NCBI GenBank assembly: GCA_024703915.1
Contig: CP087969.1
Location: 3,472,001 to 3,536,000 of the forward strand
Reading direction: 5' to 3'
DNA from: Massilia sp. H-1
Lineage (GTDB): Bacteria > Pseudomonadota > Gammaproteobacteria > Burkholderiales > Burkholderiaceae_D
Length of the DNA: 64,000 bases
Below the pieces are notes generated by a model. That model had not been told where the DNA came from and did not search any database. It saw only the letters and a list, made by a program, of their open reading frames with translations. This document shows positions 1 to 64,000 of this stretch, piece after piece; position 1 is the first letter of the stretch; each line of letters opens with the position of its first letter. Both the position numbers and the translations under genes were made by a program.

Positions 1-1061
1 GATGAGATCCACGCGTTCACCCAAGATCTCATCGAGGAGTGTTCTGGCCATCGCGCGAAAGCCATGCGCGGTCATGACCTCCTTGGCGTAGCCCATGCTG
101 CGCAATGCGGCGTTGATCGTGTTCTCGCTCATGCAGCGGTCGTCTGACCGAATGCTCGGGAAAACGTATGTTGCGTGGCCGGTCATCGGTTCCAGCGTCT
201 GCAAGATCTGCACTGCCTGCCGTGCGAGCGGCACCAGATGATCGTTTTTCATTTTCATCTTGGCGCCCGGTATGCGCCATTCGGCCGCCACAAGGTCGAT
301 CTCGCGCCATTCTGCGGCCCGCAGTTCGCCAGGGCGCACGAACAGCAGGGCCGACAGCTTCAGCGCCGCTGCGGCGTATGGATGGCCCGTATAGCCGTAA
401 ATTGAGCGCATCAATGCGGCGGCCCCCTTGGGCGTCGTGATGGCCGCGTAATTGGTTTTCTTAGGCGTGCTCAACGCGCCCTTGAGGTCCGCCGTGATGT
501 CGCGTTCGACGATGCTTAAGCAGCAACGGCATAACGAAACACCTGGCCGCACACCTGGCGCACGCGATGGGCCGATTCGACGGCGCCGCGCGCTTCCATG
601 CGCTGGACCGCCAGGAGGACGTCACGCGGGCGCAGCGACGATATCGGCAGCGGCCCCAAGTAGGGGAAGATATCCTTCGTGAGCCAGCCTGTGACCTTCT
701 CTTGCGTACTTGGGGCGCGCTCCGCAGCGGTCTTGGCCAACCATGCGCGCGCCACCAATTCAAGCGTCTGGGCGGCGGCCTCGCCCTGCCGCAATTTGTC
801 CTGGCGTTTCTGCAATCCGGGGTCGATCCCATCGGCCAGCAATACCCGTGCGTTGGCGCGCTGCTGGCGCGCCTTGGCCAGGCTCGTTTGCGGATAAACG
901 CCCAGGGCGAGTGTCTTGCGTTTGCCGAGATAGCGGTAATCTAGGCGCCAGTATTTCCCGGCAGGCTTGACGAGCAGGTACATGCCTTCGCCGTCGCTGT
1001 ACTTTTCACCTGATGGATTGAATGGTTTGAGATTTCTGACGAACGTGTCGGTGAGTGCCAT
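1..1061 (-). CDS. Tyrosine-type integrase, P4/CP4-57 family (3' end outside window)
   Basis: Site-specific recombinase of the tRNA-targeting P4 type. The N-terminal DUF4102 arm-binding domain (about residues 1-90, starting MALTDTFVRNLKPFNPSGEK) is followed by a core-binding domain and the catalytic domain. Box I arginine lies in RPGELR and the H-x-x-R box in HGFRAMAR. The tyrosine nucleophile would lie beyond the left edge. The frame breaks once, at 514-521, where GCTTAAGC replaces what should be GCCGGC; correcting it gives a continuous ...VAAGIVERDITADLK... reading. The gene lies about 180 bp downstream of the 3' end of a tRNA-Leu on the same strand, the usual position for an island integrase, so the island extends to the left of the window. 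Probably functional apart from the apparent sequencing error. Confidence 0.9.
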
Positions 1062-1108
1062 GGCAACGCCTCCAGCTGACGGTACTTTTTATCGAGTCTA
1101 GCGGGAGA

Positions 1109-1132
1109 TACCGCCAAAAATACCGTCAAAGA
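1109..1132. repeat. Short direct repeat upstream of integrase
   Basis: Two adjacent near-identical copies of TACCGCCAAAAA / TACCGTCAAAGA lie between the integrase start and the tRNA. Such repeats upstream of P4-type integrases can be arm-type recombinase sites or promoter elements. That role is inference; only the repeat is seen. Confidence 0.4.
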
Positions 1133-1172
1133 TCAAAGCTGATACTGGATGTTACCGGACGTCCTCGGACAT

Positions 1173-1208
1173 AAAAAAACCCGCCGTCAGAGGAGATGGG
1201 CGGGTTTA
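1173..1208 (-). terminator. Rho-independent terminator of tRNA-Leu
   Basis: On the minus strand an AAACCCGCC / GGCGGGTTT stem with a 12-nt loop is followed by a run of seven T. It lies just downstream of the tRNA-Leu and ends its transcript before the integrase. Confidence 0.8.
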
Positions 1209-1239
1209 GTGATACCGACTGTCATTGTGCGCTGAAAAC

Positions 1240-1325
1240 TGGTGCCCAGAGCCGGAATCGAACCGGCACGCCGCGAAGCGGCAGATTTTGAGTCTGCTGT
1301 GTCTACCAGTTCCACCATCCGGGCA
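1240..1325 (-). tRNA. tRNA-Leu (anticodon CAA), CCA encoded
   Basis: Read on the minus strand, the acceptor stem TGCCCGG pairs with CTGGGCA and is followed by an encoded CCA. The D arm carries GGTAGAC, the anticodon loop is CTCAAAA (anticodon CAA), there is a long variable arm (CCGCTTCGCGG) as in class II tRNAs, and the T arm is GGTTCGATTCC. Total 86 nt with CCA. Its 3' half is the likely attachment site for the adjacent integrase. Confidence 0.95.
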
Positions 1326-1442
1326 GCACGACAGCCTTCATGCACAAGGTCCGCATTATAAAGTAACGCGGCGGAAATTGAAATCCTCGATTTTGGGGGG
1401 GCGTTCAGCCGCCTGCCGCCACGTCCGAATGCATGGCGCCCG

Positions 1443-3173
1443 TTACGGCTGTTTCTGGTACAGGCGGAAGCGCTCGTCGCGGTCGGACTGGCGCTTCTAG
1501 CCTTCCCATACCAGCAGCCACTGGCCGCTGTCATGCGCCAGCATGGTTTCCTTGTGGTCCTTGATGCGCACGCTGTCCTGCACCAGGCGCAGGCTGCAAT
1601 GCTGGCCCGGACGCGAGAACGGCAGGGCGCCGTAGTAGGCGAACGAGGCGCGCTGGGCCAGGCCCACGCTGCTCTCGATGCAGCCCGAGCCCATCGCGCA
1701 GGCTGGCTGCCAGCTGGCGTGCCACGTTGGCGTAGCTCTTGCTGTAGTTGATGTCTTGCAGGAACAGGGTGGTGAGCATCACCCACAGCAGGATCAGGCC
1801 GCCGGACGAGAGCACCACGGCCCGCCACAGGACCGAGGGCTGGCGCGAAATGCGCCACTGGACCAGGAACACCCAGTGAGGCGGTGGCGCTGGCGGCGAC
1901 CAGGAAGGGCAGCCAGGAAAATTCGGGCACGAAGCCGGGCAACAGCTTGAGCAGGTTGCGTGCTTAGGCTGCGCGGGCCAGCCGGTCAGCTTGGCGATAT
2001 AGAACAGCCACAGCAGGCCAGCGAGCATGGTCAGCACCATCACCGAGAACCAGTCGATGGCGTTGATCGCGCCGCGCTTCATGGTCGGCAAGCCGAAGGC
2101 GGCCATGATGGCCAGCGGCGGCAGCAGCTTGAGCAGGTCGCCGTTTTCCGGTGCCGGGTCGCAAATGATGAGCACGACGAGCGCGCCGACCACGAACAGC
2201 GGCAGCACGATGTGCAGCAGGTGGTGCTGGCGGCGCCAGGCGTAGATGGCCCAGGCGGCGAACGGCCAGGCTTAAGCCAGAAGAACCAGATGCCGGTGCG
2301 CAGGAAGGTGCGGGCCGAGGTCCAGGCTTAAGCAAGCCGAGCTGATTGAGGTTCCAGGCCAGCCAGCCGAGGACCGGGTCGCTGCCCTGCGGCAGCGTCA
2401 GCGCGCAGGCGCCGGCCCAGGCCAGGGGCAGCAGCGCGGCGGCGGCGGCCGCCAGCGCCAGGTGGGACAGGGTGCGCGCCAGCGGCAGCTTGAGGAAGCG
2501 CGTGCACAGCAGCAGCGCCAGCGTCAGCGCTGCGGGCGTGAGCCAGCCGCGCGCCAGCGTCATCGCGCCCAGCGCCAGGCCGACCAGGGCGGCATTGCGC
2601 AGCGAGGCGTGCTCGACATAGCGCACGGCGCGGTACAGGAAATACGCGAGCAGGGAGCCGTGCAGGGTGACGGCCAGGGTTTCATGACTGAACAGCAGCA
2701 AGCCCAGGCAGCCGAGGTACATCAGCACGGCGGTGTCGGCCAGGGTGCGGCCATAGTCGTCCGGTTCGGGCTGGCCGCCGAAGGCCAGGCGCAGCGGCTG
2801 CGCTTCCGGGCGCCAGCCCAGGTGGAAGGCGGTGTACCAGACCGACAGCGTGCCGAGCATGAAGATGCCGATGTTCGACAGGCGCGCCGCCATGGCGCCG
2901 CCCGTCAGCGCGCCGAACAGCTTGATGCAGATCGCGCCCAGCCAGTAGGCGAGCGGGCCGTCGTCAGGATAGGGCAGGCTTAGCCAGGTTGGGGGCCAGC
3001 CAGTCGGCCAGGCCGCCCTGGGCCATGGTCCACATGACGCCGAAGCCGGCCGCGTCTTCCTTCCACAGCTCGCGCCCGATCAGGCCGGGCAGGATGTACA
3101 GCAGGCCCAGAGCGATCAAGGCCCAGCGGGGCAGGGCAAGGGTGGCGGCGGCGGCGAGGCGGACTGGCTTCAT
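1443..3173 (-). CDS. GT39/ArnT-like membrane glycosyltransferase (frameshifted)
   Basis: Predicted inner-membrane protein of about 575 residues resembling dolichyl-phosphate-mannose/aminoarabinose transferases, which move a sugar from a lipid-phosphate carrier onto an acceptor on the periplasmic face. The N-terminus ([20 protein letters not shown]) is a membrane helix followed by a loop with the acidic ELWKEDAAG segment typical of the first periplasmic loop of these enzymes. Many Leu/Ala-rich helices follow ([32 protein letters not shown]). The frame breaks several times, at about 2978, 2328, 2272, 1969 and 1497, mostly at GCTTAAGC-like scars. After correction the tail reads [20 protein letters not shown] and stops at 1443. 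Acceptor and donor cannot be deduced. A bidirectional terminator separates it from rpmE2. Confidence 0.75.
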
Positions 3174-3217
3174 CGATAGGAATAGTGGTGCAAATCAGGT
3201 AGGTCGTAGTATCAACG

Positions 3218-3244
3218 AAAAAAGCAGCCGTGGGCTGCTTTTTT
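3218..3244. terminator. Bidirectional terminator hairpin
   Basis: A perfect stem AAAAAAGCAGCC / GGCTGCTTTTTT with a 3-nt loop has an A-run on one side and a T-run on the other. It lies downstream of rpmE2 and upstream of the glycosyltransferase start, so for the minus strand it ends the rpmE2 transcript. Confidence 0.85.
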
Positions 3245-3263
3245 AGTTCTGCGCGGCAAAAAC

Positions 3264-3536
3264 TTAGCCGTTGGCGACCGAAGTCTTCGAGACCAACTGC
3301 GCCGAATTTCTGGCGGAATTTCTCGACGCGGTAGCAGGTGTCGACGATTTTGTGCTTGCCGGTGTAGAACGGGTGCGATTCAGCCGACACCTCGATCTTG
3401 ACCAGAGGGTAGTCTTTACCGTCGTGGTTGATCGTTTCTGCGGGTCTGGATGGTCAGAACGGGTAACAAATTTGAAATCGCACGACAGGTCGTGGAAAAC
3501 AACTTCGCGGTAATCTGGATGGATATCTTTACGCAT
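3264..3536 (-). CDS. rpmE2: 50S ribosomal protein L31 type B
   Basis: About 90 residues, starting [20 protein letters not shown] and carrying the family signature [14 protein letters not shown] near the middle and [11 protein letters not shown] near the end. The N-terminal DIHPxYRxVVFxD pattern and the lack of the zinc-binding cysteine set point to the zinc-independent type B paralogue rather than classical L31. Start chosen at the ATG preceding RKDIHP, with GAGG upstream. The reading changes frame at about 3430-3460 and again near 3300, which I attribute to sequencing indels because an intact L31 emerges when the frames are joined. Confidence 0.9.
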
Positions 3537-3699
3537 GGTCTTGCCTCGGTTAGTTTGGTAGCCAAACAGCACTTCGTCGGTCGGTCTCGCTTCTTGACCC
3601 GATTGCTGATCACTTGCCAGGGGTTAAATACTGCAACCGGCGATTATACAGGGGTTTGGCCAGCAGAGGCAATCGGGATTGTGTTGGCGTAAACGTAAC

Positions 3700-3795
3700 A
3701 TCGCCCTCATGAAGGCGGGCTCGCATGCGAGCCCCCTATAGCACGGTGCCGAATTCGGTAACGTGCTATGGGCCCCGCCTCCACGAGGGCGACGT
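3700..3795. repeat. Large imperfect palindromic repeat, copy 1
   Basis: An extended palindrome opens with TCGCCCTC and closes with GAGGGCGA. Inside are CTCGCATGCGAG and TAGCACGG..GAATTC..ACGTGCTA. It sits between the rho stop and the rpmE2 promoter region. A second copy in inverse orientation is at 37550-37648. It resembles an interspersed intergenic repeat that can fold into a long cruciform RNA, possibly a transcription end or mRNA stabiliser. That role is inference. Confidence 0.75.
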
Positions 3796-3808
3796 GGTGG
3801 CGGGGTGA

Positions 3809-5070
3809 TTAACCGCCGCGGCGCATCATGTCGAAGAACTCATTGTTGTTCTTCGTGGCCTTCATCTTGTCGAGAATGAACTCCATCGCTTCGATCTCGT
3901 CCATCGAGTACAGCAGCTTGCGCAGGATCCAGATCTTCTGCAGCTGGTCGGCCTTGATCAGCAATTCTTCGCGGCGGGTGCCCGATTTGTTCAGGTTGAT
4001 CGCAGGATAGACGCGCTTCTCGGCCAGACGGCGCTCGAGGTGCACTTCCATGTTGCCGGTACCCTTGAATTCTTCGTAGATCACGTCATCCATGCGCGAA
4101 CCGGTTTCGATCAGGGCGGTGGCGATGATGGTCAGCGAGCCGCCTTCTTCGATGTTGCGGGCGGCGCCGAAGAAGCGTTTCGGACGCTGCAGCGCGTTGG
4201 CGTCGACACCGCCGGTCAGGACCTTGCCCGAGGCAGGGATGACGGTGTTGTAGGCGCGCGCCAGGCGGGTGATCGAATCGAGCAGAATGATCACGTCTTT
4301 CTTCATTTCGACCAGGCGCTTGGCTTTTTCCAGCACCATTTCGGCGACCTGCACGTGACGGGTGGCCGGTTCGTCGAAGGTCGAGGCGACCACTTCGCCG
4401 CGCACCGAGCGCTGCATCTCGGTCACTTCTTCCAGGACGTTCGTCGATCAGCAGCACGATCAGGGTGCAGTCGGGATGGTTGGCGGTGATCGCATGCGCG
4501 ATGTGCTGCAGGATCACCGACTTGCCCGACTTGGGCGAGGCCACCAGCAGGCCGCGCTGGCCTTTGCCGATCGGGGCGATCAGGTCGATGATGCGGCCGG
4601 TGATGTTTTCCTGGCCGTTCATTTCGCGCTCGAGGCGCAGCGGCTCGTTCGGGTGGAGCGGGGTCAGGTTCTCGAACAGAATGCGGTGCTTCGAAGCTTC
4701 CGGAGATTCGCCATTGACCTTGTCCACCTTGACCAGCGCGAAATAGCGCTCGCCGTCTTTGGGGGTACGTACTTCGCCCTCGATCGAGTCGCCGGTATGC
4801 AGATTGAAGCGCCGGATCTGGGACGGGGAAATATAGATGTCGTCGGTCGACGCCATGTAGCTGGCATCGGGCGAGCGCAGGAAGCCGAAGCCGTCCGGCA
4901 AGACCTCGAGGGCGCCATCGCCGAAGATTTGTTCGCCTGATTTCGCGCTTCTTGAGAATGGCGAACATCAGTTCCTGTTTACGCAGCCGGGCCGCGTTGT
5001 CGATATCGAGGCCAATCGCCATCTCCAGGAGAGCGGAGACGTGCATGGCCTTCAGTTCAGATAAATGCAT
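3809..5070 (-). CDS. rho: Transcription termination factor Rho
   Basis: RNA-dependent hexameric ATPase helicase that ends transcription at rut sites. About 420 residues. The N-terminal domain starts [18 protein letters not shown]. The RNA-binding OSB fold contains [16 protein letters not shown]. Walker A is in [14 protein letters not shown], Walker B in [16 protein letters not shown], and the R loop and C-terminus are present (ends FFDMMRRGG). Two indels break the frame: two bases appear missing near 4945 ([13 protein letters not shown] expected) and one base is extra near 4434 (DERPEEVTEM expected). Rho is normally needed for growth in this group, so these are best explained as sequence errors. 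trxA lies upstream on the same strand. Confidence 0.97.
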
Positions 5071-5129
5071 GGTTGAGTCCCGTGACGGGAATTAAAGGTA
5101 GGGGAGGGAACAGCGTGGGTTAATCGAAA

Positions 5130-5156
5130 GACGGCAGCGCAGGCGCTGCTGCCGTC
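5130..5156 (-). terminator. Hairpin downstream of trxA
   Basis: GACGGCAGCG / CGCTGCTGCCGTC forms a strong stem just after the trxA stop. On the minus strand it is followed by the T-containing tail TTTCGATT. Probably a terminator or attenuator between trxA and rho; the T-run is weak. Confidence 0.55.
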
Positions 5157-5165
5157 GTACTTATC

Positions 5166-5492
5166 TTAAATATTGCTGTCGATGAAAGACGTCAGCTGGC
5201 CCTTGGCCATGGCGCCGACTTTCTGCGCGGCGACAACGCCGTTCTTGAACAGGATCAGGGTCGGGATGCCGCGGATGCCGAACTTGGCCGGTACGGCCTG
5301 GTTGGCGTCCACGTCCATCTTGGCGATCAGGATCTTGCCATCGTATTCTTTGGCGACTTCTTCGAGGATCGGGCCGATTGCCTTGCAAGGACCGCACCAC
5401 TCGGCCCAGAAGTCGACCAGGACCGGACGCTCGGACTTGAGCACGTCGGTTTCGAAGGATGCATCGCTGATATGTTTAATATTTTCGCTCAT
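5166..5492 (-). CDS. trxA: Thioredoxin 1
   Basis: Cytoplasmic disulfide reductase of 108 residues, the usual thioredoxin length, with an intact frame. The active site WCGPCK lies at residues 32-37 after VDFWAE, and the cis-proline motif GIPTLILF is at about residue 75. It lies upstream of rho on the same strand, an arrangement seen in many proteobacteria. Start ATG is preceded by an AG-rich stretch (GAGGAAAAC). Confidence 0.97.
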
Positions 5493-5666
5493 GTTTTCCT
5501 CAATCAGAGGTAGGGGGTCAATAACGCCTGGGGGATAAGCCGACCCTGCTTTGGTATCGGCGCGGCTTCCGTATGCTGCAACACTATGGTGGTGATGGAG
5601 TGTGCAAAATCAATATGTGGAAGGGGGCGCGAGGGTGTCAGGCGGGGATTTAGACGAAATAATAAC

Positions 5667-6099
5667 CTATTTTCCAGAATGTGTCGTCGCATTGTACAAA
5701 TTCCCCGGCAGCAGGGCCAAGGCGGCGCGCAGCTCGGCCGCATGAGATCGGTTTCTTGTAGGCGCCCAGCACTTGCAGTCCATGGGCGCGGGCCAGCCGT
5801 TCGGCGGCGCGGCGCACGCCCGAATCCATTCCCGAGAGCAGCATCACATGGCCGCGGAAGCCAGCCCCGGCCGCCGCATGGATGAACTCGATGCCATCCA
5901 TGTCCGGCATCGACAGGTCGCAGATCAGCAGCAGCCAAGCGGCGCAGCCCAGCACCTGCAGGGCCGAGCGGGCATCGGACTGGCGGCGCACGTCGACCTG
6001 GCCGATCTCGCCGAGCATGTCTGCCAGCAAGTCGAGCGTGAAAGTGTCGTCGTCGAGCAAAAGCACGGACAGGCGCGCAGAGGGAAGAGGGGCGGTCAT
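5667..6099 (-). CDS. Single-domain response regulator (CheY-like)
   Basis: About 144 residues consisting of one receiver domain. The acidic pair is in VLLLDDDTF, the phospho-acceptor Asp in LLICDLSMPDMDG, the Thr/Ser position in VMLLSGMD and the conserved Lys in AYKKPIS. The frame breaks after KKPIS near 5745; joining the next frame gives AAELRAALALLPGNLYN and a stop at 5667. There is no output domain. It lies immediately downstream of, and on the same strand as, the large hybrid kinase, so it is probably the terminal receiver in that phosphorelay (inference). Confidence 0.85.
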
Positions 6100-6184
6100 G
6101 GGCGAAGTAAAGACAAGGTGCTGCCATTATCACGGATTTGTCCGGGCCCGGCACGGACCTTCTGCTGCGGGCTTGTTGTTTTAT

Positions 6185-9100
6185 TTACGCATCGCTGGCA
6201 AAGGTGGTGTTTTGCATAATATGTTCGGTCACCTTCTCGAGCAGGGGCCAGAGCGTGGCCAGGATGGTGCGCGCCTGCGCCCGCTCCTCGGCGGGACTGG
6301 CTTGCGGCAGGGTTTCGAGGCGTTCGCACAGCTCGGCCATGCCGAGCGCGCCGACCGTGCGCGCGGCCGACTTGATGCGGTGGCCCAGTTCGCGCACGCG
6401 CTCGATATTGCCGGTCGCCATGGCGTTCTCCATCTCGTCAAGTTCTAGCCTGGGTGGTCTGCAAGAACTTGAAGGCGAACTTGCGCACCTTGTGCTGGTC
6501 AAAACTGAGCAGCTTGGCGAGGATGGCCAGGTCGATCACGTCCGGGTTGCTTAAGCCAATACGGTGCGCGCAGGCAGCGCCAGCAGCGGGGGGGGCGTGG
6601 CGGGCCGGTCCGGGCAGGCGCGGCGGCAGCCAGCGCGCCACGGTCTTGAACAGCAGCAGCACGCTGAATCGGCTTGGTAATAAAGTCGTCCATGCCCGCC
6701 TGCATGGCGCGCTCGCGGTCGGCGCTGGTGGCGGTGGCCGTCATGGCCAGCACGCGCAAGCCTTGCAGGCGGGCGTCCAGGCGGATCAGGCGCGTCGCTT
6801 GCAGCCCGTCCATGACCGGCATCTGCACGTCCATCAGCACGCAATCGAAGCGCGCCTTGGCCAGCAGGTCGATCGCCTCGAGCCCGTTGTGCGCCACGCA
6901 CACCACGCAGCCGCTTCCTCCAGCATCTCGAGCGCAATTTGCTGATTGAAGGCATTGTCCTCGACCAGCAGGATGCGCGCCCCGGCCAGGGCGGCGTCGG
7001 GCGCGCTGGCCGCGTGCGCGGGCGGCGCGTCCGGCATGGCCGCCAGCTTGCCCACGCGCGCGGTAAACCAGAACGTGCTGCCGCAGCCGGGCGCGCTCTC
7101 GACCCCCACCGCGCCGCCCATCAGCTCGGCCAGCTGGCTGCAGATCGCCAGGCCCAGCCCGGTGCCGCCGAATTCGCGCGTGGTGGAGGTGTCGGCCTGC
7201 TGGAAGGACTGGAACAGGCGGGCCGCCTCCTCGTCCGACAGGCCGATGCCGGTGTCGCTGACCTCGAAGCGCAGCAGGCATTCCGCCTCCGAATCGAGCT
7301 GCATCATCACGCGCACCGTGACCGAGCCTTCGGCGCTGAACTTGATCGCATTGTTGGTGTAATTGATCAGGATCTGGCCGATGCGCAGCGGGTCGCCCAT
7401 CAGCGCGCAGGGGCAGGCCGGGCGCCACCTCGAACACCAGCGCCAGCTCCTTGCTTAAGCCGCCTTGGGCGCGACCACGGTGGTCACGGTCTCGATCACA
7501 TGGTCTAGCGTGAACGGCACGTTTTCCATTTCCAGCATGCTTAAGCCTCGATCTTGGAAAAATCGAGGATGTCGTCGATGATGCCCAGCAGGTGCTCATG
7601 CGGCAGAAGCGGATTTTTTCGATGTAGTCGCCTGGCGCGCATCGAGATCGGTCTTGAGCGCCAGGTAAGCCATCCCGATCACCCCGTTCATGGGGGTACG
7701 GATCTCGTGGCTCATATTGGCCAGGAACTGGCCCTTGGCCTGGCTCGCCTCCTCGGCCACCTGCTTGGCCTGGTCGAGCTGGCAGGTGCGCTGGGCCACG
7801 CGCTCCTCGAGGTGCTCGTTCAGTTCGCGCAGCTTGCGCTCGGCCGCCACGTTCTCGCTGATGTCGACCATCATCGCGATCAGATAGGCCTACTTCTAGC
7901 CCTGCTCGTCGAAGACCGGCTTGCGGAAGGTGCGCAGCGACTGCGGGACAGCCGGCCGGGCCGTGCTCGAGCGTCTCGATCTGTTCGACCATCACGCCGC
8001 CCTCGAAGACGGCCGTGTCGGGGCCCGCGAGCTAGGCCCTACCGACAAGCCGAACTGCACCTGGCAGGCGCTGTTCATCAGCGTCACCAGGCCATCCGGA
8101 TCCTTGATGTACAGCCCGATCGGCATCATCTGGATCACCTCGTGCAGGCGGGTCGCCATCTCCTTGAGCGCCTCGCTGGCGCGCTGGCGCTCGCCGATGT
8201 CGCGCAGCGAGACGATGGTCAGCCGCTGGCCTAGGCCAGCTGCATCGGCGTCAGGTTCACCTCGGCCGGGAAGCTCTCGCCGTTGGCGCGCGTGGCGGCC
8301 ACCACGTGGTCCGGGCCGCCGCCGTCCTCGATGCCGGGCGCCAGGCGCTTGGCCTGCATCCCGGCCAGCTCGGCCAGTGGATAGCCGAAACTGGCCGCGC
8401 ACAGCGCATTGGCGTAGCGGATCCGTCCCTCGGGGCCGATCACCAGCATCGCCTCGGGCGAGGCTTCGAGCACGGCGCGCACGCGCGCCTCCTCGGCCTG
8501 TTTGCGGTCGCCGATATCGGCCACCGTGCCGGTCATGCGCAGCGGGCGGCCGGCGGCGTCGCGCGCGACCACGATCGCCCGGCCCAGCAGCCACTTCCAG
8601 CTGCCGTCCTTGCAGCGCAGGCGGAATTCGCAGGCCAGGGTGGCACGGTCGGCGTCCGGCGCCGGGCGCGAAAAGCGATTGAGTTCGGACTGGAAGCGCG
8701 GCAGGTCTTCCGGATGCACGTGCATCAGCCAGGCATTGAGGCGCAGATTGAATTCATCCGGCCCGTAGCCGAGCAGCTCCTTGTAGCGCGCCGACAGCGT
8801 CAGCTCGCCGCCCGGGCGCGACCACTGCCACATGCCTTCGCCCGAGCCCTCGAGCGCGAAGCCCCACAGGTTTTCGGCGCTGGTGAGCTGCTGCTGGGTG
8901 GCGCGCAGGGCGATGCGCTCGTCCTGCAGCAGCGCGCCCAGGCGCGCAAAGCGCCATGCCACGGCGGCCGCGGCCAGCAGCAGGAGCAGGGCCCCGGACA
9001 GGGTCACGTACAGCGAACTGAGATCGAGCCCGGGCGCCTGGTACAGGAAACCGTCGATCGAAAAGCCTATTAAGCAGCATGCCGAGCGACGTGTAGGCGG

Positions 9101-10036
9101 CGGCGATGATGCGCCAGCGTTCGGGATTGGAGTAGCCCGCCTCGACCACATTCGTTTCCATCAGCGGCATCATCCGGTCCGCCTCGAACAGCAGCTGCTC
9201 GCGGCTCTGGCGTCCCGGATAGCGGGTCTGGATCAGGTCGACCAACTCGGCCTGGTGCGCCATCGCATACTGCCAGCCGCGCAGCGTGGCCGCGCGCATG
9301 GCTTGCGCGCGCCGGGGGCGTTCGCGCAGTTCGGTCTCGGTGGTAAACAGCAGGTCGCCATAGAAGTCGAGCCCGATCGACTGCGGCGCCAGCAGCTCGA
9401 GCGCCGCCTGCTGGCGGGGCGGCAGCAGCTCGGTGCTCAAGCCCGGCATCGCATCGACCCGGCTAAGCCAGCAAATCGTCCACCTTGTAATTGCGGCGCA
9501 CCTGGTGCAAGGCCGACAGCGGCGCGCCGCTCTTGCGCGCGAAGGCCTGCAGCTCCAGGCTGGCTAAGCGTCACCATGATGCTGCCATGCCTACTGGCAG
9601 GTCGGGGTGTCCCCTGGCGCCGCTGCGCACCAGCAGCACGGCTAGGCAGAATGCTGGAACACCGACGCCAGCACCACCAGCGGCTGGCCGCGGCTGCGGT
9701 TGAGCAGCAAACTGGTATTGCCGACGCCGTAAGCGGCCACGCCGGACAGCACCGCGGTGGCCGGGTCGAGGCCAGGCTCGCCTTCGCGCAGCGTCACATC
9801 GAGCTAGCGTCGCGGTAGTAGCCCTGTTGCTGGGCCGCGTAATAACCGGCGAACTGGAACTGGTGGCGTGCCGTGAGCTGCAGCGTGACCGCCTCGCGTG
9901 CAGCGGCATGCCCTGGCAGCGCCAGTGCACAGACGGCACCCAGCGCGCAGGCGCGCAGCAAGGCGCCAGGCGCGGTGCGGCAGCAGGACAGAAGGGCTGC
10001 GGCGGAACAAGGCGATCCTTTCGGTGGATGGAGCAA
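6185..10036 (-). CDS. NMT1-PAS-hybrid histidine kinase with REC and HPt domains (frameshifted)
   Basis: One very large sensor of about 1,280 residues, read by joining frames. A signal-like N-terminus is followed by an NMT1/THI5-like periplasmic ligand-binding domain ([19 protein letters not shown]; later [20 protein letters not shown]). Next come a membrane helix ([18 protein letters not shown]) and two or three PAS domains ([37 protein letters not shown]). HisKA carries the phospho-His in [16 protein letters not shown]. HATPase has the N box [11 protein letters not shown] and G boxes SDTGIGL and [13 protein letters not shown] domain ([12 protein letters not shown]) and a C-terminal HPt ([10 protein letters not shown]) follow. 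The start is uncertain (a TTG at 10036). More than ten frame breaks coincide with TTAAG/CTAAG/CTAGG scars. It lies between hutC and the single REC protein. The ligand is unknown; NMT1 domains bind small thiamine-precursor-like or amino-acid-like molecules. Confidence 0.8.
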
Positions 10037-10133
10037 AGGGGGGAGGCCGAACGCGCCTGCCCCATTTTAAATGACGTTTTGCTACCGTTGCCAAGAATCT
10101 TTACACCACCCGGTGCGGGTAGCGCAGGCGCGA

Positions 10134-10855
10134 TCAGCTCACGCTGCCCGTGAACTGGTACAACTGGCCGGGATGCCACATGGTGACCACCGACGCGATC
10201 TGGCCCAGCGCGCGGGTGCGGCGCTTGAGGACCAGGCAGCACTGGCGCGCATCGATGGCCAGCATCTCGGCCACTTCGCGCGGCGGATGCAGGGCCTCGA
10301 TGCTGTAGGTGGCGCTTTGCAGCGGCGCGGCCTGCATCAGGTGTTCATTGGGGGTGATGGCGGCGAAGTCCTGGGCCATGTAATCGGGCGCGCAGGCCGG
10401 ATTGACCCAGCGGTCCTCGACCTGGATCGGGACCTCGTTCTCGAAGTGCACGATCACCGAATGGAACAGCATCTCATCGTACTTAAGCAGCTCGAACTGG
10501 AGCGCCAGCAGGTCGGACGCGCGATTTGTCGAGCAGCTCGAGGCGGCTGGCGTGGCGGTGGCCACGGGCGCGGACCTCGTCGGCGATGCTGCGGATCTCG
10601 ACCAGGGTCGCCTGGTATTTTTGCGGCGCCACATAGGTGCCGGAACCCTGGCGGCGGGTGAGGACCTGCTCGGCCGTCAGCTCGCGCACCGCGCGGTTGA
10701 CCGTCATGCGCGAGACCCCGAACTGGCGCACCAGGGCCTGTTCGGACGGGACCACATCGCCTTCCTTCCAGCGGCCGGCAGGCGATCTCGCCGGTCAGGT
10801 AATCCTTGATGCGCTGGAAAATGGGCGTGCTGTCTTGCGCGATTTGATCTTCCAA
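10134..10855 (-). CDS. hutC: Histidine utilisation repressor HutC (GntR family, UTRA domain)
   Basis: Transcriptional repressor that releases hut promoters when urocanate binds. The N-terminal winged helix carries VPSEQALVRQFGVSRMTVNR and LTRRQGSGTYV. The UTRA effector domain contains FHSVIVHFENEVPIQVEDRW and NPACAPDYMAQDF, closely matching HutC proteins. About 240 residues. Start is a TTG at 10855 with GGAGAG upstream, because no ATG precedes the HTH in frame. Frame breaks near 10780 and 10525. The hut enzymes begin about 4 kb away on the other strand, separated by ada, a RAYT element and an amidohydrolase. A HutC-type operator is seen at the hutU promoter. Confidence 0.9.
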
Positions 10856-10993
10856 ACTACTCTCCGAGAGGGGGGCGGCGAAAGACCCGATTCTAGCACT
10901 GGCCGGGGCTTGCGGGATTCAAAAGCAAGACCCGGAGTGACGGCGGCAGCCTACCGGTTCAGGATAGCGTCATCGGAACCGGGAGGGCAGGCC

Positions 10994-12066
10994 ATGAAAG
11001 CAGAGATGAGCACAGCAAACTACAGCAGCGACGACGAGCGCTGGGCCGCGGTAGGGCGGCGCGACAAGGACGCCGACGGCGTGTTTTGGTATTCGGTCAG
11101 CAGCACCGGCGTGTACTGCCTACCCTCGTGCGGGGCGCGTCCCGCGCTGCGCAAGCACGTCGCCTTCCACGTCACGCGCGAAGCGGCCGAAGCGGCTAAG
11201 CTACCGGCCCTGCCAGCGCTGCAAGCCGGACCAGCCGCCGCTGGCCGAGCGGCACGCCCTGGTGGTAGCGCGCGCCTGTCGCCTGATCGACGCCAGCGAG
11301 GGCGAACCGAACCTCGACCAGCTGGCCGCAGCGTGCGGCATGAGCCGCTTCCATTTTCACCGCATCTTCAAGACGCACACCGGCATCACCCCGAAAGCGT
11401 ATGCGGCCGCGCAGCGCGCCAGGCGGCTGACGCGCGATCTGGGCGGCTCGGCCACCGTGACCGACGCCATTTACGCGGCTAAGCTTCAACTCGAGCGGGC
11501 GGTTTTACGCCCAGGCGCCGCAGCGGCTCGGCATGACGCCGAAGGCGTGGCGCGCGGGCGGCGTGGGCGAAGCGATCCGGTTCGCGGTCGGCGCCTGCTC
11601 GCTGGGCGCGATCCTGGTGGCGGCGACCGGCAAGGGCATCTGCGCGATCCTGATGGGGGACGACCCGGACCAGCTGGCGCGCGATCTGCAGGACCGCTTC
11701 CCGGCGGCCGAGCTGGTGGGGGCAGACGCCGCCTTCGAAGCCACGGTGGCCAAAGTAGTGGGGCTGGTCGAAGCGCCGGGGTGGGGGGCTTGATCTGCCG
11801 CTCGACGTGCGCGGCACCGCCTTCCAGCAGCGGGTGTGGGAAGCGCTGCGCCAGATCCCGAGTGGCGAGACGATCAGCTACGCCGGTCTGGCCGAGCGGA
11901 TCGGCGTGCTTAGACGAGGCGCGCGCCCATCATCCAAGCCTGCGCGGCCAACCCGGTTGCGGTCGCCATCCCCTGCCACCGGGTAGTGCGCACGGACGGC
12001 AGCCTGTCCGGCTACCGCTGGGGCGTCGAGCGCAAGCGCGCCCTGCTTGAGCGTGAAAAACCCTAA
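10994..12066 (+). CDS. ada: Bifunctional DNA repair regulator/methyltransferase Ada
   Basis: Repairs methyl phosphotriesters and O6-methylguanine by suicide transfer and activates the adaptive response. About 357 residues. The N-terminal zinc/methyl-acceptor domain has [19 protein letters not shown] and, after correction at 11195-11201, [12 protein letters not shown]. An AraC-type HTH follows ([20 protein letters not shown]). The C-terminal MGMT domain has [20 protein letters not shown] and the active site [17 protein letters not shown]. Frame breaks at 11195, 11479, 11785 and 11910 all lie in conserved positions and read through when repaired. It is divergent from hutC. Confidence 0.95.
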
Positions 12067-12126
12067 TCGGGGTCAGACCTCAATTCTGAAATTGTTTCGC
12101 AATCGGGGTCAGACCTCCATTCTGGA
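12065..12126 (+). repeat. RAYT-flanking repeat pair, left
   Basis: Two tandem copies of AATCGGGGTCAGACCTC(A/C)ATTCTG lie at 12065-12090 and 12101-12126, right after the ada stop. They are inverted relative to the pair at 12914-12973, so the RAYT gene is framed by two head-to-head pairs. Confidence 0.9.
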
Positions 12127-12142
12127 ATATTTACTGGCGTTT

Positions 12143-12826
12143 TTATTCGCGCCGCCGACCGGGGCGTGCCTTTTCGGGATTGCGTCCGAAGGTGGCGGCC
12201 ATGCGGTGCGTGAACGCAACCGAGCCAAAGAACATCGTGCTGTTGGTCGCCGCGCAGCTGCGCAAGCGTGGAGTCGGCAATTGCCTCATTGAACAGCGCG
12301 ATATATTGCGCCTGGCGCTCCGTCGCCGCATCACCCAGGCACAAGTAGTTGTGATGAGGAATGATAAAGCCGCTACGCTGACCAAATGCGTTCGCTCTGT
12401 AGCTCGACCAATCGTAGTCGGCCGGATGCGCGCTCAGGCTAGGCGCGGACGGGGTTCAGTTCAATGTAGCGCTGACAAACGAAGAAATAGCGTTCATTTT
12501 CCACCAGGCACGATCGGTACCTGCCTTGCCACAGGGTGCCGTAACGGCCATGCTTTCGGTTAATGTACTGCACGTATTTCTGACTCAGCCATTTGACCAT
12601 CTCCATGCTGCGCGCCTTCGTTCTCCGGTGTTGCAAGAAGATGAACATGATTTGGCATCAGGACATAAGCATGTATATCGCATGGAAATCGTGTCGACGC
12701 TTCGCTCAGCATATCCAGATAGGCGAGGTAATCATTTCGTGAAAAGAAGCAGGCGGCCCGGTTGTTTCCGCGCTGAATGATATGGAGCGGAACATGGGCG
12801 AAAACGGGACGGGGATAGCGGCTCAT
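12143..12826 (-). CDS. REP-associated tyrosine transposase (RAYT)
   Basis: IS200-like single-strand transposase of the Y1 type that acts on palindromic repeats. About 227 residues. The N-terminus is MSRYPRPVFAHVPLHIIQRG followed by NNR, and the HUH metal-binding pair lies in YVLMPNHVHLL. The catalytic tyrosine region is in KWLSQKYVQYINRKHGRYGT, followed by LWQGRYRSCLVENERYF and RYIELNPVRA. The C-terminus ATFGRNPEKARPGRRRE is typical of the family. Frame breaks near 12615, 12440 and 12340 interrupt it, but joined frames give a complete protein. It is flanked on both sides by paired GGGGTCAGACC repeats and may be mobile, or domesticated to move those repeats. Confidence 0.88.
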
Positions 12827-12913
12827 CGGATTTTCTCCAGATCGAAAAGGAAAACGGTACGCCGACAGCTAAGCTTTCCATCCCATCCATTCCTCAAACG
12901 CGCCAAAAAATTG

Positions 12914-12973
12914 CAGAATTGAGGTCTGACCCCGATTGAAAAATTGTTTCAGAATTGAGGTCTGACCCCGGTT
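12914..12973 (-). repeat. RAYT-flanking repeat pair, right
   Basis: Two copies of CAGAATTGAGGTCTGACCCC lie at 12914-12937 and 12950-12973. They are the reverse complement of the left pair. They end about 40 bp before the start of the amidohydrolase gene and so lie in its promoter region. Confidence 0.9.
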
Positions 12974-13014
12974 GGCGGGATACACTCTGATTTTGCAAAA
13001 AATTGGAGTCACCG

Positions 13015-14704
13015 ATGCGCTTGATCTCTTCTTCCTTGTTCGTATTGACGGCCGCGGCGTTGCTCAATGTCGCCCATGGCGCGACCGTCATCGATAACGC
13101 CAACGGCTATACGCTCGACAGCAAGAACCAGCTGCTGCGCTTTACGTCCATGGCCTTCGACGACAAGGGCCGGATCATCGCCGTCGGCAGCGCCGAACAC
13201 ACCGCCGCCCGCGCGAAAAGGCGCGCCACGTGGACATGCAGGGAAAAACCGTGCTCCCCGGCCTGATCGACGCCCACGGCCACGTGTTCGGTCTGGGCGA
13301 CATGCTGACCCGCCTCGACCTGGCTTAAGCAGCGCTTCGCTGGCCGATGCGCTGGCCGCCACCGCGGCCTACGCCAATGCCAATCCGACCCAGACCTGGC
13401 TGCGCGGGCGCGGCTGGAATCAGGAGATCTGGAAGCTGGGCCGCTTCCCCACGGCCGCCGAACTCGATCGCGCCATCGCCGACCGCCCGGTGTGGCTCGA
13501 ACGCGTCGACGGCCACGTCGCTGGGCCAATTCGCGCGCCCTGGCCCTGGCCTAAGCATCACCAACACCACGCCCGACCCGGTAGGCGGCAAGATCGTGCG
13601 CGATGCGAACGGCGTCGCCACCGGTGTGCTGGTCGATGCGGCCCAGGAGCTGGTCGAGAAGGTCCTGCCGAAACAGACCGAGGCCGAGGCCCGCGTCGCG
13701 CCTGACCGGGCGCTCGAGCAGATCGCCGCCAGCGGCCTGACCAGCGTGCACGATGCCGAGCATCAATGTCGGCCAGGACGCGCTGTACCGCGACTACGCC
13801 GACAAGAACAAGCTCACCGCCCGCGTGTACGCGATGATCGGCGACAGCCAAGCACCGACTTCGACCTGCTCTCGAGCGACGGTCCGCTCAAGACCTATGC
13901 GGCCGACATGTACGCGCTGCGCGCGGTCAAGCTGTACGCGGACGGCGCCCTCGGCAGCCGCGGCGCGGCCCTGATCGCGCCCTACAGCGACGAGCCGAAG
14001 TCGCACGGTCTGCTGTTCCGCCAGAACGCGGACATCTATGCGCTGATGGAGAAGGCGATGAAGCGCGGCTACCAGGTCAACGTGCACGCGATCGGCGACG
14101 CTTAAGCAACCGCCAGATCCTGGACGGCTACCAGGTCCTGCTCGAAAAAACCGGCAGCCGCGATCTGCGCCACCGCATGGAGCACGCGCAGGTGGTCGAG
14201 CCGGGCGACATCGCGCGCTTCAAGGCGCTCGACATCGTGCCCTCGATGCAGCCGGTCCACGCCACATCCGACATGAACATGGCCGAACAGCGGGTCGGCG
14301 CGCAGCGCATCAAGGGCGCCTACGCGTGGCGCACCTTCCTGGCGCAAGGCTCGCGCATCGCCTGCGGTTCGGATTTCCCGGTCGAGTCGCCCAATCCTTT
14401 CTTCGGCATCCACGCGGCCGTCACGCGCCAGGATGCGGCTTAAGCACGCCCGCCGTCGACTGGTACCCGAACGAGGCGATGACGCTGACCGAGGCGTTCC
14501 GCTGCTTTACCCTCGATGCCGCCTGGGCCGCGCACCAGGACAAGGCCATCGGCTCGCTGGAAAAGGCAAATGGGCCGATTTCATCGTCATCGACCGCGAC
14601 CTGTTCACCATTCCCGCCGCCGACATCCACAAGGTCGGGGTGCTCCAGACCTGGGTCGCGGGACGCCCGGTGTTCGTGAAAAGTGATCGCCGGGGGCGCT
14701 GTAA
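13015..14704 (+). CDS. Secreted metal-dependent amidohydrolase, YtcJ-like family
   Basis: About 560 residues with a signal peptide ([20 protein letters not shown]). The metal-binding motif is in [19 protein letters not shown]. Further family motifs are [57 protein letters not shown] and [14 protein letters not shown]. These assign it to the amidohydrolase-3 group, whose substrates are mostly unknown. The frame breaks repeatedly (13204, 13323, 13550, 14099, 14437), with GCTTAAGC exactly where Ala-Gly is expected. The exact C-terminus is unclear because the GKWAD-containing frame runs into hutU without a stop; the stop is placed at about 14704. It sits between the RAYT element and the hut promoter, so it may but need not relate to histidine use. 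Confidence 0.85.
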
Positions 14705-14711
14705 AAATCGT

Positions 14712-14740
14712 TTGACTTGGTTGTATATACAACTTAGACT
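14712..14740 (+). promoter_or_regulatory. hut promoter with embedded HutC operator
   Basis: A -35 TTGACT (14712-14717) and a -10 TAGACT (14735-14740) are 17 bp apart. The spacer holds a perfect 14-bp palindrome GTTGTATATACAAC (14720-14733). TTGTAT-ATACAA is the type of site bound by HutC repressors, and binding here would block RNA polymerase. The hutU start follows about 70 bp downstream. Confidence 0.75.
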
Positions 14741-14807
14741 GCGGTCATGCACGCTGGCGCGTGCAGGCTTCGCCGCGCCGTGTCCCAACCGCTTTCAAGG
14801 AGCTGCC

Positions 14808-16534
<1,727 letters not shown>

Positions 16535-16535
16535 T

Positions 16536-18085
16536 ATGACGACCTCGAACCAAGGCTGGACCCTGAACCCCGGCAAAATGACGCTGGACGACCTGCGCGC
16601 CGTCTGGGCCCTGCGCTTACCAAACTGACCCTGGCCGCTTCCGCCTACCCGGTCATCAAAGCATCGGCCGCGGCAGTCGAAGCGATCGTCGCCAAGGGCG
16701 ACGCCGCCTACGGCATCAACACCGGTTTCGGCATCCTGGCCAAGACCCGCATCCCCGACGAGAAGCTCGAGGAACTGCAGCGCAACCTGATCCTGTCGCA
16801 CTCGGTCGGTACGGGCGAGCTGCTGTCGGACGCCGTCGTGCGCCTGATCGTGCTGATGAAAATCGGCAGCCTGGCGCGCGGCTTCTCGGGCGTGCGTCCT
16901 TTGATCATCGATACCCTGATCGCGCTGTACAACGCGGGCGTCATGCCTGCCATTCCGGCCAAGGGTTCGGTCGGCGCGTCGGGCGACCTGGCGCCGCTGG
17001 CGCACATGACGCTGGCGATGCTGGGCGTGGGCCAGGTCCGCGTCGGCGGCCAGCTGGTCGAGGCGCACATCGCGCTCAAGAACGCGGGCATCGAGCCGGT
17101 CGTGCTGGCGGCCAAGGAAGGCCTGGCGCTGATCAACGGCACCCAGGTGTCGACCGCGCTGGCCCTGCATGGCCTGTTCATGACCGAACGCCTGGCGGAA
17201 GCGGCGATGGTGGCTTAGCTCCCTGTCGCTGGACGCGGCCAAGGGCAGCGATGCGCCGTTCGACGCGCGGTGCACGAAGTGCGCGGCCAGCCGGGCCAGA
17301 TCGCCGCGGCGTCCATCTATCGCCAGCTGGTGGCCGACAGCGCGATCCGCGCTTCGCACCTGGTCGGCGACGAGCGCGTGCAGGACCCGTACAGCCTGCG
17401 CTGCCAGCCGCAAGTCATGGGCGCGATCGTCGACCTGATCGCCAATGTCTCGCGCACGCTGCTGATCGAAGCCAATGCCGTTACCGACAATCCGCTGATC
17501 TTCCCGGCCACCGGCGAGATCATCTCGGGCGGTAACTTCCACGCCGAGCCGGTCGCTTTCGCGGCCGATACGCTGGCGCTGGCGATCGCCGAAATCGGCG
17601 GCCTGTCCGAGCGCCGCATCGCGCTGCTGATCGATGCGACCCTGTCCGGCCTGCCGCCTTTCCTGGTGCGCGATCCGGGCGTCAATTCGGGCTTCATGAT
17701 CGCCCACGTCACCGCCGCCGCGCTGGCGTCGGAAAACAAGTCGCTGGCCCATCCGGCCAGCGTCGACAGCCTGCCAACTTCGGCCAACCAGGAAGACCAC
17801 GTCAGCATGGCGACCTTCGGTGCGCGGCGTCTGGACGATATGGCGCAAAATACCGCTGTCATCGTCGGCATCGAGCTGCTGGCCGCTGCCCAGGGCATCG
17901 ATTTCCATCGTCCGCTCAAGTCGTCGCCCCACCTGGAGCACGTGCATGCGCAGCTGCGCCAGAAGGTGCCGTTCTTCGATGCCGACCGTTTCTTTGCTCC
18001 GGACATCGAAGCGGCCAAGCAGATGGTCGTCGGCGGTGAGCTGAGCGCGTCCTGCAAGAGCCTGTTCGCGTCGCTGTACGCTTAA
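16536..18085 (+). CDS. hutH: Histidine ammonia-lyase
   Basis: First enzyme of the pathway: L-histidine to urocanate and ammonia. About 515 residues. The self-forming MIO cofactor triad Ala-Ser-Gly is in [19 protein letters not shown]. Other signatures are YGINTGFG (catalytic Tyr loop), [14 protein letters not shown] and DNPLIFP. The frame is broken near 16615, at 17213-17219 (MVAGSLSLD expected) and near 17268 (DARVHEVRGQ expected). It starts one base after the hutU stop, so translation is probably coupled, and it is followed within 20 bp by hutG. Confidence 0.96.
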
Positions 18086-18105
18086 ATACTACGCTGGAGC
18101 CGAAG

Positions 18106-18892
18106 ATGGATTTCTCGTTCAAGGAAGGCCGTATTCCCTTGCTGGTGTCGATGCCCCACGTGGGCACCGACATCCCGGACGATATCGCGGGCCGCATGGC
18201 GCCGTGCGCGCAGACCCGGGCCGATACCGACTGGCACCTCAAGGAGCTGTACGGCTTTCTGGGCGAGATGGGGGCGTCCACCATCGCGGCGCGCTGGTCG
18301 CGCTATGTGATCGATCTGAACCGCCCGCCGGAAGACACCAATTTGTATCCTGGCCTGTCGACCACCGGCCTGTGCCCGGTCGATACCTTCGGCAGCGAAC
18401 AGCTGTACCGCGAAGGCCAGGCGCCGGACGAGATGGAAGTACGCGGCCGTCTGCAGCGCTACTGGCAGCCGTACCACCACCAGCTGCGCGCCGAGCTTGA
18501 CCGCCTGCTCGCTGCACGGGCGCGTGGTGCTGTGGGATGCCCATTCGATCGCGTCCGTCGTGCCGCGCTTTTTCGAAGGCCGTCTGCCGGACCTCAATTT
18601 CGGCACCGCCCAGGGCACCTCGTGCGCCCCCGGCATGGAAGCGGCGGTGGTCGGCGTGGCCCGCGCCCAGGCTGAGTTCTCGGTCGCCGTCAATGGCCGC
18701 TTCAAGGGCGGCCACATCACGTGACACTACGGCCAGCCCGCCGTGAACGTGCATGCAATTCAGCTCGAGATGTGCCAGTGCCTGTACATGGATGAAAGCG
18801 CGCCGTTCGCGTATCGTCCCGACATTGCCGCCAGTGTGCAGCCGCTGCTGCGCAAGCTGACCGGCGCCGCCGTCGACTGGGTGCGCGCGTGA
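18106..18892 (+). CDS. hutG: N-formylglutamate deformylase
   Basis: Last step of the five-step route: N-formyl-L-glutamate to glutamate and formate. About 260 residues of the FGase family. Motifs: LLVSMPHVGTDIPDDIAGRM, RADTDWHLKELYGF, RYVIDLNRPPEDTNLYPG, VVLWDAHSIASVVPRFFEG and HYGQPAVNVHAIQLEMCQCL. It lacks features of the ureohydrolase-type HutG, so this organism uses the HutF/FGase branch. A frame break near 18518 (ELDRLLA..HGRVVLWD) and a TGA at 18721 within an expected ITRHYG suggest small errors. The stop overlaps the GTG start of hutF. Confidence 0.93.
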
Positions 18893-20264
18893 CCTCCCTG
18901 TTCGCGCGCCATGCGCTGCTGCCGGAAGGCTGGCGCGACAATGTCCGCATCGAGTGGTGCGCGGCTTAAGCACCCTGACCGCCGTCACGCCCGACAGCGC
19001 GCACCGCACCAACGAGCAGCGGGTCGAGCTGGTCATGCCGGGCATGGTCAATCTGCATTCGCATGCCTTCCAGCGCGCCCTCGGCGGCCTGACTGAAATC
19101 GCGGGCGACAGCCCGGACAGTTTCTGGACCTGGCGCGATCTGATGTACCGCTTCGCACGCAGCATCACGCTAAGCCCACATCGAAGCCATCGCGGCGCAG
19201 CTGTTCTCGGAATGTCTGCGCCACGGCTACACCTCGCTGTGCGAATTCCATTATGTGCAGCGCGACGCCGACGGCGGCATGTACAACCGTCCGGCCGAAA
19301 CGGCCGAACGCGTCATCGCGGCCGCGCGCCAGAGCAGGGATCGGCATCACCATGCTGCCGGTCTTGTACAGCTACAGCTCGCTTCGGCGAGCAGCCGCTC
19401 AAGCCGGAGCAGCAGCGCTTCCGCACCAGTGCGGCCGATGTGCTGCGCATTATCGACGCGCTCGAACCATTGCGCGGCGCGCAGGTGGAAGTGGGCGTGG
19501 CGCCGCATTCGCTGCGCGCGGCGTCGGCCGATCAGATTCGCGAGGTGCTGGCGGTGTTGCCGCCCGATCGCCCGGTCCACATTCACATCGCCGAGCAGCA
19601 GGCCGAGGTCGCGCAGTGCCTGGCGGCCACCGGCATGCGCCCGGTGCAGTATCTGATGGAGCAGTTCAAGCTCGATGCGCGCTGGTGCCTGGTGCACGCA
19701 ACGCACCTCGAGCCGTTCGAGACCGAGGCGCTGGCCGCCTCCGGCGCCATTGCTTAGCCTGTGTCCGACCACCGAAGCGAATCTGGGCGACGGCCTGTTC
19801 CCGCTGGAGCCCTACCTGGCCGCGAACGGCCGCTTCGGCATCGGCAGCGACAGCCACATTTCGCAGTCGGCGGTCGAAGAGCTGCGCTGGCTCGAATACG
19901 GCCAGCGCCTGCAGCATCAGCGCCGCAACGTGGCGGCGTCGGGCGCGCAGCGCCGGGTCGGCGACTTCCTGTGGCAGGCTGCACTGGTAGGCGGCGCGCT
20001 CGCTTCCGGCCGCCCGGTGGGCGCGCTGGCCCCCGGCAAGCGGGCCGACCTGCTGGTGCTCGACAGCGCCCACCCCAACCTGGCTTAAGCATCGCGCCCG
20101 CCGACGTCCTCGGCACCTTTGTCTTCTGCGGCAATGACAACCTGGTGCGCGACGTGATGGTGGGCGGCCGTTGGGTTGTGCAAAATCAAGAGCATGTGGC
20201 GCAGGCCGAGATTACACAACGATATGTGCAGACCATTGCCGAATTGCGTACACTGAGGGCATGA
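18889..20264 (+). CDS. hutF: Formimidoylglutamate deiminase
   Basis: Converts N-formimino-L-glutamate to N-formyl-L-glutamate and ammonia, feeding hutG. About 455 residues of the amidohydrolase superfamily. Metal-binding site in VMPGMVNLHSHAFQRALGG. Further motifs are YTSLCEFHYVQRDADGGMY, VHIHIAEQQAEVAQC, WCLVHATHLE, LCPTTEANLGDG and FGIGSDSHISQSAVEELRWL. Start is a GTG overlapping the hutG stop (GTGA). Four breaks at 18964, 19169, 19752 and 20083 each lie where GCCGGC (Ala-Gly or Pro-Ala) is expected. Its stop overlaps the hutD start (ATGA). Confidence 0.94.
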
Positions 20265-20853
20265 CACTTCTGATTCCTTTTGCCTAGGCCTCGAACCGGC
20301 TCCGTGGAAGAACGGCGGCGGCAGCACCACCGAGATCGCGGTCGCGCCGCCCGGCGCCTAAGCATCGACGGCTTCGAGTGGCGCATCAGCCTGGCCACCA
20401 TCGCGGCCAGCGGCCCGTTCTCCGCCTTCCCCGGCGTGGACCGCACGCTGGCGCTGGTGGACGGCCCGGGCGTGCTGCTCGAAATCGGCGACGAAGGCCG
20501 CTTCGTCCTGTCCGAACAGGACCCGATCGTCGAATTCGCGGGCGAGTCGCCCGTGTCGGCCACGCTCGCTGGCGAGCCCACCACCGATTTCAACGTCATG
20601 ACGCGGCGCGCCAGCTGCCATCACCGGCTTGGCTTAAGCGGGGGTTCTGTCGGGCATTTCCGAATTCGCGCCGCGCGGCGACATCACCATCCTGTTTCTG
20701 GCCGAGGGCGACAGCCTGTCGGTCAGCAGCGACTCCGAGCGCATCGGCCTGGTGCGCTACGACGCCGTGGTGTTCGATACCGGCACCGTCTGGACGCTCG
20801 AAGCAGGGCAGGCCACCGTGTTCGTGGTCGACATTTTCGTCAACCGGGCGTAA
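20261..20853 (+). CDS. hutD: HutD family protein
   Basis: About 195 residues of the cupin-like HutD family, conserved in hut operons; thought to bind a pathway intermediate and limit pathway flux, with no established enzymatic role. Motifs: PAPWKNGGGSTTEIAVAPPG near the N-terminus, EWRISLATIAASGPFSAFPG, RTLALVDGPGVLLE and DFNVMTRR. The C-terminal half after repair contains ISEFAPRGDITILFLAEGDS. Breaks at 20284, 20360 and 20632. Overlaps hutF by four bases and is followed three bases later by hutI. Confidence 0.88.
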
Positions 20854-20856
20854 GCG

Positions 20857-22087
20857 ATGACGCAGGTGTTCGACGCACTGTGGACCAATGTTCACCTGGC
20901 CACCATGACGGACGGTTATGGCGAGCTGCGCGACGCGGCCATCGCCGTGCACCAGGGCCGCATCGCCTGGATCGGCGCGCGCCACGCGGCGCCTGCCGCA
21001 GCCACCGTGCACGACGGGCGCGGCTGCTGGCTCACGCCCGGCCTGATCGACTGCCATACCCATATCGTCCACGCGGGCAACCGCAGCGATGAATTCGAGG
21101 CGCGCCTGAATGGCGCGACCTACGAGGACATCATCGCAGCGCTGGCGGCATCATGTCGACCGTGCGCGCCACGCGCGCCGCCAGCGACGACGAACTGCTG
21201 CGCCAAAGCCTGCCGCGCGTGGCCAGTCTGCTGGCCGAGGGCGTGACCACAATCGAAATCAAATCCGGCTACGGATTGACCAGCGACGACGAAATCAAGA
21301 TGCTGCGCGTGGCGCGCCGCGTGGGCCAGGCGCTGCCCGTGAGCGTGGCCACCACCTTCCTTGGCGCGCACGCGCTGCCGCCGGAGTTTGCTTACCGCGC
21401 CGACGACTACGTGACCCACATCTGCGAGGTGATGCTGCCGCAGGCGGCCGCGCTCGGCCTGGCCGACGCGGTGGATGCTTTTTGCGAGCGCATCGGTTTT
21501 TCGAACGAGCAGACCGAACGCGTTTTCGCGGCCGCACGCGCCCACGGCTTGCCGGTCAAGCTGCACGCCGAACAGCTGTCGGACCAGCGCGGCGCGGAAC
21601 TGGTCGCGCGCTATCAGGGCTTGTCGGCCGATCACCTGGAACACCTGAGCGCCCATGCATCGCCGCCATGGCCGCCCATCCTAGCACGGTCGCGGTCATG
21701 CTGCCGGGCGCCTACTACTTCCTGCGCGATACCACGCCGCCGCCGGTTAGCGCGCTGCGCGCCGCCGGCGTGCCGATGGCGGTGGCCACCGACTGCAATC
21801 CGGGCACATCGCCCATGACGTCGCTGCTGCTGGCGATGAACATGGCGTGCACGCTGTGGCGCCTGACGCCCCAGGAAGCGCTGGCTAGGCGCCACCATTC
21901 ACGCCGCCCGCGCGCTCGGCCGCGAACGCGACACCGGTTCGCTGGAAGTGGGCAAGGTGGCCGACTTCGCGCTGTGGGACATCGCCCGTCCGGCCGACTT
22001 GTCTTACGCGTTCGGCTTCAACCCCTGCCGCGCCGTCGTCAATGCCAGAGCGTGCCGCGCGCGCCAATGGTAAGCTTGCCCGCTTAA
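20857..22087 (+). CDS. hutI: Imidazolonepropionase
   Basis: Third step: 4-imidazolone-5-propionate to N-formimino-L-glutamate. About 410 residues, amidohydrolase superfamily. Motifs: [20 protein letters not shown] (metal HxH), [54 protein letters not shown] and [13 protein letters not shown] near the C-terminus. Breaks at about 21140 (AAGGGIMSTV expected), 21655, 21885 and 22048. The C-terminus is uncertain by a few residues. Last enzyme gene of the operon; a QAT-type transporter gene follows 17 bp later. Confidence 0.95.
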
Positions 22088-22104
22088 TCCGACCGGGAGC
22101 GTGC

Positions 22105-23587
22105 GTGCGCACCACCATCTTCGTCTTCCTGTGCTGGCTGTGCGGCCCCGCCTTCGGCGCGGCGGATGTCCTGCAGGTCGGCTCCAAGCGTTTTACCGAG
22201 TCGTTCATTCTGGGCGAAATCATCACCCAGAGTGCTCGGGCGCATGGCAAGGCCGAACACCGCCAGGGCCTGGGCAATACGGCAATCGTGCTGGCCGCCC
22301 TGCGCTCGGGCAGCATCGACGTCTATCCCGAATACCTCGGTACCATCGATCTGGAGATTTTCAGGAACGCGCGGCCCACCTCCCTGGACGCGATGCGCAA
22401 AGCGCTGGCGCCGCTGGGCCTGGGCGTGGCGGTGCCGCTCGGCTTTAACAATACCTATGCGCTGGCGGTGCGCGCCGACAGTTCCGTCAGCACGCTCTCG
22501 GCGCTGGCCGCCATGCCGCAGCTGCGCTTCGGCCTGTCGCATGAGTTCATCGGCCGCGCCGACGGCTGGCCGGGCCTGGCGCAGCGCTACCACCTGGCGC
22601 AGCCGCCGCGCGGCCTCGATCACGGCATCGCCTACGAAGCGCTGGCGCAGCGCCAGGTCGACGTCATCGACATCTACTCCACCGACGCGAAGATCGCGCG
22701 CTACGGCCTGCGCGTGCTGGACGACGACCTGGCCTACTTCCCGCGCTACGATGCCGTGCTGCTGTACCGGCTCGACCTGCTTAAGCCCGTTTTCCCGCCG
22801 CCTGGCGCGCCATCACCGGGCTCGAAGGGCGCATCACGGCCGAACGCATGATCGCCATGAATGCGGCCGCCGAACTGGAAGGTAAAAGCTTTGCCAGCGT
22901 CGCGCGCGACTTCCTGGCGGGCCCCGCGCGGCAAACGGCGGCGCGCGCATCGCTGACGGACAAGCTGTTCGGCCCCGACCTGTGGACCCTGACCCGCCAG
23001 CACCTGCTGCTGGTGCTGGCATCGCTGGCGCTGGCTTGTGCAGGCTTAAGCATCCCGCTCGGCGTGCTCGCCGCGCTGGTGCCGCGCGTGCGCCAGCCGG
23101 TGCTGGCGCTGGTCGGTGTGCTGCAGACGGTGCCCTCGCTGGCGCTGCTGGCGATCCTCATTCCTGTATTGGGGATGATCGGCGCGCTGCTTACGCCCTG
23201 ATCGCGCTGTTCATCTATGCGCTGCTGCCGATCGTGCGCAATACCTGCACCGGGATCCTCGGTGTGCCGCCCGGACTGCGCCTGGCGGCGCTGGCGCTCG
23301 GCTTGCGGCGCCGCCAGCGCTTGCGCCATGTGGATCTGCCGCTGGCGCTCCCGGTCATTCTGGCTTAAGAGCGTCAAGACGGCGGCGGTCACGAGCGTGG
23401 GAACGGCCACCATCGCCGCCTTCATCGGCGCCGGGGGCTACGGGGAAAGGATCACGACCGGGCTGGCCCTGAACGATCACGACATGTTGCTGGTCGGCAA
23501 GCGATTCCCGCCGCCGTCATGGCCTTGCTGACCCAGGCCCTGTTCGAGCTGGTCGAGCGCCTGGCATTGCGGCGTGCGCTGCCGTGA
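22105..23587 (+). CDS. Fused substrate-binding protein/permease, QAT (OpuA/ProU-like) ABC family
   Basis: About 495 residues. A signal peptide (TTIFVFLCWLCGPAFGAADV) leads into an OpuAC-type binding domain (LQVGSKRFTESFILGEIITQ, GLGNTAIVLAALRSGSIDVY, PEYLGTI). From about residue 300 a ProW-type permease follows (LLLVLASLALACAGLSIPLG, LQTVPSLALLAILIPVLGMI, TAAVTSVGTATIAAFIGAGG YGERITTGLAL). Start chosen at GTG 22105 with GGGAG upstream. Breaks at about 22783, 23045, 23190, 23365 and 23500. QAT transporters carry betaine, choline, histidine (HutXWV) or ergothioneine. Its place 17 bp after hutI suggests histidine or urocanate uptake. No ATPase gene adjoins it, which is odd. Confidence 0.85.
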
Positions 23588-23688
23588 CTGGCCATTTGCG
23601 CGCGCAAAGCGGTATTTTTCAGTTGGGTAATTATTGAGGGCAGAGATGCGTTACCGTTTTTCGTGATCGGTAAGCAATTGTAACTAAT

Positions 23689-23718
23689 TTGCAATAAGTG
23701 GCTTTTCGGCACTATAGT
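23689..23718 (+). promoter_or_regulatory. Candidate promoter for small RNA
   Basis: -35 TTGCAA (23689-23694), 18-bp spacer, -10 TATAGT (23713-23718). No coding start follows before the terminator about 50 bp downstream, so the product would be a short untranslated RNA. Confidence 0.5.
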
Positions 23719-23724
23719 GAACGT

Positions 23725-23800
23725 GGATTGAATCCAATCTCCCCTCCCCATCCTAAACAATGGGTTCACCCACGGCGCCTCAGCCCCGTGGGTTTTTTCT
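23725..23800 (+). ncRNA. Candidate small RNA with C-rich loop
   Basis: A promoter-like pair just upstream and a strong terminator at the end define a transcript of about 75 nt. Its 5' part can fold as GATTG-AATC-CAATC. Next comes an unpaired pyrimidine stretch TCTCCCCTCCCCATCC that is complementary to Shine-Dalgarno sequences, and then the terminator hairpin. That layout (hairpin, C-rich seed, terminator) is common in trans-acting sRNAs. No ORF is visible. It could instead be just the terminator of the upstream transporter gene. Confidence 0.4.
23769..23800 (+). terminator. Rho-independent terminator
   Basis: Stem CCCACGG / CCGTGGG with a 10-nt loop and a run of six T. It ends either the putative sRNA or the hut/transporter transcript and stands just before the convergent GNAT gene. 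Confidence 0.85.
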
Positions 23801-23802
23801 TT

Positions 23803-24288
23803 CTAGGCCTTGGCCAGGCTGGTGAGCGAGTCACCCGTGACGCGGCAAATGCGCCAGTCAGGCAGCAATTCCGCGCCCATGCCCTTGTAAAAATTGATCG
23901 CTCTACTCGTTCCAGTCCAGCACCGACCATTCGAAGCGGCCGCACTGGCGCTCGACGGCCAGCTTGGCCAGCGCCACCAGCATCGCGCGTCCATAGCCCT
24001 TGCCGCGCTTCTACTTTGCTTGACGTACAGATCTTCCAGGTACAGGCCCTTGCGGGTCAGGAAGGTCGAGAAATTGTGGAAGAACAGGGCAAAGGTGACC
24101 ACTTCGCCGTCTTCCTCGCCGATGATGGCTTCGCAGGCCGGGCGCGCGCCGAACAGGCCTTCGTGCAGCAACGCTTCGGTGGCGATCACCATGTGTTCGA
24201 GTTTTTCAAAGACCGCCAGTTCAAGAATCATGGCGTGAATGTGGGCCACGTCGGACGGCTGGGCGGGACGGATGCTGAAGGTAGTCAT
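23803..24288 (-). CDS. GNAT family N-acetyltransferase
   Basis: About 160 residues. Starts MTTFSIRPAQPSDVAHIHAM, followed by the GNAT core: EDGEVVTFALFFHNFSTFLT, KGLYLEDLYVKQ (beta-4), a broken acetyl-CoA loop (KGYGRAMLVALAKLA expected at 24000-23970) and the C-terminal NFYKGMGAELLPDWRICRVT. Most like diamine/spermidine-type acetyltransferases; the substrate cannot be fixed. SD-like GAGG lies before the ATG. Breaks near 24013 and 23905. The start ATG overlaps a TGA of the upstream EamA gene in one frame; in another frame the two genes read through. Confidence 0.85.
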   Translation of the reverse strand: MTTFSIRPAQPSDVAHIHAMILELAVFEKLEHMVIATEALLHEGLFGARPACEAIIGEEDGEVVTFALFFHNFSTFLTRKGLYLEDLYVKQSRSAARAMDARCWWRWPSWPSSASAAASNGRCWTGTSRAINFYKGMGAELLPDWRICRVTGDSLTSLAKA

Positions 24289-25228
24289 GGGACCTCGGGG
24301 TAGGGTGGTGAGGCAAACGGCCTCTTTGGGTGTGGGGGCGGGCGTGCGCACGGCCCAGGCCACGCTGGCCAGGCACAGGAACATGCCAAGAAATTCCAGC
24401 GGACCGGGACGGTAGTGTTCGAGCTGGATCGACAGCAGCAGCGAAATGACAGGCGTGACAACGCCGATGTACACCGCCTTTTGCGAACCGATCCGGTTGA
24501 TCAGGGTGAAGTAGGCGCTGAACGCGATCACCGAACCAAAGATGGCCAGATAGGCCAGGCCCATCCAGTACTGCGGCTTGGTCGGCAGAATGAATTGCTG
24601 GCCAGTGAGCAGGGCCCACAGCGCCACCATGATGGTGCCCCACAACATCGACCAGGCCATCGTCAGGAACAGGTTGGACGAATGTTCGCGTACCTTGGTG
24701 ACGACGATGTTGCTTAAGCCGAACTGGAGATGGTGGCGGTCAGCGCCAGTGCCAGCCCCAGCAGGAAATGCCCCGCGCCGCCGCCCACGATGTCTTTCCA
24801 TGCATCGGCGATCGAGTGGAAGAACAGCATCGTCACTCCGGTCACGGCCACCATGCTGGCGGGCCCAGGTGCGCCAGGTGATGGCGGTGCCGAAGGCGAT
24901 CCGGCTGCAGATCGGGTTCCAGAACACCATCAGGGCAAACAGCACGGCCACCAGGGCCGACACCAGGTATTGCTCGGAAGTGTAGGTGCAGACGTAGGAG
25001 AGCGCGAACGAGAAAAAGCCCTGCAGGATCATCCAGCGCTGGGCTTGGCCATGGCAGGCGCAGACGCTCGCCGCGCGCCAGGCACATCAGGAACAGGGTG
25101 GCCGAAGCCAGGCCGAAGCGGTAGACCACCGACACCGAAGGCGCTACTTCGCCCAGTTGCACGGTAATGGCCCAGAAGGTGGAGCCCCAGATCAGGGAGG
25201 CAATGGCGAAGAGGAGGGGAGAGGACAT
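24285..25228 (-). CDS. EamA/DMT family transporter
   Basis: Inner-membrane metabolite exporter of the drug/metabolite transporter superfamily, about 310 residues with ten predicted helices. N-terminal EamA repeat: SSPLLFAIASLIWGSTFWAI. Second repeat: YWMGLAYLAIFGSVIAFSAY with FTLINRIGSQKAVYIGVVTP. Breaks at about 25040, 24860 and 24715 (TTAAG scar). In the given text the last frame has no stop before the GNAT gene; a single-base shift in the linker would place a TGA overlapping the GNAT ATG, the usual arrangement, which is why the end is set at 24285. Confidence 0.85.
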
Positions 25229-25305
25229 CGGAAAAGTATACGGTGAAATTCAATTTCCTGCCGGGCAGCAATTGGCAGCAAGCTGTCCCCGCCAGACTGC
25301 CCCGC

Positions 25306-25752
25306 TTACCAGGCCAGATTGAGGCGGCGGTACAGGAAACTGAGCACGAACAGCGGCCCGATCAGCAGGAAGCGCAGGTCGTCGAAGAAGGACGGCTTCT
25401 TGCCTTCGATCTTGTGTCCGATGAACTGGCCGATCCAGGCCAGCACGAAGATCGACAGCGACAGCGGCAGCACGGTGGTAAGCAGGCAGCAGGACAGCAA
25501 GCCCAGCATCGCGGCCGACATCAGCAGCATGCCCACCGCGAACGCTTTCGACAGCTTGATGTAATAGATCATCGACACCACCGTGACGGCCACTGCCGCC
25601 AGCGGATGGATCCACCAGACAATGCCGAGCAGGGTGAACACGATCACCGGCACGCACACGAAGTGGATGAGCTCGTTCGTGTGGTTGAGGTGGCTTTCGC
25701 TGTACTTGGCCAGCAGGGTGTCGATGTCGCGAGGCTGTGCGGTCGTGCTCAT
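25306..25752 (-). CDS. Mpo1-like (DUF962) membrane protein
   Basis: 148 residues, intact. Starts MSTTAQPRDIDTLLAKYSES, with the family signature HLNHTNELIHFVCVPVIVFT. Helices include VVSMIYYIKLSKAFAVGMLL and LSLSIFVLAWIGQFIGHKIEG. C-terminal KKPSFFDDLRFLLIGPLFVL matches the YGL010W/Mpo1 family, whose yeast member is an Fe(II) dioxygenase for 2-hydroxy fatty acid alpha-oxidation. The conserved His residues of that family are visible (NHTNELIHF, FIGHK). The bacterial role is not established. Confidence 0.88.
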   Translation of the reverse strand: MSTTAQPRDIDTLLAKYSESHLNHTNELIHFVCVPVIVFTLLGIVWWIHPLAAVAVTVVSMIYYIKLSKAFAVGMLLMSAAMLGLLSCCLLTTVLPLSLSIFVLAWIGQFIGHKIEGKKPSFFDDLRFLLIGPLFVLSFLYRRLNLAW

Positions 25753-25841
25753 GTGGTGCGGTCTCCTGCCATATTGTTGGTTTTTAGAATGCTTTTCAAT
25801 TCTACACCCGGGCGCGCGGACAGCAGTTAGAATCGGCGCCT

Positions 25842-26367
25842 ATGTCTCCTTCTTCCCTCATTGCGCGCAAACGCTGCTTCGATCCCGTGGTCGACGCCGC
25901 TACCCGCCTGCTGGTGCTCGGCAGTTTGCCGGGCGAGCGGTCGCTGGCCATCAATGAATATTATGGGAACAAGCAGAACCGGTTCTGGATGCTGATGTCT
26001 GGAAGTAACGGGGACCGACCTGGTGTCGCTCGACTATCCGTCGCGCCTGGCCGCGCTGCGTGCACGCCACGTCGGCCTGTGGGATGTGGTGGCGCAGGCG
26101 CAGCGCGAAGGCAGCCTCGACAGCCGCATCCGCGAACGGGACGACAACGACCTGCTGGCGCTGATCGCCACGCTGCCGCAGTTGCGGGCGATTGCCTTCA
26201 ATGGTGGGACGGCGGCGCGCCTTGGCGCAAAAATACTGGGCGACCAGGCCGCCCACTTGCGCATCATCCACTTACCCTCCAGCAGCCCGGCTTACACGCT
26301 TGCCTATGCCGACAAACTCATGGCATGGCAGCCGCTGCAGACCTACCTCTTACCCGACAAGGCATAA
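25842..26367 (+). CDS. DNA-deoxyinosine glycosylase (uracil-DNA glycosylase superfamily)
   Basis: About 175 residues of the UDG-superfamily group with hypoxanthine glycosylase activity. Motif 1 in LLVLGSLPGERSLAINEYYG followed by NKQNRFW, a central LWDVVAQAQREGSLDSRIRE, and the C-terminal motif IIHLPSSSPAYTL. These enzymes excise deaminated purines. One frame break near 26000, between FWMLM and TDLVSLDYPSRLAAL. It is followed two bases later by an unknown gene, and Ada and Mpg elsewhere in the window add to a base-repair set. Confidence 0.82.
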
Positions 26368-26368
26368 G

Positions 26369-27353
26369 ATGCGCCGCGCACCGCCAATGCAGCAGTTCAG
26401 CTGGGAGCCCGGAAAAGGCATGGACGCCGCGGCATTGGAGCGTTTGCAGCGGCATGCGGCACGGCCCGCCGAACCGATGGGCGAAGCATGGTTCATGAGC
26501 GACGATCGACAGATGTTCGATGCGCTGGCAGGCGACCTTTCCCGCCTGGACATCGATTACCTCAAGAAAGCGCTAAACGAGATTGCAAGCGGCACGTCCG
26601 CCTTCGGGCCATATGCCGAATGGCAGTCGTGGTACCACTATTTGCTGGGCCGGATCCTGCCGCGCGCGCACGAGGCGTCGCTCGGCTCGTTGCTGGAGTC
26701 ATTGATCAACGGATTCTTCGCGCTCTATCCGGATGGGGTGCAGCATGCCCCCTATCCCCGGTTCCTGGACGACGTGCTCACCACGCTGGGTCGCAGCCTG
26801 ATGGAGCCGCACTGCTGGAATGGGACGGAGATCAAGGTTGGCGCAATGCTTCGCCGCTCGAACAACAATCCGGCCCAAGTCTGGGGCTGGTGGGATGCCA
26901 GCGGCGATTTCAGTGCATCCATGTTCTTTTGCCTGGAAGTACTTGCCCCCGGCCTGCGTCCACGGCTGGCTGCAATCGGTCCTGGCGATCCCATCGCCGC
27001 ATTGGCGCGCCAGTTCTTGTATGGCTAGTCGGTTCGCACGATATGCTCACCGGCCGGATACGCTGGCCATCCGAGTTCGATATCCAGGCAAGACCGTCGG
27101 TTGACTGGGAATGGGCATGCTGTCTGCGGCCGGAACTGCTTGCCCTCGCTGGCTTGCCGCTGGACCATGCAGCCGATTTTCTTCCTGCAACCTCAAGGGA
27201 GCTGATGCTGCAACTGGCGCGGACGCACTTCACGAGCGAGGTTTACCTCGCGTGGCTGGAGTCGATCGACGCCGTTCCCTATCTGGCTGCGGAGTTGGCT
27301 TAAGCATCCCATCCACTTTTGAAGAACTGTATGTCCGTGATCATGCATCGTAG
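26369..27353 (+). CDS. Hypothetical protein (unrecognised family)
   Basis: About 325 residues, no signal peptide or membrane helix, no family recognised. Visible segments: DDRQMFDALAGDLSRLDIDY, AEWQSWYHYLLGRILPRAHE, HCWNGTEIKVGAMLRRSNNN, VWGWWDASGDFSASMFFCLE and VDWEWACCLRPELLALAGLP. It is rich in Trp and Cys. Starts one base after the glycosylase stop, so it is cotranscribed. The frame breaks near 27026 (a TAG inside ...QFLYG/WLVGSHD) and at 27300 (GCTTAAGC); repairing the second extends it to IPSTFEELYVRDHAS and a stop at 27353. It overlaps the next gene. Confidence 0.6.
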
Positions 27354-28412
27354 TCGAAACCTGGCCGCCACTTTGGCCGTCGCAACCATCGCAGCGATCG
27401 TGCAGGCGCCCGCGTCAGCTGGTGACGCTCGCTGCGGTCGCGGTCAGCCAGCGGGCCCACGCAAAGTCCCCCTCGCTTCGATGGTCATCAAGACTTCCCT
27501 GTATGTCATGCAGTATTCGGGAGAACTCTTCCAACTCGACCTGGAAAAGCATACCTCGACGCGCATTTCCAATCACGGATTCGATAGCGGGATGCCCACC
27601 GTGAGGCCGTCCTTCGACGGGCGGTGGATCAGCTACAGCGGCGTGCAGCAAAAGAAGGGCAAGACCCAGTACTGGCTCTTCGACCGCAAAACAAAGACAG
27701 ACCGGCTTGTCTTTGAGCATCCTGCGTGGGGCGGGGGCATGCCCTCGTTTTCGCCGGACGGCCGATACCTGTCGATCGACGCGAACTATGATACTCGCTG
27801 GGGCAATACCAGCGGTGCAGGCATGTACCTGTTTGACACCGCAACGTCCAGCATGGTCTCCGTAAAATTGCCAACGGCCATAGATCAACGTCGTTCTTTG
27901 GGGCTCGACGAATTGGTCGAAGGATGGCCGCGAACTGTTGATTCAGATTCGCGCGATGAACACGTCGAATTCTTCGGAATATTATTCCTACCGTCCGGCA
28001 ACCAAGCGAATCGAAAAAATTGCTGGTTTCTATAATTCGGCGATGCACGAACATGTGTTCACGCGGCGTTCGAAGGAAATTTCCCTGTTCGGAGAAGTCC
28101 TGCCTCGCTCAAGTCCAGGGAGTACGTCGGAACGCTCGCCAGATGGAAAATGGCATGCCTTGCTAAGTGAAGAGAAGGCAGACGGGAGCTATTCACTGAA
28201 CGTCGTGAGCAAGAATGGCGAGGTGAAAGCGGTCGCTATCAGGGGGCTCTGAAAATTGTATCGGGAAGACCGTGTACATCATCGGCTGGCTCGATGACCG
28301 CCATCTGGTTTACCGGAGCCGCGGGGTGGACTACCTGGTGTTTGATGTGGTCACCGGGGCGACGGCTGACCTGTTTGTTGAAAAGTATGGGCCAACGGAG
28401 TTTACCTGGTGA
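27343..28412 (+). CDS. Secreted TolB/PD40-like beta-propeller protein
   Basis: About 355 residues. Signal peptide MHRSRNLAATLAVATIAAIV followed by QAPASA. PD40-type repeats of the TolB/DPP-IV kind are seen: SGMPTVRPSFDGRWISYSGV, GGGMPSFSPDGRYLSIDANY and GSTSERSPDGKWHALLSEEK. The C-terminus is VYIIGWLDDRHLVYRSRGVD. It would sit in the periplasm and act as a binding or scaffold propeller; no peptidase domain is attached. Breaks near 27930 and 28245. Base composition is lower in G+C than the neighbours from about 27.8 to 28.3 kb, hinting at recent acquisition. An earlier in-frame TTG/ATG (27319/27331) is possible. Confidence 0.7.
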
Positions 28413-28426
28413 GTCCCAGGCGCTAG

Positions 28427-29010
28427 TCAGTCACTTTTCGGCGCTGCGCTTGCGGCGAGACTTGCCAGCACTTCCGAACTCGTGACAACCTGCGCATACT
28501 CCCCATTCAAATTCGCCAGCGACATCGCGTGCACCTCGTCCGCGCTGCGCGCTGTCCCGGCGTAGTCACGCTGCGCGAAAGCGAACGTGGCATCGGCCAC
28601 CACCCGCGTCTGAAATCCCAGATTGCTTAGCCGAACGCGCGCTCGATTCCACCGAATGATTCGTGCTCACACCAACCAGCACCAGTTGCGTGATCCCGCG
28701 CACATGCAGCCAGTGCTCCAGCCCCGTATGCACGAATGCGTCCGGCACATTTTTCTCGACCACGTGTTCCCGGGGCAGCGGCATAAAGCGCGCCTGAAAC
28801 GCGGCGCCGGGCTGTCCGGGTGCGAACATCGATTGCGCACTGCGCGAGATGTGCCGCACATGCACTACCGGCGCGCCCAGCGCCCGCCATGCCGCCAGCA
28901 GCTTGGCGATGCGTTCTTCGGCTTGCGGATTGTTGCGCGTTCCTGCGGCAGGGATCGGCCATGCAGTTCTGCATGTCGATGATGACCAGGGTCGGTGAGG
29001 CGTGCGTCAT
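28427..29010 (-). CDS. Isochorismatase family cysteine hydrolase
   Basis: About 190 residues. The catalytic Asp lies in TLVIIDMQNCMAD, the core continues with VVHVRHISRSAQSMFAPGQP, and Lys/cis-peptide region motifs are EKNVPDAFVHTGLEHWLHVR and ITQLVLVGVSTNHSVESSAR. The usual catalytic Cys position (GVxTxxCV) reads STNHSVE here, so the nucleophile is replaced by His/Ser. The activity may therefore differ from nicotinamidase-type hydrolases or be lost. Breaks near 28945 and 28628. Convergent with the propeller gene. Confidence 0.82.
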
Positions 29011-29048
29011 ATGGGCTCCGAAAATCAGAGCCCATTATGACCGATTGT

Positions 29049-30238
29049 TCAAAACGCCTTGTGCGCCGACGCCGCCGACAGCGAGCGCAGATAATCGAGC
29101 TTGGACGCATAGCGCTTGGCTCCCTCGGCCGTGGTGCTGGTGTCCACCGCCAGCGCCATCTGGTTGCGCGCCGAATTCGATTCGCCCAGCTGCCAGTGCG
29201 CCATCGCGAGCCAGAAATGGAACTCGTGATAGTAGGGCGAGCGCTGCACCTCGCGCGCGAAATTGGCACGCGCTTCGGCAAAGCGGCCTTGTTCCATGGC
29301 CTTCATCCCGATCTGGAAATAATGGAAGGGCGGGGTCGGGTCGATGGTGGCCAGGCGCGCGGTCAGCGCCGCGGCCTCGTCGCCCTTGCCAAGCCGTGCC
29401 AGCGCTTAAGCAGCAGATTGCGCATCAGGGTCGTGTCTTCGGGCGAGCGTTGCAGCGCGCCCGGTAGACTTTTTCTGCCGCTGCCATGTCGCCGTGCGTA
29501 AAGTACACCACGCCCAGCGTGTTGTAGGCGGTGATGAACGACGGCGCCTGTTCGATGGCGGCGCGGGCCCACCAGTAAGCTTCGTCCAGACGATTGCGCG
29601 CCAGTTCCTCGGCCGCGCGGTTGTTCATGTACATGGCGATGATGGTCGCGTCGTCAAGCGGCAGCGTGGGGTACCACTTGGAGTCCTCGGGCGGCAAAAA
29701 GTCGACTGTCAATGTGCGCTCGGCCAGATCGACCGTGCCATCCCGGATCGGCCGGTTGGCCAGGCGCAGATTGACGTGGGTGCTGGCGATGTACAGGCTG
29801 CCCTCGCGGCTCCATTGCTGCTCGATCAGGGCTTGCTGGAAGTGCGGATTGAGTCCCATGGCGCGCGAAGGCGGCCGTCATGATCACCAGCGACAGGCAA
29901 TTGCCTTTGCGCGCGGCGAAGGTTTCGGCGGCGTTGCGGGTGTAGGTGGAATCGTAATCGAGTTTCAGTTCGCCGCTGGTATAGAGCGCGTCGAACAGGC
30001 CGCGCTGCTGGCCGCTGTTGCGGGTATGGTTCTGGAAGCCCGGGCTCTTGAGATAGGCTTCCATCGCGGGGCTGAGCGCGAACAGCTGGTCGGCGTTGAC
30101 AGGCTGGGACGGCGGTTTGAAGTCGCTGTCGCGGTACAGATCGGCCGATGGCGGCATCGGCGCAAGCCGGGTTTCGGTGGCGCAGCCGGAGAGCATCAGG
30201 CAGCACAGCGCAAGGAACAGCCGGTGAGCGGTTTTCAT
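29049..30238 (-). CDS. TPR lipoprotein with transglutaminase-like N-domain
   Basis: About 395 residues. Lipoprotein signal MKTAHRLFLALCCLMLSGCA (lipobox LSGC). The central region has the transglutaminase-like Cys in ARKGNCLSLVIMTAAFA followed by RAMGL. Then come several TPR repeats: AAEELARNRLDEAYWWARAA, FITAYNTLGVVYFTHGDMAA, KAMEQGRFAEARANFAREVQ and HFWLAMAHWQLGESNSARNQ. Start chosen at the second ATG because GGAGGG is then 5-6 bases away. Frame breaks near 29870, 29455 and 29405. Likely an envelope scaffold; the substrate of the Cys domain is unknown. Confidence 0.8.
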
Positions 30239-30302
30239 CATTCCCTCCGTCGCAAAACGTTACTTTAGTATCGTCCTGAGCTTCGCCGATGTCAAAGACT
30301 CT

Positions 30303-31166
30303 CTAGTGTTCGGCGTGGAAGCAATCGTGCAGTTCGTCGAGCAGGTCGGCGGTCTCTTCGTCGGTCAGTCCGAGGTAGGCGCAGGCGCGGTCGCCGCCCT
30401 TGTCCCATTCGAGCGAAACGCCCATGCCCTGATAGCGGGCGATGGCGCTTTCGGCCAGCAGCGACAATGCCACCAGCGAGCGCACCGCGTCGGCGGTGGC
30501 GCCGTCGTCGAGCACGCTGTAATCCTGATGGTGCAAGATGGCCCAGGACACATCGGTCGACAAGCCCCAGTTGCGCGCCAGCAGGCAGCCGATGGCGGCG
30601 TGGTTGGTGCTGTGGCGTTCATCCTCGAGCGCGGTGAGCGGGCGCCACGGGTCGGCCGCCGCTTCGGCGAAGGTGGCCGCGTAGCCGGGAAAACGTTCCA
30701 TCAGCAGCGGCACGCCGGTATCGCAAAACAGGCCGAAGGTATGCGCCACGTCGGGTTCGCCGATCCGCAGGCGGCGTGCCAGAAACACCATGGCCTGGGC
30801 GCGCCGCGTGGACAAGTCCCAGAAGCTTGCCAGCTTGGCATTGTCGGCGCCGATCGCCTGCCGCGCGAGCAGGCCGGTCATGAGTGCCGCGACCTGGTTG
30901 ATCCCCAAGAACAGGATCGCCTGTTCGATCGATTTTGCCTTGCGCCCCCCGCCGTAGAAAGGCGAATTGGCCAGCTTGAGCAGGGCGCCGGACATGCCGA
31001 CGTCGCTCGAAATGATGCGCCCGATGCGGCTCAGCGACGGGTCTTCGGACGCGAGTTCACGCTGCAGGTCGGCCAGCAGGCTGGGACGCGGCGGAATCCG
31101 TATCGATTTGATCAGGGCGTCGACCGGGTCGGTTTCCGGGCTTGCCAAAGCGGCTACTTTACTCAT
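30303..31166 (-). CDS. HDOD domain signalling protein
   Basis: 287 residues, frame intact. An HDOD domain (modified HD without the metal-binding HD pair) covers most of the protein: IPPRPSLLADLQRELASEDP, ISSDVGMSGALLKLANSPFY, QAILFLGINQVAALMTGLLA, STNHAAIGCLLARNWGLSTD. Start ATG at MSKVAAL rather than the upstream MHVFTS, since only the former fits the family N-terminus. HDOD proteins act in c-di-GMP, chemotaxis or stress signalling; no partner is adjacent. Confidence 0.9.
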   Translation of the reverse strand: MSKVAALASPETDPVDALIKSIRIPPRPSLLADLQRELASEDPSLSRIGRIISSDVGMSGALLKLANSPFYGGGRKAKSIEQAILFLGINQVAALMTGLLARQAIGADNAKLASFWDLSTRRAQAMVFLARRLRIGEPDVAHTFGLFCDTGVPLLMERFPGYAATFAEAAADPWRPLTALEDERHSTNHAAIGCLLARNWGLSTDVSWAILHHQDYSVLDDGATADAVRSLVALSLLAESAIARYQGMGVSLEWDKGGDRACAYLGLTDEETADLLDELHDCFHAEH

Positions 31167-31290
31167 GGGATGGTGGTATGCGCTGGTGAAAACGTGCAAG
31201 GATCAACTATAAACCAGCCCTGTCGTTGTTGCACCACGGCAAATTGTAACGTGTGCCGAAAGCGACAGTCGGAACGTTAAAATTTACGGA

Positions 31291-31869
31291 ATGAAAAGCT
31301 TGCCAAGAATGATAGCGGGGATCGATTTCTCTGCCCCGTCGCACGAAGTGGGACCGCAACTGATCGGCACCATCCTGCTGGTCAACGGGGTGGGCGGGCG
31401 CATTGTCGAAACCGAAGCCTACGACCGCGCGGATCCCGCGTCCCACAGTTTTACCGGACCGAGCCAGCGCAACCTGGCCATGTTCGGTCCGCCCGGTCAC
31501 GCCTACGTCTACCTGTCGCACGGGATACACTGGTGCCTCAATTTCGTGTGCCGCGAAGAAGGGCACGGGGCCGGGGTGCTGATCCGCGCCATCGAGCCGC
31601 TCACGGGGCTGGACGCGATGCAAGCCCGGCGCGGTACCGACGACGCGCGCCAGCTGTGCTCGGGCCCCGGCAAGCTGGGCCAGGCGCTGGCCATCGTCCA
31701 CGCCTACAACGGTTGCGCGCTCGACGCGCCGCCGTTCTCGCTGGCAGCGGGCGCCGCGCCGGACGGCGTGATCGCCGGGCCGCGCATCGGGATCTCGAAA
31801 GCGGTCGATCTGCCGTGGCGTTTCGGCCTGGCCGGTTCGCGCTTCGTCAGCTCTAAGCCGTTCCGCTGA
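31291..31869 (+). CDS. mpg: 3-methyladenine DNA glycosylase (AAG/Mpg family)
   Basis: 192 residues, intact. Removes alkylated and deaminated purines. Motifs: LLVNGVGGRIVETEAYDRAD (catalytic Glu in VETEAY), SHSFTGPSQRNLAMFGPPGH, AYVYLSHGIHWCLNF, GAGVLIRAIEPL, CSGPGKLGQALAI and GPRIGISKAVDLPWRF. Length is normal for the bacterial family. Stands alone between divergent and convergent neighbours. Confidence 0.95.
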   Translation: MKSLPRMIAGIDFSAPSHEVGPQLIGTILLVNGVGGRIVETEAYDRADPASHSFTGPSQRNLAMFGPPGHAYVYLSHGIHWCLNFVCREEGHGAGVLIRAIEPLTGLDAMQARRGTDDARQLCSGPGKLGQALAIVHAYNGCALDAPPFSLAAGAAPDGVIAGPRIGISKAVDLPWRFGLAGSRFVSSKPFR

Positions 31870-31879
31870 GGCGCTTGCT

Positions 31880-32338
31880 TCATTTCTTGTAGATGCCCGC
31901 TTCGAGCACGACGTCGTCGACCCGCAGAATGTAGGTCGTCTTCGGTTCGATCTTGCCGCTGGTGGGATTCTTGTAGTGATACTCGACCCAGCCCTTGCCC
32001 GATTTTTGCGCCAGTTCGATGATCTCGCGCCGGTAGTTCTTGCCCATCGGCATCGGGGATGTCGGTCAGGTCCTTGCCGACGATCGAACTGTTGATCGGA
32101 TGGGCCAGCACGATGCCGCTGTACAGGTCGCGCATGTCGATGTACAGCGAGCCCTGGACGTACTCGGGATCGCGCGCATTGATCCGCTTGCGCATCTCTT
32201 CCTTGCCCTTGGCCTTGATCAGCGCGGCGCCGCGCTCGGTCATCGCGATGGCATCCTTTTCGGTCGGTTCGAAGGCCCAGGCGCTGCCATGCCTACTAAG
32301 GCAAGGCACAGCGCGGCGACGCTCAGTGTGGTGTTCAT
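31880..32338 (-). CDS. Periplasmic single-Cache (sCache_2) domain protein
   Basis: About 150 residues. Signal peptide starting MNTTLSVAALCLALVG, then a small-molecule-binding Cache domain: KDAIAMTERGAALIKAKGKE, NARDPEYVQGSLYIDMRDLY, SGIVLAHPINSSIVGKDLTD, and after repair GKNYRREIIELAQKSGKGWV plus EYHYKNP. The C-terminus is RVDDVVLEAGIYKK. No signalling domain is attached, so it is a free soluble sensor or scavenger. Breaks near 32300 and 32055. Confidence 0.8.
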
Positions 32339-32587
32339 GGTGTCAACTCCTTGAAGATTTATTAAGAGAATGTTGCATAGGTGCATTCCCTAATCTACGC
32401 CCTCAACCACGGCCCTTCTTGCGCTTTCACAAGCGAAAAGCACGGGCGTTTTGCGCTGCAGACAAAGGCGCTTTTCCGAATCGCGGGTGGGAACTTTCCG
32501 TTTCCGCATGCAGATTGATTCATGGCAATTCAGATGCCGATTTGCAAGCCTAGGATGGTCTCTTCCCCTTTCCCACCGGAGCGCGCG

Positions 32588-33957
32588 ATGAGCCTCGACA
32601 CCACCCCAGACAGATTCAAGCCCTACACCCGCCAGTCGATTGTGCAGGCGCCCCAGTGGCCGCAGATGGCGCCAAGCGCTGCAGGAGGCGGTGCAGGTGG
32701 TCTCGCACGTGCTGCCGTTTCGCACCAACGCGTATGTGCTCGACCATCTGATCGACTGGAGCCGCGTGCCGGACGATCCGATCTACCGCCTGGTGTTCCC
32801 GCACCGCGACATGCTGCCGCCGCGCGAGTACGCGCAGTTGCGCGACCTGGTCCTGTACCGCAAGGATGCGGCGGCCACCGCGAAGCTGGTGCACGCGATC
32901 CGCATGCGCATGAATCCCCACCCGGCCGGGCAGATGACGCACAACGTGCCGCGCGTGAACGACGCCCCGCTGCGCGGGCTGCAGCACAAGTACAAGGAGA
33001 CGGTCCTGTTCTTCCCCAGCGCAGGGGCAAACCTGCCACGCCTACTGCACCTTCTGCTTCCGCTGGCCGCAGTTCATCCTAAGCATGGACGACATGAAGT
33101 TCGATGCGCGCGAAACCACCGAGCTGGTGGCCTACCTGAAGAACCATCCCGCCGTGACCGACATCCTGATCACCGGGGGCGATCCGCTGATCATGAACAC
33201 GCGCCAGCTGGCCGAGATCATCGAACCGCTGCTCGTGCCCGAACTGGCGCACATCCAGAATATCCGGCTCGGCACCAAGTCGGTGGCGTACTGGCCGCAG
33301 CGCTTCGTCACCGACCGCGACGCCGACGACCTGATGCGCCTGTTCGAGGCGGGTGGTCGGCGCCGAGCAAGAACCTGGCGCTGATGGGGCACTACAGCCA
33401 CGCGGTGGAGCTGCGCAGCCAGATGGCGCAGCGCGCCGTCAAGCGCATCGTCTCGACCGGCGCCACGCTGCGCATGCAGGGGCCCCTGATCCGCCACATC
33501 AACGAAGACCCCGACAGCTGGGCCGAGCTGTGGACCACGGGCGTGCGCCTGGGCGCGATCCCGTATTACATGTTCGTCGAACGCGACACGGGACCGAGCG
33601 ACTATTTCGCGCTGCCGCTGGCGCGCGCCCACGAAGTGTTCCAGGCGGCGTACCAGAAGGTGTCCGGCCTGTCGCGCACCGTGCGCGGGCCGTCCATGAG
33701 CGCCTTCCCCGGCAAGGTCGTCATCGACGGCGTGGTCACCATCAACGGCGAAAAGCTGTTCGCGCTGCAGTTCCTCCAGGCCCGCAATCCGGACTGGGTG
33801 CGCAAGCCATTCTTCGCGCCACGATCCGAACGCCACCTGGCTCGACCACCTGGTGCTTAGGCCTTCGGCAAGAAGCGCTTCTTCTTCGAGACCGACGAAG
33901 ACGCGCCGCACGGCTCGCCCGGCGGCAGGGTGATACCGATCCATGCCGCGCGCCTGA
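32588..33957 (+). CDS. KamA family radical SAM protein (lysine 2,3-aminomutase-like)
   Basis: About 455 residues. The radical SAM [4Fe-4S] motif is in TCHAYCTFCFRWPQF (CxxxCxxC). SAM-binding GGDP lies in ITDILITGGDPLIMNTRQLA-like text (VTDILITGGDPLIM). LRTRLG-type and PLP-Lys region motifs are less clear: QNIRLGTKSVAYWPQRF, LGAIPYYMFVERDTGPSDYF and TVRGPSMSAFPGKVVIDGVV. The family rearranges amino acids or modifies proteins (EpmB). Length exceeds EpmB, so it is closer to the KamA/AblA-like group of unknown substrate. Breaks at about 32680, 33025, 33355, 33820 and 33855 (GCTTAGGCC for GCCGGCC). The end is uncertain: TGA at 33957 needs one more frame change. An MFS gene follows 12 bp later. Confidence 0.82.
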
Positions 33958-33969
33958 CGGAGCGCCATC

Positions 33970-35222
33970 ATGCGCGGCCCGCAGATCCTGCTCACCGTGT
34001 TTCTGCCGTTCGCGCTCGGCCACTTCCTGTCGGCGCTGCTGCGCACCGTGAACGCGGTGCTGGCGCCGTCGCTGGTCGCCTCGCTCGGCCTGTCGCCCGG
34101 CCAGCTTGGCCTGCTCACCAGCGCCTTGTTCCTGGCCTTCGCGCTGGTCCAGCTGCCGGTCGGGATGGCGCTCGACCGCTACGGCCCGCGCCGGGTGCAG
34201 GTGCTGCTGCTGATGGTGGCGGCGGGCGGCGCGCTGCTGTTCGCGCACGGCACCACGTTTGTCCAGCTGGTGGCGGCGCGCGCCATCATCGGCGCGGGCC
34301 TGGGCGGCTGCTTCATGTCGGCGGTGAAGGCCATTTCGGCCAGCTTCCCATGCCTAGCCAAGCTGCCGTCGGTGCAGGGCTACATGATCGCCGTGGGCGG
34401 CCTGGGCGCGGCCAGCGCCACGCTGCCGGTGCGCCTGGCGCTCGACTTCACCGACTGGCGCGGCGTGTTCACGCTGCTGGCCGCGCTGGCGGCCGCATTG
34501 CGCGCTGCTGATCTGGTGTGTCACGCCGCGCAGCGAGCCGCCGCCCGGCACCCGCATGCCCACCCTGCAGTCGGTGCTGGCGGTCTACCGCGACCCCGTG
34601 TTTCGCCGCACCGCCTCGCTGATGCTGATTCCGCACGCCGTGTTCTTCGGAGTGCAGGGACTGTGGATCGGGCGCTGGCTGTCCGACATCAGCCATTTTT
34701 CGGAAGCCGGTGTGGCCTGGCTGCTGTACCTGAGCATGGCCGCCGTCATCTTCGGTTCGATCGCGGTCGGCATGCTCACCGAATGGGCCGGGCGCCACGG
34801 CATCGGTCCGCTCGACGTGGGCGCGATCGGCATCGCCCTGTTCCTGCTGGTGCAGCTGGGCGCGGCGCTCAGTGTCGTTCCCGGCATGGCGCTGCTGTCG
34901 GTGCTGTTCTCGCTGGTGGGCACCATCGCCGGACTGGAATACGCGATCGTCGCCCAGAGCATGCCTGCCGATCTGACGGGGCGCGCGTCGACCTGTCTGA
35001 ACCTGCTCATTTTTGTGGGCGCGTTCGCGGTGCAGGCCAAGCTTCGGCATGGTGCTCGGCCTGTGGCAGCCGGACGCCTTCGGCCGCTACCCGGCCGCCG
35101 CTTACCGCGTCGCCTTCGGCTTGCTGATCCTGATCCAGCTGCCGGGCCTGGCGGGCTTCATCCGCGCCCGCCACGGCCTGCACGGCGCCTGGTTCTCGCA
35201 CGCAAAAAATTCCTCCACGTAA
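33970..35222 (+). CDS. MFS transporter
   Basis: About 415 residues, 12 predicted helices. Helix 1 is ILLTVFLPFALGHFLSALLR. The family loop 2-3 motif is VGMALDRYGPRRVQVLLLMV, helix 4 has ARAIIGAGLGGCFMSAVKAI, and the second half includes TEWAGRHGIGPLDVGAIGIA. No signature fixes the substrate. Breaks at 34350, 34500 and 35037 (GCCAAGC for GCCGGC, VQAGFGMVLGLW expected). Transcribed with the KamA-like gene, so it may carry that enzyme's substrate or product (inference). Confidence 0.85.
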
Positions 35223-35287
35223 CGGAACAGGATGGTTTGCCAATTCCACTAGAATCGGCTTGCCTGTTCCCAAGCAAGGAGACTTTG

Positions 35288-36614
35288 ATGCGTGCCCACC
35301 ACCTGCTTCGCCTGTGCGCGGCGAGCGCGCTGCTCGCCGCCATCGCTGCTGCGCCGAGAAGGCGACCCTGCCGCCCACGGCCAGCGTGGGGCTTGGCATG
35401 CCAAGCCATTCCGCCGCCCGAGAAGCAGTTGATCCCGACGGTCGACATCGCCCCGGCCAAAGGCTGGCCGCAAGGCGCCACGCCCGTCGCGGCGCAAGGC
35501 CTGGCGGTAGCGGCCTTCGCCAGCGGACTGACCCATCCGCGCTGGCTGTACGTGCTGCCCAATGGCGACGTGCTGGTGGCCGAAACCAATGGTCCGGCGC
35601 GCCCGGACGACGCCAAGGGCATCCGGGGCTGGATCATGAAAAAGGTGATGGCCAAAGCTTGGCAGCCAAGTGCCGAGCCCGAACCGCATCACGCTGCTGC
35701 GCGACGCCGACCATGACGGGCGGGCCGAGGTGCGCACCGAATTTCTGCACAATCTGCATTCCCCGTTCGGCATGGCGCTGGTGGGCCAGACCCTGTACGT
35801 GGCCAACACGGACGGCATCGTCGCCTTCCCCTACCGCGCCGGCGAGAAACCGCGATCACCGCACCGCCGGTGCCGGTGGCAGCTGCCGGGCGGCCCGATC
35901 AATCACCACTGGACCAAGAACATCATCGCCAGCAAGGACGGGCGCAAGCTGTACGCGACCGTGGGCTCGAACAGCAACGTGGCCGAGAACGGGATCGGGA
36001 ACGAGACCAACCGCGCCGCCATTCTCGAGATCGATCTGGCGACCAGGGCCACGCGCCTGTTCGCCTCCGGTCTGCGCAACCCGAACGGCCTGGCCTGGCA
36101 GCCCGACAGCGGCGCGCTCTGGACCGTGGTGAACGAACGCGATGAACTGGGCAGCGACCTGGTGCCCGACTACCTGACCTCGGTCAGGGATGGCGCCTTC
36201 TACGGCTGGCCCTACAGCTATTACGGCCAGCATGTGGACGAACGCGTCAGCCCGCCGCGGCCGGATCTGGTGGCGCGCGCCGTCAAGCCCGATTACGCGC
36301 TCGGCACCCACGTCGCGCCGCTCGGCCTGGCGTTCTACGAAGGCTCGCTGCTGCCGCGCGAATACGCGGGCGGCGCCTTCATCGGCCAGCACGGTTCCTG
36401 GAACCGCACGCCGCTCAATGGCTACAGCGTGGTCTTCATCCCGTTTTTCCATGGCATGCCGAACGGGAAACCGGTCGATATTCTGACCGGCTTTGTCAAC
36501 GCGGACGGCGACGCTTACGGCCGTCCGGTTGGCGTGGCGGTGGACCAGGCCGGCGCCGTGCTGGTGGCCGACGACGTGGGCAATGTCGTGTGGCGGGTCA
36601 CGCCGCGCCAGTAG
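35288..36614 (+). CDS. L-sorbosone dehydrogenase-like PQQ enzyme, lipoprotein
   Basis: About 440 residues. A lipoprotein signal with IAAC lipobox ([14 protein letters not shown] after repair). It is a six-bladed beta-propeller of the glucose/sorbosone dehydrogenase family: [140 protein letters not shown] and [20 protein letters not shown]. Members oxidise aldoses with PQQ in the periplasm. Breaks near 35355, 35660 and 35850. No PQQ synthesis genes are in the window. Confidence 0.87.
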
Positions 36615-36692
36615 GGCAATCGGGCGGCCGCGGGAGCAGAAGTCCGAGTCGCGTTACAATCGCTGCCTTGATTGCTCTTTGCAGGAATAAAA

Positions 36693-37545
36693 ATGAAACT
36701 CGTTCGCTACGGCCGTCCAGGCAAGGAAAAACCTGGCCTGCTCGATGAAGAAGGCCGCCTGCGCGACCTGTCCGCTGTCATCTCCGACGTCACGCTTCAG
36801 CCCAGCTGTCGGACAAGGCGCTGAAAAAACTGGCCGCCATCGACGAAAAAACACTGCCGCTGGTGCGCGGCAATCCACGCTTTGGCGTGCCGTTCACCGG
36901 CACCCGCAAGTTCATCGGCATCGGCCTCAATTACGCCGACCATGCCGCCGAGACGGGCGCGCCGATTCCGAAAGAACCGATCATCTTCATGAAGGCGATC
37001 ACCTGCCTGAACGGTCCGGACGACGCCATCATGCTGCCCCAGGGTTCCAAGAAGACCGACTGGGAAGTCGAACTCGGGGTCGTGATCGGCACCAAGGCGC
37101 AGTACGTGAGCGAAAGCCGACGCCCTCAAGTACGTGGCTTGGCTACTGCGTGGTCAACGACGTTTCCGAGCGCGAGTACCAGAAAGAACGGGGCCCGCAG
37201 TGGGACAAGGGCAAGGGCTGCGACACCTTCGGCCCGGTCGGCCCGTGGCTGGTCACGCGCGACGATGTGATCGACGTGCAGAAGCTGGACTTGTACCTCG
37301 AGCTGAACGGCAAGCGGATGCAGACCGGTTCCACCGAGACCATGATTTTCTCGGTGGCGCAGATCGTCAGCTACGTGTCGCGCTTCATGACGCTCGAACC
37401 TGGCGACATCATCGCGACCGGCACCCCGCCGGGCGTGGGCGATGCGCGCAAGCCGAAGCGCTTCCTCAAGAAGGGCGACACCCTGCGGCTCGGCATCGCC
37501 GGTCTGGGCGAACAGCAGCAGGATGTGATCGGCTACGCGGTTTGA
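36693..37545 (+). CDS. Fumarylacetoacetate hydrolase family protein
   Basis: About 283 residues. Metal-binding and catalytic motifs of the FAH superfamily: KFIGIGLNYADHAAETGAPI, PKEPIIFMKAITCLNGPDDA, KKTDWEVELGVVIGTKAQYV, YCVVNDVSEREYQKERGPQW, GPVGPWLVTRDDV, FSVAQIVSYVSRFMTLEPGD and ATGTPPGVG. These resemble ureidoglycolate lyase and 2-hydroxyhepta-2,4-diene-1,7-dioate isomerase-type proteins; the exact substrate is unknown. Breaks at 36797 and at 37125-37140 (GCTTGGC where GCCGGC is expected). A palindromic repeat follows directly. Confidence 0.9.
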
Positions 37546-37549
37546 ACAC

Positions 37550-37648
37550 ATCGCCCTCGCGCAGGCGGGGGCCCATAGCACGTCCCCGAATTCGATCAAC
37601 GCGCTATGGAGGGCTCGCATGCGAGCCCCGCCTCCGCGAGGGCGACGT
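37550..37648. repeat. Large imperfect palindromic repeat, copy 2
   Basis: Inverse-orientation copy of the element at 3700-3795: it shares TCGCCCTC at one edge, GAGGGCGACGT at the other, CTCGCATGCGAG and CCATAGCAC..GAATTCG..GCTATGG. It fills the gap between two convergent genes and abuts the aminotransferase stop codon, so it probably serves as their shared 3' end. Confidence 0.75.
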
Positions 37649-38979
37649 TAAAGATTTTCTCGCAGTGCCCCGTTGATCGAATCCGACAGACGACTCACGA
37701 TCTCTGCCAGATCCTCATCACTGGCAATGAACGGCGGCGCCAGCAGCACATGGTCGCCGTGCACGCCGTCGATGGTGCCGCCCATCGGGTAGACCATCAG
37801 CCCGTGCGCCATCGCCTGCGTCTTGATGTGCGCATGCAGCGTGAGCGCCGGATCGAAGGGCTGCTTCGATTCCCGGTCGCGCACGATTTCCAGCCCCATG
37901 AACAAGCCCCGTCCGCGAATGTCGCCCACATGCGGGTGGTCGCCGAACGCCGCTTGCAGCAGGCGCCGCAGCGTGTGGCCGCGCGCGCACACCGCCGCCA
38001 GCAAGCCGTCGCGCTCGATCACCTTTTGCACCGCCAGCGCGGCCGCAGCGGCCACCGGGTGGCCAATATACGTGTGCCCGTGCAGGAAGCTGCCGCTCCC
38101 GCTTCGCAAGCGCTCCACCAGCGCGCCTTGCGCCAGCACCGCGCCGATCGGCATGTAACCCGCTCCCAGCCCCTTGGCGATGGCGACGATGTCGGGCACC
38201 ACCCCTTCCTGTTCGATCGCGTACATGGTCCCGGTCCGGCCCATGCCGCACATGACTTCGTCGGCGATGAACAGGATGCCGTATTTGTCGCATAGCGCGC
38301 ACACGCCGCGAAAATAGCCGGGCGTGGGCGGGATGGCGCCGCCGGTCGCTTGCTACCACCGTCTCGGCGCAAAAGGCGATCACCTGGTCCGGGCCTACTG
38401 CGAGGATGGTCGTTTCCAGCTCGCGCAGCAGGCCCAGTGTGTACTCCTGCTGCGACTGGCACGGCATGCGGTCGCGGTATTCGTAGCAGGGGGCCACGCG
38501 TGCCACGTTCATCAGCAGCGGCATGAACGGGCGGCGGCGCCACTCGTTGCCGCCGACCGCCAGCGCACCCAGCGTGTTGCCGTGATAGCTCTGGCGGCGC
38601 GCGATGAACACCGTGCGCCGCTCCTGGCCGCTCTCGACGCAGTACTGGCGCGCCAGCTTGAGCGCGGTCTCCATCGCTTCCGATCCGCCCGACACCAGGT
38701 ACACCTGGTCCAGTCCTGGGGCGCGCATGGCAGCCAGCCGCGCCGCCAGTTCTTCGGCCGCGTCGGTGGTAAAAAGGCGGTGTGCGCATAGGCGTTCGAC
38801 GCGAGCTGGCGCTGCATGGCGGCCAGAATGTCGGGATGGCCGTGGCCCAGCGAGGACACGGCGGCGCCGCCGCAGGCATCGATGTAGGACTTGCCGTCGC
38901 GGTCGACGATCATCATTCCCTGCGCGCTGACGGCAACCGGCGGCGTATGGCGCAGGCTGCGGTGCATGATCTGGCTCAT
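37648..38979 (-). CDS. Class III aminotransferase (omega-amino acid type)
   Basis: About 445 residues, PLP-dependent. Segments: IDACGGAAVSSLGHGHPDIL, YLVSGGSEAMETALKLARQY (phosphate-binding SGGSEA), FIARRQSYHGNTLGALAVGG, FIADEVMCGMGRTGTMYAIE (PLP Asp in DEV) and the Schiff-base Lys in VAIAKGLGAGYMPIGAVLAQ. The C-terminus is HVLLAPPFIASDEDLAEIV. It resembles the adenosylmethionine-8-amino-7-oxononanoate/omega-amino-acid:pyruvate subgroup; substrate unknown. Breaks at about 38770, 38350 and 38300. Divergent from a CMD-family gene with a 20-bp palindrome between them. Confidence 0.92.
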
Positions 38980-38996
38980 GACTTCTCCACTGGAAA

Positions 38997-39016
38997 TTAT
39001 TGTCTGTTGACAATAA
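38997..39016. promoter_or_regulatory. Perfect palindromic operator candidate
   Basis: TTATTGTC-TGTT-GACAATAA: two perfect 8-bp arms around a 4-bp centre, lying 18 bp before the aminotransferase start and 57 bp before the CMD start. The right arm contains TTGACA, a possible -35 for the plus-strand gene. Probable site for a GntR-type regulator controlling both genes. Confidence 0.6.
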
Positions 39017-39072
39017 ACGCAGAAGCCGTTGATTCTTTTGATTTTTCGCGCAAGCTGTGCGAATATTTTTGC

Positions 39073-39625
39073 ATGACAGACCGACTCGGCCCACTGGCGC
39101 CAGACCAACTCAGCGAGGCGCAGCAGGCCGCCGCGCAAGCCATCATCGACGGCCCGCGCGGGGCCCTGTACGGCCCCTTCGTGCCGCTCCTGCGCAGCCC
39201 CGAACTGATGCAGTGCGCCCAGCAGCTGGGCGAATACCTGCGCTACCGCAGCGCCATCGGCACCCGCCTGTCGGAGCTGGCGATCCTGGTGACGGCGCGA
39301 ATGGAACCAGCAGGTGGAATGGGCGATTCACGCGCCGATCGCGCAGCGCTGCGGCATCGCGGGCGAGGTGATCGAAGCGATCGCGCAGCAGGCGCCACCG
39401 CCCAACATGCTGGTCGACGAAGAACTGGTCTACGATTTTTGCATCGCGCTGCACCGCGACAAGCGGGTGGGCGACGCGATCTGGGCCGACGCGCTGGCGC
39501 AGTTCGGCGAGAAGGGCGTGGTCGACCTGATGGGCATCAACGGCTACTACACGCTGCTGGCGATGGTGATGAACGGTGCGCAGACGGCCGTGCCCGAATC
39601 CGAGCACGCCCGCCTGCCGGAATAG
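39073..39625 (+). CDS. Carboxymuconolactone decarboxylase family protein
   Basis: About 183 residues of the CMD/AhpD-like fold. Segments: PLAPDQLSEAQQAAAQAIID, GPFVPLLRSPELMQCAQQLG, SAIGTRLSELAILVTARMWN, QVEWAIHAPIAQRCGIAGEV and GINGYYTLLAMVMNGAQTAV. No CxxC pair is present, so an AhpD-type peroxidase role is unlikely. One break near 39300 (MWNQQVEW expected). Function may be linked to the divergent aminotransferase through the shared palindrome (inference). Confidence 0.88.
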
Positions 39626-39626
39626 C

Positions 39627-40874
39627 TCAGTCCTGCGCCGTCTGCCAGAAGTAGACGCTGCCGTCGTCGCTGCCGCCGAAAGCGTAGCGCCCGTCGGGCG
39701 TAATCGCCATCGGCCAGTTCATGATCGGGGTCGGATAGCGCCACAGCTGGGCGCCGGTGGCGCCGTCGAACAGATAGAAATTCCCCGGCGTTTCCTTGGG
39801 CGGCTTGGTCAGCGGGTAGATCGGCTGGCCGTCGGTGGCGGTCACGCTTTGCGCTTCGCGCGCCAGGCTCACGCCCGGGTTGCCCGAAAACTGCAGCGGG
39901 CTGCCCCAGCAAAGATGGGGGAACTGGCGGCTGCCGTCCTGCACCGATTCGACCAGATACAGATAGCCGCTGCTCGGCCCCTCCAGCGGCTCCGTGGGCG
40001 GCAGGGCGACGTTGGCGGCGCAGGCCAGCACCACGCGTCCCGTGCTGGTTTCGGTGATGTCGATGCCGTAGGCGATGTTCAGGTTTGGCAGCGTCGGCCG
40101 GTATTGCCACAGCGGCGACGTCACATTGGCCGGGCCGAGCAGGGCGCAGCTGCCGTCATGCAGCGCCGCGCCCCAGTAGTTGCCGGTGGCCGCCATCGCC
40201 ACCCGCTGCACCGCGGTCGTGGTGGGCCAGATGCCGCTCACGGACAGCGCCTGGTTGACGATCGCGAGCGACACCACTTGTCCGGTCGCCGGGGTGCCGT
40301 CGGTGTCGTGGTAAATCGTGCAGGCGACGACGGCGTTGAAGCCGTTGGGCGAGATCGCGCAGCTGCCGCAGGACGCGCCGGTGAAGCTTTGCTGGCCCAC
40401 GCAGGTGTAGGCGCTGCCCGTGTAGCTGTACAGTTTAACGGTGTCGCCCGACACGGCCAGCAGCAGGCTGCCGTCGCCCGACAGCGCCACCTGGCTCACG
40501 CGCGCGGAGAACGTTTCGTTCAGCAGCAGCGCGCCGTCGGACAGGCGGTAGGCGGTCAGCAGGCTAGAGCCAGCTTGGTCGCAGTGTCTCGCCATCGCTG
40601 CTGCCGGACATTGCCGTCGGCGCTGACGGCAACCCAGAACACCCCCTGCGCGCAGTTTACTACCCCTGAACGGCCATTTGCCGCGCAGCAGCGCTTGGCT
40701 GCCGTCGTAGTGGTAGACGTTGAAGGTGCCGTCGCCGTATTCGTTGGAGGTGCCGAAAATGCAGCTATCGCCATCGGCGCTGACGGCCACGGAATTGACT
40801 TGCAGGGTAGGGTCGGGAGTGAAGGTCCAGCTCGGGGAGGCAGTCAGGGGCAGCGGTTTGGTCATGTTATCCAT
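39627..40874 (-). CDS. Cytoplasmic PQQ/WD40-like beta-propeller protein
   Basis: About 415 residues with repeated propeller strands: NSVAVSADGDSCIFGTSNEY, SQVALSGDGSLLLAVSGDTV, SCAISPNGFNAVVACTIYHD, RVAMAATGNYWGAALHDGSC, FYLFDGATGAQLWRYPTPIM and MAITPDGRYAFGGSDDGSVY. No signal peptide or enzyme motif is seen. One internal region (about 40600-40680) reads in a different frame, so the blade around residue 70-90 is garbled. No known partner; function unrecognised beyond the fold. Confidence 0.7.
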   Translation of the reverse strand: MDNMTKPLPLTASPSWTFTPDPTLQVNSVAVSADGDSCIFGTSNEYGDGTFNVYHYDGSQALLRGKWPFRGSKLRAGGVLGCRQRRRQCPAAAMARHCDQAGSSLLTAYRLSDGALLLNETFSARVSQVALSGDGSLLLAVSGDTVKLYSYTGSAYTCVGQQSFTGASCGSCAISPNGFNAVVACTIYHDTDGTPATGQVVSLAIVNQALSVSGIWPTTTAVQRVAMAATGNYWGAALHDGSCALLGPANVTSPLWQYRPTLPNLNIAYGIDITETSTGRVVLACAANVALPPTEPLEGPSSGYLYLVESVQDGSRQFPHLCWGSPLQFSGNPGVSLAREAQSVTATDGQPIYPLTKPPKETPGNFYLFDGATGAQLWRYPTPIMNWPMAITPDGRYAFGGSDDGSVYFWQTAQD

Positions 40875-40946
40875 GTCGTGAGAACTACGTTGGAAAGTCT
40901 ATGAAGCCAGAATCGATGGTACTGCGGGGGTAAATCAGCTACAGCG

Positions 40947-41715
40947 TCAGTGCCAGAATTTCCACCATGGCGCGGGGCGGGCGGGTTCGCGCAAAACGTG
41001 GAACAGGTCGTCCTGCGGGTCGCTTGCGGCGTCGTGCCGGAATCCCGTGATGCGTTCGGCCAGGTCGAGCGGGATGTCGAACACGCTGTCGATGTCCTCG
41101 TCGATCTGGTCCATCGAGCGCGAGGCGACGTTGGCAGCGACCGCGTCGGAAAACTGGGCGGGCAGCTCGCCGTCGGTGCTCAGGTTGATGCAGTCCAGGT
41201 CGCCCTGGTGGAATACTTCCCAGACCCTGGCGCCTTGCGACCACAGGGCGGCGTAGCTGAAATTGACATGCTCTTCGATCGAACATGCCAGGACTTCGCA
41301 GCCTACCGACAGTGCGGCCAGGCCAGCGGGGGCGATGATGCGGTGATCGCAGCCGCAGGCCGCGATCAGGGTCCAGCCATGCGGCGCCGCGCCTGCCGCT
41401 GACGGGCGCCTTCCAGAAATTGGCCTTTTCCTCAGTGACCGTGAGCGACAGGCGCTCGAGCACCGCATCGTAATCGATGCCGCGCACGGCGATCCAGGAG
41501 AGCGCGATGCCCATCTCAGGCCAGCGCTTCCTTGGCCGCTTCTTCGGGCGTGAGGCCGTCGTAGAACTGGTCGGTGAACCATTCGACCTGCTCTTCGATG
41601 TGATCCTGGGCCTGCTTGACGGTGGCGCCATGCGCATGACGAGGAATTTCTCAACCTCGATGCACCAGTTGATCAGTTCCATCGTCTCTTCGTCGAGTTC
41701 TTCTTTTTTGGCCAT
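40947..41715 (-). CDS. Hypothetical protein with Asp/Glu-rich N-terminus
   Basis: About 255 residues, family not recognised. Starts AKKEELDEETMELINWCIEV, and includes EMGIALSWIAVRGIDYDAVL, GCEVLACSIEEHVNFSYAAL, RSMDQIDEDIDSVFDIPLDL and the Trp-rich end PWWKFWH. No signal peptide or membrane helix. Breaks near 41630, 41520 and 41390. It starts four bases after the stop of the upstream saccharopine-dehydrogenase-like gene and ends the minus-strand cluster. Confidence 0.65.
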
Positions 41716-41719
41716 GATG

Positions 41720-42846
41720 CTACTCCTTGTGGTCGTGGTGGAGTGGGTGATCGATATCGGTCACCATATCCCATTTTTTGAATTCCGGCTCGAAATCGCT
41801 CAGCGCGAGCAGGTTCATGCTGGTGCGCGCACCGGGCTCCGTCAGTTCATGCCTAAGCAGCGATGCGGCGCGCCAGCAGCACGGCGGCCATGCACGGAAT
41901 TTCCGGGCCATGATCGTCGTCGGCGGCGATATGCCATGCTGCCTGCGCCGGGGCACCCGCGCCATCGAGGCCGCGCACGCGCACCACCATCCCGCCCAGC
42001 GCGCTGCCGAACGGGTCGAGCAGGTCGGCGGAACGGTTCAGGAAGGCCGCCAGTTTCTCCGGCCGCTTGATCAGGCCCATGCGGCGCAGCGCACCGATGG
42101 CGGCCAGGCCGCGCTGGCTGATGCCGATTTCCAGGGCCGCGCGGAACATCACCGACTGCGATCCGGGATAGCGGGCCGGGAACAGCTCCAGATCGGGAAT
42201 GTCGCACAGGGCGCCGATGCGCGGACGCAGGCGCTGGTAGTGCACCCGCGCCGCTTTTCCCAGCCGTGCTGCGTGACCCAGCGTCCGCCCTGCCACACCT
42301 GAATCGCTTCGCCGCAGTAGCCAAGCACGGCGGCCATGGTGGCCACGCCGCGCGGCGCCGTTTGCGCCGACAAGGATGCAAAAGTCGATGTCGGCAACCT
42401 GGGTCCAGCTTACCGTCAGCTGGTCCACGACCGCCGACGACAGCGCTTAACACCGTGCTGGCGCTTAAGCAATGGCGGTCTTGCCGCAGGCGCGGAAGGC
42501 GGCGTCCAGCGCGGCGGGAAAATCGCAGACGAAGCGGCGGCCGTCGGCCAGGTCGATGTAATGGGCGCCATGGGCAGCGACCGCGTGTGCCACGCCGTAG
42601 CCCTGGGCCTGGAACGGGCCTAGCCGTATGAATGACCAGGCCCGCGCCCAGCTTGGCGAGGACCTGCGCCAGTTGCGGGTCGTGGATGTCGATCACGGCG
42701 GCGGCAGCGCCGCATTCGGCGGCCAGTGCGGCCGCCTTGGCGCGGTCACGTCCGGCAATGATCAGTTCGATCCCCGGCGAACGGGCCAGGGCACGGCAGA
42801 TGCGGGCGCCGAAATTGCCGTAGCCGCCGAGGACGATGGTCTTCAC
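41720..42846 (-). CDS. Saccharopine dehydrogenase-like NAD(P)-binding protein
   Basis: About 370 residues. The Rossmann motif is at the start: KTIVLGGYGNFGARICRALA. Further segments are IAGRDRAKAAALAAECGAAA, the HTAGPF-type strand (broken), TAIAGASTVPALSSAVVDQL, FRAALEIGISQRGLAAIGAL, PGARTSMNLLALSDFEPEFK and DHPLHHDHKE. Family members are mostly of unknown substrate. Start is a GTG overlapping the stop of the upstream small gene (GTGA). At least five indels (42620, 42470, 42445, 42365, 41855) interrupt it, some with TTAAG scars. Confidence 0.8.
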
Positions 42847-43112
42847 TTGGCGGCGAGACCCTTGGCCAGCAGGCCTAAGCAACGACGTCGTTCATGTCGG
42901 TCTTGCTGTCGGCGGCCAGCGTTTGCAGCTGTTTCACCAGGTCGCCATTGAGCTTGCAGGCGAAGGGCACGAGGCCCAGCGCGCTCGCGCTCACGCTGTT
43001 CGCGGCGGTCGACGGCGGCAGTGTCGCCCTGACCGAAACCGGCTGCGCCTGGAGCGACCATCTTGCCCATCAATTTTTTGGCGTCGCTCTTTGCCATGCC
43101 GGTTTTTTTCAT
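42843..43112 (-). CDS. Small hypothetical protein
   Basis: About 88 residues, no family recognised. Starts MKKTGMAKSDAKKLMGKMVA, continues PGAAGFGQGDTAAVDRREQR, and after one frame repair near 42985 reads GLVPFACKLNGDLVKQLQTL and GLLAKGLAAK. Basic, cytoplasmic. Overlaps the start of the saccharopine-dehydrogenase-like gene by four bases and follows the esterase gene at 26 bp, so it belongs to the cluster. Confidence 0.6.
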   Translation of the reverse strand: MKKTGMAKSDAKKLMGKMVAPGAAGFGQGDTAAVDRREQRERERAGPRALRLQAQWRPGETAANAGRRQQDRHERRRCLGLLAKGLAAK

Positions 43113-43138
43113 GTGTTGCCTTGTGTGGGTGAGGGGGC

Positions 43139-43808
43139 TTACGCCAGTACTTTTTCAGCCAGGCCGAGATGTCGTCGACTTCTTCCTGGCACAGCGAGTG
43201 CTGCATATAGTAGTCGTGCCATTCGACCTGGTAGCCGAGGGCCTTGAGCAGCTCGCGCGACTGTTCGGCGCGGGCGATCGGAATCACGCCGTCGTGCTGG
43301 CCGTGGACCATGAAGACGGGCGTGCGCAGGCTCGCTTCGCTGCGTTCGTTCGAAATTTTGTCGGCCAGCGGCACGTAGCCGGACAGGCACATCAGGCTTA
43401 GCCAGCGGCTCCGGATGGCGCAAGCCGGTCTGCAGCGTCATCGCGCAGCCCTGCGAGAAGCTTAGCCAGGATGATGCGCGAGGCGGGAATGCCGCGCGCC
43501 TTTTCCTGGGCGATCAGGGCTTCGACCTGCAACTGCGACGCGCGCAGGCCAGGTTCGTCTTCCATCCGTCCCAGGTCGTTCATCTTGATGTCGTACCAGG
43601 CGCGCATGACGTAGCCGCCATTGATCGTCACCGGCATCGTGTTCGCATGCGGGAAGATGAAACGGATCATCGCAGGCTTGGCCAGGTCGAGTTCGCGCAC
43701 GAAGGGGACGAAGTCGTTGCCGTCGGCGCCCAGGCCGTGCATCCAGATGACGGAAACGGTCGGTTCGGGGGCGGTGTCGACGACGATGTGTTCGAGCAGT
43801 TGGGTCAT
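43139..43808 (-). CDS. Carboxylesterase/phospholipase-type alpha/beta hydrolase
   Basis: About 223 residues of the EstB-type esterase family. Oxyanion region VSVIWMHGLGADGNDFVPFV, then FIFPHANTMPVTINGGYVMR and AWYDI. The nucleophile elbow after repair is GFSQG (frames broken at 43460-43466). CLSGYVPLADKI precedes the catalytic Asp in VFMVHGQHDGVIPIARAEQS, and the catalytic His is in YYMQHSLCQEEVDDISAWL. Both breaks (43397-43403 and 43460-43466) are GCCGGC scars. Cytoplasmic; substrate is probably short-chain esters. Confidence 0.92.
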
Positions 43809-43812
43809 GTTG

Positions 43813-44414
43813 TTATGGTGTTGGCTGCGGGCGCAGCGCCGACTTGGGCCGGAACGCCTTGCACACGGCGGGATTGGTGTCGATGTAGGGGCCGCCGATC
43901 AGGTCCACGCAGTAAGGCACGGCCGCGAAAATGCCGCCGACCAGCTGCTTGCCGTCGGCGTCGCGCAAGCCTTCCAGCGTTTCCTTGATCGCTTTCGGCT
44001 GGCCGGGCAGGTTCATGATCAGGGCCGCGTGGTCCTTGATCTCGCGGATCACGGCGGTCTGGCGCGACAGGATCGCGGTCGGCACGAACTGCAGGCTGAT
44101 CTGGCGCATCTGCTCGCCGAAGCCCGGCATCTCCTTGGTGCCGACGGCCAGCGTCGCTTCCGGCGTGACGTCGCGCCGCGAAGGCCCGGTGCCGCCCGTG
44201 GTCAGCACCAGGTGGCAGCGCTGCTGGTCCACCAGGTCGATCAGGACTTGTTCGATGTGCCCCCGTTCGTCGGGAATGAGGCGCTGTTCGATGCGGTAAG
44301 GCGTGGTGATGGCGCTTACCAGCCAGTCGGCCAGGGCCTAAGCAGGCCCTTGTCTTCGTAGATGCCGCCGCTGGCGCGGTCGGACACCGACACCAGGCCG
44401 AGCACCAGTTCCAC
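43813..44414 (-). CDS. mog: Molybdopterin adenylyltransferase MogA-like
   Basis: Activates molybdopterin by adenylylation for molybdate insertion. About 200 residues. N-terminal LVLGLVSVSDRASGGIYEDK, MPT-binding HLVLTTGGTGPSRRDVTPEA, and GFGEQMRQISLQFVPTAILS plus RQTAVIREIKDHAALIMNLP and GQPKAIKETL. C-terminal AAVPYCVDLIGGPYIDTNPA. Start taken at GTG 44414, since the overlapping ATG is out of frame with the conserved start. One break near 44335 (CTAAGC scar). Directly downstream of darP. Confidence 0.9.
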
Positions 44415-44415
44415 A

Positions 44416-45022
44416 TCACTCGTCGTCGGACTCGTCATCTTCGGGCTCGGCGTCGTCGTCGGTCGGGGCGGCGGCTTTCTTGCCCTTGTTGGCCAGGTCC
44501 TTGAGGATCTGGAAGATCTCGCGGTAGGCTTTGGGCGGCTTGTTCTCGGCCTGCTCCTTGCGGGCATTGCGGATCAGGGTGCGCAGGTGCTGGCCGTCCA
44601 GTTCCGGGTGTTCGCCCAGCAGAACGGTCAGGGCCTTGTCGTCGGCCAGCAGCTTCTCGCGGCGGCGTTCGAGCGCGTGCAGGGCCGCGGTATCGGCCTT
44701 GGACATGCCCTTCCAGCTGTCGATGGTGCGCTGGATGACGGCGATTTCTTCTTCGTCCAGGGTGCGCATCTTTTTGCCCACGAATTGCATCTGGCGGCGC
44801 TACTTCGTGGTTGGTGATGGTCTGGCACATCAGGATGGCGTCGCGCACGTCTTCGGGCATCGGGACGCGTTTGACACGGTCGCGCGCCTCGTTGACCAGT
44901 TCTTCGCCGAGTTTTTGCAGCTCGCTCATCTGGCGCTTGAGCTCAGACTTGGAAGGGCGCTCGTATTCTTGTTCGAACTCGGAGGACTGGAACCCGCAGG
45001 CGCCGCGGTTAGGATTTGGCAT
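44416..45022 (-). CDS. darP: Ribosome-associated protein DarP/YjgA (DUF615)
   Basis: About 200 residues; helps late 50S subunit assembly. Family signature YERPSKSELKRQMSELQKLG, then DRVKRVPMPEDVRDAILMCQ, MQFVGKKMRTLDEEEIAVIQ, AALHALERRREKLLADDKAL and HLRTLIRNARKEQAENKPPK. Ends in an acidic tail rich in Asp/Glu. One break near 44800 (NHEVA/RRQMQF). Divergent from pmbA, as commonly seen in proteobacteria. Confidence 0.95.
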
Positions 45023-45115
45023 GATAATGGAGCTAAGCAGGCGCTAGTCCGACCGGTAAAAACTGTAAACGACTGCTATCATACCCTTTTAACCGGATAG
45101 CCGAAGAAAACCCAC

Positions 45116-46476
45116 ATGACCGACTCCGTCTTCATCCATACCCAGGATCAGCTCAAACAGCTGGCGCGCGACGTGCTTTCCTTCGCCAAAGAGGCCGCGG
45201 GCACCGATGCCGCCGTCGAGATTTCCGAGGGCAGCGGCCTGTCGGTCTCGGTCCGGCGCGGCAAGATCGAGACGATCGAGCAAAACAAGGACAAGGGCAT
45301 GGGCGTGACGGTCTATATCGGCCAGAAGCGCGGCAATGCCAGCACCTCCGATTTTTCCACGGCCGCCCTGCGTGCCACGGTCGACGCGGCCTACAACATC
45401 GCGCGCTTCACGGCCGAAGACGACTGCGCTTAGCCTGGCCGACGCCGACATGCTCGAAATGGCCCCGCGCGACCTGCGCCTGTGCTACCCGTGGACGGTC
45501 AGCACCGAACAGGCGGTGCTGCTGGCCCAGCGCGCCGAAAACGCGGCCTTCGAGGTCGATCCGCGCATCACCAATAGCGAGGGCGCCAGCGTCCACGCCC
45601 AGCAATCGCACTTCGTGGCGGCCAACACGCGCGGCTTCATCGGCGGCTATCCGTTCTCGCGCCACACCCTGTCGGTGGCGCCGATCGCTCTAAGAGGGCG
45701 CCAAGATGCAGCGCGACGACTGGTACACCTCGGTGCGCAACGCCAAGGACATGGCCGCGCCCGAAAAGTCGGCCGCTACGCCGCCGAGCGCGCCCTGGCG
45801 CGCCTGAACGCGCGCAAGCTCGATACCCGCACCTGCCCGGTCCTGTTCGAGGCGCCGCTGGCGGCCTGGCCTGCTGGGCTCCTTCGTGCAGGCGGTGTCG
45901 GGCGGTTCGCTGTACCGCAAGTCCAGTTTCCTGCTCGATTCGCTCGGCAAGGACATATTCCAGAAGCATATCCAGATCCTGGAAGACCCGCACCAGGTGG
46001 GCGGGGTCGGCTCGGCCCCGTTCGACGAAGAAGGCGTGCGCACCGCGCGCCGCCTGGTGGTGGAAAACGGCGTGGTCAAGGGTTACTTCCTGTCGTCCTA
46101 TTCGGCGCGCAAGCTGGGCATGAAAACCACGGGCAACGCGGGCGGCTCGCACAACCTGACCATCAGCTCGTCCAACACCAGCAAGGCGGACGACTTCGCT
46201 TAAGCATGATCCGCAAGATGGGGCGCGGCCTGCTGGTCACCGAACTGATGGGGCAGGGCACCAATTACGTGACGGGCGACTATTCGCGCGGCGCGTCCGG
46301 CTTCTGGGTCGAGAACGGCGTCATTCAATACCCGGTCGAGGAAATCACGATCGTTCTAAGCAACATGAAAGACATGTTCCGCCAGATCGTTGCGGTCGGC
46401 AACGACGTCCTTACACGCGGCAACAAGCAGACCGGCTCGATCCTGATCGAGAACATGGTGGTGGCTAAGCAGCTGA
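45116..46476 (+). CDS. pmbA: Metalloprotease PmbA/TldE
   Basis: TldE subunit of the TldD/TldE peptidase that matures modified peptides and clears antitoxins. About 450 residues. Segments: AAVEISEGSGLSVSVRRGKI, ETIEQNKDKGMGVTVYIGQK, NSEGASVHAQQSHFVAANTR, GGSLYRKSSFLLDSLGKDIF, PHQVGGVGSAPFDEEGVRTA, GYFLSSYSARKLGMKTTGNA, and near the end GLLVTELMGQGTNYVTGDYS and RGASGFWVENGVIQYPVEEI. Breaks at 45430, 45690, 45870, 46198, 46357 and 46464. The last converts an Ala-Gly-Ser-stop ending into a false 13-residue extension to 46514, so the true end is put at 46476. Confidence 0.95.
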
Positions 46477-46580
46477 TCCCGGCTGCATGGGGCCTTGCGC
46501 CCGCGTCGAATTGAGTTGCAAGCTTGCCGGGTCGCCAATACACTAGACCGGCAATTTCACAACTACAAGGAGACAACACC

Positions 46581-47677
46581 ATGGAACGTCGTTCCTTCAT
46601 TGGCAAGGCGGCGCTGGGCGCATCGGTAGGCCTGATCGCCGCGCCCGCGCTGGCGCAGTCGCAGCCGACCATCAACTGGCGCCTGGCCAGCAGCTTCCCC
46701 AAAACGCTGGACACGATCTATGGTGCTTCCGACACGCTGACCAAGCGTGTCTCGCAACTGACTGGCGGCAAATTCAATATCCGCACCTTCGCCATGCGCA
46801 TGAAATCATGCCGGGCCTGCAAGTGATGGACGCGGTCCAGGCCTAAGCACGGTCGAAATGGGCCACAGCGCCTCCTACTATTACTTCGGCAAGGATTCCA
46901 CCTTCGCCTTCGATTGCGCGGTGCCCTTCGGCCTGACGTCGCGCCAGCACACGGCCTGGTACGAGCAGGGCGGCGGGCGCGAACTGATGCGCGATTTCTT
47001 CAAGGGCTACGGCATCGTCAACTTCCTGGGCGGCAATTCCGGCACCCAGATGGGTGGCTGGTTCCGCAAGGAAATCAAGTCAGTGGCCGACCTCAAGGGC
47101 ACCAAGATGCGCGTGGGCAGGCTTCTGCTTAAGCAAGGTCATGGAGCGCCTGGGCCTGGTGCCGCAGCAGCTGGTAAGCAGCGGCGACATCTACCCGGCC
47201 CTGGAAAAGGCACGATCGATGCGGCCGAATGGGTCGGCCCTTACGACGATGAAAAGCTCGGCCTGTACAAGGTGGCGCCGTTCTACTACGCCCCGGGCTG
47301 GTGGGAGGCGGGCGCGAGTTTCTCCTTCTACGTCGGCATCAAGGAATGGGAAAAGCTGCCCAAGGAATACCAGGCGGCGCTGGAAGTGGCCACCTATGAA
47401 GCGCACATCGTGATGCAGTCCGAGTACGATGCCAAGAACCCGGCCGCTGGCTGGCCTGCTCAAAAACGGCGTCAAGCTGCGCACCTTCTCCAAGGACATC
47501 ATGAACGGCTGCTACGCCGCCGCCCAGGAAGTGATGAGCGAGGAAGCGGCCAAGAACGCCAAGTTCAAGAAGGTGTATGAGCCATGGTCGCGCTTCCGCC
47601 AGGATCAGAACATGTGGGCATCGGTGGCCGAGGCCAGCATGCAGCAGTATCTGATCAACGCAGGACGCGCCAAGTAA
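46581..47677 (+). CDS. Tat-exported TRAP substrate-binding protein, TakP-like (copy 1)
   Basis: Periplasmic DctP-type binding protein of about 365 residues related to the alpha-keto-acid binder TakP. Twin-arginine signal MERRSFIGKAALGASVGLIA followed by AAPALAQ. Mature segments: [100 protein letters not shown] and EAHIVMQSEYDAKNP. Breaks at 46797, 46841-46848 (GCCTAAGC for Ala-Gly), 47130, 47176, 47208 and 47450. No DctQ or DctM membrane gene adjoins it. Close paralogue of 52640-53726. Confidence 0.92.
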
Positions 47678-47741
47678 GTCCGCCCGGCCTCCATGGGCAG
47701 GCGGAGGCCACGTTGTTTTCATCGCATTCACCGGCTTTTTC

Positions 47742-48386
47742 ATGTTCAGAATTCTGTTCCTCATCTGTATCGCCTTCGGCGCCTGGCAGCTCTACACCAA
47801 GGGCAATCCCCTGCGCAGCGGCGCCCCCGTGAAGGGCCCCGACGGCAAGCCGCTGGTGATCCTGTTCAGCGGGCCCGATTGCGGCGCCAACTGCGGCAAT
47901 ATCCGCACCGAGCTGCAGGCGCGCAAGGTCAGCTTCCGGGAAGTCGAGATGAGCGGCCCGGACGACAAGACGGCCGTGCAGTACCGCGTCAATGCCTACC
48001 CGACCACGATGGTCGGCGAGCGCATGCTGGTCGGCAGCGACGTGCGCCCGCTGGGCGGCGTGCTGGCCGAAGCGTTCGGCGAGGAGGTGCTGACCCGCAC
48101 CGAAAAAATGGCCATGTCGAACCACTTCGACGCCCAGGGCAAGCCCAAGGTGGTCTTGTACGGCACCAAGTGGTGCGGCTACTGCCGCAAGCAGCGCGAA
48201 CTGTTTGCCGCGAAGGGCGTCGCCTTCGACGACATCGACGTCGAGGCCGACGAGCGCGGCATGCTCGCCTACAGCGCCCTCAAGGGAAGCGGCTATCCCC
48301 TGACCTACGTCGGCTACCGCCGCTACGACGGCTTCAATGACGACCAGCTGATGGCCTCGGCCGAAGCCACGCTCAAGGCGCGCTGA
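47742..48386 (+). CDS. Membrane-anchored protein with two thioredoxin-fold domains
   Basis: 214 residues, intact. An N-terminal helix (MFRILFLICIAFGAWQLYTK) anchors it, probably facing the periplasm. Domain 1 (about residues 35-110) has the unusual motif PDCGANCG where CxxC would lie, and the cis-Pro loop AYPTTMVG. Domain 2 (about residues 125-214) is glutaredoxin-like with active site TKWCGYCRKQ and cis-Pro-like GYPLTYVG. Likely a thiol-disulfide exchange protein. Its 3' end overlaps the convergent kinase gene by 14 bases. Confidence 0.8.
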   Translation: MFRILFLICIAFGAWQLYTKGNPLRSGAPVKGPDGKPLVILFSGPDCGANCGNIRTELQARKVSFREVEMSGPDDKTAVQYRVNAYPTTMVGERMLVGSDVRPLGGVLAEAFGEEVLTRTEKMAMSNHFDAQGKPKVVLYGTKWCGYCRKQRELFAAKGVAFDDIDVEADERGMLAYSALKGSGYPLTYVGYRRYDGFNDDQLMASAEATLKAR

Positions 48387-50483
48387 CGGCGCGCGTGGCG
48401 CCGATCAGCTGCAGCAGGCGGTCGGCGTCGACCGGCTTGACCAGGTGCTGGTTGAAGCGATGGCGCCACGGCCAGGGCGCGGTCGTTCTGCTGGCCGTAG
48501 CCGGTCACGGCGATCATCAGCGCGCCCGCCGTTTCGGGCAGGCGGCGCAGGCGGCGCGCCAGTTCGTAGCCATCCATGTCGGGCAGGCCGATATCGAGAA
48601 TGCAGACCGTGGGCGCCTGTTCGCGCGCCAGCGTCAGCGCGTGCTGCGGCCGGTGCGCCACTTTCACTTCGTGCCCCGACGCTTCGAGCAGCATGCCGAG
48701 CATGACGGCGGCGTCTTCATTGTCGTCCACCACCAGCACCCGTTCGTGCCCGGGCGGCGGCGCCGTGCGGATGCCCGGCGCGCCGCGCGGGGGCGCTCGC
48801 GTGGCGCGGCAGGCGCACTTCGAAGGTGCTGCCGGTATTGGCGCCGTCGCTCACGCAGCGCACCTTCCCCCCATGCAGCTCGACCAGGCTCTTGACCAGC
48901 GCCAGTCCCAGACCCAGCCCGCCCTGCGAACGGTCGGAGCTGCGTTCGGCCTGGGTGAACAGTTCGAACACGTGGGTGTGCAGTGCGGGCGCGATGCCGA
49001 TCCCGTTGTCGCTGACCGCGACCAGCACCTGGGCCGCGTCGGCCGCCACTTCCAGCCGCAGGCGGCCGCCGTCGGGCGTGTACTTGGCCGCGTTGTTGAG
49101 CAGGTTGGTGAGGATCTGGACCAGCCGGTTGGCGTCGCCCAGCACCAGCACCTGCTCGCCGGGCAGCAGCTGCTCGAGCTGGTGGCCGCGCGCGGCGATC
49201 ATCGGGCGCACCTGTTCGATGGCGCTGGCGACGATCTCGCGCATGTCCTGCGGTTCCGGTTCGATCGTGACCTGGCCGCGCGTGACGCGCGAGACATCGA
49301 GCAGGTCGTCGACCAGCCCCGTCATGTGGCGCACCTGGCGGCTGATGATGCCGCTGGTGCGGCGCATGCCGTCGGCGTCGAGCGGGCTTTTTCCATCAGT
49401 TCGGCGGCGGCGCTGATCGGCGCGAGCGGGTTGCGCAGTTCGTGCGCCAGCATCGCCAGGAATTCGTCCTTGCGCTGGTTGGCGTCGCGCAGCTCGGCCT
49501 GGGTGCGCGCGTTTTCCAGCGCCGACCAGGTCCGCTCGGCCATGTCCCGCGCGGTCCGCACGTCGGCCTGGCTCCAGCGGCGCGGCGCCGCGTCCTGCAC
49601 CGACAGGATGGCGATCATGCGCCCGCCCTTGACCAGCGCCACGGCCAGGTTGGCGCGCACGTTCATGGCCGCATAGGCGGCGCCGAAAGCGGCGGTGCGC
49701 GGATCGTCCAGGATGTCGTCGATCACCATCGCGTGGCCGGCGGCGCAGGTCGTCGACCACGCCGGGGCCGAAGTCGTCCAGGCGCCGGATCGCGCCGCCC
49801 AGCGGGGCGATGCCGTCGCGCAGCCAGCCGCCGCGCACCGAGAACACGCCGCGCTCGTCGTCGACGTCGCAGTACTGCACCCGCGCCACGTCCAGGTGGC
49901 GGCCCAGGCTGTCGTCGGCGGCGGCCACCACGTCCTCGGGCAAGACCAGCGGGCGCAGGCGGTCGGCCAGGGCCAGCTGGAAGGCTTGCAGCTGGCGCGC
50001 GATGACGTGCTCGGTGGTTTCGACCACGGTGCAGTACAGGCCAGAACCACGGCGCCACCCCGGTCTTCCATGGGCGAATAGGAAAAGGTGAACCAGGCCG
50101 CCTCGGGGAAACCGTGGCGCAGTATGGTCAGGGGCAAGTCTTCGAAAATAGCTGGAGCGCCCGGCCAGGGCGGCATCGACGATGTGCAGGATGTCGTCCC
50201 AGATTTCGGGCCAGACCGTGTGGAAGGGCTGGCCCAGTCCGCGCGGGTGCTTGTCGCCCATGATGGCGGCGTATTCGTCGTTGTACAGGAAACCGAGTTC
50301 GGGGCCCCAGGCCACGAACATCGGAAATTTCGAGTTGAGCATCAGATTGACGGTCGTCATCAGCTCATGCGGCCAGTGCACGGGCGGGCCCAGCGGCGAG
50401 CGCGCCCAGTCGGTGCTGCGCAGGATGGCGCGCACCCCGCCCTCGCCGTGGAAACTACGTGGTTGCCATGAAATCTTGTCCAT
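48373..50483 (-). CDS. PAS-GAF hybrid histidine kinase with receiver
   Basis: About 700 residues, cytoplasmic (no membrane helix). [23 protein letters not shown] and [43 protein letters not shown] and [20 protein letters not shown]. His[22 protein letters not shown]. HATPase: [28 protein letters not shown] and [20 protein letters not shown]-terminal [43 protein letters not shown] and AVTGYGQ, with Lys in [11 protein letters not shown]. Start at [10 protein letters not shown]. Breaks near 50150, 50045, 49750, 49390, 48775 and 48460. No HPt or separate regulator is adjacent. Confidence 0.88.
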
Positions 50484-50537
50484 GAAATATTCTCGCATGA
50501 ACAGGCGCGCGGCCAGGGCCGCGCGCAATCGTGCGCG

Positions 50538-51159
50538 TCAGAATCGGTAGCCGACGCCCACCGACACCAGGGTCGGATCGACCTTGACGGCGCTGACCAC
50601 TGCGCCCGAGACCGTCACGTCGCTGCGGATGCTGATGCGCTTGAGGTCGAGGTTGAGCGACCAGTTGCGGTCGATCGCATAGTCGAGGCTTAGCTTGCAG
50701 GGCCAGCCCGGTGCTGTGGTGTTCGAGCCCATGCTGCGCCATTCAGAAGATGCACGCTGGAAATTCTGGTGTAGTTCAGGCTTGGCGCCGAGATAGGGCG
50801 TGAACGGGCCGCGCGTCGAAGCGGTACTGGGCCAGCAGGGTGGGCGGCAGGTGGCGGAAGCTGCCGATCGATGCGCCGTCGAGCATCACCTCATGCCGCT
50901 GCGGCACGGTCAGCACCAGTTCGGCCGCCAGGTTGGGGCTGAAGAAGTAGCTGATGTCGATTTCGGGAATGGTGCGGCTTTCGACGCTGATCCGGTTGGC
51001 CGCGCCGGTGCTTGAACGATGGGATCGGACTTGTCGGCTTAGCGCCAGGTGGGTGGCGCGGACCCGCACCAGCCAGGAACCATCCTGGGCCAGTGCGGCA
51101 GGTGCGGCTGCTGCCAACAGATTGGCGGCGATGGCGAATACGAGGGTGCTGCGTTTCAT
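50538..51159 (-). CDS. OmpW family outer membrane protein
   Basis: About 205 residues. Signal peptide KRSTLVFAIAANLLAAAAPA followed by ALAQ. OmpW motifs: GSWLVRVRATHLAL at the mature N-terminus, IPEIDISYFFSPNLAAELVL, TLLAQYRFD, NWSLNLDLKRISIRSD and the terminal Phe signature VGVGYRF. An eight-stranded barrel implicated in passage of small hydrophobic compounds. Breaks near 51040, 50805, 50740 and 50695. Start set at the ATG before KRSTLVF. Confidence 0.88.
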
Positions 51160-51268
51160 GGTCATTTCCTTCATCGTTGTCATTAGGTCTACGATGAAGT
51201 TTATTGATGAGCCTCAATAAATTCTTTGATGCAAATCAAAAATCATGATTCATGAAACGCATGACTGC

Positions 51269-52404
51269 TTATTTGGCCAGGCGCAGCGATTGCAGGATCG
51301 GTTGCAGCACGGCCGCACCCAGGCGGGCACTGCGCGCGCCATCCCAGCCGCTCTGCGGGTCGGGATCGTTGGCATTGTCCTTGAACGGCAGTTCGAGCGT
51401 GAGCGACAGGCAGCCGAAGGCGTGGGTGATGTGCGGCGAACCCATGGTGATGGTTTCCGGGGTGTACGGCGAGTCGCCGTAGCCGTGCACGTCCTGGAAG
51501 TCGGGGCTGGCGATCTTGTAGAAGTCGGAGAACGCTTTTTCCTGGGCGGCCTGGGCGGGCGTGAAGGTCGGCAGGGAAGCGCTGCTTAGCCACGAACACG
51601 TAAGGCAAGCCTTCGTCGCCGTGCACGTCGAGGAACAGGTCGCAGCCGGTTTCGTGCATCTTCTGCTTGACCAGGAATACTTCCGGGCTGCGTTCCATGG
51701 TCGGGGTGTTCCACTCGCGGTTCAGGTTGGCGCTTAAGCCGCGTTGGTGCGCAGGTTGCCGCGCACCGAGCCGTCCGGGTTCATGTTCGGCACCACGTAG
51801 AACACGGCGTCCTTGAGGCACTGGCGGCCGAACGGGTCGGCCGGGTCGAGCAGGGCGTCGAGCATGCCCTCGACGAACCATTCGGCCATGGTCTCGCCCG
51901 GATGCTGGCGCGCGATGACCCAGACCTTCCTGGCCGCTTGCGGGTCGCCGATCACCAGTACGTTCATGTCGCGCCCGTCGACGGTGCTGCCCAGGTCGAC
52001 CATGCGCACATGTTCGGACATCTGGGCCCGGTCCAGCAGCTCGAGGTGGCGTTCCCACGAATACGGCTCGAAATAGGCGTAATACACGCTGTCCATGCCC
52101 GGGGTATGGGTGATCGTCATGACGTCGCCGTCAAAGCTGGTCGGCACCCGGAACCAGTGCACGCGGTCGTAGCTGGCCATGGCCTGGTAGCCGTTCCAGC
52201 CGTCCGGGTAGGCGCACTTGCTTAGAACGTTCAGGAAGCGGATCGTGCACGCTTCGCCCTGGGCGCCCTGCAGGCGGAAGTAGAACCACTGGGTGATGTC
52301 GGCGTGCGAATCTTTGCGGATGTTCAGGTCGATGGCGCCAAGCTGGTGGCGCTGACGATGTCGATGGCGCCAGCGTCAAACTGGCTGCTGATCTTGATAG
52401 ACAT
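51269..52404 (-). CDS. M14 family carboxypeptidase (cytosolic carboxypeptidase-like)
   Basis: About 375 residues. The N-terminal beta-sandwich domain of CCP-type enzymes is visible (KISSQFDAGAIDIVSAT, HADITQWFYFRLQGAQGE). The catalytic M14 domain has zinc ligands in VIARQHPGETMAEWFVEGML (HxxE), VFYVVPNMNPDGSVRGNLRT (substrate Arg region) and LFLDVHGDEGLPYVFVA (third His). Near the C-terminus THAFGCLSLTLELPFKDN carries the catalytic Glu. No signal peptide, so it acts in the cytoplasm. Substrate unknown; eukaryotic relatives remove Glu from tubulin. Breaks at 52340, 52225, 51735 and 51588. Confidence 0.9.
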
Positions 52405-52578
52405 GGGTGTCCTTGGTCGGTAATGGGAGGGCGCGAGGCCGAGGCGACATGATAACGCTTGCCAGCTAGTCATGCACTTGAAACAAGGATGTCGGATACT
52501 AATCGGAAGTGTTCTTTTATAGAAACAACCATGAAACAATCGCGACATCTTTTTCGCGCTGTTCAACAACAAGATACA

Positions 52579-52600
52579 ATTGTCAGGTTATTGTCAGGTT
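52579..52600. repeat. 11-bp tandem direct repeat
   Basis: Two adjacent copies of ATTGTCAGGTT about 40 bp upstream of the second TakP-like gene. Could be a regulator site; nothing more is visible. Confidence 0.5.
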
Positions 52601-52639
52601 GGTAAAGACGCCAAGTTGGCGGGATGATCAGGAGAGTGC

Positions 52640-53726
52640 ATGCGTCGTCGGTCCTTCCTTACCAGTGCAGCAGTGGGCGCGGGCGCCGGCGTGGTCGCCG
52701 CCCCGGCCGTGGCGCAGTCGGCGCTTCCCCTGAACTGGCGCCTGGCATCGAGTTTCCCAAAGACACTAGACACGATTTTCGGCGCGGCCGACGTATTCAC
52801 CCGGCGCGTGTCGCAACTGACCGGCGGGCGTTTCCAGATCCGCGCCTTTGCTTATGGCGAGATCGTGCCCGGCCTGCAAGTGATGGACGCGGTCCAGGCC
52901 GGAACGGTCGAGATGGGGCATACGGCGTCCTACTACTATTTTGGCAAGGATCCGACCTTCTCCTTCGACACGGCCATGCCTTTCGGGCTGACCTCGCGCC
53001 AGCAGACGGCGTGGTTCGAGCAGGGCGGCGGACGCGAACTGCTGCGTGAGTTTTTCCGCGGCTATGGCGTCGTCAACTTCCTTGGCGGCAACACCGGAAC
53101 CCAGATGGGCGGCTGGTACCGCAAGCAGATTAAAACGGTGGCCGACGTCAAGGGCCTCAAGATCCACATCATCGCTTTGCCGGGCGCGTGATGGAGCGCA
53201 TGGGCGCGGTGCCGCAGCAGATTGCTTAAGCGCCGACGTGTATCCGGCGCTGGAAAAGGCACGATCGACGCGGCCGAGTGGGTCGGCCCCTACGACGATG
53301 AAAAACTGGGACTGGCCAAGGTCGCGCCGTATTACTATGCGCCGGGCTGGTGGGAGGCGGGGCCGCAGTTGTCGTTCTACGTCAACATCAAGGAATGGGA
53401 AAAGCTGCCCAAGGAATACCAGGCGGCAATTGAGGTGGCCAGCTACGAAGCCCACGTGGTGATGCAGGCCGAGTACGACGCCCGTAATCCGGCGGCGCTG
53501 GCGCGCCTGCTCAAGGCTTTACGCCAAGCTCAATACCTTCTCGAAGCCGATCATGGACGCGGCGTACAAGATTTCGCAGGAAGTGATGGAAGAAGAGGCG
53601 GCAAAGAACGCCAAATTCAAGAAGATCTATGAACCATGGAAGCGTTTTCGCCACGACCAGAACCAGTGGGCCTCGGTGGCGGAGGCGCAAATGCAGAATT
53701 ACCTTATTTCTGTCGGGCGCAAGTAA
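52640..53726 (+). CDS. Tat-exported TRAP substrate-binding protein, TakP-like (copy 2)
   Basis: About 362 residues, close paralogue of 46581-47677. Twin-arginine signal [20 protein letters not shown] followed by APAVAQ. Mature segments: [80 protein letters not shown] and [20 protein letters not shown]. Breaks at 53175, 53224-53231 and 53255 match positions broken in copy 1, but the VQAGTVEM stretch, coded with GCCGGA, is intact here and broken in copy 1 (GCCGGC expected). No permease genes adjoin it. Confidence 0.92.
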
Positions 53727-53823
53727 CTCGTCAGTTGTTTGTGATAAGTCAAGGCGCGCAGTGGCGTAGCTGTTATATTAGCCGGTGCGCGCTGTTGAGG
53801 CGGGTCCGTATTGGAGGTTTTAC

Positions 53824-54084
53824 ATGATTGGTATTTTCTTAAAATCGGCAAAAGTCACGAGCATCAACAGCTACGGCTTCTGGATTCAATGCGGCGAGGA
53901 AGAACTGTACCTGCCGTTCGTGGAGTTCCCCTGGTTCGAACACGCGACCGTGCCGCAAATCTGCAAGGTGCGCTACGTCAGCTCCACCCGCCTGTACTGG
54001 CCCGACCTCGATCTCGACTTCACGCTCGAATCGCTGCGCAATCCCGTCGCTTCCCCGAACAGCACTTTCCACTACGACTGCTAA
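53824..54084 (+). CDS. DUF2442-like small protein
   Basis: 86 residues, intact. IGIFLKSAKVTSINSYGFWI, QCGEEELYLPFVEFPWFEHA and TVPQICKVRYVSSTRLYWPD plus LDLDFTLESLRNP fit the DUF2442 pattern (a small domain often found next to toxin-antitoxin-like DUF4160 genes or alone). No partner gene is adjacent. Function unknown. ATG preceded by GGAGG at 53813-53817, 6 bases upstream. Confidence 0.75.
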   Translation: MIGIFLKSAKVTSINSYGFWIQCGEEELYLPFVEFPWFEHATVPQICKVRYVSSTRLYWPDLDLDFTLESLRNPVASPNSTFHYDC

Positions 54085-54123
54085 GCGCCGTACAATGGTG
54101 ACACATCCTCCACGGGAGTGCGT

Positions 54124-54865
54124 GTGTCGCTACCAGGCCGTTTGCTCCTCGCAGTCCTGTTTGCCCCGGCCTTCGGCCAGGCGGCAGACATGCGGATGTG
54201 TGTCGACGCTTATCCCCATCCGCCCTATTTAACGCCAAGCGGCGGCGGTTCCGTCGGGCGCCTGGTGCGCAACGCGGCGCGCTTCCGGCACCAAACTCTC
54301 CCTGTATGCAGCACCCGTGGCACGCTGCCGCGCCGAGATCGAGCGCGGCCTGGCGCACGCCTATCCGCTCACGCCGTATGCATGCATGGTGCTGCCCTAT
54401 GTCCGTTACCCCATGCGCGGCGGCCAGCCTGATGCCGCGCGCCACCGTGCATGCGCGCGTGGTCCTGTTCCGGCCCGTGGGCGGCAGCGTGCAATGGGAC
54501 GGGCGCCGCATCACCGGGGTCGAACGCAAGGTGCTGCTGCCCTACGGCAGCTTGCTGCTGCCGCAGGCGATGGCGGCCTACCAGGTGCCGTTCGACCAGG
54601 AAGGCCGCTCGCTGGCGATCAATTTCGCCAAGATGCTGGCCGGGCGCGGCGATGCGGCGGCCGGCTTCGAAGCGGAAGGGCTGGCGCTGATTGCCCAGCC
54701 TGCGTTCATGCCTAAGCAAGATCGAAGCGCTGCCGCTGCCGCTGTTCGAGACCACCTACTACCTCGGCGTGACCAAGGTCTTTTACGCGCAACGGCGCCG
54801 CGGTCGAGCGCATGTGGAATGCGATCGGGCGTTTAAACCAGGCCGCCAAAGCGCAGGAAGAATGA
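54124..54865 (+). CDS. Periplasmic solute-binding-like protein
   Basis: About 247 residues. Signal peptide SLPGRLLLAVLFAPAFGQAA, then MRMCVDAYPHPPYLTPSGGG resembling the first strand of family 3 amino-acid binding proteins. Further segments are GLAHAYPLTPYACMVLPYVR, VLLPYGSLLLPQAMAAYQVP, GRSLAINFAKMLAGRGDAAA and PLPLFETTYYLGVTKVFYA. Start GTG 54124 with GGGAG upstream. Breaks near 54290, 54430, 54710 and 54790. Its 3' end overlaps the convergent paaX gene by 33 bases. Confidence 0.7.
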
Positions 54866-55759
54866 AGCGTCGGTAGACGGCGGGTGGATGTCCTCGCGCC
54901 GCAGGGCATGCATGATGTGGGTTTCGGCCGCCGCGTAGGTCAGGCGGTACAGGGCGCGCGCCAGTTCGTACGCTTCCGAGCCGGGCCAGGGTTCGGGCAG
55001 CAGTTCGACCGGCAGCATCGGGTCGTGCAGCTGCACCCGGCGGTAGGCGTGGATCAGGAGCGAACGGATCACGAAGGCTTGCTGCGGCGCCGGCGCTTCG
55101 CCTTCGGCCAGCACCGCCAGCAGTGGCCGGAAGTGGTCGATGAAGCGGTGGTAGCCTGCGACCACGGCCGACAGGTCCCAGCCCTCGGCCGCCAGTTCGC
55201 GCAGGGGCTTACTGACACGCTAAGCCAGCTCGCTGCTGCGGCACACCAGCAGCTTGCCTTGCACGCCGTGGCGCACCAGGATTTCCTCGATCACGTCGGG
55301 ACTGGCGACCGGGTGGCCGAAGATCCCGTTTGAAATCATCGCATAGCCTTCCCACGCCAGTTCCTTGCGCAGCTGGGCGCGGGTGGGGGCGTCGACCGCG
55401 CTGGCCGGGGCCAGCAGCATGGTCCAGTTGCCGTCCCAGTGGGCGGTCAGCGGCGCGTAGATGCGGCGGTTGGCGCGCTCGAAGCGCGGCAGCGCCTGCG
55501 GCAGCAGGGCGTAGGAACTGCGGCGGCCGTCCCGGTTGGCGACCAGCCAGCCTTCCTGGGCCAGGCGGAACACGCAGGTGCGCAGCAGGCGGTCATTGAT
55601 GCCGAACGGCGCCAGCAGCTCGATCAGGCTGCCCAGCCACACCGTGCCGCCATGCGGCGCGATGGTGTCGCCGAAGATCGTCATCACCAGCGATTTCGAG
55701 CGCGGCGGGTCGTTGGCCAGGAAGTCGGCTATCCATTCGGTGCTGGTCATTTGTTTCAT
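54833..55759 (-). CDS. paaX: Phenylacetic acid degradation repressor PaaX
   Basis: GntR-like repressor released by phenylacetyl-CoA. About 308 residues. The N-terminal HTH region is WIADFLANDPPRSKSLVMTI, FGDTIAPHGGTVWLGSLIEL and RLLRTCVFRLAQEGWLVANR plus DGRRSSYAL. The central and C-terminal PaaX domains have RRIYAPLTAHWDGNWTMLLA, ELAAEGWDLSAVVAGYHRFI and FVIRSLLIHAYRRVQLHDPM. One break at about 55220. Divergent from paaA with operators between. Confidence 0.95.
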
Positions 55760-55776
55760 ATATGAATCTTAACGCG

Positions 55777-55840
55777 GAATCGATATGATTCACAAAAATA
55801 GGTGGACATCGCCAAAGCTGTATCGTATTATGATTCGATA
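55777..55840 (+). promoter_or_regulatory. paaA promoter with PaaX operators
   Basis: -35 TGGACA (55803-55808) and -10 TATTAT (55826-55831) are 17 bp apart. Two TGATTC-containing inverted repeats flank and overlap it: GAATC-GATAT-GATTC (55777-55791) and TATCG-N10-CGATA (55821-55840), the latter covering the -10. TGATTC/GAATCA half-sites are those known for PaaX. A further TATGAATC lies at 55761-55768. Confidence 0.75.
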
Positions 55841-55863
55841 GCCTTTGCAAACGGAGAAGCGCC

Positions 55864-56844
55864 ATGTACGCACAATTGGTAGAAACCGGCCTCAAAAAGT
55901 CCAGACGGCCGAGGACATGGGCGCGGAGGAGCTGGCCTTCCAGACCCGCATCGACGCTTAAGCGTCAAGATCGAAGCGAAGGACTGGATGCCGGACGCCT
56001 ACCGCAAGACGCTGGTGCGCCAGATCTCGCAGCACGCGCATTCGGAAATCGTCGGTCAGCTGCCCGAAGGCAACTGGGTCACGCGCCGCCTACCCTGAAA
56101 CGCAAGTCCATCCTGCTGGCCAAGATCCAGGACGAAGCGGGCCACGGCCTGTACTTGTACAGCGCGGCCGAAACGCTGGGCGTCTCGCGCGACGAACTGC
56201 TGGCCGCCCTGCATTCGGGCAAAGCCAAGTATTCGAGCATCTTCAATTACCCGACCCTGTCGTGGGCCGACATGGGCGCCGTGGGCTGGCTGGTGGACGG
56301 CTCGGCCATCATCAACCAGATCCCGCTGTGCCGCTGCTCCTACGGTCCGTACGCGCGCCATGATCCGCGTGTGCAAGGAAGAATCCTTCCATGCGCGCCA
56401 GGGTTACGACATCATGATGAGCCTGGCCAAGGGCACGCCCGAACAGAAGGCCATGGCCCAGGATGCGCTCAACCGCTGGTGGTGGCCGTCGCTGATGATG
56501 TTCGGCCCGTCGGACGCCGAATCGGTCAACAGCGCGCAGTCGGCCAAGTGGCGCATCAAGCTGTTCTCGAACGACGAACTGCGCCAGCGCATGGTCGACC
56601 AGACCGTGCCCCAGGCCGAATACCTGGGCCTGACCATTCCCGATCCCGACCTCAAGTTCAACGAAGCCACCGGCCACTACGAATTCGGCGAGATCGACTG
56701 GAGCGAATTCAATAACGTCTTGAAGGGCAATGGCCCGTGCAACCGCGAACGCCTCGCGACCCGGGTCAAGGCCTGGGACGACGGCGCCTGGTTCCACGAT
56801 GCCCTGGTCGCCTACGCCGACAAAAGCCGCGCGCAGCCGCGTAA
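55864..56844 (+). CDS. paaA: 1,2-phenylacetyl-CoA epoxidase subunit PaaA
   Basis: Catalytic diiron subunit of the PaaABCE monooxygenase that epoxidises the ring of phenylacetyl-CoA. About 325 residues. Diiron ligands: Glu in [12 protein letters not shown] region and [11 protein letters not shown], ExxH in [20 protein letters not shown], and [20 protein letters not shown] for the second helix pair. [18 protein letters not shown] follows. Breaks near 55900, 55960, 56090, 56355. The last frame lacks a stop before paaB; one extra base change gives TAA at 56844, which fits the expected length. RBS GGAG 9 bp before ATG. Confidence 0.95.
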
Positions 56845-56870
56845 GCACACCGAACCTAACGGAGAATTTC

Positions 56871-57153
56871 ATGAGCAAAGAATGGCCCCTGTGGGAAGTG
56901 TTCATCCGCAGCCAGCACGGTCTGGCGCACAAGCACGTCGGCAGCCTGCATGCGTCCGACGCCGAGATGGCCGTCAATAACGCGCGACGTCTACACCCGC
57001 CGCAACGAGGGCGTCTCGATCTGGGTCGTGAAGGCGGCCGACATTGTCGCTTCCAGCCCGGGCGACAAGACGGCGCTGTTCGAGCCGTCCAACAATAAAG
57101 TCTACCGCCACCCGACCTTCTTCCCGATGCCGGAAGAAGTCAAGAACCTGTGA
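56871..57153 (+). CDS. paaB: 1,2-phenylacetyl-CoA epoxidase subunit PaaB
   Basis: Structural subunit of the epoxidase, about 94 residues. SKEWPLWEVFIRSQHGLAHK at the N-terminus, HVGSLHASDAEMAVNNARDV, EGVSIWVVKAADIVASSPGD and PTFFPMPEEVKNL at the end match the family. One break near 56985 (ARDVYTRRNEG expected). Preceded by GGAG. Its stop overlaps the GTG start of paaC. Confidence 0.95.
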
Positions 57154-57917
57154 GCGCGCCCGTGGACGACAAGATCGAATACCTTTTGCGCCAGGGCGAC
57201 AACGCCCTGATCCTGTCGCAGCAGCTCTCCAAGCTGTGCGGCAAAGGGCCGAGCGCTGGAAGAAGACATGGCGCTCACCAACGTCGCGCTCGACCTGCTG
57301 GGCCAGACCCGCATGTGGCTCACCTATGCTTAGGCGAACTGGAAGGCCGTGGCCGCGACGAAGACCAGCTGGCCTACCTGCGCGACGCGCACCAGATGCG
57401 CAACTGCCTGCTGGTCGAACAGCCCAACGGGAACTACGCCGACACCATGGTGCGCCAGTTCTACTTCGATACCTGGCACTACTTCCTGATGCAGGGCCTG
57501 ACCCGCTCGAGCGACAGCCGCATCGCGGAAATCGCCGAGAAGTCGATCAAGGAAGTGACCTACCACCTGCGCCGCAGCGGCGACCTGATCGTGCGCATGG
57601 GCGACGGCACCGAGGACAGCCACGCCAAGACCCAGAGCGCCGTCAACGCGCTGTGGATGTATTCGGGCGAAGCGTTCAACTACGACGCGCTGGACGAAGC
57701 GATGGTCGCGCAAGGCGTGGCCCCGGCCGCCGACGTCCTGCGCGCCAGCTTCCTCGAACACGTGGCCGAGATCTTCGCCGAGGCGACCCTGGCCATGCCC
57801 GATGCGGCGGCCTGGATGCAAAAGGGCGGCAAGCAGGGCCGCCACAGCGAACACCTGGGCTACATCCTGGCCGAGATGCAGTTCCTGCAGCGCGCCTATC
57901 CCGGGAGCGAATGGTAA
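57150..57917 (+). CDS. paaC: 1,2-phenylacetyl-CoA epoxidase subunit PaaC
   Basis: Ferritin-like structural partner of PaaA, about 253 residues. PVDDKIEYLLRQGDNALILS, EEDMALTNVALDLLGQTRMW, FYFDTWHYFLMQGLTRSSDS, IKEVTYHLRRSGDLIVRMGD and YILAEMQFLQRAYPGSEW. It starts with GTG overlapping the paaB stop (GTGA). Breaks near 57250 and 57330 (GCTTAGGC scar, TYAGELEGRGRDED expected). Its stop shares a base with the paaD start (TAATG). Confidence 0.95.
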   Translation: MSAPVDDKIEYLLRQGDNALILSQQLSKLCGKGPSAGRRHGAHQRRARPAGPDPHVAHLCLGELEGRGRDEDQLAYLRDAHQMRNCLLVEQPNGNYADTMVRQFYFDTWHYFLMQGLTRSSDSRIAEIAEKSIKEVTYHLRRSGDLIVRMGDGTEDSHAKTQSAVNALWMYSGEAFNYDALDEAMVAQGVAPAADVLRASFLEHVAEIFAEATLAMPDAAAWMQKGGKQGRHSEHLGYILAEMQFLQRAYPGSEW

Positions 57918-58438
57918 TGAACGCGCAGGCGGCCAGCGTGGGTGAAGTCTGGGCCTGGCTCGGCGAAGTGGCCGATCCGGAAATCCCGGTCATCTCCGTG
58001 GTCGATCTGGGCATCGTGCGCGACGTCGCCTTCGAGGGCGGCGCATGCGTGGTGACCATTACCCCGACCTATTCCGGCTGCCCGGCAATGCAGGTGATCG
58101 CCGAGTCGGTGACCGAGGCGCTGCACGCGCACGGCATCTCCAACGTGCGGCTGGTGAACCAGCTCTCATCGGCCTGGACCACCGACTGGATGAGCGAGGC
58201 TTAGCAAGGCCGCGCTCAAGGATTACGGCATCGCGCCATGCCAACCCAGCAGGTGATCGACATCAGCGGCCTGCACGCGGGCGTCAAGCGCACGCCGGTG
58301 CTTAAGCTGGTGGTGGCCTGCCCGAATTGCGGCTCGCGCCATACGCAGCTGACCAGCCAGTTCGGTTCCACGCCGTGCAAGGCGCTCTACAAGTGCCTGG
58401 ACTGCCGCGAACCTTTCGATTATTTCAAGTGCCATTAG
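57917..58438 (+). CDS. paaD: Iron-sulfur assembly factor PaaD for the epoxidase
   Basis: MIP18-family protein needed to mature the PaaE Fe-S cluster. About 172 residues. VGEVWAWLGEVADPEIPVIS, VVDLGIVRDVAFEGGACVVT and ITPTYSGCPAMQVIAESVTE carry the MIP18 domain. The C-terminal zinc-like Cys cluster reads VVACPNCGSRHTQLTSQFGS and KALYKCLDCREPFDYFKCH. Breaks at 58200 (GCTTAGC scar) and 58235. Confidence 0.94.
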
Positions 58439-58446
58439 GGCCATCA

Positions 58447-59524
58447 ATGAGCAAATTCTATCCACTGAGCGTCGCCCGCGTGCACCGCGAAACGCGCGAC
58501 ACGATCGTTGTCACCTTCGACGTCCCGGCCGCGCTGCAAGCGCAGTTCGCCTACCAGCAGGGCCAGCACCTGACCCTGCGCGCCCGGATCGGCGACGAAG
58601 ACGTGCGCCGTTCGTACTCGATCTGTTCGGCCGTGCAGGACGGCCTGCTGCGGGTGGCCATCAAGCGCACCCAGGGAGGCCTGTTCTCGAGCTGGGCCAA
58701 CGAGCATCTGCAGCCGGGCATGACGCTCGAAGTGATGCCGCCGATGGGCCACTTCAATGTGCCGCTGGCGCCGGAGAACGCGCGCCACTACCTGGCCTTC
58801 GCGGCTAAGCAGCGGCATCACGCCTATCCTGTCGATCATCAAGACCACGCTGCTGCACGAACCGAACAGCCGCTTCACTCTGTTCTACGGCAACCGCGCC
58901 TCGTCCTCGGTGATCTTCAAGGACGAGCTGTCCGACCTCAAGGATACCTACACCGAGCGCCTGAACCTGGCCTACGTGATGAGCCGCGAGCAGCAGGACA
59001 TCGAACTGTTCAACGGCCGCATCACGCGCGACAAGTGCGAGCAATTCCTCAAGTACTGGATCCGCATCCAGGACGTGGACGTGGCCTTCATTTGCGGCCC
59101 CGAAGACATGATGCACGCGGTGTCGGGCGCGCTGCAGGACGCGGGCATGCCCAAGCAGAATATCAAGGTCGAGCTGTTCGCGGCCAGCATTCCCAAGCAC
59201 GAGCACAAGCCGCGCCCGCAGGTGGCGGGCGCGCGCCACGAAACCGAAGTCACGGTCATCATGGACGGCAACCACACCAGCTTCACGATGGACAAGGACA
59301 AGGAATCGATCCTCGACGCCGGCCTGCGGGCTGGCATCGACATGCGCTATTCCTGCAAAGGTGGGGTATGCTCGACCTGCCGCTGCAAGCTTGTCGACGG
59401 CAAGGTCGACATGGATGCGAACTACGCGCTGGAAGACTATGAAATCGCGCGCGGCTTCGTGCTGAGCTGCCAGAGTTTCCCCGTCACCGACAAGGTGATC
59501 GTCGATTTTGACCAGGCTGAATAA
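58447..59524 (+). CDS. paaE: 1,2-phenylacetyl-CoA epoxidase reductase PaaE
   Basis: Electron-transfer subunit, about 360 residues: FAD domain (RRSYSICSAVQDGLLRVAIK), NAD domain after a repaired AGSGITPILSIIKTTLLHEP, RFTLFYGNRASSSVIFKDEL and AFICGPEDMMHAVSGALQDA. A C-terminal plant-type [2Fe-2S] ferredoxin domain has DMRYSCKGGVCSTCRCKLVD and the last Cys in FVLSCQ. One break at 58804-58810 (GCTAAGC for GCCGGC); otherwise intact. Confidence 0.96.
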
Positions 59525-59535
59525 GGCGAATTCCC

Positions 59536-60341
59536 ATGATCCCAGAATACGAAAACATCAAGTTCCAGATCCAGAACGGCGTCATGACGCTGACCCTGAA
59601 CCGCCCCGATAAACTGAACAGCTTCACGGTCGCCATGCACCGCGACGTGCGCGACGCGCTGAACCTGGTGCAGGCCGACAAATCGGTACGCGTGCTGTTG
59701 CTGACCGGCGCCGGGCGCGGCTTCTGCAGCTTAGCCAGGATCTGTCGGACCGCGCGGTCGAACCGGGCGCGCAGGGCGTCGACCTGGGCTACTCGGTCGA
59801 GACCTATTACGCGCCGCTGGTGCTGACGCTGCGTTCGCTGCCGATCCCCGTCATCTGCGCCGTCAACGGCGTGGCCATGCTGCATGCTTGGCGCCAACAT
59901 CGCGCTCGCCTGCGACATCGTCCTGGCTTAAGCAAATCGGCCAGCTTCGTCGAAGTGTTCTGCAAGCTCGGCCTGATCCCCGATACGGGCGGCACCTGGC
60001 ATCTGCCACGCCTGGTGGGCCACGCGCGCGCCATGGGCATGGCCATGCTGGGCGAGAAAATCAGCGCCGAGACGGCCGAACAGTGGGGCCTGATCTGGCG
60101 CTGCGTGTCCGACGAAGGCCTGATGGACGAAGCCACCACCATGGCGGCCCACCTGGCGATTGCGCCGACCAAGGGCCTGGCGTTCACCAAGCGCGCCATC
60201 GCCGCCAGCTACGCCAACACCCTGCCGGAGCAGCTCAAGCTCGAAGGCGAGATGATGCGCGAACTGGGCTACAGCCACGACTACCGCGAAGGCGTCGCCG
60301 CCTTCATCGCCAAGCGTCCGCCTCACTTCACCGGAGAATAA
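59536..60341 (+). CDS. paaG: Ring-1,2-epoxyphenylacetyl-CoA isomerase PaaG
   Basis: Crotonase-family isomerase converting the epoxide to the oxepin. About 263 residues. MTLTLNRPDKLNSFTVAMHR, oxyanion loop FCAGQDLSD (repaired at 59727), VICAVNGVAAGAG (broken at 59875), IVLAGKSASFVEVFCKLGLI, PDTGGTWHLPRLVGHARAMG and LAFTKRAIAASY. The catalytic Asp in the PDTGG loop fits PaaG rather than a hydratase with Glu. Three breaks at GCC-rich sites. Confidence 0.9.
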
Positions 60342-60342
60342 G

Positions 60343-61903
60343 ATGGCCGCAGCACTCGCAACAGGCAGTGTCGTCGCCGTCATCGGCAGCGGCGCCATGG
60401 GCTCGGGCATCGCCCAGGTGGCTGCCGCCATGCTTACTACACCGTCAAGCTGTTCGACACCCGTGCCGACGCGGTCGCCAAGGCGATCGCCGACATCGGC
60501 AAGGTGTACGGCAAGCTGGTCGAAAAGGCCGCATGAGCGGCGAAGATGCGGCCGCCGCCAACGCCCGCCTGCAGCGCGCGGACGACTTGCAGGCCGTGGC
60601 CGGCAAGCGGCGATCGTGATCGAAGCGATCGTCGAAAACCTCGACGTCAAGCGCACCCTGTTCGCGGACCTGGAAGCGGTGGTCGGCGACGACTGCATCC
60701 TGGCCACCAATACCTCGTCGATCTCGGTCACCGCCATCGCCGCCAAACTGCGCCGCCCGGAACGCCTGGTCGGCATGCACTTCTTTAATCCCGTGCCGCT
60801 GATGGCGCTGGTCGAAGTGATCAGCGGCCTGGCCACCCAGCGGGATGTGGCCGACACCGTGTACGCCACCGCCCTGGCCTGGGGCAAGAATCCGGTGCAT
60901 GCGAAATCGACGCCCGGCTTCATCGTCAACCGCGTGGCGCGTCCGTTCTACGCCGAAGGCTTGCGCCTGCTGTCGGAGCAGGCGGCCGACCCGGCCACGC
61001 TGGACGCGGTCATGCGCGAGGCGGGCGGCTTCCGCATGGGCCCATTCGAACTGATGGACCTGATCGGCCACGACGTCAATTTCTCGGTCACCCAGTCGGT
61101 CTTCAATGCCTACTTCGGCGACCCGCGCTTCATGCCGTCCGTGCTGCAGCAAGAGATGGTCAACGCTTCACTTCCTGGGCCGCAAATCGGGGCGCGGCTT
61201 CTACGCCTATGGCGAGGACGCGGCCAAGCCCGTGCTTAACCACGATGGCGCCGCAGTCAAAACCCGAGACGGTCGGCATCAGTATGGAGCCGGGCGTGAA
61301 AAACGCGGTCACCGAGCCGATGGAGCTGCGCCTGAAAGCGTCCGGTTACACCGTCACCCACCGCAAGCCCCTGCCGAACGCCAATCACAACGAGGCGCCC
61401 GGCTTCCACTGCACGGGCGCGGCCATCTTCCTGACCGACGGCCGTAGCGCGACCGAACGCGCCAGCGCCAACAAGCACCCGGACACGGTGCTGTACGACC
61501 TGGTGCTCGACGCCGCGGGCGCGAAGCGCATCGCTGGCGCGCGCCGACCAGTGCAGCGAGAGCGCCTGGCTGGCGTCGGTCGGCATGTTCCAGGCGGCTA
61601 AGCTTCGATGTCTCGCAAGTCGACGACGTGCCGGGCATGGTGGTCATGCGCACCGTGGCCATGCTGGCCAACGAGGCGGCCGACGCGGTCAACCAGGGCG
61701 TGTGCTCGGCCGAGGCGGTCGACATCGCCATGCAGAAGGGCGTCAATTACCCGCGCGGGCCGCTGGCCTGGGCCGATGCGATCGGCATCGAACACGTGGT
61801 GACGGTGCTGTCGAATCTGGCGGCCACCTACGGCGAAGACCGCTATCGCGTCGCGCCGCTGCTGCGCCATAAACTGGCCAATGGAACGCGTTTTCATGGA
61901 TGA
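60343..61903 (+). CDS. paaH: 3-hydroxyacyl-CoA dehydrogenase PaaH
   Basis: Oxidises 3-hydroxyadipyl-CoA to 3-oxoadipyl-CoA with NAD. About 510 residues. Rossmann motif VVAVIGSGAMGSGIAQVAA, CILATNTSSISVTAIAAKLR, VGMHFFNPVPLMALVEVISG (catalytic His) and KSTPGFIVNRVARPFYAEGL. A second C-terminal domain follows with PGMVVMRTVAMLANEAADAV and KGVNYPRGPLAWADAIG. Starts one base after paaG. Breaks near 60435, 60535, 60610, 61170, 61260 and 61600. Confidence 0.94.
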
Positions 61904-62322
61904 CCTTCAAGCGCTGGCCGAACTGGCTAAGCAAGACCATGTACGAACGCGACTCGGCCAGCCAGGCGCTGGGCATGCTGCTGGCCGAGATCCGTCCCGG
62001 CTTCGCGCGCATGACCATGCCGGTGCGCCAGGATATGCTCAATGGCCACCAGACCTGCCACGGCGGCTTCATCTTCATGCTGGCCGACAGCGCCTTCGCC
62101 TTCGCCTGCAATTCGCATAATCAGAATACGGTGGGCGCAGGCTGCACCATCGACTACCTCGCACCGGGACGCCTGGGCGACCTGTTGACCGCCGAAGCGG
62201 TGGAACAGGCCTTGTCCGGCAAGACCGGCGTCTACGACGTCAAGGTCACCAACCAGGAGGGCCGCACCGTGGCGCTCCTGCGCGGAAAATCACATCGCGT
62301 CAGCGGTCTGGTGGCCTCCTAG
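61896..62322 (+). CDS. paaI: Acyl-CoA thioesterase PaaI
   Basis: Hotdog-fold thioesterase that releases CoA from dead-end phenylacetyl-CoA derivatives. About 142 residues. RDSASQALGMLLAEIRPGFA, MLNGHQTCHGGFIFMLADSA (catalytic Asp region), AFACNSHNQNTVGAGCTIDY and GRTVALLRGKSHRVSG. Start ATG 61896 (DDLQALAELAGKTMYER after repairing GCTAAGC at 61926-61932), overlapping the paaH stop. Confidence 0.92.
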
Positions 62323-62335
62323 AAGGAGAAGCACG

Positions 62336-63654
62336 ATGGTCCAACGTATTCCCGCGCCCGGCGATCTCGAGCCGATCGAGACGGCCAGCCGCGACGAGCT
62401 GCAAGCCTTGCAGTTGCAGCGCATGAAATGGTCGCTCAAGCACGCGTACGACAACGTCCCGCACTACAAGGCCGCGTTCGACGCCGCTTTGGCGTGCATC
62501 CGGAAGACTTGCGCACGCTGGCCGATCTGGCCAAGTTCCCGTTCACCGACAAGAAGACCCTGCGCGACAACTATCCCTTCGGCCTGTTCGCGGTGCCGCA
62601 GAGAAAGTCGTGCGCGTGCACGCCTCGTCGGGCACCACCGGCAAGGCCACCGTGGTCGGCTACACCGAAGGCGACATCGACACCTGGTCCAATATGGTGG
62701 CCCGTTCGATCCGCGCAGTAGAGCAGGCCGTGCTTAAGGACATGGTCCACATCTCGTACAGCTACGGCTTGTTCACGGGCGGCTTGGGTGCGCACTACGG
62801 CGCCGAACGCCTGGGCTGCACCGTGATCCCGATGTCGGGCGGGCAGACCGAGAAGCAGGTGCAGCTGATCTGCGACTTCAAGCCCGAGATCATCATGGTC
62901 ACGCCCTCGTACATGCTCAACATCATTGAGGAATTCAAGCGCCAGGGCATGGATCCGGCCCAGTCCTCGCTCAAGGTCGGCATCTTCGGCGCCGAGCCGT
63001 GGACCGACGCCATGCGCCATGAGATCGAACAGCGCGCTAAGCATCGACGCGGTCGACATCTACGGCCTGTCCGAAGTGATGGGCCCGGGCGTGGCCAGCG
63101 AGTGCATCGAGAGCAAGGACGGCCCGGTGGTGTGGGAAGACCATTTCTACCCCGAGATCATCGACCCCGTCACGGGCGAAGTGCTGCCCGACGGCGAGGA
63201 GGGCGAACTGGTCTTCACGTCCCTGAGCAAGGAAGCGCTGCCGATCATCCGCTACCGCACGCGCGACCTGACGCGCCTGTTGCCGCCGACTTCGCGCGCG
63301 ATGCGCCGCATGGGCAAGATCAACGGCCGCTCGGACGACATGCTGATCATCCGCGGCGTGAATGTATTCCCGAGCCAGATCGAAGAACTGATCCTCAAGA
63401 TGCCCGCGCTGGCGCTGCACTACCAGCTGGTCGTCTCGCGCGAAGGCCACCTCGACACGCTGGCCGTGCGCGGCGAGCTGCGCGACCTGGCGCTGCCGCA
63501 AGACACGGTCGCCGCCCTGGCGCGCGAACTGGAACACAACATCAAGACCTTCGTGGGCGTGACCACCAAGGTGACGCTGGTGCCGCCCGAAGGCATCGAA
63601 CGCACGCTGACCGGCAAGGCCAAGCGCGTGATCGACCAGCGACCGAAACCCTGA
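62336..63654 (+). CDS. paaK: Phenylacetate-CoA ligase
   Basis: First step of the pathway: phenylacetate + ATP + CoA. About 438 residues. AMP-binding P-loop [100 protein letters not shown] and [21 protein letters not shown]-terminal Lys in [14 protein letters not shown]. Breaks at about 62490, 62600, 62720 and 63040. RBS AAGGAG upstream. Confidence 0.95.
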
Positions 63655-63670
63655 GAACACCGGAGAGACA

Positions 63671-64000
63671 ATGAACAAGATCAACGACGCCTTCATCTGC
63701 GACGCCATTCGCACCCCGTTCGGCCGCTACGGCGGCTCGCTGTCGGGCGTGCGCGCCGACGACCTGGCGGCGCTGCCGATCGCCGCCCTCATGGCGCGCA
63801 ATCCCGGCGTGGACTGGCGCGCGGTGGACGACCTGTATTACGGCTGCGCCAACCAGGCTTAGCTGAAGACAACCGCAACATCGGCCGCATGGCTGCGCTG
63901 CTGGCGGGCTTGCCGCAGGAAGTGCTTAAGCCAATACCATCAACCGCCTGTGCGGTTCGAGCCTGGATGCGGTCGGCATCGGCGCGCGCCATCAAGGCCG
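63671..64000 (+). CDS. paaJ: 3-oxoadipyl-CoA/beta-ketoadipyl-CoA thiolase (3' end outside window)
   Basis: Thiolase that cleaves 3-oxoadipyl-CoA to succinyl-CoA and acetyl-CoA. Only about the first 110 residues are present: MNKINDAFICDAIRTPFGRY, GGSLSGVRADDLAALPIAAL and DDLYYGCANQAGEDNRNIGR. The nucleophilic Cys lies in TINRLCGSSLDAVG, with neighbouring SSLDAVGIGAR. Breaks at 63857-63863 and 63924-63931 (GCTTAGC and GCTTAAGC for GCCGGC). Could equally be called pcaF. Preceded by GGAG and 16 bp after paaK. Confidence 0.92.

What the first reader, a model, noticed from the sequence alone, without database searches (positions are those of the whole stretch)
514..63931. Systematic corruption of GCCGGC into TTAAG/CTAAG/TTAG scars
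At dozens of sites where conserved proteins require GCCGGC, the text shows GCTTAAGC, GCTAAGC, GCTTAGC, GCCTAAGC or GCTTAGGC and the frame shifts. Clear cases: integrase 514-521, ada 11195, hutU 15891, hutH 17213, hutF 18964/19169/19752/20083, esterase 43397/43460, pmbA 46198/46464, paaE 58804, paaI 61926, thiolase 63857/63924. Some intact GCCGGC remain (15604, 36549, 52685, 59318), so the error is frequent but incomplete. The simplest explanation is a base modification at GCCGGC misread by long-read base calling, which implies an active GCCGGC-specific methyltransferase in the host. The modification itself is inference.
Basis: partly seen in the sequence, partly recalled or inferred. Interest (0 to 1): 0.75.

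Follow-up and report, generated by a model that had tools for sequence, protein, structure and literature searches.

The report
Methylated GCCGGC sites misread by sequencer
The odd TTAAG-like scars are almost certainly sequencing errors at GCCGGC sites that the bacterium probably marks with a NaeI-type restriction-modification system found elsewhere in its genome, so many of its genes look broken on paper but probably are not.

Summary
The window has 65 scars of the five named forms and 15 intact GCCGGC. GCTTAAGC occurs 27 times against 0.64 expected, and 1773 times genome-wide against at most 147 in 398 other genomes of the order. Where at least 85% of at least four relatives hold GCCGGC, the window keeps 1 of 36 sites and changes length at 29; other palindromes are kept at 194 of 278. 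No aligned relative carries a scar (0 of 62 aligned scars). Other scar forms exist too. About 0.42 Mb before the window, the genome's only PF00145 C5-methyltransferase lies beside a Vsr gene and a NaeI-like endonuclease. NaeI is above its cut-off in 1 of 399 genomes of the order: this one. Best explanation: m5C at GCCGGC, misread in a long-read, probably nanopore-only, assembly; chemistry and platform are inferred. Against: 79 other NaeI-bearing genomes lack the scars, M and R each have a frame break as printed, and most other indels called here lie away from GCCGGC. An artefact of a known kind; its insertion form is unusual.

The parts
514..521 (.). GCTTAAGC scar, first in window
   Evidence: no aligned relative
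2270..2277 (.). GCTTAAGC where 7 of 8 relatives have GCCGGC
2978..2984 (.). GCTTAGC where 8 of 8 relatives have GCCGGC
7598..7605 (.). other scar form (ATGCGGCA), 7 of 8 relatives GCCGGC
11195..11201 (.). GCTAAGC scar; 3 of 8 relatives GCCGGC
11478..11484 (.). GCTAAGC where 7 of 8 relatives have GCCGGC
15397..15405 (.). other scar form GCTTCAAGC, 19 of 19 relatives GCCGGC
15891..15898 (.). GCTTAGGC where 17 of 19 relatives have GCCGGC
16074..16083 (.). other scar form GCCGACAAGC, 19 of 19 relatives GCCGGC
17213..17219 (.). GCTTAGC scar; commonest relatives' form GCCGGT
18964..18971 (.). GCTTAAGC scar; commonest relatives' form lacks GCCGGC
19169..19175 (.). GCTAAGC scar; commonest relatives' forms GCCGGA and GCCCGA
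19752..19758 (.). GCTTAGC scar; several relatives GCCGGC
20083..20090 (.). GCTTAAGC scar; several relatives GCCGGC
24712..24719 (.). GCTTAAGC where 8 of 8 relatives have GCCGGC
28625..28631 (.). GCTTAGC where 6 of 6 relatives have GCCGGC
43396..43402 (.). GCTTAGC scar
43460..43466 (.). GCTTAGC scar
44336..44343 (.). GCCTAAGC where 6 of 7 relatives have GCCGGC
45428..45434 (.). GCTTAGC where 6 of 7 relatives have GCCGGC
46198..46205 (.). GCTTAAGC where 7 of 7 relatives have GCCGGC
46464..46470 (.). GCTAAGC scar
46794..46801 (.). other scar form, core of CATGCGCATG where 6 of 6 relatives have GCCGGC
46841..46848 (.). GCCTAAGC where 6 of 6 relatives have GCCGGC
55956..55963 (.). GCTTAAGC where 5 of 5 relatives have GCCGGC
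58804..58810 (.). GCTAAGC where 5 of 5 relatives have GCCGGC
59318..59323 (.). the one conserved GCCGGC kept intact (5 of 5 relatives)
59729..59735 (.). GCTTAGC where 5 of 5 relatives have GCCGGC
61926..61932 (.). GCTAAGC scar
63857..63863 (.). GCTTAGC scar
63924..63931 (.). GCTTAAGC scar, last in window

Best explanation
The scars are not in the living chromosome. The host carries a NaeI-type restriction-modification system: a C5-cytosine methyltransferase, a Vsr mismatch endonuclease and a NaeI-like endonuclease at genome positions about 3,045,900-3,048,500, outside the window. The methyltransferase puts m5C on both strands of GCCGGC. An uncorrected long-read assembly, most probably nanopore-only, then reads the modified palindrome wrongly. 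Because the site is a palindrome modified on both strands, reads of either strand give equivalent errors: GCTTAAGC is its own reverse complement, and GCTAAGC/GCTTAGC and GCCTAAGC/GCTTAGGC are reverse-complement pairs. Consensus of the two strands then cannot repair them. Shown: scars sit where relatives have GCCGGC, and the NaeI-type cassette is present. Inferred: m5C as the mark, activity of this methyltransferase on GCCGGC, the nanopore platform, and the consensus argument. Which C is methylated is unknown.
For: Conserved GCCGGC kept at 1 of 36 sites with length changed at 29 of 36, against 194 of 278 kept and 32 of 278 length-changed for other palindromes. Each of eight relatives, left out in turn, keeps 55-97%. 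GCTTAAGC: 1773 here (about 304 per Mb), at most 147 in 398 other genomes of the order and 13-41 in 16 same-genus genomes. 0 of 62 aligned scars is carried by a relative. Reported completeness is 48.22% although the genome is one 5.84-Mb contig, as many frame breaks would cause (inference). NaeI-like: PF09126 1.7e-46, PDB 1ev7/1iaw 5.6e-26; Vsr 1.7e-28; C5-MTase 2e-47. NaeI above cut-off in 1 of 399 genomes of the order. A homologue of this methyltransferase lies in the fetched flanks of 73 of 80 other NaeI loci, and of Vsr in 34 of 80. m5C at GCCGGC is a validated bacterial mark (Aeromonas hydrophila NEB724, PMC8565308, passages read). The only PF01555 (N6/N4-type) methyltransferase match has an orthologue in all 11 same-genus genomes searched, so it does not explain a pattern peculiar to this genome.
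Against: No reads, signal or platform metadata are available. None of 79 other NaeI-bearing genomes tested has a comparable GCTTAAGC density (39, 40; highest 160 in 5.7 Mb, about 28 per Mb), so NaeI does not leave scars by itself. How they were sequenced was not checked, though some record titles (spades, NODE, k141) suggest short-read assembly. As printed, the methyltransferase and the endonuclease each have one frame break away from any of the five scars or GCCGGC; if real, the system would be dead. Of 360 own-specific indel events called in the window (a noisy list in which one indel can appear more than once), 81 have GCCGGC in at least half of the relatives, 47 in some and 232 in none: the assembly has much other error or divergence. 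The passages I read on nanopore modification errors describe mainly substitutions (PMC10687267, PMC11610573), whereas these are mostly +1 to +4 insertions. In gonococcus, GCCGGC was called 5mC from nanopore reads at 32 of 33 pil sites, and the passages read mention no such scars (PMC12871193). Homopolymer shortening, the usual nanopore sign, is slight: 2 of 37 here against 2 of 456 in eight relatives.
Confidence: 0.88

Rival explanations
1. The GCCGGC mark is something other than m5C, for example N4-methylcytosine, a phosphorothioate or a bulkier base. The artefact is the same but the chemistry differs.
For: Length changes of -1 to +4, mostly +1 and +2, look stronger than the substitution errors in the passages read from two nanopore papers; 5mC at gonococcal GCCGGC was read by nanopore with no scars mentioned in the passages seen.
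Against: The NaeI-type cassette carries a C5-type methyltransferase. No DndC phosphorothioation gene was found in this genome. The only PF01555 enzyme has orthologues in all 11 same-genus genomes searched. Other modification families were not searched.
Confidence: 0.08
2. The base caller or polisher fails on plain GCCGGC in this run, with no modification.
For: The assembly has other errors or divergence too: loss of GC units in GCGCGC runs (9 of 60 conserved sites length-changed) and 232 of 360 called indel events without GCCGGC in relatives.
Against: The failure is close to complete at one 6-mer while similar GC-rich 6-mers (GCTGGC 38 of 42, CTGGCC 24 of 32) are kept. NaeI, which targets that 6-mer, is above cut-off only here among 399 genomes of the order.
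Confidence: 0.03
3. The scars are real mutations: a GCCGGC-targeted insertion or repair process in the living cell.
For: A Vsr nicking endonuclease sits in the cassette and could act at such sites.
Against: Frame-breaking inserts would hit a large share of genes at once, conserved ones included. No relative carries any aligned scar (0 of 62). Vsr is known (recalled) to start repair of T:G mismatches, not to insert TTAA.
Confidence: 0.01

Closest known systems
NaeI restriction-modification system (Type IIE endonuclease NaeI; site GCCGGC recalled)
   Same: Endonuclease piece matches NaeI by sequence (PDB 1ev7/1iaw, PF09126), beside a C5-MTase.
   Different: Vsr gene between M and R; 44% identity to NaeI over the aligned piece; M and R each frame-broken as printed. 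Specificity was not measured.
Modification-mediated nanopore errors (Listeria GCAGC/GCTGG, PMC10687267; Klebsiella RACG/CGTY, PMC11610573; passages read)
   Same: Systematic consensus errors at one motif, linked to a lineage's methyltransferase or a suspected mark.
   Different: There mainly substitutions; here mostly +1 to +4 insertions, with a palindromic main form, at nearly every conserved site.
m5C at GCCGGC in Aeromonas hydrophila NEB724 (PMC8565308, passages read) and gonococcus (PMC12871193, passages read)
   Same: Same motif; m5C validated in the first, called from nanopore reads in the second.
   Different: Those enzymes were not compared with this one; no scars are mentioned in the passages read.

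Membership tests
NaeI-type restriction-modification system | NaeI-family endonuclease | tested here: met
   PF09126 1.7e-46, PDB NaeI 5.6e-26
NaeI-type restriction-modification system | Adjacent C5-cytosine methyltransferase | tested here: met
   PF00145 2e-47 and 7.1e-11 in two frames; homologue in the flanks of 73 of 80 other NaeI loci
NaeI-type restriction-modification system | Both genes intact | tested here: inconclusive
   each shows one frame break as printed, in an error-rich assembly
NaeI-type restriction-modification system | Cleavage and methylation of GCCGGC | not testable with these tools
   inferred from family and from the scars
Modification-mediated long-read base-calling error | Near-complete failure at one motif, absent from relatives | tested here: met
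   1 of 36 kept against 194 of 278 for other palindromes; 0 of 62 aligned scars in relatives; other indels also exist
Modification-mediated long-read base-calling error | Errors vanish in amplified DNA or short reads | not testable with these tools
   no reads available
Dnd phosphorothioation | DndC gene in genome | tested here: not met
   no match to TIGR03183 in this genome

The most novel reading that the evidence does not exclude
The GCCGGC mark is not plain m5C, or sits in a context base callers have not learned, and gives a new error class: palindromic +2 insertion scars whose form is set by the flanking bases. Such scars would make the methyltransferase specificity readable from finished assemblies alone, without raw signal.
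Probability: 0.12. Interest if true: 0.55.

Novelty: new member of a known kind. Interest (0 to 1): 0.35.

Why it matters
A one-contig genome is held with 48% reported completeness, probably largely because one restriction-modification mark corrupts a great many sites. Gene censuses, pseudogene counts or phylogenies drawn from it would be unsafe. The case also shows that a consensus sequence alone can name the modified motif and lead to the gene cassette likely responsible.

Tried and rejected
Phosphorothioation was considered and not supported (no DndC). The PF01555 methyltransferase was considered and set aside (orthologues in 11 of 11 same-genus genomes searched). I looked for the same scar in other NaeI hosts: 0 of 79 at a comparable density (L110 was not held). 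Two of them (G432: 160 against a reversed-pattern control of 52; G433: 31 against 10) match this genome's ratio to control (1773 to 537); the fetched loci of those two genomes (L093, L094) are only 44-46% G+C, so I take the ratio as composition. Likewise in the order sample G198 (147 against 12 in 2.3 Mb) and G097 (114 against 29): 20 kb of each is 46% and 52% G+C with 6 and 8 intact GCCGGC and no GCTTAAGC; not followed further. Homopolymer shortening as proof of nanopore was weak (2 of 37). The form CATGCGCATG is seen at 41630 and 46794, but its counts (4 in 244 kb; 3 in 240 kb and 4 in 343 kb of relatives) show no enrichment. Literature searches listed no paper whose title or shown abstract start describes this scar; searches list only the best of more papers (20 of 19,438; 12 of 61; 10 of 30). 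I read passages of five papers and none in full.

Full report
Observation. The window (G000:C1:3472001-3536000 of a single 5.84-Mb contig with reported completeness 48.22%) holds 65 scars of the five named forms and 15 GCCGGC. GCTTAAGC occurs 27 times against a shuffle mean of 0.64, GCTAAGC plus GCTTAGC 27 against 6.2, GCCGGC 15 against 88.8. Genome-wide GCTTAAGC occurs 1773 times; it occurs 13-41 times in 16 same-genus genomes, and the largest count among 398 other genomes of the order is 147.

Relation to GCCGGC. I aligned the window to eight same-genus relatives over long stretches, plus shorter loci from others. At 62 of 65 scars at least one relative aligned; at 45 of 62 at least one has GCCGGC, at 30 of 62 at least half do, and at 0 of 62 does any carry the scar. 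In the reverse direction, 36 sites hold GCCGGC in at least 85% of at least four relatives. The window keeps 1, changes length at 29, and differs without length change at 6. Some of these differences may be true divergence. Controls: other palindromic 6-mers are kept at 194 of 278 conserved sites with 32 length changes; GCTGGC is kept at 38 of 42. Each of eight relatives, left out in turn, keeps 55-97% of conserved GCCGGC, against 1 of 36 here.

Other error. A mechanical list of own-specific indels in the window has 360 entries, some of them repeats of one event: 81 with GCCGGC in at least half of the relatives, 47 in some, 232 in none (its printout was cut, the tally is whole). So GCCGGC is the strongest single motif, not the only source of length differences. 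GCGCGC is length-changed at 9 of 60 conserved sites.

Scar grammar. The main form is its own reverse complement and the others come as reverse-complement pairs in similar numbers: GCTAAGC and GCTTAGC 14 and 13 in the window and 38 and 43 in 244 kb; GCCTAAGC and GCTTAGGC 7 and 4, and 22 and 26. This fits a symmetric mark on a palindrome, read from both strands. Flanks matter: with both strands pooled, A follows the site in 40% of 225 TTAA-type scars against 20% at relatives' 700 GCCGGC, and G in 12% against 40%. Several of the other scar forms sit where relatives have GCCGGCG. Why is unexplained.

Cause. The genome has one PF00145 C5-methyltransferase gene, matched in two pieces, and one PF01555 match. 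The C5 gene lies at about 3,045,900-3,047,000 on the minus strand. On the plus strand next to it are a Vsr mismatch endonuclease and then an endonuclease whose open piece matches NaeI (PF09126 1.7e-46; PDB 1ev7/1iaw 5.6e-26). That NaeI cuts GCCGGC is established knowledge (recalled); the review passage I read calls NaeI Type IIE but prints its site as GCC|CCG, which I take for a misprint (PMC4081073). NaeI is above cut-off in 1 of 399 genomes of the order, this one; one other genome has a weak match below cut-off. Of 145 NaeI relatives found elsewhere, 80 were kept; a homologue of this methyltransferase lies in the fetched flanks of 73 of 80 and of Vsr in 34 of 80. m5C at GCCGGC is a validated bacterial mark (PMC8565308, passages read). 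The PF01555 enzyme has an orthologue in all 11 same-genus genomes searched, and no DndC was found. Other modification families were not searched.

Reading. A NaeI-type system marks GCCGGC with m5C, and an uncorrected long-read assembly misreads the marked sites. Shown: the loss of GCCGGC, the scars in its place, their absence from relatives, and the cassette. Inferred: activity of this enzyme, the chemistry, the platform. Both M and R carry a frame break as printed, away from any GCCGGC or named scar. Since the assembly also shows other errors, and a dead methyltransferase would not leave a GCCGGC-specific trace, I take those breaks as residual errors, but this is not shown.

Against. None of 79 other NaeI-bearing genomes has a comparable scar density; their sequencing methods were not checked. 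Gonococcal GCCGGC was called 5mC from nanopore reads at 32 of 33 pil sites, and the passages read mention no scars (PMC12871193). Homopolymer shortening is slight (2 of 37 against 2 of 456). The passages I read on nanopore modification errors describe mainly substitutions, so insertion scars are unusual and may point to something specific about this mark or base caller.

Verdict. It is an artefact, not a genomic feature, with what looks like an ordinary restriction-modification system behind it.

Noticed in passing
L077 9940-12516 (G000:C1:3045939-3048515): NaeI-type cassette: C5 methyltransferase (minus), Vsr and NaeI-like gene (plus), 50% G+C against 60% in the 5 kb to its left; the right flank is mixed (55%, then 51%). 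Possibly horizontal gain.
   Followed up: partly
window 4943, 56358, 56983: CGCGCGC runs lose a GC unit relative to relatives; GCGCGC is length-changed at 9 of 60 conserved sites. A second, weaker assembly error.
   Followed up: partly
window 41630 and 46794: CATGCGCATG where relatives have CGCCGGCG or close to it, a palindromic +2 form; not enriched in 244 kb.
   Followed up: partly
L056 1426-2118 (G000:C1:2924356-2925048): A PF01555 DNA methyltransferase beside reading frames that look like hisD and hisC (recalled, not searched), 90-95% identical in all 11 same-genus genomes searched: probably a genus-wide methyltransferase.
   Followed up: partly
G198 (order sample, 2.3 Mb): GCTTAAGC 147 times against 12 for the reversed pattern; 20 kb of it is 46% G+C with 6 intact GCCGGC and no GCTTAAGC, so probably composition.
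   Followed up: partly
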